Shown here: positions 1 through 64,000 of the stretch, one piece after another
How the letters are laid out: each line of letters starts with the position of its first letter
Numbering within the stretch: the first letter of the stretch is position 1
NCBI GenBank assembly: GCA_021772635.1
Contig: JAJFLP010000016.1
Coordinates: 1 to 64,000 of the forward strand
Origin: Verrucomicrobiota bacterium
Lineage (GTDB): Bacteria; Verrucomicrobiota; Lentisphaeria; JABSQK01; JAJFLO01
DNA: 64,000 nt
Direction: 5' to 3'
Position numbers and translations under genes: made by a program
The notes under the pieces: model-generated
What the model was told of the DNA's origin: nothing
The model's database searches: none
What the model saw: the letters and a program-made list of their open reading frames with translations, nothing else

Positions 1-141
1 AGCGTCAGTGCACTGACCCAAGCACGAGACAAGGTCTCATCTGATTCATCCGGTAGATTACGAAAGAATCTCAAACAGATCGAGAAGATGTTAGCACAAC
101 ATTCAAAAAAACTTCATAATAAAGATGTGACCCTAATTTAA
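1..141 (+). CDS. C-terminal fragment of unidentified protein
   Basis: The frame is open from the window edge for 46 codons and ends in TAA at 139-141. The residues are polar and lysine-rich, with a short helical look (RKNLKQIEKMLAQ) and no recognisable domain. The next gene starts 12 bases later in the same frame. The codons between the stop and that start would read SKEA, which would suit the helix of a Sel1 repeat. The fragment may therefore be the end of a separate gene or the front of a Sel1 gene broken by a stop. Confidence 0.4.
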   Translation, partial: SVSALTQARDKVSSDSSGRLRKNLKQIEKMLAQHSKKLHNKDVTLI

Positions 142-153
142 TCTAAGGAAGCG

Positions 154-1503
154 TTGAATGGCGATTCTCTCGCACTTCAAGGAATTGCATTCTGCTATAT
201 ATATGGTCGTGCTGGTTTACCTATTGATAAGACTACAGCGAGCTGGTGGTTATTCGAATCGGCAAAAAGAGCGGATTCTGAGCGGCAATATGAAATTGGA
301 CAGAAATTCGAAAAGGGAGAAGTTTTTGATAAGGATGAAACTCTGGCTTCAAAATGCTATTTAATGGCGGCTCAGCAAGGTGGTTTCCTAGGAGCATTTA
401 GCTCGGCAGAGAGTCTTAGGCATGGAATGGGTGTTGAAGCCGACTTAGACAAGTCTAAACATTGGTATTTACAGACACTTGAACTTGCGAAATTTAAAGA
501 GGAAACAGAATTGAGAAATTATATTATCGAGACCTCTTATTTTTCTCTAGGATTAACCTGTGAGGGTAAGGAGGCGATTCATTGGTACAAAAAAGCGGCT
601 GAAAGAGGCGTGCCTGAGGCGATGTACAATATCGGAGTTTTGTTATCACAAGGAGAAGGTGTAATTGCGAGTAAATCTGCCGCTATAGATTGGTTCTATA
701 AGGCCGGAATAGCTTACTTAGCGGTAGGTAACAAAGATAGTGCGCTTCGAGCAGTAGACCGTATAAATTCAGAAATTAGGAATCATTTTTTAGGCGAGAA
801 ACTTCTTGCAGAAATATATGGCAATGAAGTTCAGATCAAGGATAACAGTAAAAACGAACAAGACAACGAGTCGACTGAGCATTGGGGTACTGGATGGGCA
901 GTTGACACTGGTTACGTAGTCACCTGTTATCATGTAGTTGATAATACAGATAATATTACGCTACATTTTCAAGACGGTTCACGGGTGTCGGCCGAAGTGG
1001 CGGTAGCCGACAAGGCTAATGATATTGTATTATTAAGACCATCTCGCCGAGGAATGTTGCCTCCGGGATTACAGCTCGGCTTAAATAGGATTAAACCCGG
1101 GGCGGAAATATTTACAATAGGATTTCCACATCCGGAGACGATGGGATTTACCCCGAAGGTCACGGAGGGAACAATTACCTCATTGACCGGCTATCAAGAT
1201 GATCCTCGTCTGTTTCAGATTTCCGTTCCGGTACAAGCAGGTAATAGCGGCGGCCCGCTAATTAATTTAAATGGAGAGGTTATTGGATTAGTAACAGCCA
1301 AGCTTAGTGCTTTGGCTATGTTCGCGCGAACGGGTGATCTTCCTCAAAATGTGAATTACGCAATAAAATCCCAATATCTGGATATACTACTTAAGAGCAC
1401 TGAGCCAGTCGAGGATATTTCACAAGTAAAGATTTCCTCGAATACTTTGGAGGCCCTAGTAGAGCTATTGCAAGGATCTATAGTGCTCATTTCAGCTGAA
1501 TGA
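154..1503 (+). CDS. Sel1-repeat protein with C-terminal trypsin-like (S1C) serine protease domain
   Basis: The N-terminal half (about residues 1-190) carries Sel1/TPR-like helical repeats, with A-x3-G and W/Y-containing helices such as ASWWLFESAKRA and AIHWYKKAAERG. The C-terminal half (about 240-415) is a trypsin-fold domain with a complete triad: His260 in CYHVV, Asp290 in ANDIVLL and Ser365 in AGNSGGPL. No PDZ domain follows. There is no signal peptide at the chosen TTG start, which has AAGGA five bases upstream. Sel1 repeats usually bind protein partners, so this is probably a scaffold-coupled regulatory protease (inference). The start is uncertain because the same frame continues upstream to a TAA only 12 bases away. 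Confidence 0.8.
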   Translation: MNGDSLALQGIAFCYIYGRAGLPIDKTTASWWLFESAKRADSERQYEIGQKFEKGEVFDKDETLASKCYLMAAQQGGFLGAFSSAESLRHGMGVEADLDKSKHWYLQTLELAKFKEETELRNYIIETSYFSLGLTCEGKEAIHWYKKAAERGVPEAMYNIGVLLSQGEGVIASKSAAIDWFYKAGIAYLAVGNKDSALRAVDRINSEIRNHFLGEKLLAEIYGNEVQIKDNSKNEQDNESTEHWGTGWAVDTGYVVTCYHVVDNTDNITLHFQDGSRVSAEVAVADKANDIVLLRPSRRGMLPPGLQLGLNRIKPGAEIFTIGFPHPETMGFTPKVTEGTITSLTGYQDDPRLFQISVPVQAGNSGGPLINLNGEVIGLVTAKLSALAMFARTGDLPQNVNYAIKSQYLDILLKSTEPVEDISQVKISSNTLEALVELLQGSIVLISAE

Positions 1504-1606
1504 ATCATGATCAGTACAATTGCCCTGTTTTAAACCGCACGTGCACATATTAAAACATTGGCAATTTTCATTGTATGGTTTTTGTGTGGTTCTTTTAGGT
1601 GAGTCA

Positions 1607-1788
1607 GGGGTAGTCAGCGGATGTCAATCGATGCCATTTCTTAGCTAAATGACAAATTTAAATTAGTATCTTTACTTGGTAGCACCACACTGTCACTGTG
1701 GAGGTTGCGGGGTTGAGCACCGAGATTCCAGCGAGGTACGGCCCCGCATCATGCGGGGAGCTAAGCGACAGTCCCGTCAACCCCGCCA
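1607..1788 (+). tRNA. tRNA-Asp(GTC)-like sequence, interrupted or decayed
   Basis: A perfect anticodon arm is present: stem CCACA (1685-1689) with TGTGG (1697-1701), loop CTGTCAC, anticodon GTC at 1692-1694. It is preceded by a D-arm-like TTGGTAGCA and followed by AGGTT and T-stem strand GCGGG (1707-1711). The other T-stem strand CCCGT (1773-1777), acceptor strand CAACCCC, discriminator G and encoded CCA (1786-1788) lie 61 bases further on. The T loop thus holds about 61 bases instead of 7, including a hairpin at 1742-1758. The best 5' acceptor partner is GGGGTAG at 1607-1613, with one mismatch, which leaves about 50 extra bases in the D region. It is either a pseudogene or a tRNA with unusual insertions. 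It may not be functional. Confidence 0.4.
1707..1786. repeat. 10-bp inverted repeat enclosing the tRNA T-loop insertion
   Basis: GCGGGGTTGA at 1707-1716 is perfectly complementary to TCAACCCCGC at 1777-1786. The pairing competes with the tRNA acceptor and T stems, because the right arm is the acceptor strand of the tRNA-like sequence. A second hairpin (CCCCGCA/TGCGGGG, 1742-1758) lies inside. Confidence 0.7.
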
Positions 1789-1799
1789 TTCTTCGTTCA

Positions 1800-2969
1800 C
1801 TAATGACCGGTGATATCCGATGACGTACAGCTTGTTGACGACGTAATCCTTATAATTTCATCGATGATACTGTCCAAGTCTATCTCTGTATCGTCGGTGT
1901 TGTTATCAATGTGCCACAATCGGCCCCATTGATTCTTCTCGATTCTCTTCTTAATAACAGAGCGGCGTTGTGCGGCAGAGATTTGACGCTTAATCTTCGT
2001 TAAAGCTTCGGCTTCCTTTATTCCCGACCGCCGAACGAGGCGTCGCAGTCGAACGTCTTCCGGGGCGTCTACGAGAATAACATTGTTGTTAACGAGATTC
2101 GTCCATTTAGCTTCTACCAGTATCGCGCCTTCTATCACTATGACCCCAACCGGCAATTCCCGCGTCAACTCGTAGAGACGCGCCAACATCGGTTCACGCA
2201 TAATCGCGTTAAGAGAGGCAAGGGCGATAGGATCCTGAAAAACAATTTGCCCGAGCACGTGTCGGTCGATCGCGCCGTTGGCATTTAGTATTTCGTCGCC
2301 GAATCGCTTGGCGAGGCGTTTTCCCGTATTGCTGTAGATACTGCTGGATGAACTCTCTAGTACGTAGTGGCCAATATCATCCATGCTCACGTACGAAGCC
2401 GTCATTGATCGTCCTAATTCGGCTACGAGTTTCCTGGCGATATGGGTCTTTCCAGAAGCTATTCCCCCAGCGACACCGATGGTGAATTTATTCAATATTT
2501 TCTTTTCGAGTTCTTCCTTAACGAATAGGGGGCAGTAATCGCTCGTATCGCCGCCTTCGGCGACTATCGCCTTAACCACTCCTGAGCTAATATGTGATAG
2601 GTGAGGTCTGGTTGGGAAAAACACAGTATCCACGGTTGGATGGAGCGTCTCATTAACCGCGAACTGGACCAGTTCTCCTTCCAGATCCGAGTTATTTCTT
2701 ACACCCTTTACGATCACATCGAAGCCGTTGCGGTATGCATATTCACCGAGTAATCCGGTAAAAGACAGACACGATACGTTCGGAAATCGATCGAAGCACT
2801 TTTCTGCCATACACAATCGCTCTTGCAGTGAAAACAGGTATTGCCCCTGTTTCGATGGATTCTCTCCTATAGCGACAGTGACTTCGTCGTAAGTCGTCGC
2901 AGCTCGACATACGACGTCTATGTGCCCGGACGTTATCGGATCTCCGGAAAATGCGTAAATCGCTCTCAT
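1800..2969 (-). CDS. coaDE: Fused phosphopantetheine adenylyltransferase / dephospho-CoA kinase
   Basis: This 389-residue protein joins the last two enzymes of coenzyme A synthesis. Residues 1 to about 155 are CoaD-like: SGDPITSGHID matches the nucleotidyltransferase GxFDPxTxGH motif, and VIVKGVRNNSDLEGE and HLSHISSGVVK match further CoaD motifs. From about residue 160 a CoaE domain follows, with Walker A GGIASGKT, and continues to the C terminus. Bacteria normally encode these as separate proteins of about 160 and 200 residues; the same order in one chain is known from eukaryotic CoA synthase. The frame is unbroken through the junction and no stop separates the domains. A Ser/Thr kinase gene ends 29 bases upstream on the same strand, so the two are probably co-transcribed. 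Confidence 0.88.
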   Translation of the reverse strand: MRAIYAFSGDPITSGHIDVVCRAATTYDEVTVAIGENPSKQGQYLFSLQERLCMAEKCFDRFPNVSCLSFTGLLGEYAYRNGFDVIVKGVRNNSDLEGELVQFAVNETLHPTVDTVFFPTRPHLSHISSGVVKAIVAEGGDTSDYCPLFVKEELEKKILNKFTIGVAGGIASGKTHIARKLVAELGRSMTASYVSMDDIGHYVLESSSSSIYSNTGKRLAKRFGDEILNANGAIDRHVLGQIVFQDPIALASLNAIMREPMLARLYELTRELPVGVIVIEGAILVEAKWTNLVNNNVILVDAPEDVRLRRLVRRSGIKEAEALTKIKRQISAAQRRSVIKKRIEKNQWGRLWHIDNNTDDTEIDLDSIIDEIIRITSSTSCTSSDITGH

Positions 2970-2998
2970 TGCGTAGCTCTCAGTTCACCGAACCCGTG

Positions 2999-3979
2999 TC
3001 AACTGTTGGTTTTACTCCGTGACGCATCGACCAAAAGAGGGGGTTCTCCTTTTATAACGCGCTGCATATCCTCCAGGCACTCGAATGCTGTAACGTAACG
3101 CATTTCGGGGTTCGTCGCCATCATCGTCATAATAATGGCCGCAACATTCTCATCGGCATCGGGTAATTCCTTTCGCAAATCCGGCGGTGGCTCAGTGAGG
3201 CGCGCGTGTATTACTTCTTCGAGTGAATCATAATCAAATGGCGGGACGTCAGTGATCAAATGGTACATTGTGGCACCAAGGGAATAGATGTCGGACCGAT
3301 TATCTATAAAAACGCCCTCGGTAACGCATTCCGGGCTTAGGTAATACGGAGTTCCTTCGACAGCCGAAATGTCTACTGCCCCGAACTCGTGTGCGGTAAC
3401 CATTCCAAAGTCGCAGACCTTAATGTTATTCTCCTTGTCTATCAGAATATTCTGCGGCTTGACATCGCGATGAATCGAAAGATGATTGGACCACACGAAA
3501 TCTAATGCGCGCGAGATATCGACACCGACAGCGAGAGCCGAGAGTTGCTCCATTCGACCGTTTAATTCGAGGTGCTGTGCTAGATTAACGCCGTCTACAA
3601 ACTCGAGTTCCAGGCATAAAATCCCGTCAACTTCGTCTCCCCGATAGGTTCTTACGATATTCTTGTGTTCGAGTTCAACAGAGAAATTAATTTCACGAAG
3701 GAACTCTCTTTTGGACAGGCTTTCAACGCCGTTTACCGAGTGAAATAATTTCAGTGCGATGATTTCCCCGGTTGTTTCCTTCCGAGCCTTACAGACTACG
3801 GCGTTTGCACCCTCTCCCACCCCTTTTATCAATTCGTAGTCTCCGAACGTGATTGGAGAATTAGGTTCTTTGCTACGCTGAAAATTGAGTTTCGTGCACA
3901 ATGGACAACGATAGATCCCACTCGCGTCTTGAGCTGAAATATCAATCGGGCTATCGCAATGGCGACAGGTTGCACTCAT
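2999..3979 (-). CDS. Ser/Thr protein kinase with N-terminal zinc ribbon
   Basis: Residues 1-32 hold two CxxC pairs (CRHCD and CPLCT) typical of a small zinc ribbon. The rest is a eukaryotic-type kinase: glycine loop GVGEGANAVV, catalytic lysine in ALKLF, HRDVKPQNI, CDFG and the activation-segment end GTPYYLSPE. All residues needed for phosphotransfer are present. No transmembrane segment or extracellular sensor follows, so it should be cytoplasmic. It lies 29 bases upstream of the coaD-coaE fusion on the same strand. The substrate is unknown; an FHA protein at 6152-6673 is a plausible reader of its phosphothreonine (inference). Confidence 0.88.
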   Translation of the reverse strand: MSATCRHCDSPIDISAQDASGIYRCPLCTKLNFQRSKEPNSPITFGDYELIKGVGEGANAVVCKARKETTGEIIALKLFHSVNGVESLSKREFLREINFSVELEHKNIVRTYRGDEVDGILCLELEFVDGVNLAQHLELNGRMEQLSALAVGVDISRALDFVWSNHLSIHRDVKPQNILIDKENNIKVCDFGMVTAHEFGAVDISAVEGTPYYLSPECVTEGVFIDNRSDIYSLGATMYHLITDVPPFDYDSLEEVIHARLTEPPPDLRKELPDADENVAAIIMTMMATNPEMRYVTAFECLEDMQRVIKGEPPLLVDASRSKTNS

Positions 3980-4289
3980 TAACTAAATCCCTGTGGGTTG
4001 GTGCATGTTTGCAGTGACTGGAAAAAATCGAGTCGGTTGATTAAAGAGGGAGGGTGAGAGAAAGAAGCCAAACAGAACGTCTCAATACGCCGAATCAATC
4101 CAACGAGCGTTCGAAATTCACCCACTAATACTGATCGTATTAACCCAAAGACTGCGAGACTACCGTGCGCGCTGACCAAATCTGAACGCCTAATCAACTA
4201 TACTGCCCTCGATCTCTCCGCATAAGCGACCCGCACTATCGGGATCCTCGCTCATGCGGGAAGAGTCTCGGACATCCTGAATCAGGATT
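3980..4289. other. Intergenic region, no gene recognised
   Basis: Upstream of the kinase gene the sequence is short-ORF noise. A palindrome ATCCTGA/TCAGGAT at 4274-4288 leads into the R1 repeat. Confidence 0.5.
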
Positions 4290-4434
4290 AAGAAACAAGC
4301 AGTACAATTTTTGGTCCGTATGGACGGAGATACGACTTTAACCTAAATCCGCAAGAGCTATCGAACGACATTTTTAACCGGCATTCTGCTGGCCAGCAAA
4401 ACGCCTGGTCGAAAACTCGAAGGCGTTCGGTACT
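4290..4434 (+). repeat. R1 repeat copy (with both internal hairpins)
   Basis: It contains AAGCAGTACAATTTTTGG, a small hairpin (TCCGTATGGACGGA), the core ACGACTTTAACCTAA and CTATCGAACGAC, then the CCGGCATTCTGCTGG hairpin, and ends GGCGTTCGGTAC. The left end is altered: AAGAAACAAGCAG replaces the usual ACTGCAAGCAG. Confidence 0.8.
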
Positions 4435-4474
4435 TTAGTTGCGACGGGCGGGGGGGGCCCGGACAAAGTAGGTA

Positions 4475-5098
4475 TCAGTTCTTTTTAAGGCCTACGATAA
4501 ATTCCGCCCGACGGTTGCGCGCATGGGCTTTCTCATTGTCCCCCCGGTCAATAAGGCGTTCTTCACCGTATGAAATCGTTTGAACCCGAGTGCTGTTTAC
4601 TCCGAGATTGACAAGGTAATCGCGAACGTTAATGCCTCTCTGCTCTCCCAGAACCCGATTAAACTCGTCGCTACCACGGGCATCGCAGTGACCTTCGATG
4701 ATTAGGAAGTATTCGCTATTTCTTATAAGGTAATCGGCTAATTTCTCCAATTTCTGACGTTCGGTTTCCCCGATTAGACTTTGATTGAAAGCGAAATAGA
4801 CTGGCCCCCATCGTCTGTCCTTAATTTCTTCTATTCCGAAGTCTACCGCCGACGCTGGCGCCGGCGCTGTTCCTGTAAACCACGATTCAGTCTTGATCGG
4901 TTCAATGTCGTCGTAGATACTGTTCGCACGAGTTGTCTGGTTGTCGCTGAAATTGCCTTCAGTCTCTAGACCTCCACCCGACAGTTCATAGTCCTGCGGT
5001 TGATAATCGACATCCAGTTGTGGTTTTGTCTTACATGCTGACGTGCTCAGTAAAAGCACAACTAACAGGGCCCAGGAAAGCGAATTACCCGATTTCAT
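4475..5098 (-). CDS. pal: OmpA-family peptidoglycan-associated lipoprotein (Pal-like)
   Basis: The 207-residue product begins with a lipoprotein signal: basic MKSGN, hydrophobic WALLVVLLLS, lipobox STSAC with the lipidated Cys near residue 22. After a linker of about 65 residues rich in acidic residues comes an OmpA C-terminal domain (about 95-205). It contains VYFAFNQSLI, IIEGHCDARGSDEFN and the NxxL..RR-type ending HARNRRAEFIVG, which bind peptidoglycan. It should tether the outer membrane to the wall. The ATG start has AAGGAG seven bases upstream. No tolB or tolQRA genes lie beside it, so the assignment to the Tol-Pal system rests on the domain alone. Confidence 0.85.
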   Translation of the reverse strand: MKSGNSLSWALLVVLLLSTSACKTKPQLDVDYQPQDYELSGGGLETEGNFSDNQTTRANSIYDDIEPIKTESWFTGTAPAPASAVDFGIEEIKDRRWGPVYFAFNQSLIGETERQKLEKLADYLIRNSEYFLIIEGHCDARGSDEFNRVLGEQRGINVRDYLVNLGVNSTRVQTISYGEERLIDRGDNEKAHARNRRAEFIVGLKKN

Positions 5099-5172
5099 GC
5101 CTTATCTCCTTAATTAATTATAGCAGCTGATTGCGAATGTTGGCGACCGAAGCAGCCAAACTTTAGAATGGT

Positions 5173-5280
5173 TTATGCTGTAAGCAGTACAATTTTTGGA
5201 TAGCTTCAAACTTATCAGCCAAGATCTATGTTGAGCCTAGCGAAATCCGCCGCGGCGAAAACTCGATGATTTTCCGTATA
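5173..5280 (+). repeat. R1 repeat copy
   Basis: It starts TATGCTGTAAGCAGTACAA, contains GGATAGCTTCAAACTTATCA, and ends CCGTATA. The core is diverged on the right side. Confidence 0.7.
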
Positions 5281-5595
5281 GAATCGACTGCGCAGAGGTT
5301 TCGAATTACGAAGTCTCGCGGGTTTAGAAGTATTTCCTAACGCGAAGAACCAAGGGCTTGTCGGGCTTTATCTAAATCGACTGCGAAAATGCCAAATTAT
5401 CTTATTTTCTCCCGACATTTCGTTGAATATGTCCAATATTCGCCTTATTTCGGGGAAAACGGGTTCTTTGATTCTTTTTCCTCGTTCCGGCCCCCAGCCA
5501 CGCGCGACAGTCGGCGACAGAGTCTGACCAATGGCTCTAAAACAAAAACATATCTATCTTTGAATGTAAATCAAATCTCAGCCACGCTTTATTGG

Positions 5596-5693
5596 GCTGC
5601 AAGCAGGCGATTTTTCGAATGCCGGTGAGGTAATCGAGTTTAAGATTCTCCGCCGGGTTTCAAATACTCCGCGATCGCCGGTATACTTAGCAC
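5596..5693 (+). repeat. R1 repeat, short variant subtype
   Basis: It begins GCTGCAAGCAGGCGATTTTT, continues CGAATGCCGGTGA and ends CGCCGGTATA. The same subtype, with GATTTTCTCGAATGCCGATGA, occurs at 37987-38064. Confidence 0.6.
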
Positions 5694-5941
5694 GTGGAAT
5701 TTAATTACCTTTGACCGTGCCCAATTCTATGGCTTAGATGCTTAACAACCGAGTTGCGATTTTCAATACACTCGTGTCACTCGAAACATTCGCCCACGGA
5801 AGTCTGACCTCACGCAGCGCTTTGAGATCGATTGCGTGAAGGGCCTACTGAACATGCGTTCGAACAACAGAACCGAAGAGATTAAATTGACTTTTGGAAG
5901 TGTCTTCCCAATCCTGAGTTCGAATTTTCGACCAATGTATT
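5694..5941. other. Intergenic region, nothing recognised
   Basis: No coding frame with a ribosome site, no tRNA and no repeat end was found. It lies between the R1 variant and the candidate promoter. Confidence 0.4.
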
Positions 5942-5971
5942 TTGACAGTTAGTCGAAACAACCTATATTAT
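5942..5971 (+). promoter_or_regulatory. Candidate sigma70-type promoter for the FHA gene
   Basis: TTGACA at 5942-5947 is followed by TATATT at 5964-5969 after 16 bases, or TATTAT at 5966-5971 after 18. A hairpin with arms AGTACCTCC and GGGAGGGTTACT (about 5985-6017) lies in the roughly 175-base leader. The FHA gene starts at 6152. The match is to the general bacterial consensus only. Confidence 0.45.
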
Positions 5972-6151
5972 CAGGGTCGTGCGAGTACCTCCATTCAAGC
6001 GACTGGGAGGGTTACTTTCGAGCTCGAACCGTCACTTACTGCTGACATACTCACGATTCTGTGATATTAAACTTTAGAGTATATGCGGAAGCCTCGAATC
6101 CGCAAATCTTATCTGTATAGATTGATAACTGCTGGGAATTGAGAAGACAGT

Positions 6152-6673
6152 ATGAATCCGGCTCAAAAATTAATTGTATTGTCCGAACAAATTGCGGGAA
6201 ATAAACTTCATCATCTAACAGACGAAGTTTATATCATCGGTCGTACGGAAGATCAGAGTATATGCATCCCGGATACCACGGTGAGCACACAGCACTGTGA
6301 GCTCCGGCGTAATGAGGATGGTACCTACAATGCAATCGATTTGGGAAGTTCAAACGGTACCCGTATCAACGGAATAAAGATCACAGAACAAAAACTGCTT
6401 CATAGCGACATACTCCAGGTCGGCGAGATCGAGGTGATGTATCACAACGAAGACGAGAATGTTAGTGCGGGGCAGAATGCCCAGACAGGTATCAATCTTG
6501 AGGACACCGCTGGAGGGCTGCAAATTCAGGACATGGGGAATGTTAATCCCCTTAAGAAAGGTGCGACTGCGGGAGATGGCAAGAAAGCAAGGCTTGTGAT
6601 TTACGCCTTGATTGCACTGCTCGCGATTATTGTTGCAGTTCTTGCTGGGACTTTTATACTTAAGTTATTATAA
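6152..6673 (+). CDS. FHA-domain protein with C-terminal membrane anchor
   Basis: Residues about 15-105 form a forkhead-associated domain: IIGRTEDQ, STQHCEL and LGSSNGTRINGIKI supply the conserved Arg, Ser/His and Asn-Gly that bind phosphothreonine. A low-complexity linker rich in Gly, Asn and Gln follows. The last 25 residues are one hydrophobic helix (LVIYALIALLAIIVAVLAG) ending FILKLL. That makes it a tail-anchored protein with the FHA domain in the cytoplasm. GAGAAG lies upstream of the ATG. It probably docks a phosphoprotein at the inner membrane in the Ser/Thr kinase network of this genome (inference). Confidence 0.88.
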   Translation: MNPAQKLIVLSEQIAGNKLHHLTDEVYIIGRTEDQSICIPDTTVSTQHCELRRNEDGTYNAIDLGSSNGTRINGIKITEQKLLHSDILQVGEIEVMYHNEDENVSAGQNAQTGINLEDTAGGLQIQDMGNVNPLKKGATAGDGKKARLVIYALIALLAIIVAVLAGTFILKLL

Positions 6674-6904
6674 AGAAAGCGAACATATTATTAGTTTGAA
6701 GCTGGCCCCTGCCCAATATTTCCGTAGAATTTGCCTCCGTTATTATAATCACCTGCGTCTGCACGGGTTAATCCACGACTGATTCACCGCACCTCAAGTA
6801 TAGGGTGAATATGCACGAGATTCCTGTGCGGATATCGGAACCCCGCGTTTTGCATTCGTATCGCAATCCCTTGTAGAACTATGCAGGGAGTAGTTTATTT
6901 CTAC
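6674..6904. other. Intergenic region, nothing recognised
   Basis: No gene, RNA or clear terminator was seen before the R1 copy at 6905. Confidence 0.4.
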
Positions 6905-7034
6905 AGAGACTGCAAGCAGTACAATTTTGGGACGACTTTGAATTCATTACCTAAGGGATATCGAGCGAGATTTTTTAACCGGCATTCTGCTGGCCAGCAG
7001 AACGCCTGGTCGCAAACCTGAAGACGTTCGGTAT
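6905..7034 (+). repeat. R1 repeat copy, complete
   Basis: It runs from GACTGCAAGCAGTACAATTT, through CGACTTTGAATTCATTACC, AAGGGATATCGAGCGA and the hairpin CCGGCATTCTGCTGGCCAGC, to AAGACGTTCGGTATA. Confidence 0.88.
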
Positions 7035-7213
7035 ACAATGCGGGCTTGCAGTAGAAAGTTCATGGATAGAGGCTAGCGACAAACGGCCAATAATCATTGC
7101 CCCAGATATTCGGAAGGAAGTATCGAAGGCGATGTGTATCTTTACTATTCAGGCGGATCCAGATCGTGACATCTGATCCGCCTGAAGTTTACGAGTTGAT
7201 AAGGAAGATGAAT

Positions 7214-9247
7214 ATGTCCGATAACGACAAGATAGATAAACCGGAAGAATCCAGTTCAGATTCTGGAACCGATAAAGAGTCGAAAGGAAAGAAACCTGAC
7301 TTGAAGGTATCACCGCCTTCTGTTCAGACCTTCGCATTTTGGCTCATCATCTTATTTGCGGTTCCAGTCGGTTTATGGTTTTTCCATAAACAACAAGAAG
7401 AAGTGGATACACTCAAAAACTCTGAGTTCGAAGCTGCTCTTCTGGAGAAGAGAGTTCACAGTGTCGTAACCGTGCATGAACCGACCACCGGAAATCGAAA
7501 AATCACGGGCGAGTTTAAGCGGGTGAACGACACGTCCTTAAGAAAATATAGCGTGGAAGTTACCTACACGGATGCGTTAGACCAGATGATCCGGGAGAAT
7601 TGCGACGATAGACAGACGATTAATGTGTCCAATTTCTTTAACAACTTAATGCTTTCGATTTTACCTATCATATTGTTAGTCATCGTCATTTATTTCTTAT
7701 TCGCAAGGCAGATCAAAAGTGCGGGAAAAGGCGCACTTCAATTCGGTAAAAGTCGCGCAAAGTTGAATCAAAATTCAGAGAAAATCACGTTTGCCGACGT
7801 TGCGGGAATTGAGGAAGCGAAAGAGGAGATAGAAGAGATAATCGATTATCTAAGAGCTCCGGACCGGTTTCACAAGCTTGGCGGTAAAATGCCCAAGGGA
7901 GTACTTATGATCGGGCCGCCGGGGACCGGGAAGACGCTATTAGCTCGCGCGATCGCAGGAGAAGCCGACGTACCGTACTATTCGATTAGCGGTTCAGACT
8001 TCGTCGAGATGTTTGTCGGTGTCGGTGCGAGTCGAGTTCGAGATATGTTCGAACAAGGCAAAAAAAATGCACCGTGTATTATTTTTATAGATGAGATAGA
8101 TGCTGTCGGGAGATCTCGTTTTAGCGGAATCGGAGGGGGGCACGATGAACGTGAGCAGACGTTAAACGCACTTTTAGTGGAAATGGACGGATTCGAAGAT
8201 GCATCAGGCGTCATTGTCATTGCAGCGACAAACCGACCAGACGTACTGGATCCGGCATTGTTGCGTCCCGGGCGATTCGATCGTCAAATCGCAATTGACC
8301 TTCCTGATGTCAAGGGGCGCCTCGGTATATTAGACGTTCATTCGAAGAAAATTAAATTAAGTGATGACGCGAATCTGGAAATTATTGCGCGCGGAACGCC
8401 CGGATTCAGCGGTGCCGATTTAGCTAATCTCCTGAATGAAGCGGCGTTATTCGCTGCGCATAATGACAAGAACGCCGTCGATATGAGTGATCTTGAGGAA
8501 GCGCGCGACAAAGTACGCTGGGGTAAAGAGCGCCGAAGCCGAAAGATCAATGAACACGATCGAGAGGTAACCGCGTATCACGAGGCCGGACACACTCTCG
8601 TCGGATTACACTGTGAACACTCGACACCGTTACATAAAGTTACGATTATTCCGCGGGGTAACGCGTATCTGGGCGCGACGATGCATTTGCCGGAAGCGGA
8701 TAAGTATACTCAGTCCCGATCGGAATTGATCGACGAGATAACAGTTCTTATGGGAGGACGATTCGCGGAAAAGCTCATATTCAACGAGGTCACGAGCGGT
8801 GCGGCGATGGATATTAAACAGGCGACGAAGTTAGCGAGAAACATGGTGTGTGCCTGGGGAATGAGCGACAAAATCGGCTTGTTGAATTACACTGGAAGAG
8901 AGGAACATATCTATGTCGGACGGGATATCACACGATCAGAAGATTTCAGCGAAGTAACCGCTAGAGAAATAGACTTAGAAGCAAAGAGTATTATCGATAA
9001 TGCTGCTGGCCGCGCAGAGCGAATCCTTAATGAACACAAAGATCAGCTCGTTCTCCTTGGCCAGGCGCTGTTGAAGCATGAAACGATGGACGCTAATGAG
9101 GTGAAAGAATGTTTGGGGATGAAGACAAATAGTGCTGACATACCTGAAACAGAAGTCCCCAAAAACTCTGAGACGTCGGCTGACAAACCTGAAACAGACG
9201 ACCCCAAAGATAATGAAAAACCGCTGGAGGTATCTACGGATACTTAG
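7214..9247 (+). CDS. ftsH: ATP-dependent zinc metalloprotease FtsH
   Basis: The 677-residue protein has the full FtsH order. A charged N-terminal tail is followed by TM1 ([18 protein letters not shown]), a small periplasmic domain and TM2 ([17 protein letters not shown]). The AAA+ module has Walker A GPPGTGKT, Walker [13 protein letters not shown] and arginine-finger region RPGRFDR. The protease domain has the zinc site HEAGH. It degrades misfolded membrane and regulatory proteins at the inner membrane. The ATG at 7214 is chosen because AAGGA lies eight bases upstream; the frame stays open further upstream without a ribosome site. The TAG stop is the first codon of an adjoining R1 repeat. FtsH partners of the HflK/HflC type are encoded at 24.5-28.4 kb. 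Confidence 0.96.
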
Positions 9248-9430
9248 ACTGCAAGAATTCGAATTTTCTGTTTGGGATTATCCGTCCCGAATAATCCGTA
9301 TTGACTGGACCCACGCTGCTGCGGTGCGGATAACCGAGGCCTCCGTTATCCGGCGAAAGCGACCACGCCGAGATAATCGCGCACGAGATTCTGAACGGTA
9401 CATCGAAAACTCTACAGTAAGTTAGTATAG
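9245..9430 (+). repeat. R1-related repeat, degenerate, providing the ftsH stop codon
   Basis: It starts TAGACTGCAAG, whose TAG is the ftsH stop, and ends with ACGAGATTCTGAACGGTA, CGAAAACTC and TTAGTATA. The middle is unlike the R1 core. Confidence 0.5.
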
Positions 9431-9577
9431 TATACCGAACGTCTTCAAGTTTTTGAATATTGTTCGATATCCCTTAGGTTAATGAATTCAAAGTCGTCTC
9501 TCTCCGCACCGCATTCTCGGAGTCCGCTCGAGCGGACTCCGTCTATACGGACCCAAAATTGCACTGCTTGCAGTATA
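9431..9577 (-). repeat. R1 repeat copy, inverted
   Basis: Read on the minus strand it begins TATACTGCAAGCAGTGCAA, has a hairpin GGAGTCCGCTCGAGCGGACT in the first cassette position, the core CGACTTTGAATTCATTAACC, and ends AAGACGTTCGGTATA. Confidence 0.88.
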
Positions 9578-9682
9578 GATACTGGAAGGCTAAGCTCGGT
9601 TCAGCCTTTCGAGTCATACAAAAACTGCCCGTAGGAAAATGGCAGTAACCAGGCCACTAATAGAGTTCTAGCGATTACTACA

Positions 9683-10807
9683 ATGAAAAATACGACTGAT
9701 CACCTTATTCTCGTCGTTGACGACATACCTGACAATGTCACTATGCTCACAGCACATTTGCGCACGCGTGGATATCAGACGACCTCGGCGAACGATGGCA
9801 TTGAAGCTATAGAGGTTGTTGATAAAGAAAAACCCGATTTAATTCTGCTCGATATTAACATGCCACGAATGAATGGTCTCGAGGTGTGCGAGAAGTTGAA
9901 GGGAGATCCTGAAACCGAATCGATCCCTATAATTCTTGTCACCGCGAATTCGAATGTTGACGATATCGTCCGCGGTTTCGAAGTCGGGGCAGACGACTAT
10001 CTAATCAAGCCCTATAATTATTTAGAAATGCTTGCACGTGTAAGATCTATGCTTCGTATTTGCGACACGCAACGAGAACTCGTAAAGGTAAATCAGACTC
10101 TCGATGAACTAAATCAGACCTTGGAAAAGAAAGTATCGGAACAGGTTCACGAGCTCGAACGAGTAAATCGGCTTCGGCGATTTTTTTCGCCTCAAATTGT
10201 TAATACAATTACGTCCGAGAATTCCGAACAAATTCTTGGCGAACATCGCCGGGAGATAACGGTGGTATTCCTGGATTTACGGAATTTTACCAGTTTCTCG
10301 GAAAAAGCCGAACCCCATGAAGTAATCGCAACGATCCGGGACCTACATAAAGTGGTCGGTCCCATCATCTTTCGGTATCGCGGCACATTGGAAAGATTTA
10401 CCGGCGACGGACTCATGGTCTTTTTGGGAGATCCGGAGCCTATGGAAGACCATCCATCTCAGTCGGTGAAAATGTGCATTGAGATCCGCGACAAAGTGGA
10501 GATATTACGCTCGTCGTGGGCGGAGAAAGGGTATGACCTGGCGCTCGGAATCGGAGTGGCCACCGGCGAGGCTTCATTAGGAACAATCGGGTTTGAAGGG
10601 CGACTTGATTACGCGGCGATCGGTGTTGTCACGAATCTCAGTTGTCGAATTTGCAGCAAGGCCGGAGGCGGGCAGATTTTACTTTCGAATGCGACGTATG
10701 AAAAGGTAAAAGATGAGTTTACTACTGTACCGTTTGGAGAAATTGAACTGAAAGGGTTCTCGAAGTCGCACCCTCTTTTCGAGGTGATTTCAAGCAACGA
10801 GAAATAA
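9683..10807 (+). CDS. Response regulator with class III adenylate/guanylate cyclase output
   Basis: Residues 8-125 form a receiver domain: acidic pair in VVDD, phospho-acceptor Asp in LILLDINMP, and Lys in LIKPY. A coiled coil follows (ELVKVNQTLDELNQTLEKK). From about residue 190 comes a class III cyclase domain with the two metal-binding aspartates in VVFLDLRNFT and FTGDGLMVF. The base-specifying positions are atypical: Arg in LERF instead of Lys, and Val in AIGVVTN instead of Asp. The pattern IGxVTNLxxR belongs to a recognisable bacterial subfamily. A phosphorelay should switch cNMP synthesis (inference). No histidine kinase is adjacent. A cNMP-binding kinase is encoded at 60866. Confidence 0.9.
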   Translation: MKNTTDHLILVVDDIPDNVTMLTAHLRTRGYQTTSANDGIEAIEVVDKEKPDLILLDINMPRMNGLEVCEKLKGDPETESIPIILVTANSNVDDIVRGFEVGADDYLIKPYNYLEMLARVRSMLRICDTQRELVKVNQTLDELNQTLEKKVSEQVHELERVNRLRRFFSPQIVNTITSENSEQILGEHRREITVVFLDLRNFTSFSEKAEPHEVIATIRDLHKVVGPIIFRYRGTLERFTGDGLMVFLGDPEPMEDHPSQSVKMCIEIRDKVEILRSSWAEKGYDLALGIGVATGEASLGTIGFEGRLDYAAIGVVTNLSCRICSKAGGGQILLSNATYEKVKDEFTTVPFGEIELKGFSKSHPLFEVISSNEK

Positions 10808-10810
10808 TCA

Positions 10811-10908
10811 GTACGAAACTGAAAGCAGTTGAAACGTTAAGCATGGGTCACGGTAACTGCGTATAAGATTTCGAACGGTATTTCGAAAACTCGAAGGCGT
10901 TCGGTATA
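10811..10908 (+). repeat. R1 repeat copy, diverged left half
   Basis: The left end reads ACTGAAAGCAGTTGAAACG. The right end is typical: AAGATTTCGAACGGTATTTC, then ACTCGAAGGCGTTCGGTATA. It ends 18 bases before the next gene. Confidence 0.65.
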
Positions 10909-10925
10909 ACTTAAGGGCAAAACTG

Positions 10926-11447
10926 ATGAGTAATTTGACGAAAACGCTACCGATAATTTTGTCGATTTGGGTCACTGCTTTCGCTGTCACCCCGAAATCG
11001 ATTGCAGAACAGGGCTCTAAAGAAGTCGATCATCGCACAGCTGCCGAAAAGTCTTCTCCGAGTAAGCAAATTACCGACGAGAAGCGTTCGAAAGAGAAGT
11101 CCTCGTCAGAATTACAGAAGCAGATCCGCGAAATCAGTAAGAAGACAAGTGCACGACGACGGGCGCTTTATAAAGAAAATGAGGAAATTAACGAGTTACA
11201 GAAGAAAATTAGCGAATTTCATCAGAGGGTAAATGAAATTATTTCGACAGATGAGGAATACGCGAAATTACTGGAAGAACAGAGACTTTTGCGTGAAGAA
11301 ATGAAAAAGCACTACGACAGAAAACAAAAACTTCAACGATCAGTCAGTGGTAGAGCCTCAAAGAATTTGAATTCAACCCCTCCAGCCCCCGTGCCACCAG
11401 CCTTACCTGAGAGTAACAGCGACACGCCTTCCATTGAGACAAAGTGA
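10926..11447 (+). CDS. Exported coiled-coil protein of unknown function
   Basis: I do not recognise the family. The 173-residue product starts with a signal-peptide-like segment (LPIILSIWVTAFAVTPKSIA) with a possible cleavage site near residue 28. A highly charged Lys/Glu/Ser region follows, then a heptad-like coiled coil (EENEEINELQKKISEF and EEQRLLREEMKKHYDRK, about residues 80-140). The tail is rich in Pro and Ser. It is predicted to be periplasmic, possibly a structural or spacer protein. It starts 18 bases after an R1 repeat. Amino-acid use (Lys, Glu, Ser) is biased, but the frame is clean and strand-consistent. Confidence 0.65.
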   Translation: MSNLTKTLPIILSIWVTAFAVTPKSIAEQGSKEVDHRTAAEKSSPSKQITDEKRSKEKSSSELQKQIREISKKTSARRRALYKENEEINELQKKISEFHQRVNEIISTDEEYAKLLEEQRLLREEMKKHYDRKQKLQRSVSGRASKNLNSTPPAPVPPALPESNSDTPSIETK

Positions 11448-11543
11448 AATGCCGCGGATCGGCGTAACACTTCCCTTATCGGGCATGATCCATCCGAAAC
11501 GTCAATCGGCTCAGTATTCCTTCGATAGTTTCCTTCATTAGAC

Positions 11544-11620
11544 CACCGCAAGCAGTCCAAATTCTGGTCTGCATTTGCTGAGTCCGTTTGCTCGGACCAG
11601 GAATACTGCGTGTTATGATG
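11544..11620 (+). repeat. R1 repeat fragment
   Basis: It shows CCGCAAGCAGTCCAAATTC and a hairpin with arms GAGTCCG and CGGACC in the first cassette position, then degenerates. Confidence 0.5.
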
Positions 11621-11627
11621 GCGGTTT

Positions 11628-11750
11628 TAGTGCAAGCAGTACAATTTTGGGATGGCTTCGAATTTATCAGCCAAGAATTTCCGAACGATATCTCGTCCCG
11701 CATGCGGGACCATGATTTGCGGTATAAAACCCGAAGATGGTCAGAATATA
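11628..11750 (+). repeat. R1 repeat copy with CCCGCATGCGGG cassette
   Basis: It begins GTGCAAGCAGTACAATTTTG, contains GGATGGCTTCGAATTTATCA and TTCCGAACGATATCTC, then the hairpin CGTCCCGCATGCGGGACC. GGTATA follows at 11721-11726, and a further CGAAGATGGTCAGAATATA end reaches 11750. Confidence 0.78.
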
Positions 11751-11796
11751 ACGGTCGGCGTACGCAGACACGTGGGTGGAAAGAGTGTAGATCTAC

Positions 11797-11976
11797 TTAT
11801 GCCTCAATCGTCAAGATTTGACGATCCTTATAGAATCCGCACGATTTGCAGGCGCAGTGGGTGAGCTTCGGCGCACCACAGCGGGGACACGAATTGGTTT
11901 GCAACCCTTTATAGCTGTTTGCCGCCTTACGCTCTCGACATTTTTTCTTAGAAGCTTTACGTTGTTGAACTGCCAT
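11797..11976 (-). CDS. rpmF: 50S ribosomal protein L32
   Basis: The minus strand encodes 59 residues starting MAVQQRKASKKKCRERKAA, the basic N-terminal tail of L32. Two CxxC-type pairs of the zinc-binding L32 form follow: CPRCGAPKLTHC and CKSC. The length and the C-terminal GFYKDRQIL fit the family. L32 sits near the exit tunnel of the large subunit. It lies divergent from a plsC-like acyltransferase gene; rpmF is often linked to fatty-acid and phospholipid genes (plsX, fabH) in other bacteria. No strong Shine-Dalgarno precedes the ATG. Confidence 0.95.
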   Translation of the reverse strand: MAVQQRKASKKKCRERKAANSYKGLQTNSCPRCGAPKLTHCACKSCGFYKDRQILTIEA

Positions 11977-12213
11977 GATTAAACCAATGCTTAGCTGTTA
12001 GATTGTTGGTATATATAGGTTCTGACGTAATATCTCATTTTCGTCAGCATCCATGGTATCGCATCGGTCGGGCACCGAAACTACGTATTCACCCGAATTT
12101 CGCGTATTTGCTCACGCTACGCCCACCGTCTATAATCAACGGGCAGTTATTTTAACAGTGTTAAATTAATTTACAACATTCATTAGATAATTTTCTCTCC
12201 CAAGAGACCGAAA

Positions 12214-13008
12214 ATGACCTATAGCCAATTCGTTTCCACGCTGACTGAAAAGAATTCGTACTGCAGCGCTGTCCCCGGTAAGGGAAATCCCAGCAAAATT
12301 CCAGGAGTAATCGGACTATTGTTTTATTTCCGCGTCATGCAGGTAATCCTTCGTGCTTACAAACGCAGTAGAAAGGAGAATTACGGACCCTCTCAGTTAA
12401 AGGAGGATGCCTTCCACATTATCCCGGCGATCGAAGAAACAGGGGCGGCGCTAAGGCTAGGCGGTATCGAGCATATTCGTAACACAAGCGGGGCTGTAGT
12501 CTTCATCGGCAACCATATGAGTGGACTCGAGACGATCTTGTTCCCTGCAATAATCCTCCCGTACAAGGAAATGACATACATACTGAAGCGAAGCCTGGTT
12601 AGCTATCCCATATTCGGACCGGTCACATCAGCGCTAAATCCAATTACTGTTTCCCGAAGCGATCCGAGAGAGGACCTGCGGCGGGTTCTTGCGGATGGCA
12701 ACGCGCTTCTTAAAAAAGGGTGTTCGATTATAGTCTTCCCCCAGCGGACACGAACCGTGGACTTCGACCCCAAGCAATTTAATTCGCTCGGAATCAAGCT
12801 TGCGAAGAAATCCAATTGCCCGATTATTCCCTTCGCAGTCAAGACCAATCTTTGGGGGATAGGAAAAGTCGTTAAAGATATAGGCCCGATAGATCCGAAA
12901 AACGATGTGAACGTCGAATTCGGCGAACCATTTTCTGTAGAATCCCGGGGAAAAGACGAGCATCAACGCGTCATCGAATTTATCCAATCAAGATTGGCCA
13001 GTTGGTGA
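12214..13008 (+). CDS. PlsC-type 1-acyl-glycerol-3-phosphate acyltransferase-like protein
   Basis: The 264-residue product has the order of the PlsC/LPLAT family but with variant motifs. Block I is NHMSGLE (H-x4-E instead of H-x4-D). Block III is FPQRTRT instead of FPEGTRS, and CPIIPFAVKT stands at the position of block IV. The catalytic His is retained. It should transfer an acyl chain to a glycerophospholipid or other lipid acceptor at the inner membrane. The substitutions recur in some LPLAT subfamilies, so loss of activity is not implied; the acceptor may differ. It is transcribed divergently from rpmF. Confidence 0.8.
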   Translation: MTYSQFVSTLTEKNSYCSAVPGKGNPSKIPGVIGLLFYFRVMQVILRAYKRSRKENYGPSQLKEDAFHIIPAIEETGAALRLGGIEHIRNTSGAVVFIGNHMSGLETILFPAIILPYKEMTYILKRSLVSYPIFGPVTSALNPITVSRSDPREDLRRVLADGNALLKKGCSIIVFPQRTRTVDFDPKQFNSLGIKLAKKSNCPIIPFAVKTNLWGIGKVVKDIGPIDPKNDVNVEFGEPFSVESRGKDEHQRVIEFIQSRLASW

Positions 13009-13085
13009 CGCCTACGGGATATTTCAATGGCAGATTCTAAGCGATCGTAAAATCCATGATTGTTGGTTTACTCCTAACTCTCCGA

Positions 13086-14375
13086 CTAAGCTCCGTTCGC
13101 TATACACCGAGTGAGTAAAGGAACTAAGTCTGTGATCGTTCCAGCGCCCATGATGAGGAATAGATCCCCGGCCCGAGCGGAGCTCGCGAGTTCGTTCGCG
13201 AGGATCGGGAACGCCGCTTCTGAATAAGAGCTGATCGTCGTTCCCATCTGTTCGACGATAACCTTGGCATTCCCTGGAGAACCGTCATTCGCCCACGCTT
13301 CAAAATGTGGGACAACGACTACAACGTCGGCTCTCGAAAGTTCCTTCGCAAAATCGGCTGAGTAGTGCAACACCCGTTCGCGCCGATGGGGTTGAAACAC
13401 GACGACCATACGCTCCCAGCGATAGTGTTCTGATACCGCTTTAATTGTGGCGTTCACTTCTGCCGGATGGTGCGCGTAATCTTCAATGACCTTAATTCCT
13501 TGGTTGTCGTATCGGATCGACATTCGGCGATCGACACCGGAAAATCTCTGAATGCTCTTGATAGCCTCTTTCCTTCCGATCCCAAGCTTAACCGACATCG
13601 CAACGGCGAGGTGTGCGTTCGTACGATTGTGGTAGCCAGGGACGATCAGCGAGAGGTTCATTTCGTTTTCAAGCGGGCTAAGAAAGTCGATATTTTTATG
13701 AATTGAGAAGAGGCGTCTTGTTGTAGAACTATCGCATGCCAGAAGATAGTCGGAGTGATTTCCAAATTCACGAAAACTCCGCATCAGGCCATCCACTCCG
13801 CCAGTACTCCAAAAATGATCATCATCAACATTCGTGACTATCGCATGTGTGTTCCTCATTGCAGTTTGTGACCCATCACTTTCGTCTACTTCTGCAATGA
13901 GCATGTCTTCAGTACCGGCAGCGGCCGGTGTTTTGTATTCATTCATGCTACCGCCAACCAGATATCCGGGAGCCCTTCGATTTTCGAGGAATATGTGGGT
14001 TAACATTGCGGCAACCGTTGTTTTACCGTGGGAACCCGCGATTGATATCCTACGCGTGTAATTGCTGGCGATTTCGGATAGGAAGTCTCCACGCCGGATG
14101 ATCGGGATTCCGCGCTCGGATGCTGCGCATAGCTCCGAATTATCACTCGCGATCGCGGAGGAATAAACGACAATATCAGGATTTTCGACGTGGTCTTTCG
14201 AATGCCCGATATGAACACGAATACCTCGTTTCTCCAGCATCACGGTATTGGTTGAGTGAAGGAGGTCAGAACCGGAAACGCGGGCCCCTAGGTCCTTGGC
14301 AATCAGGGCAAGTCCTGCCACTCCGGCACCACCGATCCCGATGAAATGCAAATTATGCCAAGGTAGTTTAATCAC
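13086..14375 (-). CDS. murC: UDP-N-acetylmuramate--L-alanine ligase
   Basis: The enzyme adds L-alanine to UDP-MurNAc in peptidoglycan synthesis. The N-terminal Rossmann domain starts HNLHFIGIGGAGVAGLALIA, the standard MurC fingerprint. The ATP site is IAGSHGKTTVAAML, and the C-terminal ligase domain contains DYAHHPAEV. I place the start at GTG (14375), giving 429 residues: it puts the GIGGAG motif about 12 residues in, as in other MurC proteins. The frame is open to 14525, but those extra codons fall partly in an R1 repeat and resemble no MurC. murF is encoded at 56028, so the mur genes are scattered, unlike the dcw cluster. Confidence 0.93.
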   Translation of the reverse strand: MIKLPWHNLHFIGIGGAGVAGLALIAKDLGARVSGSDLLHSTNTVMLEKRGIRVHIGHSKDHVENPDIVVYSSAIASDNSELCAASERGIPIIRRGDFLSEIASNYTRRISIAGSHGKTTVAAMLTHIFLENRRAPGYLVGGSMNEYKTPAAAGTEDMLIAEVDESDGSQTAMRNTHAIVTNVDDDHFWSTGGVDGLMRSFREFGNHSDYLLACDSSTTRRLFSIHKNIDFLSPLENEMNLSLIVPGYHNRTNAHLAVAMSVKLGIGRKEAIKSIQRFSGVDRRMSIRYDNQGIKVIEDYAHHPAEVNATIKAVSEHYRWERMVVVFQPHRRERVLHYSADFAKELSRADVVVVVPHFEAWANDGSPGNAKVIVEQMGTTISSYSEAAFPILANELASSARAGDLFLIMGAGTITDLVPLLTRCIANGA

Positions 14376-14476
14376 GGATAATCCCTGAATTATGACGAAT
14401 GGAAAAGGCTCTAAGAATTTGGTGTTTACTCTTGAATTCTGTGAAACTCGTGGTATTAAATGTGCCGGATAGGAAA

Positions 14477-14562
14477 TAGACTGCAAGCAGTCCAATTTTT
14501 GGACGACCCAAAATTGATCACTCAAGAGATTCCGAACGAAAACTCGAAGATGATCAGTATAT
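14477..14562 (+). repeat. R1 repeat copy, short form without large hairpin
   Basis: It begins ATAGACTGCAAGCAGTCCAA, contains TGATCACTCAAGAGATTCCG and ACGAAAACTCGAAG, and ends ATGATCAGTATA. It lies 22 bases before rpsT and upstream of murC. Confidence 0.85.
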
Positions 14563-14584
14563 CATATACTGGAGAGCGCAACTT

Positions 14585-14860
14585 ATGCCCACAAATAAAT
14601 CTGCTAAAAAGCGAGTTAAGACGGACGTCGGACGCACGTTAGGGAACAAGGTACGGAAATCTGCAATACGAACGTATGAGAAGAAATTTCATGCTAAGAT
14701 CGCGGAAAACGATCTCGAAGGCGCCAACCTTATGTTAAGCGAGGTAATCTCGTGTTACGACAAAGCCGGCAAAAACCATACATTCCATCAAAACCGTGCT
14801 GACCGGAAAAAATCACGGTTAACGCAGGTCTACAATAAGGCAATTCAGAGTCAAGGCTAA
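14585..14860 (+). CDS. rpsT: 30S ribosomal protein S20
   Basis: The 91-residue basic protein begins MPTNKSAKKRVKTDVGR and has the S20 core of three long helices (NKVRKSAIRTYEKKF, and HQNRADRKKSRLTQVYNKA near the C terminus). S20 binds 16S rRNA in the small-subunit body. The length is normal. GGAG lies about ten bases before the ATG. It stands alone between two repeat-rich gaps. Confidence 0.93.
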   Translation: MPTNKSAKKRVKTDVGRTLGNKVRKSAIRTYEKKFHAKIAENDLEGANLMLSEVISCYDKAGKNHTFHQNRADRKKSRLTQVYNKAIQSQG

Positions 14861-14985
14861 TCCGTTGCGTCGTTGCGTACGTAATATTGCATCGACCGCA
14901 CGTACGTCGAATGACCGCGTTATGCCATGAGGGAATGGTAAAGCGGCACGCCACTATCTTTCATCAGTGTCGTTGATCGTTGAAA

Positions 14986-15010
14986 ATCCCTCTCTTCTGA
15001 AGAGAGGGAT
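14986..15010 (+). terminator. Perfect hairpin downstream of rpsT
   Basis: The arms ATCCCTCTCTTC and GAAGAGAGGGAT pair over 12 bases around a very tight loop. No T run follows, so it is a terminator-like or mRNA-end hairpin rather than a canonical intrinsic terminator. Confidence 0.45.
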
Positions 15011-15077
15011 CGCTGTTCGAAGCGGACCATGCCGAGAATGCCCGGATATGCCCGTTCTCCTCTCAATTCAATCCAAG

Positions 15078-15212
15078 ATATACTGCAAGCTGTACACTGT
15101 ACAATTTTTCGCCACCTTTGAACTAACCACGCAAGAAATATCGAACGATATTTTTTAACCGGCATAGCCACCTGGGCGACGCCTGGGCGAAAACTCGAAG
15201 GCGTTCGGTATA
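15078..15212 (+). repeat. R1 repeat copy, complete, with large hairpin cassette
   Basis: It begins TATACTGCAAGCTGTACACT, contains AATATCGAACGATATTTTTT, a CCGGCATAGCCACCTGGGCG cassette, and ends AAGGCGTTCGGTATA. Confidence 0.85.
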
Positions 15213-15490
15213 GATGGATTCATTGCTACGTTATTTACGGGACCGCACATTCCTCGGAATTCGAGAACTCCGCGATTAAGCGTAAAAATAAGCAATCGCC
15301 CCACCTCGTAGCGTCCCCGCATCCTCTTCCGAGTACAGAAGCATCTGTCGCATGATCGGTTATGGTGAATTCCCTTTCTTAATTCATTTAATCTTTTCTC
15401 GGTAATGAACCAAAAAATGCGTTTGTAAGTGGGGCACATAAACTCAAATTTACGCAACCTGGCATCGGGAAAACACCTGCCCTGGACGTC
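15213..15490. other. Intergenic region, nothing recognised
   Basis: A 100-codon frame on the minus strand runs into the adjacent R1 repeat and has no family resemblance or ribosome site. No RNA gene was recognised. Confidence 0.4.
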
Positions 15491-15670
15491 TAACCGGAAT
15501 AATTCACCAGTATTTTCATGCGAGTCCTAATCTCTACTCAAATAAACCGATTGGCTTGACTTCACATCTTAGTGAATGAAAATTCACTTTCACCATGGCG
15601 CCTTCTCCAATCGTCTAATTATGAACGAGTTAAGTTCTTTCGCGACGAATCGCGTGAACTAATCAGGCTA
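15491..15670 (+). repeat. R3 repeat copy, 180 bp
   Basis: It runs from TAACCGGAATAATTCACCAG to GTGAACTAATCAGGCTA. Its interior contains TAGTGAATGAAAATTCACTT, a palindrome around GTGAAT/ATTCAC. It is the same length as the copies at 37260 and 62353 and is more diverged than those two are from each other. Confidence 0.88.
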
Positions 15671-15751
15671 AGTGTTTCCGGCTTTTCCCGTTTTTTATTC
15701 CAATTAATTGGATTTAATCCACACATGGCCGAAACGCCTCAAGAATCTTGA

Positions 15752-16906
15752 ATGCAACCAGTAATCATGAATGATATCACTAACATAAACCATCGTGCGC
15801 AAGTAATTAAGGATAGCAGGCGCATCGTTGTTAAAGTCGGCTCCCGCCTACTCACGGATGTCGAAAACGTGCGTGATGGGACCAGGATCGAACAATTGGT
15901 TTCACAGATTCATGAGCTACGGAAACTGAAATACGAAGTTATCTTAGTGACCTCTGGTGCGATTAGCACCGGAATGGAAATCTCAGGGAAAGACAAGCGC
16001 CCCCGTGACCTTCCCGGTCAACAGGCTCTGGCTGCCATTGGCCAAAGCCTATTAATGTCAAGATACGAGACTGCGAGTCAGAAATTCGGTTTCCACTGTG
16101 CCCAGATTCTCTTGTCTTATGATGACTTGCGGAGTCGACGAAAGCATTTGAATTTGTGCAACTGTCTGAACTCGCTTTTAGCCCAGAATATATTGCCCGT
16201 AATAAATGAGAACGATACGGTAAGCGTAGAAGAGATCAGTTTCGGCGACAACGATAAGTTGGCCGCCTTAGTTGCGACTATGACGCGGGCGGATCTAACA
16301 GTTCTTCTAACAACTGTTGACGGGTTACTACGCGTAGATGAAGCGGGAACGCGAGATCGATTGCCATTAGTGCGGGAAATAGATGAGGAAATACGTAGTC
16401 TTGCCCAAGGAACAGATGGCAATCATTTGTCGACTGGTGGGATGATCACCAAGATCGCAGCCGCGGAAATATGCATGGCGTCAGGCGAGAGCTTATGGAT
16501 TGCCAACGGCAAGGATTTTGGTATTTTATCGCGAATTTCGAACGCTGAGGATGTCGGAACGCTGTTTTATCCAGAGCGTGAGAGAATCAAAGGTCGCCAC
16601 CGTTGGATGGCATTTTTTACTGATCCTCGAGGCGCGGTAGCAATTGATGACGGCGCTGTAGCCGCATTGATAGATGCCGGGAAAAGCTTGTTGCCAAGTG
16701 GGATAGTCAAGGTAATCGATGAGTTCGATAAAGGCGATACCATCACGATAATCGATTCCGCGGGAAAGACGGTGGGTATCGGAATATCAAACTACGGCTC
16801 AACGGATTTAGGCCGGATTAAAGGGATGAAAACGTCAGAATTGGCGAGTGTGATTGACAAGCGAATTTACGATGAGGTGATTCACCGCGATAACATGCTG
16901 GTATAA
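15752..16906 (+). CDS. proB: Glutamate 5-kinase with PUA domain
   Basis: The enzyme phosphorylates glutamate in the first step of proline synthesis. Residues 20-270 form the amino-acid kinase fold: IVVKVGSRLL, VTSGAIS, QQALAAIGQ, INENDTVS, FGDNDKLAA and the TGGMITKIAAA ATP-site segment. Residues about 290-370 form a PUA domain (AVAIDDGAVAALIDAGKSLL). The length of 384 residues is slightly above the usual 365-370. An in-frame ATG at 15767 is an alternative start; neither has a strong ribosome site. proA and proC are not in the window. Confidence 0.93.
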   Translation: MQPVIMNDITNINHRAQVIKDSRRIVVKVGSRLLTDVENVRDGTRIEQLVSQIHELRKLKYEVILVTSGAISTGMEISGKDKRPRDLPGQQALAAIGQSLLMSRYETASQKFGFHCAQILLSYDDLRSRRKHLNLCNCLNSLLAQNILPVINENDTVSVEEISFGDNDKLAALVATMTRADLTVLLTTVDGLLRVDEAGTRDRLPLVREIDEEIRSLAQGTDGNHLSTGGMITKIAAAEICMASGESLWIANGKDFGILSRISNAEDVGTLFYPERERIKGRHRWMAFFTDPRGAVAIDDGAVAALIDAGKSLLPSGIVKVIDEFDKGDTITIIDSAGKTVGIGISNYGSTDLGRIKGMKTSELASVIDKRIYDEVIHRDNMLV

Positions 16907-16943
16907 ACCGCGGTTGCGGAAAGTTTCCAACCAACCCGGAGCC

Positions 16944-17154
16944 TAGCCTACATTATGCATAAACTTTCTACTGCGAGCATGTATCAGACCTAATATAAAC
17001 GAGTTACAAAGAACGTACGATCCCGCGGTCACGGGACTAGACTAAGAGATTCAGCCGATATTTCAATGTCCCTTCAGCCGTACAACCTTTGTAATTCATT
17101 GATCTCAGGCCAGCTAAATGCTCTCGTAATGAAATTGATGCATAGATCAGGCTA
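16944..17154 (+). repeat. R2 repeat copy, 211 bp
   Basis: It runs from TAGCCTACATTATGCATAAA to TGATGCATAGATCAGGCTA. The interior has CCCGCGGTCACGGGACTAGA. Its last TA plus the preceding C, read on the minus strand as TAG, is the stop codon of the gene at 17152-17913. Confidence 0.9.
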
Positions 17155-17913
17155 GTTCTCGTCAGCGGGTTTCTTGCGGACGGTTAGTTTGTCCGAGTCG
17201 ATCGTGATTTCCGTTATCTTAAATTGGATTTCATTTTTGAAATTAACGTTTTGTTCAATCACACCGGTAAATATCTTAATGAGCGGTTCTTGAAGCTGGG
17301 GTGTCGGAATCGGTAGTTTCCCGGCGTGTACCTGGTTTATTCTGAATGTTAAACCATTCGGGGTCCCAGTCACGGTTCCGGACACCGATGGATAAAAATT
17401 CAATTTACCCATCACCCGGCACTCTAACACAAACCTCATGTCGGTCGGCGGTAAGCATTCGATAAAGATGCCTTCGACGACAAGTTTCTGAGACACGCCC
17501 TCTGCAATTCTCTTCTCGTGCGCTGCCATCCGAGCATCGTCGGTTAGTTCGAGTACAAGCTCCGCTAACATATTAACTTCGCTGACATTAAACAGGTACT
17601 CGGTTCCCGGCTTTCCCTTCCGCAGTTTTCTGAATCGTTTTAACGCGACTTTCGTCTCTTCTTCATTTAATCCCGGAGGAGTCGATAGCGCGGGCTTTAA
17701 GAACGCCATAACGCCGCCGACTATACCTCCACCGATTAAAATCAGCAAGATCAAGTTACGCCCGACGGTCGCAATGGTCTTTCCGGCGGACGCCTTAGTT
17801 TTCGACTTCAGATCGTCGGGACGCAAATCATCAAGTTCCAGTTTTTCGCCACAACCGCGACAAAAGATCGCGCCTACTTGGTTGTCTTCACCACATTTGG
17901 GACAATTTATCAT
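17152..17913 (-). CDS. Zinc-ribbon membrane protein of unknown function
   Basis: I do not recognise the family beyond the ribbon. Residues 1-24 are a double CxxC zinc ribbon (CPKCG and CRGCG). A basic linker leads to one transmembrane helix (NLILLILIGGGIVGGVMAFL, about residues 52-71). The remaining 180 residues should be outside the membrane and are mixed alpha/beta with no catalytic motif. The TAG stop overlaps the end of an R2 repeat. The ATG directly abuts the stop of the upstream FmdB-like gene, so the two zinc-ribbon genes form a tight operon. Confidence 0.75.
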   Translation of the reverse strand: MINCPKCGEDNQVGAIFCRGCGEKLELDDLRPDDLKSKTKASAGKTIATVGRNLILLILIGGGIVGGVMAFLKPALSTPPGLNEEETKVALKRFRKLRKGKPGTEYLFNVSEVNMLAELVLELTDDARMAAHEKRIAEGVSQKLVVEGIFIECLPPTDMRFVLECRVMGKLNFYPSVSGTVTGTPNGLTFRINQVHAGKLPIPTPQLQEPLIKIFTGVIEQNVNFKNEIQFKITEITIDSDKLTVRKKPADEN

Positions 17914-18207
17914 TTAACTTGCTTCCGCTTTTGCGCTTTTCGCCGTATCGGTTTTCGACGGTGTGTCCGATTTTTCGGAAGCCGCGCCTTTTTTGTTTTC
18001 CTGCTGCGCCTTCTTCTTATAGTCGTCACTTCGGTAATCGGTGCTGTAAAAGCCGCTACCCTTAAATATGATGCCTGCCCCCGTGCCGATCAGACGCTTT
18101 ACTTTACCCTTGCAACTTGGACATTGGGTCAACGGCGAGTCTGTCATCTTCTGTACAAACTCGAACTCGTGTTCGCATTTTAAGCATCGATACTGGTAGG
18201 TCGGCAT
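17914..18207 (-). CDS. FmdB-family zinc-ribbon protein
   Basis: The N terminus MPTYQYRCLKCEHEFE and the second pair CPSC are diagnostic of the FmdB/CxxC_CxxC_SSSS family, putative regulators with a small zinc ribbon. Residues 40-60 carry the usual segment GIIFKGSGFYSTDYR. A low-complexity Lys/Ser/Ala tail follows. It is 97 residues long and is the first gene of the pair with the membrane zinc-ribbon gene. The function of the family is not established. Confidence 0.88.
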   Translation of the reverse strand: MPTYQYRCLKCEHEFEFVQKMTDSPLTQCPSCKGKVKRLIGTGAGIIFKGSGFYSTDYRSDDYKKKAQQENKKGAASEKSDTPSKTDTAKSAKAEAS

Positions 18208-18275
18208 ATGCGTCGTCCTTCAAAATTCATCGTCGGTTCCGGAGAGAATAAAGCGGGTTGCTAAACTAGCATCGC

Positions 18276-18487
18276 TACCCTGATCCATGCATAAAATTTC
18301 TACTGCTAGCATGTATCAGACCTAATCTAAAATGGGTTACAAAGAACGTAAGATCCCGCGGTCACGGGACTAGACTAAGAGATCCAGCCGATATTTCAAT
18401 ATTTCTTCAGCCGTACAACCTTCGTAACTCGTTGATCTCAGGTCAGCTAAGTGCTCTCGTAACGAAATTGATGTATAGATCAGGCTA
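18276..18487 (+). repeat. R2 repeat copy, 212 bp
   Basis: It runs from TACCCTGATCCATGCATAAA to TGATGTATAGATCAGGCTA. This copy does not touch a stop codon, and its left end has drifted to TAC. Confidence 0.9.
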
Positions 18488-18731
18488 GCGTACTGAATAG
18501 TTTCTATCCCCTCCGCCAAAATGGGGGACCGGATACGGTCTCGGATTGGAGCATCTTATCAACGATCACAATCATTATCCTCGTCCACCGCACACTGGAC
18601 ACGAGAATTTGGGCTAGCCTCCGACCTGACTAAGACTCTTAACCTGAACTCAATTTCTGTGCACGGTGAGGAAAAACCAGTACCATAGCGTCCCCTCCCT
18701 GAAATGCAAATATTCAAAGAAATAGGTGACG
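18488..18731. other. Intergenic region, nothing recognised
   Basis: It lies downstream of the SEDS gene. No coding frame or RNA motif was recognised. Confidence 0.4.
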
Positions 18732-19835
18732 TTACGTTTTCTGATTTGCTATACTCGAAATTATACCGATCGAAATCATGGTCGAAACCAACGAACTCCC
18801 GCCATAACTGATCATGGGTAACGTGATACCTGTAGGAGGGAGCAGGCCTAAGGTCACGCTAATGTGGATAAAGGCCTGAGCGGCGATCATCGCCGACAGG
18901 CCTGCGACAACGAGTGCGTTCTTCAAGATTCGTTGTTGTTTCGCGATGTGGCAGCAGTAGATGAGCCACGCCACGATCGTTAGTATTATGGGTACCATCC
19001 CGTAGAATCCGATCGATTCTGCGACAGTGGCGAAAATCGAATCGCTATGACCTAGTGGAAGGTAGTTACGCGACCACACCGTATCGCCAATAGAACGACC
19101 CCACGGTCCACCGCTGGCTAATGTCGTCCGCAGTTGCAGAATGTGCCAACCCGCTTCGTCAGCGTGTCCGAGCGGGTCATAGAAGCCCAATAGTCGTCGT
19201 TGAATATATCTGTGGTGATGGATTATCAGTCCTGCAAACGGCGCGCTAACCAGGACTGTTGCGATTAAATGGGCAATGCGCCCACCTTGGAGCCAATATA
19301 TGCAGGCGAAACCAATCACGAATAGTACTAAAGTTCCGAAATCCGGCTGGAGTAGTATCGGCAGGAACCATACGCAGGCCATCGCTAGATAAAGGATATA
19401 GCCCTTCCAGCAAACCGGCTCCTGGTCATAGGAGGGTTTTGCCACCTTAGCGAGGAATAGCACGAATGCGGGCTTAGCAAATTCGCTGGGTTGAAAAAAC
19501 ACAGTTCCTATTCCCATACAGTCGAACGTAAACCATCCGCGCATTCCGTTTACTTCCGTGCCGGCGAACGTCAGGAAGTACAATAGTGCCAGCATTACTC
19601 CGGCGATTGGAAGCGTCCATTTTTCGTATACATCAGGGGGCGTCAGCGTACAAACCAGAAGGACCACTATACCGATGGATAACCAAATCAGCTGGCGACT
19701 GACGAAGTAAAATGGTTTTCCCGTATGAAATGTGGCATTGAATATCGCCACGCATCCGAAGAGGCCGATTATGCAGCAGAGAAGTAACCCGGGCGAAAAC
19801 AAGCAAGCGATAAAATTTTTTCGCGATCCGGTCAT
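18732..19835 (-). CDS. SEDS-family peptidoglycan glycosyltransferase (FtsW/RodA)
   Basis: The 367-residue protein has about ten membrane helices and the SEDS signatures. They include the essential Asp region ILLQPDFGTLVLF, the periplasmic loop GWHILQLRTTLASGGPWGRS, LPLGHSDSIFATVAESIGF and the C-terminal PPTGITLPMISYGGSS. SEDS proteins polymerise glycan strands with a class B PBP. FtsW and RodA cannot be told apart with confidence here. It follows the ABC permease gene on the same strand by 56 bases. No PBP gene is adjacent. Confidence 0.9.
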   Translation of the reverse strand: MTGSRKNFIACLFSPGLLLCCIIGLFGCVAIFNATFHTGKPFYFVSRQLIWLSIGIVVLLVCTLTPPDVYEKWTLPIAGVMLALLYFLTFAGTEVNGMRGWFTFDCMGIGTVFFQPSEFAKPAFVLFLAKVAKPSYDQEPVCWKGYILYLAMACVWFLPILLQPDFGTLVLFVIGFACIYWLQGGRIAHLIATVLVSAPFAGLIIHHHRYIQRRLLGFYDPLGHADEAGWHILQLRTTLASGGPWGRSIGDTVWSRNYLPLGHSDSIFATVAESIGFYGMVPIILTIVAWLIYCCHIAKQQRILKNALVVAGLSAMIAAQAFIHISVTLGLLPPTGITLPMISYGGSSLVSTMISIGIISSIANQKT

Positions 19836-19891
19836 AGCAGGGACTTACTGGACGTGGGACAAGGTTAATTCATTGCTTAAAGTGTGAAATT

Positions 19892-21229
19892 TCATATAAG
19901 GATTTTATCCAATTCCTTTCTCGTTAATAGGCAAATTCCGAGCAACGCAACGACCACTCCGTATATGAATATCCCTGGCCCCCATTGTAGAAGTAATTGA
20001 TGAATCGGAATGGATATCCCAGAGCTCAATGACGCGATAATATCCGGGGGATCCAATCCTTTCGTAAGCCAAATTCCGAAATTAATAATTCCAATACCGA
20101 TTCGATCCATTAAGTCAAAGGAAAAACGATGTGTCAACTCATTCGCGACGCCGGCGAAGAATCCTGACGACAGCGAAAGCAGATACAAGACAATTGAGAA
20201 GAACGATGCGACCGAGAACGTGAACGCGACGCCGGCTGTGAGCCCAACGGCTGCTGTCACGGAGAGGTGAATTAATTGGGCGCAAAAAGCCTTAATAATA
20301 TTAACGAGAAGGGTAACATCCGTTTGATAGATTCGCACGCCTGTTTTGATTCCGAAAATAACCTCCGGATTATCTTTTCCATTAAATCGCAGGTCAAACT
20401 CTCCAGAGGCAGGAATCTGCTCTGCAGGAATACGGATCGTGTTAAATTCGTATGGGAGGGCTGAAAAATCGGCGGTAAAAGCTTCTACTTTTCCAGGTGC
20501 AGACAGGGTCCATGTCCCTTGGATCGGCGTCCGCCGATTCTCAGCGTAAAACCGAAATTCGAGATCAACTTTTTCACCTTCTCGTGGGGCACGTTTAATT
20601 TTAAAATGCCAGGATTTCCCGCCGTTCGTCGGGACCAACTGATGTTCCCTGCGCACTTGCTGTTCAATGCTGTTCCAAATCTTTTCATTGACTTCGTTTC
20701 TAGCTAAATCAGTCTCCCGAACCAGCGTTTCAATACGTTCAGAGATTTTTTCTTCTATCGCGACGGTAACCGGTTTATTCTCGTATCTCGCGAATAAAAA
20801 ATTGTCTTTCGCGATTTTCGCCTCTTCGGCCGAGTATGAGCGACAATAGACTGAAGAGGATAAGAAGATTACGACGATCAGTACGCATTCTGCGAGGGCC
20901 GCGATAAGCGTTAACCCCAGCCATTTCCCGATCCAGATGTCCCTACGGCTTATCGGTAGGGCAGTCAGTAAATGGATCTGGCGTGCGTCAATCTGTGACC
21001 TCACGGTAAAGCAGGATATCGAGATTACGATGAGCGTCAATAAGCTATAACTCAGTGCGTAACTGTAGTGTATCCTCAGTTTCAGCTCGTTCAGCAGAAC
21101 ATTGTCACCTGTTGAAGCGAAAAAGATAAATACAGCCGTTCCAGCGGTAAGTCCGAGCGTCCCCCAAACCATGCCGTTACGGAGCGCTAATAGGAAGGTG
21201 AGTCTAGCGATGACAAGTATCTTACGCAT
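19892..21229 (-). CDS. ABC-2-type transporter permease
   Basis: The 445-residue protein begins MRKILVIARLTFLLALRNG, typical of ABC-2 permease subunits. It has N-terminal helices, a large soluble loop of about 200 residues (about 110-310) and further helices in the C-terminal third. The motif ALPISRRDIWIGKWLG is the cytoplasmic segment common to ABC-2 permeases. The frame extends 17 codons upstream, but the ATG at 21229 gives the better N terminus. An R1 repeat separates it from its ATPase partner gene. The substrate is unknown. Confidence 0.82.
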   Translation of the reverse strand: MRKILVIARLTFLLALRNGMVWGTLGLTAGTAVFIFFASTGDNVLLNELKLRIHYSYALSYSLLTLIVISISCFTVRSQIDARQIHLLTALPISRRDIWIGKWLGLTLIAALAECVLIVVIFLSSSVYCRSYSAEEAKIAKDNFLFARYENKPVTVAIEEKISERIETLVRETDLARNEVNEKIWNSIEQQVRREHQLVPTNGGKSWHFKIKRAPREGEKVDLEFRFYAENRRTPIQGTWTLSAPGKVEAFTADFSALPYEFNTIRIPAEQIPASGEFDLRFNGKDNPEVIFGIKTGVRIYQTDVTLLVNIIKAFCAQLIHLSVTAAVGLTAGVAFTFSVASFFSIVLYLLSLSSGFFAGVANELTHRFSFDLMDRIGIGIINFGIWLTKGLDPPDIIASLSSGISIPIHQLLLQWGPGIFIYGVVVALLGICLLTRKELDKILI

Positions 21230-21296
21230 AAAATCGAGTGCCAATAATATTTCCGCGGGATTGGCGATCCGGAATAGCAACGGCCGCCGGGAACGT

Positions 21297-21421
21297 TATA
21301 GACTGCACGCAGTCAAATTTTTGGTCCACTCACGCGGACTGCTCGGGTGGAGATGTCTTAAACCTGATCGTTTAAGGGATTTCGAACGATGTTCCGTAAA
21401 ACACGACGGCGATCAGAATAA
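21297..21421 (+). repeat. R1 repeat copy inside the ABC/SPFH cluster
   Basis: It begins TTATAGACTGCACGCAGTCA, contains AAACCTGATCGTTTAAGGGA and TTTCGAACGATGTTCCGTA, and ends CGATCAGAATA. It fills the gap between the ABC permease and ABC ATPase genes. Confidence 0.78.
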
Positions 21422-21427
21422 TATGGG

Positions 21428-22630
21428 TTAATTCTCGCCGTCATCTGCCAGCTTATCGAGGACGTTCTTCCGAATACCTTCCTCATGCGTTGTGATAGCG
21501 GATGGTTCTGGACCTGGCTCCACCAGGTACTGCAACGCTTCATGATCAGGAGTTTCTGTTTGATCGCCGGTTAAATTCTCATGTTTCGCTTTTGCGTCGC
21601 GGGTCAGTTCGGAAAGCTTAGAATTCGGGTCTATTCGGTTGGTCACCGCGGCCGTTTCCGCGGCCGCCGCTGGGTCCGTGTGATAGCGAGTTTCATAATC
21701 ATTATCTTGGAGATACTCTGCCACCCCCTTACCCATTCGAGCACCGGCGGTCTCTCTATTCTCGGCGTTGCTTTTCGCTACAACCTTTAGGAAATGGGCT
21801 TCCAAGCTTTCCGACGGAGAGGATACACTTACTGAGTCCCTAGGGATCTCTTCGGTCAAAATATTCATCGCGCTAGCCAGCGCCTGCTCGCTCACCTTCG
21901 GAAATTCCAAGCACGTTTTCTCATGATCTTGCAGTAAATCAGTAACGGAACCGCATGATTGAACCGTGCCGCCGTAGAGCAGCAAGATTTCGTCACACAC
22001 ATCTTCTACATCTGCCAGCAGGTGGCTAGTCAGCAATATGGTCTTCCCGCGTTTACCGAGGGTAACAATAAGATCCTTAACTTCGCGGCACCCGACCGGG
22101 TCAAGGCCAGCGGTCGGCTCGTCGAGGATAAGCAGCTCCGGATCATTCAGCAACGCCTGGGCAAGTCCCATGCGTCGGGTCATGCCGTGCGAAAATTCAC
22201 CGATGCGGCGATTCCTCACGGTTTCAAGCCCTACCATTTCCAGCAACTGCGCGCTTCGTGATGCTATTTGATCTTTACTCAGATCGAGTATTGCGCCGAA
22301 GTAAGAAAGCGTTTCCGCGGCGGTAAGATTCGCGTATAGGTATGATCGCTCAGGTAAGTAACCGATCCTCTGTTTGATCGAGACATCGCGCGGACTCTTT
22401 CCAAGTACCGACAATCGACCGCGAGTAGGGTAAAGATGCCCGAGGATCAGCTTTATCAGCGTTGATTTTCCTGCCCCATTCGGGCCTAGAAGCCCGAAAA
22501 CGCTGCCATCTTTTACTGTAATATCAACGTTTTTAAGTGCGGCAACCTTCTTTCTACCCCAGAAGTCCTTGAACGTTTTCTCTAGTCCGATTCCGCCTAT
22601 AACTGGATTTTTTTCTGTGTCAGTACCCAT
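21428..22630 (-). CDS. ABC transporter ATP-binding protein with acidic C-terminal extension
   Basis: Residues 10-235 form a standard ABC-2 type nucleotide-binding domain: Walker A LLGPNGAGKST, signature FSHGMTRRM, Walker B LLILDEPTAGLDP and the H-loop TSHLL. About 160 residues follow, rich in Asp, Glu, Thr and Ala (such as AAAAETAAVTNRIDPN), with no domain I recognise. It should energise the permeases at 19892 and/or 28628. The gene ends 6 bases before an R1 repeat, and the P-type ATPase gene ends 5 bases upstream of its start, so they are cotranscribed. Confidence 0.9.
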   Translation of the reverse strand: MGTDTEKNPVIGGIGLEKTFKDFWGRKKVAALKNVDITVKDGSVFGLLGPNGAGKSTLIKLILGHLYPTRGRLSVLGKSPRDVSIKQRIGYLPERSYLYANLTAAETLSYFGAILDLSKDQIASRSAQLLEMVGLETVRNRRIGEFSHGMTRRMGLAQALLNDPELLILDEPTAGLDPVGCREVKDLIVTLGKRGKTILLTSHLLADVEDVCDEILLLYGGTVQSCGSVTDLLQDHEKTCLEFPKVSEQALASAMNILTEEIPRDSVSVSSPSESLEAHFLKVVAKSNAENRETAGARMGKGVAEYLQDNDYETRYHTDPAAAAETAAVTNRIDPNSKLSELTRDAKAKHENLTGDQTETPDHEALQYLVEPGPEPSAITTHEEGIRKNVLDKLADDGEN

Positions 22631-22635
22631 TTCAC

Positions 22636-24552
22636 TTAGATAGTTATCTGGTTATGATCAATATCAGACTGGCTGCAGTCTATCTCTTCACCGTGGCGAA
22701 TTAACTTCGCGCTGTTCATCGCTACTACCAACGCTCCAAACGCCTGAATAACCGCAGCTGATACTGGGGATAACTGGCCCATGGCACTCAAACTAATGCC
22801 TCCAGCGATAATGAGAGCGCCGACAACGAAATTTTGCAGGATCGTAGTTTTCATTTTTTTCGCGAGTTTGAGGAGAAATGGAAGTCTATCCAGATTGTTA
22901 TTCATCAGTGCGACCGTGGCACTTCCTAAGGCGACATCACTACCGGCAGCGCCCATTGCGATGCCAACGTGGCTTGTTGCCAACGCCGGGCCGTCATTGA
23001 CACCGTCACCAACGAATACGACCCGGCGTCCCTGGCGTCGAACCTCATTGACGTAGGCGACTTTGTCGGAGGGCGTACATTGGCCGCGACTGTCACTTAT
23101 GGACAAAGTATCGGCAATCGCGTCTACTACCTGGTTCCGATCGCCAGAAACCATGGCCAAATGATCAATGCCCAGTTTGGATAACTCTGCCAAGCATCGA
23201 GCTGCGTTTTCCCGCGGTTTGTCAGTCAGGCCGATCCAGCCTAACGGAATTTCGTTCTTCGCGACGAAGAGAAGGCTCATGCCGCTCGACTCTGCCTGCT
23301 CCAGTTTCGTATATTTTTCACGTCCAAGACCGTTATCCTGCATCCAAGCGAGATTTCCAGCAACGATAACATCGTCATTGATGTGTACCTTAACGCCCCG
23401 GCCCGGTTCCTCGTGGAGCGAATCCGGATTAACCGGAGTGAGATTGACTTCTTTCGCCAGGAGCGTGATCGCGATGGCTACCGGATGATTACTCCCGGCT
23501 TCCGCGATCATCGCGGCTTTCAGTAATTCCGTAGTCTCCACTCCATCTGCAGGTGCCAGCCTGCCAACCTCAAGAATTCCGGTTGTCAGGGTCCCGGTTT
23601 TGTCGAATACGAATGTATCTATCCTGGCCATGCTCTCAATGTCATTGACATCCTTGAATAAGACACCTAGTCTTGCGGCTGAGGCTAATGCGGCGACGAC
23701 CGCAGCGGGCGTTGCAAGTATCAATGCGATCGGACAGGTGGCCACGAGCAGCGCGACCACCCGACTAACGCCATCGGCTTGATGCCGGGTGAAAAATAAA
23801 ACGGTGGCCGCGATCATTAATACCAGCGGCATATAGTATTTGATGTACTCGTCGATCATACGGACGAACGGTAGTCGACTGGACTGGGCTTTAAGTATAA
23901 GTTCCTTGACTTTACCTATCGTTGTATCCTCCCCCGCTTTAACAACTTTAATATCCAGTGCACCGGTTAGGTTGGACGTCCCGGCAAATACTTGATCATC
24001 CACGGTCTTGTCCACGGGCAATGATTCTCCCGTTATATTCGCTTCGTTTATTGAGCTATCACCCTTAACAATAAGGCCATCTGCAAGTAGGCTTTCCCCT
24101 GGACGAACCCGGATAATATCGTCACGACATAATTCCTGACTGTCGACCTCTTCTTCCTCCTTGTTCGGACCGATACGACGCGCCTTTCCCGGAGATAGTT
24201 TCGCGAGCGATTCCAGAGAAATTCTAGCGCCTGTAGCAGTTCTCGTTTCGATGATAATTGAGAGCAGAATAAAAAATGCGATCAGCGCTGACGTCTTAAG
24301 GTCCCCCTGTATACAGCTGGCAAGTATAGCAAGTACCGCCAGTTCATGCATCCGAACGCTTCCGCTCCGGATATCGGAAATCAGTGTTCGAATCACAGGG
24401 ATAATAAGTATTGCAACGGCGATCAACGCACTAACTGACGAGATAAAACCGCTGTCATCAATGACGATTGTCAAGACGAACGAATTGACTATGAATATTA
24501 GACCGGCGACCGCCCAGGTTCCCATGCAGTCCGGTAGTTCTTTCGTGCTCAT
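22636..24552 (-). CDS. P1B-like metal-translocating P-type ATPase with CPI motif
   Basis: The 638-residue pump has the phosphorylation site DKTGTLTTG, actuator motif TGESLPVDK, HP motif NHPVAIAI and hinge GDGVNDGPALA. The transmembrane metal motif reads TCPIALILATP, that is CPI in place of the usual CPC, SPC, TPC or CPH. There is no N-terminal heavy-metal-associated domain. The transported ion cannot be stated. The ATG at 24552, seven bases after the preceding gene, is chosen as the operon-consistent start; the frame is open further into that gene. It is flanked by SPFH genes and an ABC ATPase gene. Confidence 0.9.
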   Translation of the reverse strand: MSTKELPDCMGTWAVAGLIFIVNSFVLTIVIDDSGFISSVSALIAVAILIIPVIRTLISDIRSGSVRMHELAVLAILASCIQGDLKTSALIAFFILLSIIIETRTATGARISLESLAKLSPGKARRIGPNKEEEEVDSQELCRDDIIRVRPGESLLADGLIVKGDSSINEANITGESLPVDKTVDDQVFAGTSNLTGALDIKVVKAGEDTTIGKVKELILKAQSSRLPFVRMIDEYIKYYMPLVLMIAATVLFFTRHQADGVSRVVALLVATCPIALILATPAAVVAALASAARLGVLFKDVNDIESMARIDTFVFDKTGTLTTGILEVGRLAPADGVETTELLKAAMIAEAGSNHPVAIAITLLAKEVNLTPVNPDSLHEEPGRGVKVHINDDVIVAGNLAWMQDNGLGREKYTKLEQAESSGMSLLFVAKNEIPLGWIGLTDKPRENAARCLAELSKLGIDHLAMVSGDRNQVVDAIADTLSISDSRGQCTPSDKVAYVNEVRRQGRRVVFVGDGVNDGPALATSHVGIAMGAAGSDVALGSATVALMNNNLDRLPFLLKLAKKMKTTILQNFVVGALIIAGGISLSAMGQLSPVSAAVIQAFGALVVAMNSAKLIRHGEEIDCSQSDIDHNQITI

Positions 24553-24559
24553 ACTCTGT

Positions 24560-25588
24560 CTATTTTGGTTGTTGAGAGCTGTCGTTTCGTGGAAGATTGA
24601 TTCGGATCTCACGAGTATTATCCTGGTCGATAATGAAGATTTCATCGACTTTCGAGAGTATTCGCTGCATACGATCCTGATGTATGGTTCGCTTGATCAC
24701 TTCCGGATTCTTCTTGTACAATGGGTAAAGCTTTCTGAAGGTCTCAGCGTCCGCACGAGTCCGGCTGATTCGACGCGTCGCCCAGGTTCTTGCATCGGAG
24801 ATAATCTGCGGTGCATAGCTAGCAGACTCATTTTCCTGAGATCGCGCGTACAGATTCGCCTCAGATATATTCTGCTGATATCGCTGATTCGCTTTTATCA
24901 CCGCATTTAGTTCGCCTGATAGTTGACGCGGCCAACTTAAACGCAGGTCTACCGGATCGATTTCCACTCCAATACCGGTGCCGTCGATACTTTTTTGAAG
25001 AACCTCTGTAACTCGTCGCGCCAGCAGGTCCTTCTGTTTGAGCATCTCCTCTGCGGTCATCGTACTTGCCACTTTTAGTATCGCATTGTCCATAAATTTA
25101 CTCAATATCAGTTCGACTTTGTTGAACTTGAATAAGAAGCTTACTGGATTGCGAACTCGATATTTGAGAATACCGCGAGCATGAAGAATGTTCCGATCAC
25201 CGGTTACGAGTAGACCATCAATCCCGGGCTTCAGCGTTGCGGGAGCGGGCGCTGCGGAATCTCCTGCTCTCTCTGCGTCGGAGAGTTTATACCAGAATGT
25301 CGTCGACTCCAGCGTCTGTGTTCTTTTCGCTGGAACTCGGATTACCTCGTCAATTGGATAGGGCAAGGCAACGATCAAGCCAGGTTCTTCTCTTATGTTA
25401 TGGTCGACTGCGCCGAAACGTAGAATGACGCCTTTCTCGTATTGCTCAAGATACCGGACGCCACTGAAGAAAAATCCGATCACCAAAAGTCCGAATCCGA
25501 CCCGGAACAAAAAGAATATTGTCCGGATAGCATCTTTTACGGCATCGAGACCCTGATGGGGTTCAATTTCTGGTCGGCGTATATCCAT
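24560..25588 (-). CDS. SPFH-domain protein, HflK-like
   Basis: The 342-residue protein has one N-terminal transmembrane helix (IFFLFRVGFGLLVIGFFFSG, about residues 28-48) followed by a prohibitin/SPFH domain. The domain starts RYLEQYEKGVILRFGAV, with PGLIVALPYPIDEV as in HflK. The C-terminal third is helical and carries short Gln- and charged stretches. HflK/HflC assemblies form large membrane cages that restrain FtsH. It is the last of three SPFH genes in a row and sits 3 bases after the HflC-like gene. Confidence 0.9.
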   Translation of the reverse strand: MDIRRPEIEPHQGLDAVKDAIRTIFFLFRVGFGLLVIGFFFSGVRYLEQYEKGVILRFGAVDHNIREEPGLIVALPYPIDEVIRVPAKRTQTLESTTFWYKLSDAERAGDSAAPAPATLKPGIDGLLVTGDRNILHARGILKYRVRNPVSFLFKFNKVELILSKFMDNAILKVASTMTAEEMLKQKDLLARRVTEVLQKSIDGTGIGVEIDPVDLRLSWPRQLSGELNAVIKANQRYQQNISEANLYARSQENESASYAPQIISDARTWATRRISRTRADAETFRKLYPLYKKNPEVIKRTIHQDRMQRILSKVDEIFIIDQDNTREIRINLPRNDSSQQPK

Positions 25589-25591
25589 AGT

Positions 25592-26479
25592 CTACTGCTC
25601 GAATTTCAAGAGGTCGTAAGGTGCGGTTTTAGGGTCAAGAATAATTGTCGTTTTGGTTTTCATCGTTTCTTCAAGAGCATCGAGTTTTCGGAGGAAAATC
25701 GCGAAATCCAGATCCTCCTGAAATTTGTCATATTGCTCGGCTGCTTTAATCACGGCATCGCCGCGTATTTTCTTAGCCTCCGCCTCTGCTTTAGCTAGTT
25801 CCTGCGCTTTTCGACTGCTTGCGTTGTCACGAATTATCTTAGCTTCCTTTTCTCCTTCCGAACGAATTTCTGCGGCGATCTTCGATTGTTCCTGTTTCAT
25901 TCGATTAAGCACGCTCTCAGTATTTGACTCGTGTAAACTGATCTGTGACAAACCGATAGTGTGGATTGCGATTCCATAGCTGTCAGCGGCTTGTTTTTTT
26001 ACGTTTCTTAGGAGTTCCGTCTCGATTGCGTCCAGTTTTAATCCTACCGGGTCTGTGGAAATGAAATCAGATAAATTATAGTTACGGAATACGGACTCTT
26101 TTTTGCTTTCAATCAGGCTTTTTAGTATCGACTCCGCTTCACCGAAGTTTCCTACTCTACTGAAGAACATAAGCGGGTCACTGAGGTTCCAGGTCGTAAA
26201 GTGCTGGGTAATTATGTTAATGTTATCACGCGTAACCGTTTCCTTGATGGCACCGACCAGAAGCTGATTTCGCCGATCATAGCGGTGTACCTTCTGAACC
26301 GGCCAGGGGAAACGAAAATGAAGGCCCGGCGTATCAGTTACTTGAGATTTTCCAAAGGTTGTAACTATCGCGACGTCTGTCACCCTCAGTTGATACGTGC
26401 AAATTCCGAAGATCACTAGAGTTGCGACGATAACCGCCGTGATCAATGGCAGGATTGGGTTTTTATTCTGATTGTCCAT
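25592..26479 (-). CDS. SPFH-domain protein, HflC-like
   Basis: The 295-residue product has an N-terminal membrane helix (LITAVIVATLVIFGICTY) and the HflC pattern QVTDTPGLHFRFPWPVQKV. A long Ala/Glu/Lys helix follows (ASSRKAQELAKAEAEAKKI), and the typical HflC end contains EQYDKFQEDLDFAIFLRKL. It should pair with an HflK-type partner in a cage around FtsH. Its start lies 37 bases after the upstream SPFH gene. Confidence 0.9.
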   Translation of the reverse strand: MDNQNKNPILPLITAVIVATLVIFGICTYQLRVTDVAIVTTFGKSQVTDTPGLHFRFPWPVQKVHRYDRRNQLLVGAIKETVTRDNINIITQHFTTWNLSDPLMFFSRVGNFGEAESILKSLIESKKESVFRNYNLSDFISTDPVGLKLDAIETELLRNVKKQAADSYGIAIHTIGLSQISLHESNTESVLNRMKQEQSKIAAEIRSEGEKEAKIIRDNASSRKAQELAKAEAEAKKIRGDAVIKAAEQYDKFQEDLDFAIFLRKLDALEETMKTKTTIILDPKTAPYDLLKFEQ

Positions 26480-26516
26480 ATCAGGTGGTTCTCCTAAATT
26501 TCAACGGCTTGCGGTT

Positions 26517-28397
26517 TCAGTCGATCGGTATAGATAGCAGGTCTGCCTTGGTTCTTCTGAGTTCGAGGTTAATCACTTCCCTGGGCGCCTCACTGGTGGT
26601 CACAACTTTGCGAACATCCGTGAGCCACTCCTCCAGTGCGTTCATTGTAACCCTGGTCTTATAGAGCCGGGGATACTTCTTGTATATCTTTCGCTGTTTC
26701 ATAAAATTGGTTTTCTCCACCTCCGCCAAATTCGTAATCAATGAAGTTTCTGCTTCGGCTTTTCTAATGACGCTATTCGACTCTTGTTCAGCTTCCGATA
26801 TGACTTGAATCGCGAATTTCTGTGCCTCAATAACTAGACTTTGTCTTTCCTCCTGCGCTGAGATTACTTCCGTAAACGCAGGCGCTACCTGGGGAGGGGA
26901 TTGCAAATAATCGAACCCGACATAGAGGATTTCTATGCCTAGCTGATGCAGGTTGGACGCTTTCTGGATACCCTCTTGGAGTTTTACTTCGGCAAGATTC
27001 AGCTCAGCCTGGAGTATTGACGGAAACTCATTGGACATGATATAGCGAGTCAACTCGCGGCGCGCGAGATGACTTAATAGGGCGCGGGCATCGCGATTTC
27101 CGGAAAAGAATAGTTCGTTATCGTTGATCGAATATCGAATAGAGATTCCTGCGCTGACCAGGCTGATCGTCGCTGATTGCGACTCCTTACCCGCCCGCGT
27201 CCCTCGGGAACTGCTCCTGCTTCCCGCCATCAATAAATTCGGTTTAAACCTGGCATTCTGCCACAGTATTAGCTCCGGCAGTACCTGCTTCTCGTTATTT
27301 GAACGATCGAATTCTACCGGATTGATAGAAAGATGTTGAACCCGTCCGTTCGGGATGCGTTCAACTTTTGTCATTGGCCAGGGTAACTGAAAATGTAGTC
27401 CAGGGGCGAGTGTTTGCAGATTCGAAGACCACCAGTTTTGGCTCAAACCCGATTCATGCGGTTGTATATAAACGATACTTGTGAGCAATGAAAGCGATAT
27501 CAACTGCACGAGTATTATGGGGAGCACCGCTCGCCGGATCCAGGCATATAGCCAACGTTCCGATAATTTTACTCCAAACTGGTAGTCAACGATAACGGCA
27601 AGGTTAACCAAGATCCCCTGAGGCTGGTTAAATAAGCCAAGGATCCGACTTTCGTATACCGGAATCTCCCAAATCGACTGGGATTGTGGGCGGTATAGCT
27701 CCAATACCCACGTAACGATTCGTTCTCCGGCGAGAAATAACCCGATGATACAGAATAGCCAGGTTGCAAAGGTTCCGTAAATCGGGTAATCCCAATAAAG
27801 CATCAACGACGCTAGTGCGCCGGCGCAATAAACAAAAGCACTAAGCAACGCCATCGCGCTAACCGGCCGTAGGAATAGCTGATTATTTCCGAACGCGGCG
27901 CCTGAACAGAATTTTCCGGTCACGAACGCTAGAATAGAAAAAGTCGCCATGATCGATGCGACTACTAACATGGGGCTCAAATTCTTTGGTAAGACTTCAT
28001 GAACGTGAGTGTTCTCAATGTGTATTACCCATAGAGCCAAAGCGATCTCGAACACACTGATTAATAGCAAAATACACGGAAGTATCGGACGCTTAAACTG
28101 ATGGAGTGACTGCTGATAACGCCCGTAATCATCGACTTCGTTGTCGAAGAGCTTCTGCTCCTTCTTTTCTATAATTTCTTCTTCTTTTTTCTCCATCAAC
28201 GCTAATCGCGTAAGATGAGCGTGAAAGGCGGCGAGGTATGATACAAGCGCGCCAATTAACGAGATATTTCCTGCTTGGCTAACAAAATGGGTTGGAATAT
28301 CCGGGCCGAACTTCTGTGCCAGTACGTGCATAATCGTACCGAAAGCGGTAAGTAAAAACGCAGATACGATGGCGGTTTTCTGCTGGTTCTTATCCAT
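26517..28397 (-). CDS. Large SPFH-domain protein with N-terminal multispan membrane region
   Basis: The C-terminal 300 residues form an HflK-like SPFH domain (SIVYIQPHESGLSQNWW, LAPGLHFQLPWPMTKVER). The N-terminal 320 residues are unusual: about seven or eight hydrophobic helices with a charged insert (MEKKEEEIIEKKEQKLFD). Ordinary HflK has a single helix. At 626 residues it is much longer than the 330-400 of HflK. The ATG at 28397 is preferred because the frame upstream of it reads into an R1 repeat. It is the first gene of the SPFH trio. Confidence 0.85.
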   Translation of the reverse strand: MDKNQQKTAIVSAFLLTAFGTIMHVLAQKFGPDIPTHFVSQAGNISLIGALVSYLAAFHAHLTRLALMEKKEEEIIEKKEQKLFDNEVDDYGRYQQSLHQFKRPILPCILLLISVFEIALALWVIHIENTHVHEVLPKNLSPMLVVASIMATFSILAFVTGKFCSGAAFGNNQLFLRPVSAMALLSAFVYCAGALASLMLYWDYPIYGTFATWLFCIIGLFLAGERIVTWVLELYRPQSQSIWEIPVYESRILGLFNQPQGILVNLAVIVDYQFGVKLSERWLYAWIRRAVLPIILVQLISLSLLTSIVYIQPHESGLSQNWWSSNLQTLAPGLHFQLPWPMTKVERIPNGRVQHLSINPVEFDRSNNEKQVLPELILWQNARFKPNLLMAGSRSSSRGTRAGKESQSATISLVSAGISIRYSINDNELFFSGNRDARALLSHLARRELTRYIMSNEFPSILQAELNLAEVKLQEGIQKASNLHQLGIEILYVGFDYLQSPPQVAPAFTEVISAQEERQSLVIEAQKFAIQVISEAEQESNSVIRKAEAETSLITNLAEVEKTNFMKQRKIYKKYPRLYKTRVTMNALEEWLTDVRKVVTTSEAPREVINLELRRTKADLLSIPID

Positions 28398-28423
28398 ATC
28401 TCTCAAGCACCTTGAGCTCAGTG

Positions 28424-28519
28424 ATAGACTGCAAGCAGTCCTGTTTTCAGCCGACTTATAGGTTCCGTCACGCACGAGAATTCGAATGATATCTTGAAAA
28501 CTCGAAGGTGGTCAGTATA
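28424..28519 (+). repeat. R1 repeat copy, short form
   Basis: It begins ATAGACTGCAAGCAGTCC, contains GAATTCGAATGATATCTTG and ends GGTGGTCAGTATA. It lies between the permease and SPFH genes. Confidence 0.82.
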
Positions 28520-28627
28520 CAATATTGTCCATGGTAGCGCAGCGTACTTCTTGCACTTTCGAGGTTGAGCTCGCGAGATAAAAAACAGATAATCGGGATC
28601 TGTCCCTCCCCGGCGCGCGACCGCGAA

Positions 28628-29581
28628 TCAGTTTTTGCCGATCTCCAACCTGTCGTAGAGGACCGTCGCGATTATGATGAACATAATTACGAACGCGAAT
28701 GACTGTATCCCGCAAATCCCGAAATAACCTAGCGGTACATGCTGATTGTCCACCAAGCGATCCGCAACCCAATAATATTGCCAGTTCGGTAAAATAGACT
28801 TGATTACATTTGTGACAATACCCGGGCCGAGTGATGTGCTGATTAGATATTCCGAAATCAGACCGAAAAGAAAGACTATTATCCCGATCGTTAATACGAC
28901 TGCTGAATCGGCGATAACTGCGACCGGCAGCAGGACAGCAGAAAACGCAAGAATCCCGCCGGCGATCATAATTCCACTCTCAATACCCCGCCAATCAAAA
29001 AAGTCCGATCCGCTTGAGCTGACGCGTACCAGAAGCAGAAGACAAAGAAGGGAAACCAAAATCAAATTCGCGTAAAATACGTACGATCCTCTTAATACAT
29101 AGTGTCGTATTCCGCTCAGCATTAATCCCGCACCGATTGTCGCGAAGTACAGAACTAAACAGCTTGTGTTTAGGAAATCTGAGTCATATGAAATTTCCGA
29201 GACCAATAAGTAGCTGACCAGACCCGATACGTGCAGTAGAATTATGCTTGATGCGATGCCGGCCCATTTCCCGGCGATCAGACAGAATGATCCGATTGGC
29301 CGGCTCATTAATATCGGGCCTGCACCCCGTCTTATATCGTCAGTTATAACCCGGATATATCCGAAAATAATTCCGAGGCAACCGATTAAAAAAAGCAAAG
29401 CCTGAGATTGATCCCGGAGGAGTTTCATGTGTTCTCCGTAGGTAAATCCCGGGAGGGCTGCCAACAGAACTATCAGGAGTAATACTGTCAGGTGAAGGAC
29501 AAGAAAAAACGGATCGCCGATGGTGGTCTTCGCAGCGTTTTTAGCGATAGATCGATATTGTCTAATGGCGGTGAAGTTCAC
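28628..29581 (-). CDS. ABC-2-type permease, second copy in the cluster
   Basis: The 317-residue protein has an N-terminal soluble stretch and about eight hydrophobic helices (such as FFLVLHLTVLLLIVLLAAL and ALLFLIGCLGIIFGYI). The cytoplasmic motif RRGAGPILMSRPIGSFCLIAG resembles the ABC-2 permease segment in the gene at 19892. It is the first minus-strand gene before the SPFH trio. Together with the ATPase at 21428 and the permease at 19892 it could form one heteromeric transporter (inference). The substrate is unknown. Confidence 0.8.
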   Translation of the reverse strand: MNFTAIRQYRSIAKNAAKTTIGDPFFLVLHLTVLLLIVLLAALPGFTYGEHMKLLRDQSQALLFLIGCLGIIFGYIRVITDDIRRGAGPILMSRPIGSFCLIAGKWAGIASSIILLHVSGLVSYLLVSEISYDSDFLNTSCLVLYFATIGAGLMLSGIRHYVLRGSYVFYANLILVSLLCLLLLVRVSSSGSDFFDWRGIESGIMIAGGILAFSAVLLPVAVIADSAVVLTIGIIVFLFGLISEYLISTSLGPGIVTNVIKSILPNWQYYWVADRLVDNQHVPLGYFGICGIQSFAFVIMFIIIATVLYDRLEIGKN

Positions 29582-29604
29582 AGCAACAAGGATAATTTCA
29601 GATT

Positions 29605-29693
29605 CTAGACTGCAAGTTTGGGCAACCGGGGCAGTCCAATTTTCAGTCCGTATAGAATGGCCCCGGGGAATAAACGCGAGGGCTATCAGTAAA
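29605..29693 (+). repeat. R1 repeat, variant with expanded first hairpin
   Basis: It begins TAGACTGCAAGTTTGGGCAA and continues CCGGGGCAGTCCAATTTTC, so the usual ACTGCAAGCAGT palindrome is opened by extra bases. It ends near GGCTATCAGTA. A similar expanded left end is seen at 49173. Confidence 0.6.
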
Positions 29694-29868
29694 ATGACGT
29701 AAGACTTGTTTTATCGACTGATTATACCAGTTGTCGAGGTGTTCTCGAAATCCGGCTGAAAACCTAAAAGTCGAATTCCGCGCCGACATTCAAAAGGTGA
29801 TCGCTTACAGTCTAACCTAATCAAGATTCGTAAACTCGCAGAACGCACTTGTGATTGACCAGGAAACC

Positions 29869-30354
29869 CTAATCCCGCTCAGTATTGGAGCAATTAGCAC
29901 ATGTGCCATCGACCTGTATTAGTTGATCCTCAACAGTAACCCCAAATTTATCCCTCAAATACCACTGGGTCGGGCCGAATATTTCCTTCGGGATATCGCG
30001 CTCTTCGGTTTTATCGCAGATTTTACACCGTACCAGAACATGGAACTCTGCCGAGCAACCGATGTGTGTACAACTTACGAATCCGCCCGAGGGATGAACC
30101 TGATGGACTAATCCGAATTTTAGAAACGCCTCCAGGATTCGATAGACAGAGACCTGGTCAATATCCGGTGCAGTCTTATCGTTCGTGATTGCTTCAAGTA
30201 TTTCTCGGGGTGATAGGCTTACTGTGGCATCAGTTAAGCAGCGCATAACCGCGATCCGGGGTTTAGTCAGTTTCGCCCCTTTCCCTCGCAATATCTCTTC
30301 AAAACTGCTTAGGTCAATATCGTTTGCACTGTTCGTTACGTTCGGCTTAATCAT
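29869..30354 (-). CDS. Fur-family metal-dependent transcriptional regulator (Zur/Fur type)
   Basis: The 161-residue protein has the Fur winged helix (KLTKPRIAVMRCL, DQVSVYRILEAFLKFGLVHQV) and the metal-binding dimerisation domain. Its ligands include His in FHVLVRCKICDKTEE and a terminal CANCSN pair, giving two CxxC zinc sites as in Zur and Fur. An imperfect 25-bp palindrome lies 32-56 bases upstream of its start, suggesting autoregulation. A MerC-like membrane protein gene follows upstream on the same strand. Zinc or iron as signal cannot be separated from sequence alone. Confidence 0.9.
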   Translation of the reverse strand: MIKPNVTNSANDIDLSSFEEILRGKGAKLTKPRIAVMRCLTDATVSLSPREILEAITNDKTAPDIDQVSVYRILEAFLKFGLVHQVHPSGGFVSCTHIGCSAEFHVLVRCKICDKTEERDIPKEIFGPTQWYLRDKFGVTVEDQLIQVDGTCANCSNTERD

Positions 30355-30385
30355 AAGATTATAATTGACTGAATTGTGGTGTCGA

Positions 30386-30410
30386 AATAACGCAAAAATT
30401 TTGCATTATT
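30386..30410. promoter_or_regulatory. Fur-family operator candidate upstream of the fur gene
   Basis: The 25-base sequence is a near-perfect palindrome with half sites AATAAcGCAAA and TTTGCaTTATT. It matches the style of Fur/Zur/Mur boxes. A second site with the same TTTGCATTA half lies at 31522-31540. Confidence 0.6.
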
Positions 30411-30481
30411 TGCTTGGATTAGTCGTCATTTTCCCATAGAACCCGATTTCTTCCCGGTGATCTGGAAAAACTGATTACTGG

Positions 30482-30693
30482 TAGCCTGACCTATGCATAA
30501 AGATTTCTACTGTGAGCATGTCTCAGACCTAATCTAAATGAGTTACAAAGAACGTATGATCCCGCGGTCACGGTACTAGATTAAGAGATCCAGCCGACAT
30601 TTCAATATTTCTTAAGCCGTGCAAACTTCGTAACTCGTTTATCTCAGGCCGGCTAAAAGCTCTCGTAACGAAATTGACGGATAGATCAGGCTA
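30482..30693 (+). repeat. R2 repeat copy, 212 bp
   Basis: It runs from TAGCCTGACCTATGCATAAA to GACGGATAGATCAGGCTA. Its right end on the minus strand supplies TAG, the stop codon of the merC-like gene (30691-30693). Confidence 0.9.
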
Positions 30694-31221
30694 GTTGCCG
30701 CCGCGGTGTTCCTTGCAGCGGGAACACGATTTGCACAGACGTCTATTTAGTAAGTGGCTCGCTGCAATTGAACCCGCGCCGAATACCAGTAATATCAGAC
30801 TCAATTTATTGTCTTGCGGGCGAGATATATGTTCTTTTCCGCCGACGGGTGCCGCTCCCGTTCCTCCATGGACCGCGGTAATTTTATGGCCCGATTCGCC
30901 GTGAACAGTATGACTGTGCGGGAAAATAAAGATTGCGGAGATCAGCATGATTGCCGCAGCCAAGAATACTAACAAAGCTTGGCTGTGCCGGTGTAATTTG
31001 TAGCTCCAGCATAAATTGCTTGCCGCTAGCAAAATCGTAGCGATTACGAAAACCCTCTCTGCTGTTTGATTCAATAGGAAATCCATTCCAACTAACGGAA
31101 GAACTACGATGAGCAACGGCATCGCCAGGCAATGCACGGCGCACGCAAAAGATAGGCATACCCCGAGAATATCCAGTCGGGAATAGTGTTTTCGCAGAAA
31201 TGTATTGGTTACCGTAAGCAT
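30691..31221 (-). CDS. MerC-domain membrane protein
   Basis: The 176-residue product has four membrane helices (LGVCLSFACAVHCLAMPLLI, VFVIATILLAA, LLVFLAAAIMLISAI, LILLVFGAGSIAAS). It carries the MerC signature CAVHC in helix 1 and Cys-rich CKSCSRC near the C terminus. MerC proteins are small metal (classically mercury) uptake or binding proteins; many copies without a mer operon have other metal roles. The neighbouring Fur-family gene and shared palindrome suggest metal-dependent regulation (inference). The TAG stop is part of an R2 repeat. Confidence 0.85.
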   Translation of the reverse strand: MLTVTNTFLRKHYSRLDILGVCLSFACAVHCLAMPLLIVVLPLVGMDFLLNQTAERVFVIATILLAASNLCWSYKLHRHSQALLVFLAAAIMLISAIFIFPHSHTVHGESGHKITAVHGGTGAAPVGGKEHISRPQDNKLSLILLVFGAGSIAASHLLNRRLCKSCSRCKEHRGGN

Positions 31222-31248
31222 TCTAGTAAACTCATGGTTAGACAGTAA

Positions 31249-31376
31249 ATATACTGCAAGCAGTACAATTTTTGGTCTGTACGGACGAGCTCCGCTCGTG
31301 TCGAGACGACTTTGAATTTATTACCTAACGGATGTCGAACAATATTTCATCCCCTATGGACACGTGTGTGGTCCAA
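31249..31376 (+). repeat. R1 repeat copy, right end truncated
   Basis: It begins ATACTGCAAGCAGTACAATT, has a first-cassette hairpin (GAGCTCCGCTCG), the core CGACTTTGAATTTATTACC and GATGTCGAACAATATTTC. The usual GTTCGGTATA end is absent. It lies between the merC-like gene and its presumed operator. Confidence 0.8.
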
Positions 31377-31521
31377 GTCCTCCCACGTGGTGACGGCCCC
31401 GCATTGCAGTAGCCGTAACTCTTTGTCCAAGGCGAAGTTCCTGCTGGTCGGCAAAGCGTCTAATCGCAAAATCAAAGACGACCACGATAGAATAGCTGGC
31501 CGCTAAAATTTAGCAACCCTA

Positions 31522-31540
31522 AATGCAAATAATTTGCATT
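31522..31540. promoter_or_regulatory. Second Fur-family operator candidate upstream of the merC-like gene
   Basis: The 19-base palindrome AATGCAAATAATTTGCATT has one central mismatch. It resembles the site at 30386-30410. It is 301-319 bases from the merC-like start, with an R1 repeat between. Confidence 0.55.
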
Positions 31541-31659
31541 AATGCATCTGCGCCGACGGTTTGCCGCTGTTATTCAGGAGATTCACTGTCGTTTTTACTT
31601 CGGGTTTTGATCTGGCTCGGGAAGGATCAGCATAAGATCTCCGATACTGGGCAAGGGGG

Positions 31660-32370
31660 TCACGCAGGGCTGTGCTGCTTCAGGAGAGCAATAATGTTTT
31701 CCTGGTCGGCTTTCTCTGCCATTCTCAGCGGGGTGTCACCGACTTCATTTTTAATGTCAGTGAGAGCACCGTTGTCAACCAAGAGTTTTGCTATGGAAAT
31801 GTGACCTTTTTTCGCGGCTTTATGAAGGGGGGTGTTCCCGTTACTATTCTTCGCGTCAAGCTCCGCGCCGTTCTGAATCAAGAACTCTGCTATTTCAGTA
31901 TGCTCTTTCCACGCCGCGTTATGTAGTGGAGTGAATCCGTGGTTGTCCTTGGCAGCTGTATCCGCACCGTGTTTAGTGAGTAATTTAACAATTTCGACAT
32001 GGCCACGGCCGGCAGCCTCATGCAGGGGCGTCTCACTAGTGTAATCTTTTGCCTTTACGTCAGCTCCAGCAGCGACGAGTTTTTCGACAACCTTTAAGTG
32101 TCCTTCCCAAGACGCATCATGCAGAGGTGTTTCGCCGTAATTATCCCTGGCATTTACCTTAGCACCATTGGCCAGTAATAATTCCACGATATCAAGATGC
32201 CCCTCCCACGCCGCTTCGTGAAGCGGAGTATTTCCACTTTTATTTTTTTCCTCTATATCTGCATGTTCCTTGAGGAGTTTCTCGACAACGTTTTTCGCTC
32301 CTCGCAGAACTGCCTCATGTAACTGCGTGGTACGGTTGTTATCTATGGACTTAGTCGGAGTATTGTGCAT
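31660..32370 (-). CDS. Ankyrin-repeat protein
   Basis: The 236-residue protein is built almost only of seven ankyrin repeats of about 33 residues, with recurring TPLHEAAWEGH-type helices and GADxxAKD loops. There is no signal peptide or membrane segment, so it is predicted to be cytoplasmic and to bind a protein partner. The repeats are very regular and close to consensus. It lies alone between repeat-filled gaps. Nothing in the neighbourhood indicates the partner. Confidence 0.93.
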   Translation of the reverse strand: MHNTPTKSIDNNRTTQLHEAVLRGAKNVVEKLLKEHADIEEKNKSGNTPLHEAAWEGHLDIVELLLANGAKVNARDNYGETPLHDASWEGHLKVVEKLVAAGADVKAKDYTSETPLHEAAGRGHVEIVKLLTKHGADTAAKDNHGFTPLHNAAWKEHTEIAEFLIQNGAELDAKNSNGNTPLHKAAKKGHISIAKLLVDNGALTDIKNEVGDTPLRMAEKADQENIIALLKQHSPA

Positions 32371-32662
32371 TCGAGGTACACCTTTAACGTGACTGAAAGT
32401 CGCCGCCGAAGTTAAGGAATTTGGTAAGTCCTAACTATAGCCTGAGAATCGCACATATTCAATATAGTTCCGCTCCTCCTGAACGCTTTTCCTTACCCGC
32501 TTCTCTCAGTTTTCTCGGTCCGGATTCTCCGTCTTGCATACGCGTCCCGTATTGACCGGATCCACACTGATTCGAAAAGGATCCCAATAGTGCTGGCAGT
32601 ACCAGCAGAGTCGTTCAATACCGATCTAATATTGGACTGGACTGGCCGCTAAAACCCATATG
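32371..32662. other. Intergenic region, nothing recognised
   Basis: Upstream of the ankyrin gene no conserved motif was seen. Confidence 0.4.
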
Positions 32663-32757
32663 TTAGACTGCAAACAGTCCAATTTCCGGATAACGTAAAA
32701 ATTAATCAAGGAAGAGATTCCGAACAATATTTCGGAAACTCTAAGGCGATCAGTATA
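32663..32757 (+). repeat. R1 repeat copy, short form
   Basis: It begins TTAGACTGCAAACAGTCCAA, contains TTAATCAAGGAAGAGATTCC and GAACAATATTTCGGAAACTC, and ends GGCGATCAGTATA. Confidence 0.85.
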
Positions 32758-32792
32758 GAACGTGTTTCAAAGCGGTGATGACCAGATTCTTG

Positions 32793-33641
32793 TTACAAGG
32801 TTGATACTTTAACAACAGACCTATCAATAGAAGCGGGGATTCCGATCGCGAAAATATCGGAGCCTATACTGAGGCTGGTGAGTAGACTAGCGTAAACGTA
32901 GGCCTTAGCGATTGTAACGGCCGAGAGAAGACTTTCACCCAACGCCAAGTTTGCGAGTATGGCGGCAGACAACAGGCATCCGGTACCGTGGGTCTGAGTT
33001 GTCGGCGCAACGGGAGATTTTAACTCGTACAAATTTCCTTCACACGCGAGAAAGTCAACCGCCGCCTCATCCATATTCAGGTGCCCTCCTTTAAGTAATA
33101 CACTCACGCCGAGTGTCGCGGCAAGCTCTTGAGCGGCCATCGCCGGAGTTTCATACTGGGTAATGTTTTTCTGGAGTAATAACTCTGCTTCGATAGTGTT
33201 CGGAGTAACGAGAGTCGAAGTTGGGATCAGATACCGAGTGAGTGCGTCGAGACATTCCGGAGTCGCGAGTCGGGAACCGCTTGATGCTGTCATAACCGGG
33301 TCTATCACGAGCGGCAATCTCTTCGGCAGGTTTTGCACAGCTCCGGCGACTGCGGTAATCGTCTCCGGTGTACTCAGTAACCCTGTCTTTATCGCGCGCA
33401 CCGATAGTGCTTCAGTAACGACGTTGAACTGATCGACAACGACGTGCTTAGGGATCGGATGGATTGCGCCAACGCGTAACGGATTTTGAGCCGTAACGGC
33501 AGTAATAACGCTGGCACCGAAAGTCCCGAAAAAAGAAAACGTCTTCAAGTCGGCTTGAATACCCGCACCACCTCCACTGTCACTGCCTGCGACTGTGAGG
33601 CACACAGGAATTTTTGTCGTTGATATCAAGGTCTCTTGCAA
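32793..33641 (-). CDS. thiD: Hydroxymethylpyrimidine/phosphomethylpyrimidine kinase
   Basis: The 282-residue ribokinase-fold enzyme phosphorylates HMP and HMP-P in thiamine synthesis. It begins the core with VAGSDSGGGAGIQADLKTFS, followed by VDPVMTASSG, LVTPNTIEAELL and the anion-hole/catalytic motif THGTGCLLSAAI. The length is slightly above the usual 260-275. No thiE or thiC lies nearby. An R1 repeat begins 32 bases upstream of the start. Confidence 0.93.
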   Translation of the reverse strand: MQETLISTTKIPVCLTVAGSDSGGGAGIQADLKTFSFFGTFGASVITAVTAQNPLRVGAIHPIPKHVVVDQFNVVTEALSVRAIKTGLLSTPETITAVAGAVQNLPKRLPLVIDPVMTASSGSRLATPECLDALTRYLIPTSTLVTPNTIEAELLLQKNITQYETPAMAAQELAATLGVSVLLKGGHLNMDEAAVDFLACEGNLYELKSPVAPTTQTHGTGCLLSAAILANLALGESLLSAVTIAKAYVYASLLTSLSIGSDIFAIGIPASIDRSVVKVSTL

Positions 33642-33672
33642 CTGGTAAGGTTCCGGGTTTCAGGTTCATTAT

Positions 33673-33833
33673 TATACTGCAAGCAGTATATTTTTTGACG
33701 ACTTTGAATTAGTCAGCTAAGAGATATCGAACAATATTTGTTAACCGGCATCATGTCCCGCCTTAGCCGACCCAGGCGACGGCGGAAGTCACACCGACGA
33801 CGCCTGGTCGAAAACCTGAAGACGTTCGGTATA
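33673..33833 (+). repeat. R1 repeat copy, long form with largest cassette
   Basis: It begins TATACTGCAAGCAGTATA, contains GAGATATCGAACAATATTTG, then a cassette of about 70 bases starting TAACCGGCATCATGTCCCGC, and ends AAGACGTTCGGTATA. Confidence 0.85.
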
Positions 33834-33931
33834 CTTCGGCCGACAGGTGGTGTAGGCAGTCTCCTGCCCGCGGAGATCTAATATTTCCGGCTGAGAAGGG
33901 CTCCCCTCGTTTTTAGGTCCCGTCTATTCCG

Positions 33932-35053
33932 CTACGGTATCTCGAGGTAAATCGGCGTGGTGGTTAGGTTTGTACAGCCATTCTTCTTTATGGCGACGAC
34001 ATCTTCTATTCTAACTCCGCCCCACTCCGGATAATACAAACCGGGCTCGACGGTAACAACATGGCCCTGTTTCAGAATATATTTTTTCCTGCCGATTCGA
34101 GGCGCCTCATGAATTTCCAAACCGAGGCCGTGACCCGTACTGTGGATGAATCCATAAGGAATATTCGCTTTAATATCTGTTCGGAACCCAAGGTGCCTTA
34201 ACGTTTTCGAGGCGGTTTGGTGCACTACTCGACTATCTACGTCCGATTTCAAGACATCGATAGTATTGTTAACAGCGGTTTGCACCGCTACAAACGCTCG
34301 CTTCACGATTTCCGAAGCAGTTCCTTTGACGACCGTTCGCGTCAGGTCTCCGTGATATCCCGTATTCGTAACTCGCGGAAATATATCGATAATAATTGGC
34401 TGGTTCGCCATAATTTTCCCTGAGCCGCTGTCGTGTGGATCGGCAGCCGAGATTCCACAAGCGACAATCGTTTCCGACGCACTTCCTCCACAGTATGAGA
34501 TAGTTGCATTTATCTCACCTTTAATAATTTCTGAAGTAAGCGCCTGATTATTCCATTGCAATCCTCTGCCTTTAATCCGTGAGGCATTTATGATTTGCAG
34601 GGCTCTTTCTAAGCCTGCCTCGGCCAGTTTAACCCCGTCCGAAATTTTCTTTATCTCCGATTTCATTTTAAATTCTCGTTCCGGAAAAAACGGGCCGCGA
34701 GTTGCTTTGAATGTTAGACCCCGGCGTTTCAACAGGTCGATCAGCCCGTACGGGAAGTAGTACGGGACGTGCCACTTCTTTATTCCGTAGTACTTACTGA
34801 CACCGGTAATTTGTGATTCGTAACTGACGCTTTTTAGGCCGAACTTCTGCTTTGCGTCGCCGTAGCTCATAACGGTGGTTCGTTTATCCGCTTCACGCCG
34901 TGCGCGATTGAACTCTAGAGGGCTTACGATTATGAACCGCGTCGACGCGACTTCGAACCATAATATCGGATCCGGGATAAAAAGGCCCGTGACATAGCGA
35001 AGGTCTGGGCATCTCTCGCTATCCCCATATAATAATTTTGCTGGTGATTTCAT
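33932..35053 (-). CDS. M24-family metallopeptidase (Xaa-Pro aminopeptidase-like)
   Basis: The 373-residue protein has an N-terminal creatinase-like domain and a C-terminal pita-bread fold. All five metal ligands can be located: Asp in IIIDIFPR, Asp in GDLTRTV, His308 in STGHGLGLEIHE, Glu336 in TVEPGLY and Glu350 in VRIEDVV. It should remove N-terminal residues before proline or act on related peptides in the cytoplasm. The N-terminal region is shorter than in E. coli PepP. It stands alone on the minus strand. Confidence 0.87.
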   Translation of the reverse strand: MKSPAKLLYGDSERCPDLRYVTGLFIPDPILWFEVASTRFIIVSPLEFNRARREADKRTTVMSYGDAKQKFGLKSVSYESQITGVSKYYGIKKWHVPYYFPYGLIDLLKRRGLTFKATRGPFFPEREFKMKSEIKKISDGVKLAEAGLERALQIINASRIKGRGLQWNNQALTSEIIKGEINATISYCGGSASETIVACGISAADPHDSGSGKIMANQPIIIDIFPRVTNTGYHGDLTRTVVKGTASEIVKRAFVAVQTAVNNTIDVLKSDVDSRVVHQTASKTLRHLGFRTDIKANIPYGFIHSTGHGLGLEIHEAPRIGRKKYILKQGHVVTVEPGLYYPEWGGVRIEDVVAIKKNGCTNLTTTPIYLEIP

Positions 35054-35125
35054 TTTAATCCCACCAGTGGGTTAAATTCCCCGACGCTTGGCCCGAGGCA
35101 GTTGATTATTGTTTCGGATCAGGGT

Positions 35126-35220
35126 CAGATTGCGAGCAGTTGATGTCCCCGAGATCGGTGAATAACTTGAGTGCCTGATATTAGACAAGTTTTCGAAAAC
35201 TCAAAGGCAGTCAGCATATA
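35126..35220 (+). repeat. R1 repeat, diverged, in tandem with the next copy
   Basis: The left end reads ATTGCGAGCAGTTGATG. The right end is TTTCGAAAACTCAAAGGCAG followed by TCAGCATATA. Its last bases are the first bases of the next copy. Confidence 0.6.
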
Positions 35221-35344
35221 CTGCAAGCAGTACAATTTTGGACGACTTTGAATTCATTACCTAAGGGGTATCGAACAATATTTTTTAACCGGCATTCTGC
35301 TGGCCAGCAGAACGCCGGTTAAAAACCTGAAGACGTTCAGTATA
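35217..35344 (+). repeat. R1 repeat copy, complete
   Basis: It begins TATACTGCAAGCAGTACAAT, contains CGACTTTGAATTCATTACC, GGTATCGAACAATATTTTTT, a perfect CCGGCATTCTGCTGGCCAGC hairpin closing with CGCCGGTT, and ends AAGACGTTCAGTATA. Confidence 0.9.
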
Positions 35345-35375
35345 CCTAGGATTAACGGATACTTAATGACCTGTA

Positions 35376-37046
35376 TCAGCCGAACCCCGGGTGTCGCAGC
35401 ACCGTATCATTTAACGTTACGGACGGATCAGGAGCCTTACAGTCAGCATTATAGTGGAGTCCGACGCTATGTTCGCGAGCCAACGCCGAGTCGATTATCA
35501 TTTCAGCTATCGATGCCATATTTCGGAGTTCGACGAGATCGGCGCTGAGCTTGAAATCCCAGTAGAAGTGTTCGATTTCCTTGCGAATATTTCGAATTCT
35601 TGATTTCGCTCTTTCCAGTCGTTTTGTTGTTCGAAAGATTCCCACATAATCCCACATAAACCGTCGGATCTCGTCCCAATTATGATAGATGACAATGAGC
35701 TCATCGGCATCAACTGCGTCACCGCTGCTCCAATCCGGGATGCTTGTCGCGGTCTTATCAGTCAGGTGTGCAGCATCAACGTCATTCAGAACTGTTTCGC
35801 TGTCCTTAATTGCGTTGTGCGCGACGACCAATGATTCAAGCAAACTATTGCTCGCTAGCCGATTGGCGCCGTGTAATCCCGTACACCCGACTTCCCCGGC
35901 GGCGTATAAATTTTGAACGCTAGTTTTGCCGTTAATATCGGTTTTTATACCGCCGCAACAATAATGCGCCGCAGGAACAACGGGAATTAAATCCTCCGTC
36001 ATATCCACGCCATAGTGCCTACAGGTTTTGTATATATTCGGGAAACGCTTGATTATAAAACTTGCATCGCGATGTCGAATGTCGAGATATGCACAGGAGT
36101 GCCCGCTCTGTTTTAGCTCCTGATCAATGGCGCGTGCAACAATGTCTCTGGGCGCAAGCCCTCCCGACCGATGGTACCCTTCCATAAATTCGACATACTT
36201 GTCTCCTTTACGAACCTTAAGGATTCCCCCTTCGCCACGAACAGCCTCGCTAATCAGGAATGATTTCGCGGAGGGGTGATATAAACAGGTGGGATGGAAT
36301 TGGAAAAATTCCATGTTCGAGATTTCGGCGAACGCGCGGTATGCCATCGCGATACCCTCGCCGCAGGCAACGTCCGGGTTGCTCGTGTACAAGTAGACTT
36401 TGCCGGCGCCACCCGTTGCTAAAATTGTGAATTTACTGAGAAAAGTATCAACCTTGTTTCCACCGCGGTCTAAAACATAAGCACCAAGGCAGCGATTCGG
36501 ACCATTTAATCCGGCTTTTTTCGACACGATTAAATCGATCGCATGAAAATTTTCGTAGAATTTAACGGCGGGATTCTTTCGGCATGCCTCATAGAGAATC
36601 TCGATGATTTCTCTGCCGGTAAAATCTCCACAGTGAAGAACTCTCCGGTGGGTGTGCCCGCCTTCCTTCCCAAGATCAAACTCGGCATCGGTCCCATGCC
36701 CTGATTGATCGACTTCCTTACGTTTTGTGAAATGAAGCCCGGTTTCAATTAGCTCCCTTATCCGCAGCGGTCCGTCTTCAATGATTGAACGGACAACATC
36801 CTCTTTACATAAGCCCGCGCCGGCAATGATGGTGTCATTTATATGCGAGCCAAAAGTGTCTTTTTTATCGGATACACACGCAATGCCACCCTGCGCATAC
36901 ATAGTATTACAATCCGCGATTTGTTTCTTCGTAATTACGGCTACCGATCCGAACTTAGCCGCTTTCAACGCCGCGAAAAGGCCTGAAATACCGCTACCGA
37001 TAATCAAGTAATCATAGACGCAACGATTGTGATTGGAGTCCTGCAT
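35376..37046 (-). CDS. nadB: L-aspartate oxidase
   Basis: The 556-residue flavoprotein oxidises aspartate to iminoaspartate, the first step of NAD synthesis. The FAD site is LIIGSGISGLFAALKAA. Substrate and flavin motifs include MYAQGGIACV, GGHTHRRVLH, RAIDQEL and AGEVGCTGLHGANRLASNSL, all standard for NadB. The C-terminal 130 residues form the helical cap domain. nadA and nadC are not in the window. It is preceded by a gap with an R3 repeat. Confidence 0.94.
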   Translation of the reverse strand: MQDSNHNRCVYDYLIIGSGISGLFAALKAAKFGSVAVITKKQIADCNTMYAQGGIACVSDKKDTFGSHINDTIIAGAGLCKEDVVRSIIEDGPLRIRELIETGLHFTKRKEVDQSGHGTDAEFDLGKEGGHTHRRVLHCGDFTGREIIEILYEACRKNPAVKFYENFHAIDLIVSKKAGLNGPNRCLGAYVLDRGGNKVDTFLSKFTILATGGAGKVYLYTSNPDVACGEGIAMAYRAFAEISNMEFFQFHPTCLYHPSAKSFLISEAVRGEGGILKVRKGDKYVEFMEGYHRSGGLAPRDIVARAIDQELKQSGHSCAYLDIRHRDASFIIKRFPNIYKTCRHYGVDMTEDLIPVVPAAHYCCGGIKTDINGKTSVQNLYAAGEVGCTGLHGANRLASNSLLESLVVAHNAIKDSETVLNDVDAAHLTDKTATSIPDWSSGDAVDADELIVIYHNWDEIRRFMWDYVGIFRTTKRLERAKSRIRNIRKEIEHFYWDFKLSADLVELRNMASIAEMIIDSALAREHSVGLHYNADCKAPDPSVTLNDTVLRHPGFG

Positions 37047-37259
37047 GGTTATCGTTTTTTGGGGTTGCTGGCTATCGTGCCGTCATCCGAAATTGTCGTG
37101 TTACAATTGTGCGTTCAAGTAGCCGATTTAGCAAAGAATACCGGAAAACTCGTGTATTCGGTTACCGGTCGAACTATCAAGATCATTCGAGCGATAGGTT
37201 CCAAGCCGTCCGGAATTAGGGCTGCCCGCAACCTCCATTGATTTCATAGCCCCAAACTC
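37047..37259. other. Gap upstream of nadB, no gene recognised
   Basis: A 70-codon plus-strand frame overlaps the nadB start and has no family resemblance. No promoter could be chosen confidently. Confidence 0.4.
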
Positions 37260-37439
37260 TAGCCTGAGTAATTCATCAGTATTCTGCTACAAGCCCTAAT
37301 CTCTGCTCGAATAAGCCGATTAGCTCAACTTTACATCTCACTGAATGAATATTCACTTTCGCCGTCAAGTTTTCTCTAATCGATTTATTATGAGAGAGTT
37401 AAGCGCTCTCGCGACGAATCGGATGAATTAATCAGGTTA
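37260..37439 (+). repeat. R3 repeat copy, 180 bp
   Basis: It runs from TAGCCTGAGTAATTCATCAG to GGATGAATTAATCAGGTTA. Its right end, read on the minus strand as TAA, is the stop codon of the NusG-like gene (37437-37439). Confidence 0.92.
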
Positions 37440-37970
37440 GACGTCAATCTCGAGTGTATCAACATCAAGATCTACGCTAACGGAGTAGCCGATCATTTCA
37501 ACATTTACAGTCACCCGTGCCATTTGACTGCGGCGGGCGACCATACCCGTCAACCCGGCGAGGACACCCCGCTTGATTTGGACTCGGTTCCCGGTCTGTA
37601 CTTCCGGACGGACCTGCACCTTGCCTTCGTCCACAGCGCCAATTAAAATCTCAAGAGCACTGAGCTCCTGAACCAGTGTCTCCTCCATCGTTGTATCCGG
37701 CACGATAACCTGCGCCGAGTGCCGGGACTCCTGTAAGATAACTCTCTCTTCCAGGCGCGTGTGCGTGAAGACGTATCCCTGAAATACGGGGACCTTGAAT
37801 TCAACCACGCGTTTCGCATACCGCTTTATGCTTCGTCGCAGGGGGAGATAGGTGCTGATGTGTCGTTTCTCACAATATTCAGCAAACTTCTTTTCACATC
37901 GCGGTTTAGTTTTCGTAACCATCCAGCGGAAGCCATCCAATATCTCGAATTTCACGTGATCATCCTGCAC
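37437..37970 (-). CDS. NusG-like transcription antitermination factor (RfaH/UpxY type)
   Basis: The 177-residue product has a NusG N-terminal domain (FRWMVTKTKPRCEKKFAEYC, PVFQGYVFTHT) and a C-terminal KOW domain (GNRVQIKRGVLAGLTGMVARR). The N-terminal sequence WxxxxTKPRxE is the pattern of specialised NusG paralogues that act on long surface-polysaccharide operons, not the housekeeping NusG, which usually neighbours secE and rplK. No polysaccharide operon is adjacent. A methyltransferase and a CgeB-like glycosyltransferase lie 3 kb away. Its TAA stop is the end of an R3 repeat. Confidence 0.87.
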   Translation of the reverse strand: MQDDHVKFEILDGFRWMVTKTKPRCEKKFAEYCEKRHISTYLPLRRSIKRYAKRVVEFKVPVFQGYVFTHTRLEERVILQESRHSAQVIVPDTTMEETLVQELSALEILIGAVDEGKVQVRPEVQTGNRVQIKRGVLAGLTGMVARRSQMARVTVNVEMIGYSVSVDLDVDTLEIDV

Positions 37971-37986
37971 GTCAGTACCTGTAGGA

Positions 37987-38064
37987 TTAGACTGCTAGCA
38001 GTCGATTTTCTCGAATGCCGATGAAACGATTGAGGGCCAGATTTTTAGCCGGAATATCGGTATA
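37987..38064 (+). repeat. R1 repeat, short variant subtype
   Basis: It begins TTAGACTGCTAGCAGTCGAT, contains TCTCGAATGCCGATGA and ends AATATCGGTATA. It lies 17 bases upstream of the NusG-like start codon. Confidence 0.7.
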
Positions 38065-38111
38065 AATATATCTCGAAACACAACCATCCCACTGGTTGTC
38101 CGTAAAAGACG

Positions 38112-38173
38112 TCGGGATCGTTATCGAAATCGCACGACAATCGATCCCGATTCCGATAGCGATAGCGATTTCG
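38112..38173. repeat. Interlocked inverted repeats
   Basis: TCGGGATCG (38112-38120) pairs with CGATCCCGA (38142-38150), and CGAAATCGC (38125-38133) pairs with GCGATTTCG (38165-38173). A short GATAGC tandem lies inside. The two pairings interlock, so only one can form at a time. Confidence 0.55.
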
Positions 38174-38297
38174 AAAAAGAGAAAAACAGTCGTTCCACGG
38201 GTAGAGCAGCATCAGTATTGGTGGGACAGCATATGCGGAGAACTCGGCGAGAAGTGTTGCCGGTAAAAATCTTGCGGAATCTCTTGCGGGATTAATT

Positions 38298-38425
38298 TAT
38301 ACTGCAAACAGTACAATTTTGGGATAGCTTCGAGTTTATCAGCCAAGAATTTCCGAACGATAATTTTTAACCGGCATTCTGCTGGCCAGCAGAACGCCGG
38401 GTCGAAAACTCTATGACTTTCGGTC
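38298..38425 (+). repeat. R1 repeat copy
   Basis: It begins TTATACTGCAAACAGTACAA, contains GGATAGCTTCGAGTTTATCA and the CCGGCATTCTGCTGGCCAGC hairpin, and ends ACTTTCGGTCT, slightly diverged. Confidence 0.83.
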
Positions 38426-38456
38426 TGGATCGTTAAAATTCGGACTGTTGTGCAGT

Positions 38457-38741
38457 CTAATCCTCTCCGAAATTCGAGTCGAACAATGCTTCAATCGCGG
38501 TCATAGCCCGGCTGGCGTCGTCGCCATCAATCTCAACTTTAAGCCGATCGCCGGGACCAGCCGCCAGTATCATCAATTCCATGACGCTTTTACCGTTGCT
38601 TATCGTATCGTCTTTGGTGACCGTGACGTCAGAACTGAAGTTAGACACGGTCTTGACGAACAACGAGGATGGGCGTGCGTGCAGGCCAAACTTGTTTTCC
38701 AACGTAAATATTTTAGATATTTTTTCCCCGTTCACATTCAC
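38457..38741 (-). CDS. ptsH: HPr-like phosphocarrier protein
   Basis: The 94-residue protein has the HPr motif NKFGLHARPSSLF, with the phosphorylatable His in GLHARP, and the regulatory Ser segment SNGKSVMELMILAAG. The fold length fits HPr. It would carry phosphate from enzyme I to sugar transporters or serve a purely regulatory role. No enzyme I, enzyme II or HPr kinase gene is in the window. Confidence 0.9.
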   Translation of the reverse strand: MNVNGEKISKIFTLENKFGLHARPSSLFVKTVSNFSSDVTVTKDDTISNGKSVMELMILAAGPGDRLKVEIDGDDASRAMTAIEALFDSNFGED

Positions 38742-38964
38742 AACAGTAAGAACTCCAACTCTGTTATTGCTTCCGCTTCACATCCGGCTTATCTGACTCT
38801 ACGACCAAAGCGCTATAAATTAACAGGAACTCCCGATTTATCAAGTTTTGGGACACGACAGATCTGATACGTTATCGTGTTAGATGTTTATAGACAATGA
38901 TTTATCGTTCATATTCCGGTCGTCGTCATTGCTTAAATCTGTTGTCGGTTGAGACCCGGTAACC
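38742..38964. other. Gap upstream of the HPr gene, nothing recognised
   Basis: No coding frame, RNA gene or repeat end was found before the R2 copy. Confidence 0.4.
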
Positions 38965-39175
38965 TGGCCTGATCTATGCATCAATTTCGTTACGAGAGCT
39001 TTTAGCAGGTCTGAGATCAATGAGTTACGAAGGTTGTACGGCCAAAGAAATATTGAAATGTCGGCTGGATCTCATAGTCTAGTCCCGTGACCGCGGGATC
39101 GTGCGTTCTTTGTAACTCATTTAGATTAGGTCTGATACATGCTCGTAGTAGAAACTTTATGCATAGATCAGGCTA
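38965..39175 (-). repeat. R2 repeat copy, inverted, 211 bp
   Basis: On the minus strand it runs from TAGCCTGATCTATGCATAAA to GATGCATAGATCAGGCCA. It is in opposite orientation to the other three copies and touches no stop codon. Confidence 0.9.
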
Positions 39176-39329
39176 GTTTCGTGTGAATCTGGAAATTAGC
39201 ATTCGTTGACGTTATATTGCATTAATACACCCACCGAGTTGACGGGTTAAACGACTGTTTATGGGGCGCGACTGTCACCCGCGATATTCGAGATAATAGG
39301 TTTAACGATCCGAGAGGAGGTAATTGATC

Positions 39330-39839
39330 ATGGAAAAGATTCCAAGTGTTCGCGAGTTTATGAGTAAGGGTATTATTTTCGTAAGACCCGATACCGATAT
39401 TTACCTGGCGATAAACCTCCTTTTAGATCACAAGATTTCAGGGGCGCCGGTTGTGGAAGTAAATGATCAGTCAAAGACGTTACTTGGGATGTTATCGGCA
39501 AAAGACTGCATGTCGATATTAGTTAACGGCGCTTTTTACGATTTGCCGGCGGGTAAGGTCTCTGATTATATGTCAACCAAACTTGTCACTGTCGATCCAG
39601 GGAAAGACGTATTCGCTGTTGCGGAGATTTTTCTCCGACATCACTTCCGTAGAGTGCCGGTTGTCGAGAACGGGGTATTGATTGGCATTGTGAGTAGAGG
39701 CGATGTATTGAAAGCGAGTCGCCGTTTATGGCAGAATCAACACGCGCCAAATGCCCCAGACCCAGGTTACCTCACCGATAGTATCCGCGCTAAACTCGGC
39801 GACGACGGAATTACTCATCTTCATAAGAAACTTGGTTAA
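39330..39839 (+). CDS. CBS-domain pair protein
   Basis: The 169-residue protein consists of two CBS domains in tandem (MSKGIIFVRPDTDIYLAINL and MSTKLVTVDPGKDVFAVAEI). Each ends in the typical G(I/V)VSxxD-like segment, here GMLSAKDC and GIVSRGDV. CBS pairs bind adenine nucleotides and act as energy sensors. The start at ATG 39330 is set by the strong site GAGGAGG nine bases upstream. The following Nif3-like gene starts 20 bases later. Confidence 0.92.
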   Translation: MEKIPSVREFMSKGIIFVRPDTDIYLAINLLLDHKISGAPVVEVNDQSKTLLGMLSAKDCMSILVNGAFYDLPAGKVSDYMSTKLVTVDPGKDVFAVAEIFLRHHFRRVPVVENGVLIGIVSRGDVLKASRRLWQNQHAPNAPDPGYLTDSIRAKLGDDGITHLHKKLG

Positions 39840-39859
39840 GAGGGCCTCAGGGTATATAG

Positions 39860-40621
39860 ATGATGGAGCTGACTGAACTTACTATCTACCTCGACGAGTT
39901 GCTCGATATCAGATCGATCCCCGGAGACAAGTCCAATAACGGTCTTCAGATCGAAGGAAATAGTGAAGTCAGACGAATCATCGGAGGAGTCGATGCGTGT
40001 CTGGAGCTGTATCAGAAAGCCATGGAGGCGCGTGCGGACTTCTTGTTCGTACATCACGGGGAAAGCTGGGGAGATGGACTAAAATATTTTACCGGGGTCT
40101 GCGCGCGGCGGTTTCGTTTTGTATTTGAAAATGACCTTTCATTATACGCGGCGCACCTACCCCTTGATGCTCACCAGGATCTAGGGCACAACGCGCTAAT
40201 AGCCGCGAAGCTGGGCATTCTGAAGCCAATACCGTTCGCTAGATATGCCGGCAGCGATATTGGATTGTATGGAGATCTTCCCGATCCGGTCACCATTGAG
40301 GAGCTCTCAAGCCGCGTTAACCAAACTCTTGAGACTGACTCTGTAATCTACGATTTCTTTGGTCATCCAGTCACTCGAGTTGGCGTTATTTCCGGCGCCG
40401 GAGCAAATGCAATCCACGAGTGTCACGCGCTCGGTATCGATTGTCTTATTACCGGCGAATCAGACCATACGCACTATCACCAGATTAAAGAATTAAACAT
40501 GGTAGTGATAGCCGCCGGCCATTATAAAACCGAGGTCCCAGGCATCGTTGCCGTTCTCGACCACCTGGAGCAGCGGTTCGAGGTGGATTGCCGTTTCATA
40601 GATATACCAACAGGCCTGTGA
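39860..40621 (+). CDS. Nif3-like dinuclear metal centre hexameric protein
   Basis: The 253-residue protein belongs to the Nif3/YbgI family, toroidal hexamers with two metal ions, often annotated GTP cyclohydrolase I type 2 without firm evidence. The metal ligands can be seen in FVHHGESWG, AHLPLDAHQDLGHN and AAGHYKTE. The first is normally VHHG(L/P)FW, and the second AHTNLDA-type. It starts at two consecutive ATG codons 20 bases after the CBS gene, so the two are likely cotranscribed. Its biochemical role is unknown. Confidence 0.88.
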   Translation: MMELTELTIYLDELLDIRSIPGDKSNNGLQIEGNSEVRRIIGGVDACLELYQKAMEARADFLFVHHGESWGDGLKYFTGVCARRFRFVFENDLSLYAAHLPLDAHQDLGHNALIAAKLGILKPIPFARYAGSDIGLYGDLPDPVTIEELSSRVNQTLETDSVIYDFFGHPVTRVGVISGAGANAIHECHALGIDCLITGESDHTHYHQIKELNMVVIAAGHYKTEVPGIVAVLDHLEQRFEVDCRFIDIPTGL

Positions 40622-40645
40622 CTACAAGCAGCCCGATTTTCGCTC
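40620..40645 (+). repeat. R1 repeat fragment at the end of the Nif3-like gene
   Basis: GACTACAAGCAGCCCGATTTT follows directly and overlaps the TGA stop. Only the left end is recognisable. Confidence 0.4.
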
Positions 40646-40800
40646 CCGGTGGAAGGGACTCTCGCTAATGCAGTTCGCACAAACGGACTCTCCCCATAGG
40701 CAACAGTCTCGAGCAATCCGAACCGAGAGTAAGGAGAGAGACGACTTAAAACTAATCTCGTTAAAATGGCCAGGCTGTCAGGTGCTAAGGGTTTCTTGGC

Positions 40801-41739
40801 TTATCGAACGACAGCTCCATTCTTCCGCGCGAATACCGTCATTGAGTCCGATTTCTTTACGAGCGCTGAGATTCTACTGATTGGCGACACCAAGGCTTTA
40901 ATCAAAGAGGATTTTCTAATCCTATTTCTATACCTCGGATTTACGTTATCGGCATAAAGCCAGTACTGGAGTGAGCCAAGAAGGCTTTTGGAAGATGAAT
41001 TGTAGGTAATGCTGGTTACGGTAAAACCGCTTTCCTGCAGTAGTCGTGTAATGGTTTTAGGCGTATATAGATGAAGGTGTCGTGGGCAGTCTAGGTTGTA
41101 CCATTTACTTCCGAAGATCCTTGCATTCACGCCGTCGAAATTCGGGCAGCTGATTACGAAGTCCCCGTGTGGTTTAAGTAGATCATAGATCTTCCGTAAC
41201 ACTTCCGTCGGTTTGTGCACGTGTTCCAGGTACTCCCATGCCGTTATAACATCGAAATAGCTATTCCGAATCGGAATCTGACCAATTTCGCCGTGGAAAA
41301 TGTCGATTTCAAAGTTTCGACGTGCAGACTCGACTGCCAGTTCGGAAAGATCGACTCCATGGATCTCGCAATCAGTTAACGTTCTCATTTCGTTCAAGAA
41401 TTTTCCGCTGCCGCAACCGATATCCAGCAATTTTTTCTCCGCAGATAATCTTTTTTTGATAAACGCCATTATCTGACTTCTTCTCGTCCTGGGCCCGGGG
41501 AGGTTGTTCGATTTCCTTAGCGATTTCGAATTGGAATGATACGGGGAATACTCGCTCGGATAATATTTATTAACGTCTTCTACGGCGATCTGAGGATTCA
41601 TGTATACAAGACCGCACTGAGAGCAAATGACATAAGAAAAGATTCCGTCATTTCCGTGCAGACGATCCCTTCCGTTGGAAAGAAATCGGTGCTCATCGCT
41701 GCCGCAAAGATCGCAAGAAATCAGGTTAGTTTTTATCAA
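40801..41739 (-). CDS. Class I SAM-dependent methyltransferase with N-terminal zinc-ribbon-like region
   Basis: The 312-residue protein starts with paired cysteines (CDLCG, CSQCGLVYMNP) of the kind found in sugar and cell-surface methyltransferases. The SAM site is LLDIGCGSGKFLNEM, with motif VITAWEYLEHVHKPTEVL for the third and fourth strands. It should methylate a small molecule or glycan; the substrate is unknown. It follows the CgeB-like glycosyltransferase gene by 27 bases on the same strand, suggesting a small surface-glycan operon (inference). Confidence 0.86.
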   Translation of the reverse strand: MIKTNLISCDLCGSDEHRFLSNGRDRLHGNDGIFSYVICSQCGLVYMNPQIAVEDVNKYYPSEYSPYHSNSKSLRKSNNLPGPRTRRSQIMAFIKKRLSAEKKLLDIGCGSGKFLNEMRTLTDCEIHGVDLSELAVESARRNFEIDIFHGEIGQIPIRNSYFDVITAWEYLEHVHKPTEVLRKIYDLLKPHGDFVISCPNFDGVNARIFGSKWYNLDCPRHLHLYTPKTITRLLQESGFTVTSITYNSSSKSLLGSLQYWLYADNVNPRYRNRIRKSSLIKALVSPISRISALVKKSDSMTVFARKNGAVVR

Positions 41740-41766
41740 TTTGAAGAATGCATAGGTTAGAGGATT

Positions 41767-42801
41767 TTACGCAACACCGGCCCACGGCGCGTCGTAGGTG
41801 CCGTTTTCGATAACATCCAGCATGAGCTGAGCAATCGTGACGCAATTAAAATTCTGGTGAGCGTGATGCATGCCTGCGAGCGCGATACTCTCCCGCTCGG
41901 TGTCGTTTTCGAGGTACCATTTGGCTAGTTCGAAGAATTCATCAGCAGAGTCGAAATACTTTAAATGAACGCCGTCCTCGAACATTAGATCAGAGTCCGG
42001 AACTCTCTTCGCCAGAGTAAATAAACCACAGGACAAATAGTTAATTAATCGGTCTGAATGATATAATCGTTCATCATTCGCGATGTTTATGCTCAGTCCG
42101 ATTTTCGCACCGCAGAGAGCGTAAAAGTAATCAAGGCCTTCAACCCTCGGTATGCCGAACGCACCATAGATTCTCATGTTAGGAAGTTTCGAGAAACGCT
42201 CGACGAGATCGAAACGCACATTGTCTCGATCCAATCTCGTGTGCTCCGGTTTACCGGTGAATATCAAATCTGTCTTCCATTGACTTCCAACGTCGTATCT
42301 GTATTGGATATCCGGGTCGCACATGTTCGGTACGAATGCGCATTTCGGAATCCCGGCGGCCTTGTAAACATTCAAGAAATCGCCGGCAGATGTTAATAAG
42401 ATGATATCCGTTTCTTTGGCAATCGCGATTCGATCCGGATTTTTGTCCGGGTACGGATCATCGTCGCGACTTACGAATATAGCGTCCGGTGCGGCTTCTC
42501 GGATGAGTCGCAAAGACACCTCGTCTATGTACTTCATACTCAAAACAAAGACGATATCCGGGTGATACGCTTTTACGTGTCGCAACAAACATTCATCGGC
42601 TTTTCTCTTACCGCGCTGTCGACCGAAGTTCTTGCTGGCAAAGGGGCTGAGTTGCATCATAATGTTGCGATAGCTAAATCGCTGTACGTCGTGACCCAAC
42701 CGAGTTAACCCTTTTACCCACATTCTTTGAGATACGTGTATCGACTTCGGATCCTCGTCCTTAAAATCCGCGATAACAAGTATGCGTTTAGATTTCTTCA
42801 T
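41767..42801 (-). CDS. CgeB-like glycosyltransferase (GT-B fold)
   Basis: The 344-residue protein resembles the CgeB/spore-maturation family: a GT-B-like N-terminal domain and the C-terminal Glx_transf segment SDRLINYLSCGLFTLAKR that binds the donor nucleotide. No metal DxD motif is clear. The ATG at 42801 is preferred; the frame runs to 42882 into an inverted repeat. It is the first gene of a pair with the methyltransferase. The family attaches sugars to cell-surface or protein acceptors, but the acceptor here is unknown. Confidence 0.8.
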   Translation of the reverse strand: MKKSKRILVIADFKDEDPKSIHVSQRMWVKGLTRLGHDVQRFSYRNIMMQLSPFASKNFGRQRGKRKADECLLRHVKAYHPDIVFVLSMKYIDEVSLRLIREAAPDAIFVSRDDDPYPDKNPDRIAIAKETDIILLTSAGDFLNVYKAAGIPKCAFVPNMCDPDIQYRYDVGSQWKTDLIFTGKPEHTRLDRDNVRFDLVERFSKLPNMRIYGAFGIPRVEGLDYFYALCGAKIGLSINIANDERLYHSDRLINYLSCGLFTLAKRVPDSDLMFEDGVHLKYFDSADEFFELAKWYLENDTERESIALAGMHHAHQNFNCVTIAQLMLDVIENGTYDAPWAGVA

Positions 42802-42852
42802 TGTTGGTAGCGGGTTGGGATAAATTAGTGGATTGAAGAAGTAGAAAACTAT

Positions 42853-42923
42853 GAGCCGCTTGCAAAAGTATCTCCCGATCATGCGTTCGCAACGAGGCTA
42901 AAATAGACTTTTGCAAGTGGCTC
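42853..42923. repeat. 17-bp inverted repeats, 71-bp element, possible IS/MITE remnant
   Basis: GAGCCGCTTGCAAAAGT (42853-42869) and its complement at 42907-42923 match at 16 of 17 positions. The right arm reads ACTTTTGCAAGTGGCTC. Ends rich in TTGCAAAAGT are common in IS termini. The sequence between the arms is 37 bases. Confidence 0.5.
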
Positions 42924-43019
42924 TATGTTTGTAGAATATGCGTGGTGCGATGAACGGCTATGAAAATGTTACAGAAATACCCTTTAGTCAAGTGTCGGTG
43001 CCTTAAAGTTGGCAGGTGT

Positions 43020-43200
43020 AACCTGGCGCTATTGGTACATTGTTGTCACAGCCAGGTACACGTTTTTCTTAGTGAAAGGCAACAACCCAGACATTAAAAT
43101 TTAAAGCACCACAAAACGATTTCAAAGTCTCAAGACTACGACAACCAAAGCCTTTCCACCTAGCGGCTATACTTGTGATAGTTTAAACATCTTGTGATCT
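43020..43200 (-). pseudogene. Possible decayed ORF or IS remnant
   Basis: On the minus strand a broken frame reads IAARWKGFGCRSLETLK and later LNFNVWVVAFH with stops between. This looks like degraded coding sequence, but the family cannot be stated. It lies 100 bases from the 71-bp inverted repeat, which may be part of the same remnant. Confidence 0.25.
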
Positions 43201-43299
43201 GCATTTCGAAATGGTTTCGCAGGAGTTTTAATTCGGGCAATAGAGGGGTGTCATGCAATTTGATTTCCGAGTAACATCAAGTACTCGTTAGTTGAGGCG

Positions 43300-43475
43300 T
43301 GAACAGCAAGCAGTCCAATTTTCGAATGACGGAGTGATTTGATAGCGATCCTGATTTTGATACGTTTAAGCTTCAGCAAGAGAACTTATTAGCCAGCTGC
43401 GGGTCACAGGAGTATGGCTGTGTACTGAAACAGGCAAGTGTAGACTGCACGTCAGTCCAATAGGCAGACAGCTTC
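43300..43475 (+). repeat. R1 repeat fragments
   Basis: Two left-end fragments occur: CAGCAAGCAGTCCAATTTTC (near 43303) and TAGACTGCACGTCAGTCCAA (43441). Neither has a recognisable right end. Confidence 0.5.
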
Positions 43476-43476
43476 A

Positions 43477-43559
43477 TATAAAACTGCAAGCAGTTGAAAA
43501 TTTGAATGACTTCAATCTCACTGCGCATAAGATTTCGAGAACTCCGAAACGATAGTATA
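43477..43559 (+). repeat. R1 repeat copy, short and diverged
   Basis: It begins ATAAAACTGCAAGCAGTTGA, contains AAGATTTCGAGAACTCCG and ends ACGATAGTATA, 8 bases before the next start codon. Confidence 0.65.
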
Positions 43560-43566
43560 GGATTTC

Positions 43567-46500
43567 ATGTTCATAGACCGTTATCGCAAAATTCTAATCT
43601 TCACACTTATCGCGTTTACACTGCTGTGCTGCGCGTTCTTTGCGATAAACTCGGGGATGTTCGTTAAGTATGTCGCTTTTCCAGTTGCAAGCCGCGCGCT
43701 GGGTATTGAAATCGAAGTGAAGGACGTCGACTTTTCTCTTTTCCGCGGATTCGATCTTACCGATATACGCGCTGGGGGGCGTAACGACCCGCTGTTTATT
43801 GCATCGAGATTTCGGGTCTCTTATAATGCCCTGGCGTTTTTCAGAGGTAAGATTAGTATCGATGAAATTCATCTGCAGGGCGCCGAACTTCGGTTAGTGG
43901 AGGGTGCCGATGGACGGCTGAACCTGCCAGTGCGCAAGAATGAGGCGAGTTCGGCCACGGAATCGCGGACCAAAAGCTTCTCGAACTTCGAGATTGGCGC
44001 TATAACGATAGAAGATCTTACCGTTTCTTTTCATCGTAATCCAGGTAACATTTCCGATGAGATAGCAGTCACTGTATCCGATGTGAACATGTCGGTCAGC
44101 AATATTTCACCAGGGAACCCATTCGAGGTTAAATCAACCGCCGCTCTCAAGGTCGTTCGGGCAGGCCGTGAGAATATAGAGGCCAAGAAAATTAAACTCA
44201 GTTTGGTTGGCGCTCTTGGACGCGATCTTCTTCCCGATGCCCTGGATCTTTCAATGGATATCGCTGGGTTTACAGGCAATTCAGGTGTCGTTGGATTGGC
44301 CGGTCGCGAAATAAATATGAAAGTTAAGAGCGAACGAGACGGGGATACATTTAGAATCCCGGTGTGTACGCTATCGGAGTCGAATCTTGGCAGTATAGAA
44401 GGGCTGTTAGCCTTGGAAGGCGAGTTTTCGCTTACCACGTCATCTGCGGCCCTCAGGTTGCAGGTGGACATAAATAATCCTGATTTTATTAACGCGATCG
44501 GCGGACTCATCGGGGACTATTCCTTCGGTAAGACGACGCTCAAGTATTCAGGCGAGTTACTAAGTACGGACAATTTTTCCCGCACGGAACTGGCTGGCGA
44601 TTTGATGATTAAAGATTTAACGATCTTATCCAGGCGCGCCGAACTAAGGGATTTATCCCCCGTAGACATCCGATTCAACCACGCGCTTTCATTTGAGACA
44701 GGGTTAAAGAAAGTCGGCGTACAAACCTTAAAATTATTGGTGACCGCAGACTCCCAAGATCGAGTTACCCTGACCCTGACCAACCCCATCGAAGTATCCT
44801 TTGCGGGCGCGAACGTAAAGGTAGATAGCCCCGCAGAGATTCACGTCCGTATTTCGGATTTCGAGCTCGGCGTTTTTCAGTCGTTAATACCCGAGGACCT
44901 AAGTTCATGCATCAGTAACGGCGTCACCAACGGAGAGGCACTACTACGTTTGGCTCAAGATCGCGAAACATTTACATTGGCCGCAGAAGTCGGGGTATCT
45001 AATCTATCATATCCTACGCTTAGCTTAGATGATATTAATGTAAATTTTAAGGCCGCGACGATCGGAAACCTACGTGGCTCCATCGACATCCAACGGGTTG
45101 ATCTAGAAGTCCTAAGTGGCAAAGATCTAATGGCTTCAGGTAACGTCCGCGGGGAATTTGATACCAATGATTTAATGGGAAAGTTCGATGTGAAGGTCGC
45201 GGATATAGGCGCGCCGTTGCTGGATTTGGCTGCCCGGTTAGCGAATAGCGACTTTAAATTTGATAACACTTCTTATACCTATGAAGGCACTGTCGAGGTC
45301 GGGCCGCGCGCGAAAGAGATTAGCTTCGAAGGAGTATCGACGTTTGACAACTTCGTGACGACGTCATCAACTGTCCCGACTCCGGCGCTGAAGCCATTGA
45401 AGATTGTCTTATCCCAAGTCGGAAGCTACGACGTGGAGCTGGGCCATTTGAGACTTGACACTGTATCGGTCAACATTGACGACCCGGATACACGGATCGT
45501 GAAAATAAACCTGGAACGTCCACTAACCCTTCGATTCGATGCTGGTTCGGGATCCGAAGGCGCACTGCACTCTCCGGCGACGATCAAATTAGAAGTCGAC
45601 GGGATGCAACTTGAACCATTTCGAGCAATGGTGCCGAGCAACTATGGGCTGGAGTTTCCGACCGGTATCTTCGGCTGTGATCTTAAAATCGACATATCTG
45701 ATTCGGCACAGCAGCTCGCCTGCAACGGCGGCATTCAATTCAGCCAGATGAATTTCTCAGGGTTAAATCAAACCGGTCCCAGCGAAGACGGCCCGATTGA
45801 TATAGACATCGCGGTGGGTATCCGCTATTCCAATGACGGTATGCTCACGAGCAAGGATACACGAATTTCCTTGAACAGTGCCGATACCACTGTCTTTCGC
45901 GCCACGATTGACGGCCAAATAGATATTGCCCTGACGGGAACCCCGACGGAAGTTTCATTCGCAACGGTCGGTCCTGTCGATGCTAAGCGATTGCACTTGA
46001 TCTTCACAGAGATGACGGGTAAACCGACGAATGTGAGCACGGAGCAAACAAGTGCTGGAGAAAAAGTTGCCAACGCTCTGACCGAGCCAGACTTAGAATC
46101 CGGGTCACTAAATTTAACTGCACATATTTCCGTTCCTGAGCTTAATTATGACGACATAACAATCAAAGAGGCTCGATTCACGGCGCGTTTGCGGGATAGC
46201 GCAGCCGTAGTTGAACCATTTAGTTTCCGCCTTAATGAGGGAACTGTGACGGGCGAGGGGGGGTATGACTATCGTGACTCCAAGCAACCGAGTTACCGGG
46301 GTAAGCTTGGAGCGCAAGGAGTCATTATAGAGCCAATTATTGCCGGAGTCCTACCAAACTATCAAAGTTTCGCCAGTGGGACGCTCGACAAATTAGAGAC
46401 TACGTTTTCCGGGAAAGGACTGACTATGCCCATGCTGACGGAGAATCTTCAGGTAACGGCGACCACGTCTTTTTCAGATATTAACGGCGCGAATATAGCG

Positions 46501-47103
46501 GGAAAATACCGTCAAATTCTGAAATTACTGGGAATATTGGAGACAGATTTAATATTCGAGACCACGTCTTTTTCAGGTGCCGTAACGAACGGCTTCGTCG
46601 AAATCGCAGAACTGGGCTTGAGCAATTCCGGATTACTACTTACTTCAAACGGGCGAGTCGAGTTCGGCGGAAAATGGTTGCCAGACCTCAATTTCAGGCT
46701 TGGCTATGCCGGCCGAATGAAAGACCTGGCGAAGAAGAATAAAATTAAGCTCGTGACGGAAGAAGACGGATACCACTTCACGGAAACGCTGCCTTTGAAG
46801 ATTGATTCATGGGAACCGTCTGTATTTCTTAAGGAGTGGATTCCGTCGATTTCATCGAAACTGTTCGATTTAACGTTAGATGAACAGGGCGTCATACTGG
46901 GTGCTAAAGGAATTGAAAGCATTCTCTCGGGCGATAAAGACGCGTTTCGCAATGTGATCCGTGATGGAGTCAGGTTGTTCGGATCGAAGAATCAGAAAGA
47001 ACGTAAATCGACCGAGGAAAAAGAGGGACAGGAAGATGTCGAGAAAGAGGACGCACCTGTTAAGTCGGAGCTCGACGGCCTGCTGAATATTTTTGGACGG
47101 TAA
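43567..47103 (+). CDS. AsmA-like giant inner-membrane-anchored protein
   Basis: The 1178-residue protein has one N-terminal signal anchor (ILIFTLIAFTLLCCAFFAI). A repetitive beta-rich body follows, beginning with the AsmA pattern ALGIEIEVKDVDFSLFRGFD, and a C-terminal AsmA_2-like region ends near EKEDAPVKSELDGLLNIFGR. The long chain with alternating hydrophobic strands is typical of AsmA/TamB/YhdP bridge proteins, which span the periplasm and move phospholipids to the outer membrane. The last 40 residues are a charged Lys/Glu tail. The start follows an R1 repeat by 8 bases. The family is clear; the exact subfamily is not. Confidence 0.83.
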   Translation: MFIDRYRKILIFTLIAFTLLCCAFFAINSGMFVKYVAFPVASRALGIEIEVKDVDFSLFRGFDLTDIRAGGRNDPLFIASRFRVSYNALAFFRGKISIDEIHLQGAELRLVEGADGRLNLPVRKNEASSATESRTKSFSNFEIGAITIEDLTVSFHRNPGNISDEIAVTVSDVNMSVSNISPGNPFEVKSTAALKVVRAGRENIEAKKIKLSLVGALGRDLLPDALDLSMDIAGFTGNSGVVGLAGREINMKVKSERDGDTFRIPVCTLSESNLGSIEGLLALEGEFSLTTSSAALRLQVDINNPDFINAIGGLIGDYSFGKTTLKYSGELLSTDNFSRTELAGDLMIKDLTILSRRAELRDLSPVDIRFNHALSFETGLKKVGVQTLKLLVTADSQDRVTLTLTNPIEVSFAGANVKVDSPAEIHVRISDFELGVFQSLIPEDLSSCISNGVTNGEALLRLAQDRETFTLAAEVGVSNLSYPTLSLDDINVNFKAATIGNLRGSIDIQRVDLEVLSGKDLMASGNVRGEFDTNDLMGKFDVKVADIGAPLLDLAARLANSDFKFDNTSYTYEGTVEVGPRAKEISFEGVSTFDNFVTTSSTVPTPALKPLKIVLSQVGSYDVELGHLRLDTVSVNIDDPDTRIVKINLERPLTLRFDAGSGSEGALHSPATIKLEVDGMQLEPFRAMVPSNYGLEFPTGIFGCDLKIDISDSAQQLACNGGIQFSQMNFSGLNQTGPSEDGPIDIDIAVGIRYSNDGMLTSKDTRISLNSADTTVFRATIDGQIDIALTGTPTEVSFATVGPVDAKRLHLIFTEMTGKPTNVSTEQTSAGEKVANALTEPDLESGSLNLTAHISVPELNYDDITIKEARFTARLRDSAAVVEPFSFRLNEGTVTGEGGYDYRDSKQPSYRGKLGAQGVIIEPIIAGVLPNYQSFASGTLDKLETTFSGKGLTMPMLTENLQVTATTSFSDINGANIAGKYRQILKLLGILETDLIFETTSFSGAVTNGFVEIAELGLSNSGLLLTSNGRVEFGGKWLPDLNFRLGYAGRMKDLAKKNKIKLVTEEDGYHFTETLPLKIDSWEPSVFLKEWIPSISSKLFDLTLDEQGVILGAKGIESILSGDKDAFRNVIRDGVRLFGSKNQKERKSTEEKEGQEDVEKEDAPVKSELDGLLNIFGR

Positions 47104-47135
47104 TATATCGCTTGAGCTGGATAGCTCCCATAATA

Positions 47136-47262
47136 TTCTTAATCGGGATTAAGAAACAAGCAGTCCAACCCGTTAATTTCGAATACACTACGGTCTTCCA
47201 CGACGAAAAATTTCTATAGCTCGGGGTGACATAGTGTGCATCTCCTAACCAAGATTAGGAGA
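47136..47262. repeat. R1-like remnant flanked by two hairpins
   Basis: TTCTTAATC/GATTAAGAA (47136-47155) is followed by ACAAGCAGTCCAACCC, a left-end R1 fragment. The hairpin TCTCCTAA/TTAGGAGA (47241-47262) follows. The junction GATTAAGAAACAAGCAGT is shared with the repeat at 4290. Confidence 0.55.
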
Positions 47263-47637
47263 CCGTTATACCTCCTGTTTTACAATATGAATTTTACGGC
47301 TACCAATTATGCGTAATAAACTTCAAAGGAAGGTTTTACTGATCTTATCTCTTATTACTGCAGTGATCATCTTATATTAAATGGCATTCCGTTTTTGTAC
47401 GGGGCGATGGGGCGTCTATGATCGAGTAATCGGTCGAAGTAGAAAAAAATAGGATACCGCTCGAATATCTAAATTCCCGACCGTGATCGGCTTCGGCTTA
47501 GTCAGACGCGGTTATACTCCGATGTTCTTGAGATCATTGCTGTATTCTCTATAATCTTCTGGTGGAATTCCTGCAGAAGAAAATCGCAAATCGGCAATCA
47601 AAATTCGAAAATACACTTGAATCTCTACCCGCCCTAT
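47263..47637. other. Intergenic region, otherwise empty
   Basis: Apart from the possible microprotein no gene or RNA was recognised downstream of the AsmA-like and squalene-cyclase-like genes, which converge here. Confidence 0.4.
47309..47380 (+). CDS. Possible 23-residue membrane microprotein
   Basis: The frame ATG..TAA encodes MRNKLQRK followed by a hydrophobic run (VLLILSLITAVIILY). The basic head and single helix look like a small membrane protein. No Shine-Dalgarno is seen, so this is a weak call. Confidence 0.25.
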   Translation: MRNKLQRKVLLILSLITAVIILY

Positions 47638-49152
47638 TTAAAGCTCAAAGTCCACGTTCCCAGAGCCCTTAAGTCCCTTTGATTTTGAGTTGCTAAAGGG
47701 CGGGGGTTCGAGGGAGTTGTAGGACGGCAAGTATCGATAGTACACCTCAAGCTGAAGACAACATAATACGGTACAGTAAACCTTGCCTTTAAGATCGTCC
47801 GTGAAGCCGTAGCCGGTTTTTTTTACAGCCCAGTAACCGTGTTTTGATTGGTTCTTAACCAACGCCGGCTGGAAAACCTTGTTCCATTGTTTCCACTCTT
47901 TTCCGCCTCTATGCTTCATCGCTTGTGTATCGTAATACCAGCCGTACAAGTACTTCCCAGCAGTATCTGCCCACGAGTCGTCGGTTAGAACCCGATTAAA
48001 CTTCTGCAGTCTATCGGTCACGATGCTTTTCACGCCGCCGGACACTTCCTTGCCGTCGGCTTCTCCGAGTAGCTGGAGGCACAACGTTCCTACGCCAGTC
48101 ATATTTCCTCCGGAACCGGGTGCGGAATAACCGAATTTGCCATTCTTATAAGTGGATTTTACAAAACCGATCGATTTAACTAAAGCTTCTTTAAGTCCGG
48201 GGACAGTTAACCGCGCCCGCGACGCTGCTTTCAACGCCTGGATCTGCCATCCGGCGATAGATAGATCCCAGCGTTTCCCTGATTTGTACTTATAATCGAA
48301 GCCACCGCCCGTTTGCTGTCCATTTATAATGCGGGTCACGCCATCTTCGGCCGCGCGCCGCAGGAATGGAATCTTCGTCATTCCATACGCCTCAGCCAGC
48401 GAATACGTAACAATTCCGTTTATATATGCCGTCTTGCCCTTGTTCTTCTTATCTGCATTCATAACCTCAACGAGGAAGCCAAGAGCACTCTGCACGGTTC
48501 CGCCAAAGTCCTGCGATGCTGGAGTCGCGCCGTACGCCAGGAAGCATAACAACGCTAAACTTGTATGTGCCGGGTGACCTACCCACGATCCGTCTTCCGA
48601 CTGAATCTGCTTTAACCACTTCAACGCGTTCAGGACCGCGTCCTGGCCATCTGACGTTCCGCCATATTTACGAACCAGTTCACTACGTTTTTTAGCCGAG
48701 CGACCTTGGTAAGATTCAGATAGCTTGACCGGTTTGGCCTCCGTATCCGCCCCGAACAGATTCTCAAGATCGATGTCACTATCGTCTTCCATCGCAGCGT
48801 CCGTCAAGGCGTCGGAAAACTCTTGAGGGGTATCGTCGCTTTCGGGCTCCGGAAAAGGCGGTTCGATTTCCATCACCGGAATATCATTAATCAACTCATC
48901 AGTAACAACGTCTGTGTTCTGCACACTTTTATGTTCGACTCTCTCTGCGTTCATCTCTCCGACTGTAATTTCGATCTCAGAGGATTTTTCTTCGAATTTT
49001 TCTTTTACGAAGAAGATCAGCAGGCATATCGCAAGTAGATGAAGAACGAAAGAAATTGCTGGGCCGGAGAGCCAGGTTTTACGCCAGTACCCGCGTTTTT
49101 CGGTTTTGCCGGAATCCCCCTCCTGCTTTATCGTATTTCTCGATTCACTCAC
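47638..49152 (-). CDS. Membrane-anchored squalene-cyclase-fold (terpenoid cyclase repeat) protein
   Basis: The 504-residue protein has one N-terminal membrane helix (AISFVLHLLAICLLIFFV, about residues 33-50) and an acidic linker to about residue 150, in the style of TonB-like linkers. From about residue 170 comes an alpha/alpha-toroid of the prenyltransferase/squalene-oxidase type, with QxxDGSW-like repeats: QIQSEDGSWVGHPAHTSLAL, GMTKIPFLRRAAEDG, TGVGTLCLQLLGEADG. No DXDD catalytic acid motif is visible, so cyclase activity is doubtful. The fold probably acts as a periplasmic binding module (inference). Similar proteins are recurrent in Planctomycetota and Verrucomicrobiota. Confidence 0.82.
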   Translation of the reverse strand: MSESRNTIKQEGDSGKTEKRGYWRKTWLSGPAISFVLHLLAICLLIFFVKEKFEEKSSEIEITVGEMNAERVEHKSVQNTDVVTDELINDIPVMEIEPPFPEPESDDTPQEFSDALTDAAMEDDSDIDLENLFGADTEAKPVKLSESYQGRSAKKRSELVRKYGGTSDGQDAVLNALKWLKQIQSEDGSWVGHPAHTSLALLCFLAYGATPASQDFGGTVQSALGFLVEVMNADKKNKGKTAYINGIVTYSLAEAYGMTKIPFLRRAAEDGVTRIINGQQTGGGFDYKYKSGKRWDLSIAGWQIQALKAASRARLTVPGLKEALVKSIGFVKSTYKNGKFGYSAPGSGGNMTGVGTLCLQLLGEADGKEVSGGVKSIVTDRLQKFNRVLTDDSWADTAGKYLYGWYYDTQAMKHRGGKEWKQWNKVFQPALVKNQSKHGYWAVKKTGYGFTDDLKGKVYCTVLCCLQLEVYYRYLPSYNSLEPPPFSNSKSKGLKGSGNVDFEL

Positions 49153-49172
49153 TGTACGGCATACCCAAATGG

Positions 49173-49346
49173 AAGGTTTGCAAGTATTGGCAACCGACGA
49201 AGTCCAATATTCGGTTTGTATCGATGGCTTATATACCCATCGTCATTGGGTTTCCGACCAGGCGTCGCCCAGGTGGCTATGCCGGTTAAAAATATATCGT
49301 TCGGAATCCCTTAGGTCGTAAGTCAAAAATTGTCCTGCTTGTTGAT
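49173..49346 (-). repeat. R1 repeat copy, inverted, with neighbouring variant fragment
   Basis: On the minus strand the clear copy (about 49231-49346) has ACAAGCAGGACAATTTTTGA, TAAGGGATTCCGAACGATAT and a CCGGCATAGCCACCTGGGCG cassette. At 49173-49205 on the plus strand, TTTGCAAGTATTGGCAACCG is a variant left end as at 29605. Confidence 0.72.
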
Positions 49347-49627
49347 AAATCCGGATTCAGAATGTCCGAGACTCGCGCTTATGCGGAGAGATCGCGGGCA
49401 GTATAGCTATTTTCGCCAGAGATTCCGGACGGGTTGTAACCGGGACCGTGTCTCGCCATAGTTCTGCTTGACCAGTATGAAGGAAGGCGGAAGCTTGCAC
49501 TGGAGAGCGACATGTAGCCCGGCCGAAAAAACCGCCGCGATCAGTTAATTATTTTGTTCACGAACCTCAGAGGAAATACTATCAAATCGACTAACACAGA
49601 AACATATTAAACCGCAATACCAAGTTC
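49347..49627. other. Intergenic region, nothing recognised
   Basis: No coding frame or RNA motif was recognised. Confidence 0.4.
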
Positions 49628-49720
49628 TATACTGCAAGCAGTATAATTTTCGGATGACTTCAAACCAAATACGTAAGAGATATCGAACGATTTTTCGAAA
49701 ACTCGAAGGCGTTCGGTATA
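49628..49720 (+). repeat. R1 repeat copy, minimal form, 93 bp
   Basis: It begins TATACTGCAAGCAGTATAAT, contains ACGTAAGAGATATCGAACGA and ends CGAAGGCGTTCGGTATA, with neither internal hairpin. It precedes the DUF3592 gene. Confidence 0.9.
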
Positions 49721-49756
49721 TCTATCACTGTAACGTAAAACTAGCTCGGATTTACT

Positions 49757-50338
49757 GTGGATACCTATTTCCTGCCGATTGTAATAATTATCTTGGGCGC
49801 CGTGACGGCGGTATTGATCCATCGAATGGTCGGCGCAAGTATCAATTCTCGACGCGGTCTTTCGTGCCGGAAATATAGTCTTTCATTGCTCCTGTTATCA
49901 GCTGGTATCATCCTAATAGTCGTCGAATCAAAAAATGTGACACACGCGATGGCAACGAAGCGGTGGCCAACTGTACAGGGGAGGATTACGTCGATCAACG
50001 TCTTACAGAGCGGCGGAATCAGGCCGCGGATCAAGTATGCTTACAAGGTAGGACATCAAGATTTAAAGGACGAGACAGACTATCACTTCCCGTATCTTGG
50101 TATGTCGAGTACACGAAAGGAAGTCGCACATAAAATCACTTCTGGTTTCGAAACACATAAACCAGTGGTCGTTTACTATAACCCGGAAGATCCGGCCGAA
50201 TCCTATTTGAAACCGGGGCCGACGTGGGATGCGTTTACGCGACTTTCGTTCGGGTCTATCCTATATGGAGCAGGAGTTTTCCTTCTTTATTCGGGCTGGT
50301 TGAATCGAGCTAAGGCCGGGAGTTCAAAGCGTTTTTGA
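49757..50338 (+). CDS. DUF3592-domain membrane protein
   Basis: The 193-residue protein has two N-terminal hydrophobic segments (FLPIVIIILGAVTAVLI and LSLLLLSAGIILIVVE) and a C-terminal one (LSFGSILYGAGVFLLY). Between them is the DUF3592 core: KRWPTVQGRITS, YAYKVGHQ and VVVYYNPEDPAESYLKPG. The function is unknown. The 3' end overlaps that of the convergent protease-like gene by 52 bases, so each gene encodes its last codons opposite the other. Confidence 0.82.
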   Translation: MDTYFLPIVIIILGAVTAVLIHRMVGASINSRRGLSCRKYSLSLLLLSAGIILIVVESKNVTHAMATKRWPTVQGRITSINVLQSGGIRPRIKYAYKVGHQDLKDETDYHFPYLGMSSTRKEVAHKITSGFETHKPVVVYYNPEDPAESYLKPGPTWDAFTRLSFGSILYGAGVFLLYSGWLNRAKAGSSKRF

Positions 50339-51798
50339 ATAATGCGATTCTCTCTTTCGAGCGACGAAGAATCAAGATAAATCGTTTTCGGATCATCTGC
50401 GAATTCTATTTTGTGAAATCCATCCATTGGGTGTCCCAACGCCGTGGGGATATCCCGCAAACGCGTTATCTTTTTTCCGTTGATATCAGTGACGACTAAA
50501 CTGTGCAGCCCCTGATAACCGATGTTTCCTTCGGACGCCAGCACCTCGCTTAGAATAACAATTTTCCGCTCAGGCGAATATAGATCCCATTGGTGGTGCG
50601 CGTAGAACTGAAAATTCCTCGGAGCTGTCGTACGCCAATTGGCTCCCCACTCCTTGAGAAACTGAACCGATAGTTCACGTAATACTAACCCTCCGACGAT
50701 CATATATTCCGGGGCTTGGTCTATAACGAACGGGGGTATCGGGTAATCTTCCGAGTTCAGCGAGTTAAGGTGCACATCGAAGACAGTTTCTTTCTTATCC
50801 CTGAAAATCCGGAATCTACGGAAATCACCCTCGTATGACCGGGTTGTTATCAAGTGCGCAATCAGCAATTTCCCATAATCACGGTCGATATACTGCCCCG
50901 ATTTATCAATATTATGTTGGTCGATCGCTAGTAAAACGTCTCCTGCTCGTAAGCCCGCGTTATCTGCCGGACCGCCGGGGCGGACTTTATCTATAAATAT
51001 GCCACCATCCTCGTCGTGAACCTCCAAAAATCGCCTGAGCTGCTTGTTTTCAAGCGGCGAGAAGCTGAATCCGGCTAACGGAAAACCGTCATAGTCGCCG
51101 TCGTCCAGATCATTAAGAAAGTGGGTAATAATCGGAGGAGGAATCAGAGTCATTGTCTGACCACCCTGGTTATGCCCCATCATCAAGCCGATCAGTTTGT
51201 TTCCCTTCGTTACCGGGAGGGTATAACTTCCGCTTACCTGCGATAGTACTGTTTTTACCCGGAATACGAGGTGGGGAACGAAATCATAGGGATAAGGTTT
51301 TACTTCGATTTCCTTAAGTTCAGCGTCCGCGATGAGTGGCGTTCCGTTCGCCTCGAATTGCCACGCGAGAAACGAATCCCCCACCTTGATTTTCCTTGAG
51401 AACACGCTGAGCGGACGCGTTTGTCGAAGGAATTCGGGATCCGTCGGAACTAGGACCGCGAGATTAGCAGAGTAATCGACCTGCTCAACCACGGCAGGAC
51501 ACTTCTCGCCGTCTCCAATCCGGTTGAGTTCGATATAGTTGGAATTCTCGATGAGAGCAGCGGTGGCGAGTATCCGATTCCTACTGATTACGGTGCCAAT
51601 TCCTTCTCTCGATTCCGGACTCTTTTTCTTCCAGGGACGAAAAAAGTCGTATCGTTGGCTGGTTACTTTTATCCGTACCAGACCATTGATTATTCTCTTG
51701 TTTGCTTCTGTAGCTGTCGAAGTCATTGAATTCATGCCTATCAACAGCCCGAGTACCAGTGTGACGACTCGAATTCCGGTGTGACGTATCGTACTCAA
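50287..51798 (-). CDS. HtrA-like S1C/PDZ protein with missing catalytic triad
   Basis: This 503-residue paralogue of the gene at 52103 has a signal peptide (GIRVVTLVLGLLIGMNS), a trypsin-like domain and a PDZ domain (KVRPGGPADNAGLRAGDVLLAID). The His site is AALIEN (no His), the Asp site reads YSANLAVL (Asn), and the Ser motif GNSGGP is replaced by TLPVTKGNKLIG. It should be a pseudoprotease, possibly binding the same clients as the active paralogue. The TTG start at 51798 is chosen for GGAG seven bases upstream; further upstream the frame enters an R1 repeat. Confidence 0.82.
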   Translation of the reverse strand: MSTIRHTGIRVVTLVLGLLIGMNSMTSTATEANKRIINGLVRIKVTSQRYDFFRPWKKKSPESREGIGTVISRNRILATAALIENSNYIELNRIGDGEKCPAVVEQVDYSANLAVLVPTDPEFLRQTRPLSVFSRKIKVGDSFLAWQFEANGTPLIADAELKEIEVKPYPYDFVPHLVFRVKTVLSQVSGSYTLPVTKGNKLIGLMMGHNQGGQTMTLIPPPIITHFLNDLDDGDYDGFPLAGFSFSPLENKQLRRFLEVHDEDGGIFIDKVRPGGPADNAGLRAGDVLLAIDQHNIDKSGQYIDRDYGKLLIAHLITTRSYEGDFRRFRIFRDKKETVFDVHLNSLNSEDYPIPPFVIDQAPEYMIVGGLVLRELSVQFLKEWGANWRTTAPRNFQFYAHHQWDLYSPERKIVILSEVLASEGNIGYQGLHSLVVTDINGKKITRLRDIPTALGHPMDGFHKIEFADDPKTIYLDSSSLERENRIIQKRFELPALARFNQPE

Positions 51799-51810
51799 TC
51801 TAATTCTCCA

Positions 51811-51876
51811 TAACTGCAAGTAGTTCAATTCCTGAACGATATTATATTAATCACGCAAGAGATCCCGAGCGATTTA
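51811..51876 (+). repeat. R1 repeat fragment, right side cut by the next copy
   Basis: It begins AACTGCAAGTAGTTCAATTC and ends ACGCAAGAGATCCCGAGCG. The next complete copy begins 3 bases later. Confidence 0.65.
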
Positions 51877-51878
51877 TT

Positions 51879-51971
51879 TATACTGCAAGCAGTACAATTT
51901 TTGGACGCCTTTGAATTCATTACCTAAGGGATATCGAACGATAATTCGAAAACCTGAAGACGTTCGGTATA
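51879..51971 (+). repeat. R1 repeat copy, minimal form, 93 bp
   Basis: It begins TATACTGCAAGCAGTACAAT, has core GAATTCATTACCTAAGGGAT and TATCGAACGATAATTCG, and ends AAGACGTTCGGTATA, with no inserted hairpin. This is the reference form of the family. Confidence 0.92.
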
Positions 51972-52102
51972 GCAAGTATCATCTCTCGCCGAGCTCCCCG
52001 CCCGTGGGGAGTCCGTCGATACGGGCCGGGTCACATGGACCGCGTGCCTGATTAAGAACTCTAACAAGATCGAAAAGCCGATTGATTACAGCCTAACGAA
52101 CG

Positions 52103-53569
52103 TTATTCCACGAATTGTTCAGAGACTATCCCGTAACGTTGTTTTATGTTATTTTGCGCGATTTCAACTTCGTTAAGTTCCAACACGATTGGCTTACCCT
52201 TCCCGATCATCTTTATGACGTATCGATCAGGTTTTCTATCGAAAGCATTTGCGAGGTCTTTAAGAGTTTTAATTTTTCTGCCATTTACTTCGTCAACCAT
52301 CGCATTTACCAAATCCTCGCAGTGGGTATTCACGGGATCGCGCAAAATGGCACTTAAGACGATTATTTCAGGGTGATCACGATAAATTTCGTCCGATACG
52401 AAACGACTATAATAGTGATTTAAGTCTAGGTCGGTATTCTTATAGGCAGTTAATAAATTGTGTGACAGCGGTTGAAACAGTAACCCGGCGAATAGAACGA
52501 ACTCCGGTTTTCTGTCATAGTCGCGCGCGAAGATAGCAAAGGGCCACGCGCCTTTTAAGGGGACATTGCGTTCGAGTTTTTCATTGTTACGAATAATCTC
52601 GAATTTAACCTCGTCGCCGTGAAACTTTCGCTCGACTACCTCCTCAAGTTGCACGTATTTTCCGCCGATTCGGATGTGACCATCGGCATTGATCGGATGT
52701 CCGTCGATACTTAAAAGTACGTCGCCAGGTTCTAATACGCCGTAAGCAGAGCCAGCCTTCAATACGGTAGTGACGACAACGCCCCCAGGTCCTTCTGGCA
52801 GCTTCAGGCGGGCACGGTAACTCGGGTTGAGCAGGTTGTGGTAGTTAACGCCTAGTTCCACGTAGCCATCGTAAGTGGTGTCCCTGATATCGTCGAGGAA
52901 ACGTCCGATAACTGGTGTCGGAATCATATACCCTGTGTTTTGTGCTACACTTCCACTGTATCCCTGGAAAGCGACGCCGACGACCTTGCCGTCTTGCATT
53001 ACCGGGCCGCCGCTATTACCGGGATTAATGGCAGCGTCTATTTGAATCGTCAAGTGCGAATCCAGGCCCGAGTGACTATAGGTTCTGAACTCGACGCGCG
53101 AGACCACACCACGCGTTACCGACATTCGCTGGCCACCGATCGGGTACCCGCATGCGGTCACCGTGGAGTGTAATTCCGGAATTGGTCCGAATTCGAGGGA
53201 GTTCGTTCCGATGAAGAAAGCGGGATCATCTACGGTAAGCACCGCCAGATCACAATCGTGCGCTATATGCAACACTCGGGCAGCGTATTTCTTGGGATCA
53301 CCGTCTTTGTCCACGATGATAAACTTAGCGTTACTCACGACATGCGCGTTCGTCAGAATTTGGGTCTCCGAAATAATAAAGCCACTTCCGACGCTGCGCC
53401 CAATTCTCCCAGGGTTCCACGGTGCGTGGTAATCTAGAGTTTGGCTCGTAACAAGGATTCGGACTAAGCTCTTTCGTACGAACTCCGCATCTAATCGCGC
53501 GTAACCGAGAGGAACCATCAGTAGTGAGATTATGGACCCTCGGATTAAATTTAGTTTAATGTTCTTCAA
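52103..53569 (-). CDS. HtrA-like periplasmic serine protease with PDZ domain
   Basis: The 488-residue protein has an N-terminal signal peptide and a trypsin-like domain with a complete triad: His in LTNAHVV, Asp in DCDLAVL and Ser in NPGNSGGPV. A PDZ domain follows (VLEPGDVLLSIDGHPIN). The C-terminal 150 residues are an unassigned region shared with the paralogue at 50287. The start is TTG at 53569 with AGGA upstream. It should degrade or process damaged periplasmic proteins. The two genes are tandem duplicates on the same strand, with R1 repeats between them. Confidence 0.88.
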   Translation of the reverse strand: MKNIKLNLIRGSIISLLMVPLGYARLDAEFVRKSLVRILVTSQTLDYHAPWNPGRIGRSVGSGFIISETQILTNAHVVSNAKFIIVDKDGDPKKYAARVLHIAHDCDLAVLTVDDPAFFIGTNSLEFGPIPELHSTVTACGYPIGGQRMSVTRGVVSRVEFRTYSHSGLDSHLTIQIDAAINPGNSGGPVMQDGKVVGVAFQGYSGSVAQNTGYMIPTPVIGRFLDDIRDTTYDGYVELGVNYHNLLNPSYRARLKLPEGPGGVVVTTVLKAGSAYGVLEPGDVLLSIDGHPINADGHIRIGGKYVQLEEVVERKFHGDEVKFEIIRNNEKLERNVPLKGAWPFAIFARDYDRKPEFVLFAGLLFQPLSHNLLTAYKNTDLDLNHYYSRFVSDEIYRDHPEIIVLSAILRDPVNTHCEDLVNAMVDEVNGRKIKTLKDLANAFDRKPDRYVIKMIGKGKPIVLELNEVEIAQNNIKQRYGIVSEQFVE

Positions 53570-53586
53570 TGAATTATCCTAAGCGG

Positions 53587-53740
53587 GTAGACTGCAAGCA
53601 GTCGAGTCTCCGAATAACGCTAATGTAACTGTACATGGGATACCACTGGTATGATTCACCGCTATCTCGTCCCTTCTTGAGTCGCGGTTATCCGGTTCGT
53701 ATCGACGGACTCCGCTCACGCGGAAAGCTCGGCTAGACGT
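53587..53740 (+). repeat. R1 repeat fragment
   Basis: GTAGACTGCAAGCAGTCGAG begins a degenerate copy. A hairpin around GACTCCGCTCACGCGGAAAG follows before the next copy. Confidence 0.45.
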
Positions 53741-53748
53741 TATGGAAA

Positions 53749-53850
53749 TTATACTGCACGCAGTATAATTTTTGGATAGCTTTGATTTTATCAGCCAAGA
53801 ATTTTCGAACGATATTTCGTCCCGCATGTGGGACCATGACGTTCGGTATA
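53749..53850 (+). repeat. R1 repeat copy with CCCGCATGTGGG cassette
   Basis: It begins TTATACTGCACGCAGTATAA, contains TTTATCAGCCAAGAATTTTC and GAACGATATTTCG, then TCCCGCATGTGGGACCATGA, and ends CGTTCGGTATA. Confidence 0.87.
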
Positions 53851-54255
53851 AAAGACTCCAGGATTGTCAGCGTATTGGGTGTGAGATCGCCAGAGTCCGG
53901 CAAAGCGACGACCTATATGACGCCTAAATAGTTAAATTGTTGCGTTTAATCGTTTTTTCGGGCACTCGAATCCGAGTCAGGTCCAATATTTGCTCATTTG
54001 AGTCGCCTTCGATGCGTACATGCGGCGAGAAACGACCGAGGAGTGCCTCTCCGAAATTAACCTAGCATTAACCTGAAGACGTTCGGTATAATTAATCAGG
54101 CTGGTTACAAAAAGCGGTTAATATAAACTATATTCGTGTAATCTGTATTTGGATGATCACAATTGTTGCGAGGAACTCGAATGGATCTTACGACTTTCGA
54201 TTTTATCCTGCCTGAATTTTAGAAGAGCCGACCAGTCGATTTAACACTTGAACCT
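53851..54255. other. Intergenic region with repeat fragments
   Basis: Apart from the R1 and R3 end fragments near 54069-54104 no gene or RNA was recognised between the HtrA-like gene and recR. Confidence 0.4.
54069..54090 (+). repeat. R1 right-end fragment
   Basis: TAACCTGAAGACGTTCGGTA is the typical right end, here alone. It is followed by AATTAATCAGGCT, a fragment of an R3 end. Confidence 0.55.
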
Positions 54256-54870
54256 ATGACTAACATCTACCCGGAAACGCTGGAGCGACTAATCTACGCA
54301 TTAAGCGGTTTACCCGGCGTAGGTAAGCGATCCGCGGAGCGCATGGCGTTAGCATTGCTCGAATGGGACAGTGAGCGCCAGCGGGATTTAGGCGAAATAA
54401 TCGCAGTGTTGAACGATCGTATTACGGAATGTACAACTTGCGGAAACTTTGCGGAATCGGAAACGTGTCGAATCTGCGCTGACCCGACCCGGGATCACAC
54501 GCTGGTTTGTGTTGTGGAAAACGCGAGGCAAATACCTATTATTAATAAATGCGGCCGATACATCGGCGTTTTTCACGTTCTGGGAGGACGCCTTTCACCA
54601 CTCGATAATATTTGTCACAGCGACTTGAACATAGACGCCCTGTTCCGACGTATCTCGGAGCGGCATGTGAAAGAGGTTATCATTTCGACGAGTCCGGATG
54701 TTGAGGGAGAGGCAACCGCTGTCTACCTCGCCAACGAACTAGCGCGAGCGTTTGATCTTGAAGTGACACGTATCGCTTTAGGCGTACCGTTGGGGGTGGA
54801 TTTAGCTTTCGCCGATGCAGCCACCATGGCTATGGCAATCGAATCACGACGCCCGATGAAACGCACGTAA
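54256..54870 (+). CDS. recR: Recombination mediator protein RecR
   Basis: The 204-residue protein has the RecR order: N-terminal helix-hairpin-helix (LIYALSGLPGVGKRSAERMA), Cys4 zinc finger (CTTCGNFAESETCRIC) and Toprim domain (LVCVVENARQIPII, with TSPDVEGEATAVYL). The C-terminal segment is VTRIALGVPLGVDLAFADA. With RecO and RecF it loads RecA onto gapped DNA. The usual neighbours dnaX and ybaB are absent here. Confidence 0.95.
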   Translation: MTNIYPETLERLIYALSGLPGVGKRSAERMALALLEWDSERQRDLGEIIAVLNDRITECTTCGNFAESETCRICADPTRDHTLVCVVENARQIPIINKCGRYIGVFHVLGGRLSPLDNICHSDLNIDALFRRISERHVKEVIISTSPDVEGEATAVYLANELARAFDLEVTRIALGVPLGVDLAFADAATMAMAIESRRPMKRT

Positions 54871-54905
54871 CCATTTCGCTGTCCAATCCAAAGGATCCCC
54901 GTATT

Positions 54906-55676
54906 CTATCTAGGCAATACGACCATGACCAACAGGTCATAAATCGCGTGTGACCAGGCTGCGATACCGAATCCGCGCACAACGTAAAGTACGTTCAATG
55001 CCACGCCGAATAGAAACCGAAATGTGAAGCTTGGGAGAGTAAGGACGTCACCAAACGGCCCGATATAATGAACCCAGCTAAATATCAGCGCGCCAATAAT
55101 CACGGCTATCACGTTACTGGTTACTTCCTTTGCAAACAGGAACTTCTTTAGTCCCAGGAACAAACCGCTTACTAAGAGCACACGAAAAAAGAGTTCTTCA
55201 TACAATCCGGCACCCAAAGACAACGCGACGTTAAGCCACATGTTTTCTCCGGACTGCAACGGATTAGTTTCTAACTCGACGAGTACCAACCAGATATTTG
55301 TAACAAATAATTTCGAAACTATGCCAGAGATTACGACGGCTAGAAAGACGCTGTAAAGGAAGCTTTCAAGGAACATCCAATAGAAATAATGCGGTGTAAT
55401 CTTAATTTTTTTCTTGCGCTCAAAAAGGCAGATAATAACCCCGAGCAGAAACGCCATAAGCCCAAGGGAAAGGTGTTCTCTGCCACCGATCGTAGACAGA
55501 ATCTGTTTAATCCAGATATCAGCGCCAACTCTAATCGCCGGCCCCCGAACGGGATTCGCTCTCAGGACGATCAATTCGTAGGCGACAAACAGTGGTAACG
55601 CGGCGAGAAAACCATAGGTAGCGGTTCGCGTCGCGGAAAGATATTTATTCAGAGAAGATTTAAAATTACCCAGCAT
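54906..55676 (-). CDS. CPBP-family intramembrane metalloprotease
   Basis: The 256-residue protein has about eight hydrophobic helices and the CPBP (Abi/CAAX) motifs: EELFFRVLLVSG (EExxxR), FSWVHYIGPF (FxxxH) and WSHAIYDLLV (HxxxD/N-type). In bacteria these proteins cleave or modify membrane substrates, including bacteriocin immunity roles. No bacteriocin genes are nearby. Function beyond the family is unknown. Confidence 0.88.
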   Translation of the reverse strand: MLGNFKSSLNKYLSATRTATYGFLAALPLFVAYELIVLRANPVRGPAIRVGADIWIKQILSTIGGREHLSLGLMAFLLGVIICLFERKKKIKITPHYFYWMFLESFLYSVFLAVVISGIVSKLFVTNIWLVLVELETNPLQSGENMWLNVALSLGAGLYEELFFRVLLVSGLFLGLKKFLFAKEVTSNVIAVIIGALIFSWVHYIGPFGDVLTLPSFTFRFLFGVALNVLYVVRGFGIAAWSHAIYDLLVMVVLPR

Positions 55677-55800
55677 TTCGCTCGTGTTATCGCCTGAAAC
55701 ATTTCGTAATGGACTAATGTTTCTAAAGGTTTCGAGGTTCTGTTAAAGGTCTCTTTAGTCGTGCGTATACTGTTTTGACCCCGCAGGTAACGCGGGGATA
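55677..55800. other. Gap upstream of the CPBP gene, nothing recognised
   Basis: A small CCCCGC/GCGGGG hairpin (about 55781-55798) abuts the R1 copy. No other motif was seen. Confidence 0.4.
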
Positions 55801-55929
55801 TTATACTGCAAGCAGTACAATTTTTGGATGGCTTCGAATTTATCAGCCAAGATTTTCCGAATGATATATTTTTAACCGGCATAGCCACCTAGGCGACGCC
55901 TGGTCGAAAACTCGAAGGCGTTCAGTATA
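55801..55929 (+). repeat. R1 repeat copy with ACC-type cassette
   Basis: It begins TTATACTGCAAGCAGTACAA, contains GGATGGCTTCGAATTTATCA and CCGAATGATATATTTT, a CCGGCATAGCCACCTAGGCG cassette, and ends AAGGCGTTCAGTATA. Confidence 0.88.
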
Positions 55930-56027
55930 TATACGAAGCCGATTCGCTGTACTGCCAGACCCAAGTAGACGTTGGCGCGAACCTCCAATCGTTATGAGTC
56001 AAACTCACCGCATAACCGACTAAGATA

Positions 56028-57476
56028 GTGACCCAATCCGCAAAATCGACAAACACCCCGCTTTTTACGTGGAAAGAATTAATCCAGGTGACGAACGGGG
56101 AATGGCTCATTGCGCCCCCGCAGGGGCCGGACTATCCGGGAATTGATCGAATCTCAACCGACTCGCGGGCAATCTCCGAGAATGCGCTATTTCTGGCATT
56201 GGAAGGAGAACGATTCAACGGTCATGACTTCATCGACGATTCGATCAATTCCGGTGCCGCCGCGGTATGCGCCTCAGAGATTTCACGGCACCGGCAGAAT
56301 CTACTCAGCGCGCGTGGTATTCCAACCCTGATTGTAGCGGATACGCTTCGAGCCTACCAGCAGCTTGCCCGTTACCACCGAATGCGATTCGACAAATTAA
56401 TTGTTGTTGCCGTTACGGGTAGTTCCGGGAAGACGAGTACCAAGGAGATCGTCGCTGCGATTTTGAGGGCACACGCTTCCGCCCATATTTTAGCGACCGA
56501 AGGGAATACCAATAATCAAATTGGCGTACCATCGAATCTGCTCAAGTTAACTCATCGTCACACCGCTGCGGTCCTCGAGTTGGGGACAAATTCACCCGGG
56601 GAGATTGGTATCCTCGTCGATTTGGTTCACCCGAATATTTCTATACTTACTAATATCGGTCGTGTACACTTGGAAGGACTGATGGACCTTGACGGGGTGC
56701 TGCGGGAGAAAACGGCGATATTCTCTACCTTATCCGCCACCGCGAATGGAGTCGCTATCTACCCGTATTCGCTGCGTGATTCTCTGGAACTGAGGGAATT
56801 AGTTGCAGAAATTAAGTCGGTAACCTTCGGTACCGAAAGCGGGGCGGATTATCGTGTCAGTTATGAAGGTGGAGGTCTGGACGGTTCACAATTTCGTTAT
56901 ACCGGTCCGCGAGATTTGCAGCCCATCGAGGTGAAATGGCGCATTCCCGGGGTACATATGGCGTTAAATGCTACCGTCGGCCTAGCCGTCGCGGATCTTT
57001 TGGATATCGACCGTTCCGCGGCTACTTCAGCGTTGCGCTCTTGCCGACTGCCTCCTATGCGTATGGAAGTATTTAGAAACCAGGGAATTTGTTGGGTTAA
57101 CGACGCCTATAACGCGAATCCGGAGAGCGTGATGGCTTTCATCGATTGGTTGCGATGTTTGAACTGGACAGATCAGGAATCCGGCTCGAAATACATAATC
57201 CTCGGTGATATGTTGGAACTCGGTAAGAATGAGTGCCAACTTCACCATGATATTCTCGTCAAGACCAAGTCCAAACTCCCGGGTATGGTCGTTATTGCAG
57301 TCGGCGAAAGGATGGTTGCCGCGGCTGCAGGGCTGGAAGTCCAAGCTTTCGAAAAAATAGAGAATCTGCGGAAGTGGCTGTTTCAATCGGATCGATTACA
57401 GCCTGGCGACACTGTCGCCTTGAAAGGTTCCCGTGGGGTGGCTATGGAACAGCTCCTCCCGACCGAGAGAGATTAG
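56028..57476 (+). CDS. murF: UDP-N-acetylmuramoyl-tripeptide--D-alanyl-D-alanine ligase
   Basis: The 482-residue enzyme adds D-Ala-D-Ala to the peptidoglycan precursor. The Mur ATP site is VTGSSGKTSTKEIVAAIL, followed by TEGNTNNQIGVPSNLL, LELGTNSPGEIGIL and the C-terminal NDAYNANPESV. The start is GTG with no clear ribosome site, and it puts the substrate-recognition segment (TDSRAI) near residue 45, as usual. It is not in a mur cluster; murC lies at 13 kb on the other strand. Confidence 0.93.
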   Translation: MTQSAKSTNTPLFTWKELIQVTNGEWLIAPPQGPDYPGIDRISTDSRAISENALFLALEGERFNGHDFIDDSINSGAAAVCASEISRHRQNLLSARGIPTLIVADTLRAYQQLARYHRMRFDKLIVVAVTGSSGKTSTKEIVAAILRAHASAHILATEGNTNNQIGVPSNLLKLTHRHTAAVLELGTNSPGEIGILVDLVHPNISILTNIGRVHLEGLMDLDGVLREKTAIFSTLSATANGVAIYPYSLRDSLELRELVAEIKSVTFGTESGADYRVSYEGGGLDGSQFRYTGPRDLQPIEVKWRIPGVHMALNATVGLAVADLLDIDRSAATSALRSCRLPPMRMEVFRNQGICWVNDAYNANPESVMAFIDWLRCLNWTDQESGSKYIILGDMLELGKNECQLHHDILVKTKSKLPGMVVIAVGERMVAAAAGLEVQAFEKIENLRKWLFQSDRLQPGDTVALKGSRGVAMEQLLPTERD

Positions 57477-57499
57477 GGAGTTCGGCAAACCCCGCTTTT

Positions 57500-57573
57500 C
57501 AGCAACCAGGTGTTCTGCTGTCCAGCGGAACTATGCCGGTTTAAAAAGATTGCTCGGAACCTCTTGGTGATTA
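57500..57573 (-). repeat. R1 repeat fragment, inverted
   Basis: It contains the hairpin CTGCTGTCCAGCGG and CCGGTTTAAAAA with TGCTCGGAACCTCTTGG, which is the R1 middle and right side. The ends are lost. Confidence 0.5.
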
Positions 57574-57705
57574 GTTATAGCGAACGTCTTCATCCCATGC
57601 GGGCCGAATTATTGTTTCCGCCGCGGCGGATTTCGCTAGGCTCAACATAGATCATCTTAGGTAATGAATTCGAAGTCGTCCCAAAATTGTACTGCTTGCA
57701 GTATA
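57574..57705 (-). repeat. R1 repeat copy, inverted, just upstream of trpC
   Basis: Read on the minus strand it begins TATACTGCAAGCAGTACAAT, then GGGACGACTTCGAATTCAT and TACCTAAGATGATCTATG, with a CCGCCGCGGCGG cassette, and ends AAGACGTTCGCTATA. It lies 18 bases before the trpC start. Confidence 0.82.
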
Positions 57706-57723
57706 ATACGTTCGAGAAGGATA

Positions 57724-58524
57724 ATGGAGTCGATACTTAGCAAAATAGTAGATCGCAAGAAAATCGAAGTCCGCGAAAAAAAGAGAGTAGCATCAGCGAT
57801 TTCGCTCGAACGCAGTACAAAGTTTAGTGATGAAACCCGAGGATTCGCGGCGTCTCTTCGCGAGAACTCTCGACGTAAACCCGCGATAATCGCGGAGATC
57901 AAACGCGGATCACCATCGTTGGGCTGTATTCGTCCAGAAATGGACGTAAAATTTCAAGCAGCGGCGTATGATCGAGGCGGTGCGAGCGCCTTATCCGTTC
58001 TGACGGATTCAGATTTTTTTTACGCAGATGAACATGATTTCCCGGAGGTGCACAATTCCACCACACTTCCGATCCTGCGCAAGGAGTTTATAATCGATGA
58101 ATACCAAGTCGTCGAAAGCAAAGCGATGGGAGCCGATTGCATACTGTTGATAATGACTATTCTCAAGGATCATTGCGCTCAGACACTGAGCCAATTGGCG
58201 CATGAACTTAGTATGGACGTTCTGGTGGAAGTTCATTCATCTACAGAACTGCAGCGCGTCCTTGATAACATCGACTTTGACCTAATCGGTGTTAATAATC
58301 GGAATCTCAGCACGTTCGAAACATCTCTGAATACTGTGTTGGAGCTGGCAAATCTTGTTGGCGATCAAACCTACCTTGTCGCCGAATCTGGTTTAAGCAG
58401 CGCCGTGGATATTAGCAACCTATATGAGCGCGGGATAAACAAGTTTTTAGTCGGAGAAGCGTTTATAAGAAGTAGCAATCCTGAAGAAACGGTTCGTTCG
58501 TTCGTGGAACGTAACCAGGCCTAA
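57724..58524 (+). CDS. trpC: Indole-3-glycerol-phosphate synthase
   Basis: The 266-residue TIM-barrel enzyme closes CdRP to indole-3-glycerol phosphate. Signatures include ILSKIVDRKKIEV, KPAIIAEIKRGSPSLG, LRKEFIIDEYQV, VEVHSSTEL, GVNNRNLSTF and AESGLSS. The start at ATG 57724 has GAGAAGG upstream; the frame is open 20 codons earlier but reads an R1 repeat there. No trpF domain or gene follows. It opens a cluster with trpB and trpA. Confidence 0.95.
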   Translation: MESILSKIVDRKKIEVREKKRVASAISLERSTKFSDETRGFAASLRENSRRKPAIIAEIKRGSPSLGCIRPEMDVKFQAAAYDRGGASALSVLTDSDFFYADEHDFPEVHNSTTLPILRKEFIIDEYQVVESKAMGADCILLIMTILKDHCAQTLSQLAHELSMDVLVEVHSSTELQRVLDNIDFDLIGVNNRNLSTFETSLNTVLELANLVGDQTYLVAESGLSSAVDISNLYERGINKFLVGEAFIRSSNPEETVRSFVERNQA

Positions 58525-58574
58525 AATAAACGAACATTCCGATTCGTAATCTTTCTGGTTTGTTGAGGTGAAAT

Positions 58575-58679
58575 TTGGAAAGGGATTACGATTATAATTA
58601 CGAAGAAAATCCAACGAAAAGTTCGCTGGAATTCGAACTGGCAGTTAGACAGCACAACGCGTCTGGTCTGTACCCTTAA
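58575..58679 (+). CDS. Possible 34-residue small ORF between trpC and trpB
   Basis: It starts at TTG with GAGG six bases upstream and ends TAA. The product is MERDYDYNYEENPTKSSLEF and fourteen further residues, rich in Tyr, Asn and acidic residues. It resembles no known leader peptide, and it has no tryptophan codon, so it is not a trp attenuator peptide. Confidence 0.3.
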   Translation: MERDYDYNYEENPTKSSLEFELAVRQHNASGLYP

Positions 58680-58711
58680 TACGATCAGCGTAACACTAAT
58701 ATCGATGAATT

Positions 58712-59932
58712 ATGAACTATCCTGAAATAGATATAGCAACGTTTGACGGAAGATTTGGTGAGTTCGGCGGTCAATATGTCGCGGAGACTTTGATGCCCGC
58801 ATTAAGTGAACTAACGACCGCCTTTAACACTGCGATTCGAGATCCACGTTTTCTCGATGAATTGAACATGTATTTGAAAGACTACGTGGGGCGTCCCTCC
58901 CCGCTATACTTCGCCGATCGTTTGACTCGTCATCTAGGCGGTGCGAAGATCTATTTCAAGCGCGAAGATCTCAATCATACCGGTGCTCACAAGGTAAATA
59001 ATACGCTCGGCCAGGTTTTGCTCGCTCGGCGAATGAATAAGCGACGTATTATCGCAGAAACCGGTGCGGGGCAGCATGGCGTCGCAACCGCGACCGCTGC
59101 CGCGTTGTTCGGACTGGAATGCGAGATTTTTATGGGCGAGGAAGATATTCGCCGCCAGCAGGAGAACGTCAAGCGTATGAAACTTCTCGGTGCGCAGGTT
59201 ACCTCCGTAACCAGCGGCACGAGAACCCTAAAGGACGCAATGAACGAGGCGATGCGAAACTGGATCGGGACGGTCGATCATACCTTTTACGTTATCGGCT
59301 CGGTTGCCGGACCGCACCCGTATCCACTGATGGTTCGAGAATTCCAGAGCGTTATCGGGAAGGAAACACGAGAACAGATTCAAGCTAAAGAAGGGCGATT
59401 GCCGGACGTCGTTGTCGCATGTGTCGGGGGGGGAAGTAACGCGATTGGTATTTTCGCGGCTTTTCTGAATGATCCTGGCGTGAAACTAATTGGAATCGAG
59501 GCAGCTGGATGTGGGATGGCTACGGATAAACACGCTGCAAGTATAACGGGCGGAGAGATCGGGATCCTTCACGGAAGCAAGAGTTATGTTCTGCAAACAG
59601 ACGACGGGCAAATTCGCAGCGCCCATTCAATTAGTGCAGGTCTGGATTACCCGGGTATCGGCCCAGAGCACGCTTGGTTGCATCGGTCGGGGAGAGTTGA
59701 GTACAAGGCTGTTACCGACGACCATGCTGTCGAAGCGTTCTTGGAGTTAACCCGCTTGGAAGGATTGCTGCCCGCCTTGGAATGCAGTCACGCCGTCGCG
59801 TACGTGATGAAAGCGGCCCCCACTCTTTCAACCTCCGATATTGTGATACTTAATCTTAGCGGTCGAGGCGACAAAGATATGGCAACAGTGAATCAGTATT
59901 TGAAAGATAAGGCTGAGGTAGCGAAAAGATGA
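58712..59932 (+). CDS. trpB: Tryptophan synthase beta chain
   Basis: The 406-residue PLP enzyme condenses indole with serine. The lysine that binds PLP is in [14 protein letters not shown], and the phosphate-binding loop is [14 protein letters not shown]. The N terminus [19 protein letters not shown] and the C-terminal [11 protein letters not shown] fit TrpB1. The stop overlaps the trpA start by four bases (ATGA), implying translational coupling. Confidence 0.96.
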
Positions 59933-60717
59933 ATCGAATTGAACAAATATTTGCGAAGGACAACAAGGTGTTTATCGCGTTTGTCACTGCGGGTTATCCG
60001 TCTGTCTCGGAAACATTAGACGTGCTCGATATCGTCGTTGATAACGGCGCGGATATTGTGGAACTCGGGTTCCCGTTCTCTGATCCGACTGCGGACGGCA
60101 AAGTAATTCAAGCGACGTCTCAGTTCGCACTGGATCGTGGATTTAAGCGCGACGATTACTTTATGATCATGAAGAAATTTCGCCAAACTCACCCGGATAC
60201 TCCAATCGTCGTATTTAGCTACTTCAACCCGATCTATCAGTACGGTACTGATAACTTCATCAAACGAGTTCACGAAGTTGGTGGAGATGCAGCATTAATC
60301 GTTGATCTCCCGCTTGAGGAACAAAATGACGTACTCACCGTCCTTAATAAATACGACCTTCCTTTGATTCAGCTCGTTGCACCTACCACGCCGGCTAATC
60401 GATTGCAGAGAATCCTCGAATGCGCGTCCGGATTCATCTATCAAATTTCGCTGCGCGGCGTTACCGGTATGCGCGACGAAGTCAAAACAAGTACGGCCGA
60501 CCAGACGGAGCTGATTCGAAAGTATACTGATCTTCCAGTCGCACTCGGATTCGGAATTTCGTCAGTGGAGCAGATACGGTCCGTAAAATCTCCAGTTGAC
60601 GGGCTCGTGATCGGCAGTGCTTTAATGGATTTATTGATCGCAAATGGCTCCGAATATAAAGACGCATTGGGTCGAACAACCCGCGCTTTCGCTAAGGCGA
60701 TACACGAACGCGACTAG
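59929..60717 (+). CDS. trpA: Tryptophan synthase alpha chain
   Basis: The 262-residue TIM-barrel subunit cleaves indole-3-glycerol phosphate and passes indole to TrpB. Catalytic Glu and Asp lie in [16 protein letters not shown]. Others are [24 protein letters not shown] and [12 protein letters not shown]. It overlaps trpB by four bases. Downstream is a kinase gene that is probably separate (148-base gap). Confidence 0.95.
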
Positions 60718-60865
60718 TGTGCCGACGCGGGTAAGACGCAGTTATTGCATCGTTGGCATTGCTGAAAGCCCAAAGAGGTTCAATAAAACATCGCTTATTT
60801 ATGCAACCAGACACCTGCCTTTGAACTTTAATCAAGCAAAATCGCCGATAATCTGAAGAATCCTG

Positions 60866-62338
60866 ATGGGAAAACACGACAAGATCGAGGAGCCTAATAC
60901 AATCTCCGAAGACAACCTAATCTCTTCCATAGTTATGTACCCGAAGAAGATGGTTAGAAAGCGATCCATCATCAGTTTGATAAAGAACGTCAGCAGGAAG
61001 CGATACGGAAGTGGGGCTGATAGATCCGATCTTACGGCAAAGGAACTGAGGCTGTTTAGTTCCATCCTAGCTCGAAAGGAGAACGAGGAAAAATACGAAA
61101 TCAAGAAAAAGGTCTCTGCAGGCGGGATGGGGAATATTTTCTACGTCTTCGACAAGGATTTCCGGAGGCATACAATCTTGAAAATGATCCTGCCGGAACA
61201 TAAGCAGAACTCAGTTCTGATTAGAAGCTTTATTCGAGAAGCGCGGATAACGGGGCAATTGGAACATCCGAACATCGTGCCAGTGCACGACCTCGGTTAC
61301 CTCCCGAATTTCGGGATCTATTTCACAATGAAGTATGTCGAAGGGGAGTCCCTCCTCGATATCATCCGGCAACTCGAACGGGGAAACCGAGATTATCACG
61401 ACCGCTACGATTTTTACACATTGCTGAATATATTTCGTAAAATTTGCGACGCCGTATCGTTCTCCCATTCGAAGAAGATCATCCATAGAGATATTAAACC
61501 TGCAAATATCATGGTCGGAAATTACGGAGAGGCGTTGTTGATGGACTGGGGGCTGGCGAAGAACGCATCGAAACAAGTTTCTGAAATCACTCCGAGAAAT
61601 CTCGACGTCGCGTCGCCGGGGAGTCATAGAGGAGATGCGACACGCTTCGGGATAATAAAAGGAACTCCTGCCTATATGGCGCCAGAGCAGGCGATTGGCG
61701 ATACAAAGAACATTGATTACTATAGCGATATCTTTCTTCTTGGTGCAACACTTTACCATCTCTTCACGTACCAGCCTCCGTATAGCGGTACCGAAGTATT
61801 AGGGATTATCAAGAAAGCCCAAGGACACGACATGGTACCGCCGGAAGAGTTGTGCTTCAAGAATCAACAGCTGTCAAAGGAACTATGCCGGATCATTAGC
61901 AAATCAATGGCGGCGGAGAAAGGGGATCGCTATCAGTCTGTGCAAGAAATGTCAAGCGATCTTGATGATCTTATCCACGGCAAGATGGAGTTTAATACAC
62001 GCACATTCGAGCCTGGTGAATATCTTGTGCGTGAAGGGGAACTTGGCGTAAACTCGTTTATAATTCTAAAGGGACGTGTGGATGTACACAAGGATATACG
62101 TGGGAAAATATTTTCGCTGGGACAGCTGAACGAAGGAGATTCCGTCGGCGAGATGGCGCTCATTACCGACGCCCCGAGAACGGCAAGTGCAGTCGCCCTG
62201 GAAGCGACAGAAGCACTTGAACTGGACAAGCGCCTTTTTACTCATAACCTGGAAAAGCTACCGTCTTGGATGGAAAAGACGATTGTAGCACTGGCTGACC
62301 GTTTGAGTGACGCGAATACGCGTTTAGCAGACAAGTAA
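60866..62338 (+). CDS. Ser/Thr protein kinase with C-terminal cyclic-nucleotide-binding domain
   Basis: The 490-residue protein has a kinase domain (about residues 72-370): SAGGMGNIFYVFDKD, catalytic Lys in TILKMI, IHRDIKPANIMV, LMDWGLAK and GTPAYMAPEQ. A cNMP-binding domain (about 380-480) follows, with FEPGEYLVREGELGVNSF and a phosphate-binding cassette GDSVGEMALITDAPRTASA; the Arg of PRTA contacts the cyclic phosphate. There is no membrane helix. It should be switched by cAMP or cGMP, fusing both signals in one chain. The window also encodes a nucleotide cyclase (9683). The first 70 residues are basic and unassigned. Confidence 0.9.
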   Translation: MGKHDKIEEPNTISEDNLISSIVMYPKKMVRKRSIISLIKNVSRKRYGSGADRSDLTAKELRLFSSILARKENEEKYEIKKKVSAGGMGNIFYVFDKDFRRHTILKMILPEHKQNSVLIRSFIREARITGQLEHPNIVPVHDLGYLPNFGIYFTMKYVEGESLLDIIRQLERGNRDYHDRYDFYTLLNIFRKICDAVSFSHSKKIIHRDIKPANIMVGNYGEALLMDWGLAKNASKQVSEITPRNLDVASPGSHRGDATRFGIIKGTPAYMAPEQAIGDTKNIDYYSDIFLLGATLYHLFTYQPPYSGTEVLGIIKKAQGHDMVPPEELCFKNQQLSKELCRIISKSMAAEKGDRYQSVQEMSSDLDDLIHGKMEFNTRTFEPGEYLVREGELGVNSFIILKGRVDVHKDIRGKIFSLGQLNEGDSVGEMALITDAPRTASAVALEATEALELDKRLFTHNLEKLPSWMEKTIVALADRLSDANTRLADK

Positions 62339-62352
62339 AACCAGTGGGGTCT

Positions 62353-62532
62353 TAGCCTGATTAATTCATGCGATTCGTCGCGAGAGCGCTTAACTCGCTC
62401 ATAATAAATCGATTAGAGAAAACTTGACGGCGAAAGTGAATATTCATTCACTGAGATGCAAAGTTGAGCTAATCGGCTTATTTGAGCAGAGATTAGGGCT
62501 TGTAGCAGAATACTGATGAATTATTCAGGTTA
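62353..62532 (-). repeat. R3 repeat copy, inverted, 180 bp
   Basis: On the minus strand it runs from TAACCTGAATAATTCATCAG to CATGAATTAATCAGGCTA. Its first TAA is the stop codon of the partial gene at 62530. Confidence 0.92.
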
Positions 62533-64000
62533 GGGTTCCAACAACGAGAGAACCGTATCAATAGATTTATCACGGACCGAATCTTTCAATTTCTGAAGCT
62601 TTCTTGCTGTGCGTAAATTCTCTTTCATCTCGACGACCATGTGTTCCACAACCTCGCCAGAATCAAGCTGGGCTTTAATTCCTTCAGGGTTCGGATTTAT
62701 TTTATTACAGTACTCCAGACAGAAACCCCAAAAATTAGCGGCAACTTCCGGTTGGCCACGGCTAATGTGGTTTTCTGCAGTTTCTGCCAGCCAATTGGGG
62801 TAGTCCGCAATTACGCGCGTAACATTCATAACCAGAATTTGCTCAGCCTCGACACGGGCCCAGTCTTTCATCTGACTGGACACCCAAATTACGTCGTTTC
62901 GCAACTCGGGTTGCTTGGCCTCAGGTCCGGATACTTTCTCGATCTTAACAATAGTTTCACGCGGGTCAATCTTCTCACGCACGAACCGCTTTTTCATGAA
63001 CTCATTGATTTCGAAGAAATCTTCTATATTCCGATGCAGCACCGTGAAGGTGAGACGCGCGTGAACCACCATATCCAAAGCCGTCGTGTGCTTGGTATAG
63101 CGATAGATTTTTTGGGTGAATAGTAACTCGGGTATTCCAGTTGTAACTTTGTTCTTTCTCACGCGATCCAGGAACTCCGGATTGTCCCCTTGAATGACTT
63201 CTCCAAACCTCGTCGCAAGCTCAAGGTTTTCCTCCGGCAGTCCTTTGTCAACGGAAAATGAACCGATGTTACCTTTCGAAAGAACGTAGTCGATTTTCTT
63301 GGCATCATCGAGCGCGTCACTCAGTTCTACACCATAAACGAGGTCATGCTTGCGGAGGCGGTTTTGGAATAGGACTTCCAAGTCGCGCAGGAATGTCGTT
63401 CCCAGCCCTGCATGGCCTGATGTGAACTTTCCTAGAATGAGTTTCCGCTGGACCCAGGTCTCGAAAAACTCAGTCGACCGTTTCTGTAAATCGTCCAAAC
63501 GCTTTAATGATTTGTTCATCGCTGCCGGTAGTTCTTTGCCATTGTCCTTCGCGAACGAGATCAACTCGTGTAACATGTCGGAAATAATCAAAGCGACCCC
63601 GTGTCTCTCCGCGTTTTCCATCTCCGTAGAACCAAAATCGAGGAAGTGATTTGCTGCGTCCGGTAGTGTCGACAAATAGAGTTTCCACAACTCATCAGCA
63701 ATGACGTCTTTAATCGGAGATGTATATGTGCTAGCCTCATCCGTTTTGGACTTAAACAGCAGGTACGCACTCCAGAAACGCTTTTTTCCTGTTAATTCGC
63801 GTAACTCTTCCACCCAAAGCTTTGCTCTCGCCAGGCCCACATCTCGCTGCAAGTTACTGAATTCTTCGGAAATCTGCCCCAACGCGCGTGACAGGTAGAT
63901 ATCGTCCAACCAAGTCTTCACTTTTACTTCAAACGCGCTTTCCGTATCCGCGATTAATTTTTCGAGTTCTGCTTTGTTCTTGGACTTTCCCTTCAGATTC
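62530..64000 (-). CDS. Large helical protein of unknown function, N terminus outside the window
   Basis: The minus-strand frame is open from the window edge for 489 codons and ends in TAA. I do not recognise the family. The visible chain is mostly amphipathic helix, rich in Glu, Lys and Leu, with no transmembrane helix, Cys pair or nucleotide motif. Segments such as LNRDVGLARAKLWVEEL-like helices and WVQRKLILGKFTSGHAGLGT recur without a clear repeat. The start must be upstream, because the frame before the first Met-type codon continues NLKGKSKNKAELEKLI to the edge. The TAA stop comes from an R3 repeat. Confidence 0.7.
   Translation of the reverse strand, partial: NLKGKSKNKAELEKLIADTESAFEVKVKTWLDDIYLSRALGQISEEFSNLQRDVGLARAKLWVEELRELTGKKRFWSAYLLFKSKTDEASTYTSPIKDVIADELWKLYLSTLPDAANHFLDFGSTEMENAERHGVALIISDMLHELISFAKDNGKELPAAMNKSLKRLDDLQKRSTEFFETWVQRKLILGKFTSGHAGLGTTFLRDLEVLFQNRLRKHDLVYGVELSDALDDAKKIDYVLSKGNIGSFSVDKGLPEENLELATRFGEVIQGDNPEFLDRVRKNKVTTGIPELLFTQKIYRYTKHTTALDMVVHARLTFTVLHRNIEDFFEINEFMKKRFVREKIDPRETIVKIEKVSGPEAKQPELRNDVIWVSSQMKDWARVEAEQILVMNVTRVIADYPNWLAETAENHISRGQPEVAANFWGFCLEYCNKINPNPEGIKAQLDSGEVVEHMVVEMKENLRTARKLQKLKDSVRDKSIDTVLSLLEP

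Follow-up and report, generated by a model that had tools for sequence, protein, structure and literature searches.

A partial, interrupted tRNA-Asp copy at the edge of a small segment probably inserted at a tRNA-Asp gene of a Verrucomicrobiota bacterium

Organization of the tRNA-Asp-like locus

The left end of the 64,000-nucleotide stretch of DNA analysed here (the window), from a Verrucomicrobiota bacterium, contains a sequence resembling tRNA-Asp. It is located between a gene encoding Sel1 repeats and a trypsin-like peptidase and a gene encoding a CoaD-CoaE fusion protein. The alignment of the locus to the intact tRNA-Asp gene, which lies on another contig of the same genome (C115), divides it into the following features.

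1-141, + strand: exact 141-bp overlap with the right end of C115; 3' end of a Y1_Tnp (IS200-like) transposase gene (C115:3099-4169)
154-1503, + strand: gene with Sel1 repeats and a trypsin-like peptidase, within the putative inserted segment
1607-1619, + strand: doubtful match to the 5' acceptor strand and D stem, with one substitution and one extra base; not established in a shuffle test
1676-1711, + strand: tRNA-Asp positions 16-54 (end of the D loop, anticodon arm with GTC, variable loop, 5' T-stem strand), aligned to the intact tRNA-Asp (C115:2077-2153), which as a query recovers this tRNA-like core with a BLAST E of 5.3e-10
1712-1769, + strand: 58 nt replacing the 4 nt TTCG of the T loop in the alignment, and holding a 7-bp hairpin
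1770-1790, + strand: 3' T loop, 3' T-stem strand, 3' acceptor strand, discriminator, CCA and TT; 21 nt (AGTCCCGTCAACCCCGCCATT) identical to the intact gene
1800-2969, - strand: CoaD-CoaE fusion gene, the putative ancestral right-hand neighbour of tRNA-Asp, which has the same neighbour in two related genomes (G001 and G002)

The part of the copy that is firmly derived from tRNA comprises positions 16-77, located at 1676-1711 and 1770-1788 and separated by 58 nt in the T loop; it extends from tRNA position 16 to the CCA end and two further bases. Relative to the intact gene, the piece at 1676-1711 has a 3-nt deletion in the D region. A gap-tolerant alignment places 73 of the 77 bases of the intact gene as matches, some of them by chance, and one as a mismatch. 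The initial annotation, made from the window sequence, described the locus as a tRNA-Asp(GTC)-like sequence with long insertions in the D and T regions. The anticodon arm, both T-stem strands, the 3' acceptor strand, and the CCA that it assigned to tRNA-Asp were all found by the alignment to the gene on C115. Its count of about 54 extra bases in the T loop agrees with the net excess of 54 nt (58 nt versus 4 nt in the intact gene). The 7-bp hairpin that it placed in the T-loop insert is located at 1742-1758, and the 10-bp inverted repeat 1707-1716/1777-1786 exists and is perfect.

The tRNA-like character of the 3' part is thus firm, but the claimed 5' end is not. The match at 1607-1619 is equalled by 29 to 184 of 1000 dinucleotide shuffles, varying with the length of upstream sequence searched. 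Because this is near chance, the sequence before 1676, previously taken for an insertion of about 50 bases in the D region, may be plain non-tRNA DNA.

For the pseudogene case, the initial annotation suggested that the extra bases were hairpin insertions resembling the repeats around the locus. This is not supported, since no convincing second copy of either inserted stretch was found in the genome. The best match of the T-loop stretch is just 25 nt long at 88% (E 0.42), and that of the upstream stretch just 18 nt (E 0.81). An origin of the inserts from nearby DNA was rejected as well: their best exact matches to C115 and the window are 11 to 12 nt long, with the exception of the T-loop insert's own palindrome. 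The window does contain a dispersed repeat with the core AAGCAGTACAATTTT, present at 17 places from 4297 to 57697 with at most two mismatches (0.2 expected), and bases 3' of the intact tRNA-Asp on C115 resemble relatives of this repeat by eye.

The two tRNA-derived pieces could in principle represent two nested footprints, one a degenerate tRNA copy that runs on ungapped beyond 1711, the other a separate att-like repeat formed by the 21 nt at 1770-1790. Continued without a gap beyond the T-stem strand, tRNA-Asp agrees with the locus at 13 of 25 bases (shuffle P 0.0018); however, the first six of these bases are equally explained by the gapped reading, the remainder is weak (9 of 19 bases, P 0.029), and the split sits exactly in the T loop. 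Nested footprints are considered improbable, and one interrupted copy is the preferred reading.

Intact tRNA-Asp gene on the adjoining contig

The genome contains 43 matches to RF00005. ARAGORN, applied to 30 of these 43 loci, identified one tRNA-Asp, on C115. A count of other tRNA-Asp(GTC) genes, proposed as a check in the initial annotation, accordingly gives one intact gene, C115:2077-2153. Searching the DNA of the genome with this gene returned three places: C115 itself, the copy in the window, and a tRNA-Ala.

C115 ends in exactly the 141 bases with which the window begins. The exact 141-bp stretch is found at no other place in the genome; a 94% match at the start of contig C23 may reflect another copy of this transposase end. 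One overlap plus synteny suggest that C115 joins the window directly. On the joined contigs, the intact tRNA-Asp is positioned approximately 3.5 kb upstream of the partial copy and in the same orientation, with 3481 bases separating its end from 1607 and 3550 bases separating it from 1676. Since the intact copy is this far upstream on an adjoining contig, beyond the sequence on which the initial annotation was based, the two copies would bracket an inserted segment.

It is very unlikely that a chimeric join inside the tRNA-like sequence created the locus as an assembly artefact. The genome is a draft of 130 contigs, and the contig ends in a transposase gene with a near copy elsewhere. However, the locus is located 1.6 kb inside a contig of 121,920 bp, and no convincing second location of the inserted bases was found in the assembly.

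The main rival to insertion of a segment is a duplication of the whole tRNA-Asp gene with short flanks and no site-specific recombination, in which the downstream copy decayed by insertions into its D and T loops and the other genes came between the copies later. The possible 5' end at 1607-1619 is in the correct order for such a duplication, and the 8-mer TTCACTAA is common to both copies just 3' of the tRNA sequence, a similarity equalled by 19 of 2000 shuffles for 20-nt flanks and by 117 of 2000 for 40-nt flanks. By contrast, the 5' match is scarcely better than chance, and the flanks on that side show no significant similarity (20 nt, equalled by 217 of 2000 shuffles; 40 nt, by 1295 of 2000). 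A duplication of the whole gene would require a homologous 5' end and flanks, which the sequence tests support weakly, and this origin of the locus is rather unlikely.

Predicted structure of the locus

ARAGORN identified no tRNA in the window or at the locus, including with four option sets. Rfam gave no match at gathering thresholds in the window and none up to E 10 in positions 1400-2000; a group I or II intron or another known RNA family was ruled out on this basis. The interruption is in the T loop and does not correspond to a known intron at a known position. When both insertions were deleted in silico with two alternative joins, ARAGORN at default settings still called no tRNA; at a relaxed threshold of 80%, it called tRNA-Asp on one of the two joins.

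In the predicted fold of the 182-nt RNA spanning 1607-1788, the T-stem pairs have probabilities of at most 0.002, the anticodon stem approximately 0.7 to 0.8, and the first five acceptor pairs more than 0.93. The sixth acceptor pair is absent, and a complete cloverleaf is not predicted. The 10-bp inverted repeat pairs in the fold of 1676-1789 alone, and has a probability of approximately 0.016 in the full 1607-1788 RNA. A 196-nt fold of the locus is no better than those of shuffled sequences (z -0.32), 74 of 200 of which fold as well. A scan of 1400-1900 for promoters and terminators detected no excess over shuffles, with one promoter-like site versus a mean of 0.8.

These properties bear on whether the locus could be a functional interrupted tRNA, with the extra stretches spliced or trimmed out of the transcript. 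In favour of function, the retained tRNA bases are nearly unchanged, as they might be in a working tRNA, and pairing is predicted for the anticodon stem and for the first five acceptor pairs. However, the predicted absence of the T stem, the failure of any model, introns included, to match, and the existence of the intact copy all weigh against it. Furthermore, bacterial tRNA introns are self-splicing and located in the anticodon-loop region, according to an excerpt of PMC4390854. A functional interrupted tRNA is therefore highly improbable. It is just as improbable that selection maintains this tRNA-Asp-like RNA, whose T loop is replaced by 58 nt with a hairpin, for instance in the role of a processed tRNA or of a decoy for the segment's PIN-domain protein; in that case, constraint and not a recent origin would explain why the tRNA bases have barely changed. 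Of the two observations that, according to the initial annotation, would together make the locus a pseudogene (another intact tRNA-Asp(GTC) and no transcript from the locus), the gene on C115 provides the first. This supports the pseudogene alternative: the locus appears to be an ordinary tRNA remnant, probably dead, rather than an interrupted working tRNA.

Genes between the two tRNA copies

The order on the joined contigs is an SH3-domain gene, the intact tRNA-Asp, a PIN/Phd pair, the Y1_Tnp transposase gene, the Sel1-trypsin gene, the partial tRNA-Asp, and the CoaD-CoaE fusion gene. The PIN/Phd pair is toxin-antitoxin-like. No tyrosine or serine integrase was recognised among the four scanned genes between the copies, the families found being PIN, Phd, Y1_Tnp, and Sel1/trypsin; the Y1 transposase is the sole recombinase-like gene. 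There are 11 Y1_Tnp matches in the genome, including the transposase between the tRNA copies.

Among 18 related genomes, the Sel1-trypsin gene has partial matches only, up to 65 bits, and no close full-length relative. Such limited matches fit a putative accessory gene. PADLOC returned matches only for the protease part of the Sel1-trypsin protein and nothing for the other three proteins submitted; the peptidase part of the 154-1503 product resembles the protease part of the PADLOC RT-Protease_XI models (E 1.6e-20).

The tRNA-Asp site in related genomes

The SH3 gene, a single intact tRNA-Asp, and the CoaD-CoaE gene are adjacent in both of the other family genomes examined (G001 and G002). The SH3 proteins of these two genomes match the neighbour of the tRNA on C115 at 35% and 37%, and their CoaD-CoaE proteins match at 65% and 66%. 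In G003, which belongs to the same order, the SH3 gene is located beside tRNA-Asp and the CoaD-CoaE gene is on another contig; therefore, the right-hand neighbour in G003 gives no support for an insertion. In G004, tRNA-Asp and CoaD-CoaE are on separate contigs. Each of the genomes G001 to G004 has one tRNA-Asp, and G005 contains no match to tRNA-Asp at E 0.001.

The gene at 1800-2969 of the window encodes CoaD-like and CoaE domains fused in one protein. Its best match covers most of both domains in five of the five other genomes of the order examined, and in genomes of the class that are more distant, each match covers a single domain. A match spanning both domains, with 38% identity, is present in a record titled Candidatus Diapherotrites archaeon (L051).

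Probable insertion at the tRNA-Asp gene

The tRNA-Asp gene is thus present as one complete and one partial copy in direct orientation (C115:2077-2153 and window 1676-1790, both on the + strand), with further genes between them on the joined contigs, and the site is uninterrupted in both other family genomes. Elements that insert at tRNA genes usually leave such a trace, with complete and partial copies in the same orientation surrounding genes that are missing at the same place in relatives (PMC9897764). The tRNA-Asp-like sequence is probably a non-functional partial copy of the 3' part of tRNA-Asp, which forms the right-hand edge of an approximately 3.6 kb segment inserted at the tRNA-Asp gene. 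The segment would have entered at this gene so that the intact gene, in the same orientation, lies at the left-hand edge and the added genes follow its 3' end. The T loop of the partial repeat at the other edge would have been interrupted later, and the intact copy would supply the tRNA-Asp of the cell. Because no integrase gene was recognised in the segment, we infer this mechanism. The small size of the segment and its lack of a recognised integrase speak against an insertion, and the retained tRNA bases are hardly changed, which is odd for an old pseudogene.

Once the adjoining contig had been found, the neighbourhood provided an explanation for what appeared to be an interrupted bacterial tRNA and delimited a small accessory segment at tRNA-Asp. 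A partial tRNA copy beside an insertion is an ordinary kind of scar, and the known picture of tRNA processing remains unchanged.

Comparison with known systems

The locus shares with the intron-containing tRNA genes of archaea and bacteria, as described in part of PMC4390854, a tRNA sequence broken by extra bases. It differs from them in that the interruption is in the T loop, has no match in Rfam, is accompanied by an intact second copy, and shows no evidence of splicing. The excerpted text of PMC7609411 on unusual tRNAs contains no comparable case. According to an excerpt of PMC9897764, a pattern widespread in Archaea and Bacteria is an integrated element with a complete tRNA copy at one end and a partial one at the other. 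Elements integrated in tRNA genes, such as PYG1 at tRNA-Gln of Pyrococcus yayanosii (same excerpt), likewise have partial tRNA copies at their ends; in the present case, both copies are in direct orientation. The segment described here differs from such elements in being approximately 3.6 kb long without a recognised integrase and in having a partial copy whose own T loop is interrupted.

Follow-up and report, generated by a model that had tools for sequence, protein, structure and literature searches.

Stop codons adjoining R2 and R3 repeats in a Verrucomicrobiota genome lie within duplicated YTAR target sites

The window, the 64,000 bp at bases 1–64000 of contig C38 from a Verrucomicrobiota draft genome of 3.97 Mb in 130 contigs, designated here as G000, contains five genes whose stop codons adjoin an end of a dispersed repeat. 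These genes encode FtsH, a zinc-ribbon protein, a MerC-domain protein, a NusG/UpxY-type antiterminator, and a protein that matched no family. The last of these comes from the right-end open reading frame, which is only part of a gene; the gene continues beyond the window as far as contig position 64797. The nearest named relatives of the FtsH protein are from metagenome-assembled Lentisphaerales, Kiritimatiellae, and Verrucomicrobiota, and the host is thus probably an uncultured bacterium of this group. No part of the window matched Rfam. The repeats are designated as R1, R2, and R3. An earlier note on this DNA had listed the five stops as the outermost bases of such repeats; its coordinates are all correct, and each stop touches a repeat end (Table 1). 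The R1 copy at ftsH was assigned from about 25 bp of its left end (about 92% identity) and a match to the right-end profile at 9366–9427.

Table 1. Stop codons and repeat copies in the window. Positions are those of the window; flanks are given from left to right unless stated otherwise.
Feature	Coordinates	Strand	Ends or flanks
ftsH stop, TAG	9245..9247	+	TA is the flank; G is the next base inward, in an R1 copy from the TAG-ended minority
R1 copy, degenerate	9245..9430	+	Left end TAGACTGCAAG..., right end ...CGAAAACTC...TATA
R3 copy away from stops	15494..15667	+	CTAA at both flanks
R2 copy	16947..17151	+	CTAG (16943-16946), CTAG (17152-17155)
Zinc-ribbon gene stop, TAG	17152..17154	-	Within the CTAG target duplication
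R2 copy away from stops	18279..18484	+	CTAC, CTAG
R2 copy	30485..30690	+	GTAG (30481-30484), CTAG (30691-30694)
merC-like gene stop, TAG	30691..30693	-	Within the target duplication
R3 copy	37263..37436	+	CTAG (37259-37262), TTAG (37437-37440)
nusG/UpxY-like gene stop, TAA	37437..37439	-	Within the target duplication
R2 copy away from stops	38968..39172	-	CTAG, CCAG (in element orientation)
R3 copy	62356..62529	-	TTAG at both flanks (CTAA on the other strand)
Right-end gene stop, TAA	62530..62532	-	Within the target duplication

Copies of the three repeats were located by profile searches, and genome-wide counts were made in 1.53 of the 3.97 Mb of G000, sampled as stretches. Genes in these stretches (1,064) were predicted by a simple method based on hexamers, less refined than a standard gene finder. 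The sampled 1.53 Mb contain 363 copies of R1, of about 93 bp, and 141 copies of R2 and R3 together, of 169–247 bp; all three are short, non-coding, and dispersed, as are miniature inverted-repeat transposable elements (MITEs). Sequences with at least three further matches in intergenic regions fill about 38% of the intergenic DNA in this sample (111 of 295 kb), which makes G000 a good system for studies of MITE spread. Additional CTAG-ended repeat families are present in G000, often inserted side by side. Several contigs start or stop within R3 (C59, C63, C88, C8, C87, C126, C37, and C98), and R3 thus breaks the assembly. R3 was unmatched in a plasmid collection and in viral contigs.

R2 is mostly about 175 or about 205 bp long, while R3 is 174 bp. 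Both fold back over their full length and have terminal inverted repeats, the inner ends reading CCTGA...TCAGG, and both are flanked by a 4-bp YTAR, mostly CTAG, then CTAA or TTAG. The flanks are identical in 48 of the 78 two-ended copies of R2 and R3. Among the R3 copies of G000, the flank pairs include CTAG/CTAG (16 copies), CTAA/CTAA (7), and TTAG/TTAG (1), and the fourth base is the same at both flanks in 86% of copies, where 55% would be expected; registers of 2, 3, 5, or 6 bp showed no agreement beyond chance in R3. The R2 flanks are mostly CTAG/CTAG, which is consistent with a 4-bp duplication but is no test of one. In a genome of the same family but of a different genus (G002), almost every R3 copy is flanked by a matching duplication of CTAA, CTAG, or TTAG; the flanks of one copy are ATAG/ATAG. 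The bases before and after the TA agree between the two flanks of R2 and R3, and therefore both are part of the duplicated target. Thus, the stops at R2 and R3 belong to the duplicated host target and not to the repeat. The earlier note had proposed a bare TA as the target, the third base of the stop being supplied by the repeat; for R2 and R3 this has to be replaced by a duplicated YTAR in which the base after TA is the host's.

The best R3 matches in G002 are 91–93% identical to R3 of G000, while the FtsH proteins of the two genomes are 71% identical and the right-end proteins 53%. This identity between genera and the near-perfect duplications in G002 suggest either recent activity or horizontal spread. 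R3 also shows an orientation bias at the asymmetric target, with CTAA in its own orientation in 15 of 17 cases in G002 and 7 of 8 in G000.

It had also been claimed that R2 ends away from stops have drifted where nothing constrains them. Ends reading TAC and TGG do exist, in the copies at 18279–18484 and 38968–39172, but CTAG is kept at the other end of each. The R2 copy adjoining the merC-like stop is also altered at its far end (GTAG, or CTAC on the other strand). In the sampled 1.53 Mb, TAR is lost in 21 of 122 ends of copies that are not at a stop.

In the same sample, 17 of the 78 two-ended copies of R2 and R3 adjoin an in-frame stop; with partial copies counted as well, the number of such ends is 23. 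The size of the excess depends on the null. Random non-coding TA sites give 3.8 expected against 17 observed (P = 1.7e-7), while random non-coding YTAR sites give 11.8 (P = 0.07, non-significant). The latter null was derived from unique non-coding sites, where stops make up 17.3% of CTAG and 9.5% of CTAA/TTAG. The predicted excess at stops is therefore large against TA alone, and weak and non-significant against YTAR. Since most of the apparent excess vanishes under the YTAR null, the target explains most of the pattern. The stop context points the same way: a repeat directly follows 31 of the 83 genes ending in CTAG (37%), against 5–17% in other stop contexts (odds ratio 5.0 for CTAG stops versus other TAR stops, P = 4e-9). 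None of the 141 R2/R3 copies lies within a called open reading frame, while coding DNA holds the majority of CTAG sites (907 in the sampled 1.53 Mb). In G002, 2 of about 25 copies adjoin a long open frame.

Based on these data, it is very probable that R2 and R3 are MITE-like elements inserting at YTAR, and that their position at stops needs no special stop-supplying function. They would be non-autonomous inverted-repeat elements that insert into YTAR and duplicate its four bases. A C or T followed by a TAG or TAA stop makes up a full YTAR site, and insertion there would leave the gene with the same stop and an unchanged protein. Insertions within genes would be purged by purifying selection, as the absence of copies from open reading frames suggests. 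The surviving copies would then occupy intergenic YTAR sites and stops roughly in proportion to the numbers of sites. The mild surplus that persists at stops under the YTAR null, largest in convergent gene pairs, counts against this proposal, as do the results below on transposases and empty sites. In convergent pairs, 8 of 10 copies are at stops against 12 of 31 empty sites (P = 0.03, with small numbers), while codirectional regions are without a surplus (23% versus 20%).

Two readings would give this surplus a meaning of its own. YTAR may be a built-in safe-landing rule: as it includes TAR, a stop would be among the few positions of a gene where an insertion does no harm. Several unrelated repeat families of the lineage would then have converged on stop-keeping ends, and stops would be filled more than other non-coding YTAR sites; this reading is unlikely. 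Slightly less likely still is that placement after the stop is selected, the element serving as a transcribed 3' tail whose long hairpin protects or terminates the mRNA. The end-to-end folding of R2 and R3 (z = -6.5 and -5.0, respectively) and the concentration of the surplus in convergent pairs would fit, but any MITE is expected to fold over its full length, the overall surplus is non-significant, and copies per available site are no sparser in divergent regions (0.35) than in codirectional ones (0.22). Compensatory changes are few in R3 (2 of 40 pairs), and the covariation is too weak to serve as support for selection on RNA structure.

The earlier note had put R1, R2, and R3 under one rule, but R1 forms a family of its own, flanked by TA. 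Both of its ends carry TA, with varied outer neighbours, and the TA could also be the element's own. Nor do R1 ends generally read TA followed by G or A, as had been described: the base inward of TA is T in 153 of 246 left ends and 203 of 228 right ends, giving TAT. The statement that a stop would remain whichever base follows is false for this family, as TAT is a sense codon, and the usual R1 insertion into a stop would therefore open the reading frame. A position at a stop, such as that at ftsH, would be open only to the minority whose left ends read TAG or TAA; of the non-coding left ends with G or A, 21 of 98 adjoin a stop. Two copies with TAT ends are read in frame as the protein tails YTASSTIFG and YTASSTILG, in the genes C36:35852 and C116:42814. 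The homologue of one of these genes in G002 ends with KMK where the tail starts, and it is possible that R1 insertion caused the loss of the stop in both genes; the KMK end fits this without proving it. Across the genome, the first base of R1 left ends seems to covary with its partner on the other side of ACTGCAAGCAGT (TACTGCAAGCAGTA, GACTGCAAGCAGTC, AACTGCAAGCAGTT, and also TACCGCAAGCGGTA), as though the hairpin or a dimer site were being preserved.

For R1, bare-TA insertion in the style of IS630/mariner elements would fit, and TA is present in all ends. As an account of the stops in general it is improbable, less likely than the hairpin reading, because the bases on both sides of TA agree between the flanks of R2 and R3; moreover, no match to an IS630-type DDE_3 transposase was found in the draft genome itself.

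The note had further supposed that the stops existed before the repeats, and had called for comparison with relatives for signs of truncation. Homologues of all five proteins in genomes of the same family end at nearly the same place, and none of the five is truncated. The NusG-like homologues end one residue past the aligned block, the same as the query, and for the MerC-like, zinc-ribbon, and right-end proteins the ends differ by about 0–6 residues, while the length of the FtsH tail varies from one relative to another. Truncation of these genes was accordingly rejected, and by this comparison of protein ends the five stops are native. None of the relatives compared showed the identical site without its insertion, since the nearest of them are from another genus. 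That the repeats truncated genes and truly provided new stops is highly improbable: the R2 and R3 termini contain TGA in another frame, and a few copies elsewhere have a gene end just within the element, but nearly all stop-adjoining copies use the duplicated TAR in frame and not the other stops of the repeat.

The insertion of R2 and R3 at YTAR resembles that of IS5 from E. coli, which duplicates Py-T-A-Pu, with CTAG at 15, CTAA at 3, and TTAG at 3 of 24 listed sites (PMC5493358). The 4-bp duplication and its order of preference, CTAG being the commonest, followed by CTAA and TTAG, are common to both, as expected of IS5-mobilised MITEs. Unlike IS5, R2 and R3 carry no transposase, and R3 prefers one orientation at CTAA. 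Their terminal sequence CCTGA... matched no insertion sequence. None of 20 DDE_Tnp_1 loci in G000 and related draft genomes has matching terminal repeats, and no convincing long autonomous relative with matching flanking ends was found, the search for long elements covering about 40% of G000. By analogy, the transposase behind R2 and R3 is inferred to be IS5-like. They behave like IS5-mobilised MITEs and are candidate members of that class, no element sharing their ends having been found.

The findings show that the target preference of a transposase alone can place mobile repeats exactly at gene ends with the proteins unharmed. For annotation, they warn that such repeat-encoded stops are normally native. 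Insertion sites also have to be judged against a null built on their true target, as the TA-only null is misleading here.

Comparable repeats are known from other bacteria. Small inverted-repeat bacterial MITEs with TA ends include Correia, RUP, ERIC, and others (PMC2229807); R1 resembles them in form, and unlike them it bears a short hairpin at the left end. In Coxiella burnetii, the MITEs QMITE1 and QMITE2 overlap the last few bases of several genes, and one gene is lengthened in frame by such an element (PMC5896051). QMITE2 differs from R2 and R3 in its duplications of 7–9 bp, and a link with a stop-containing target is not reported in the sections of that paper drawn on here. The BOX repeats of pneumococcus are intergenic and encode the stops of 36 genes, whose orthologues give no strong indication of truncation (PMC3049150). 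R2 and R3 are like BOX in that repeat-encoded stops occur without truncation, while BOX is modular and has another sequence and host, and a target-site explanation is not given in the portions of the BOX report considered. The phenomenon is thus already known, and the R2 and R3 copies adjoining stops illustrate it well, with a mechanism that clearly explains it.
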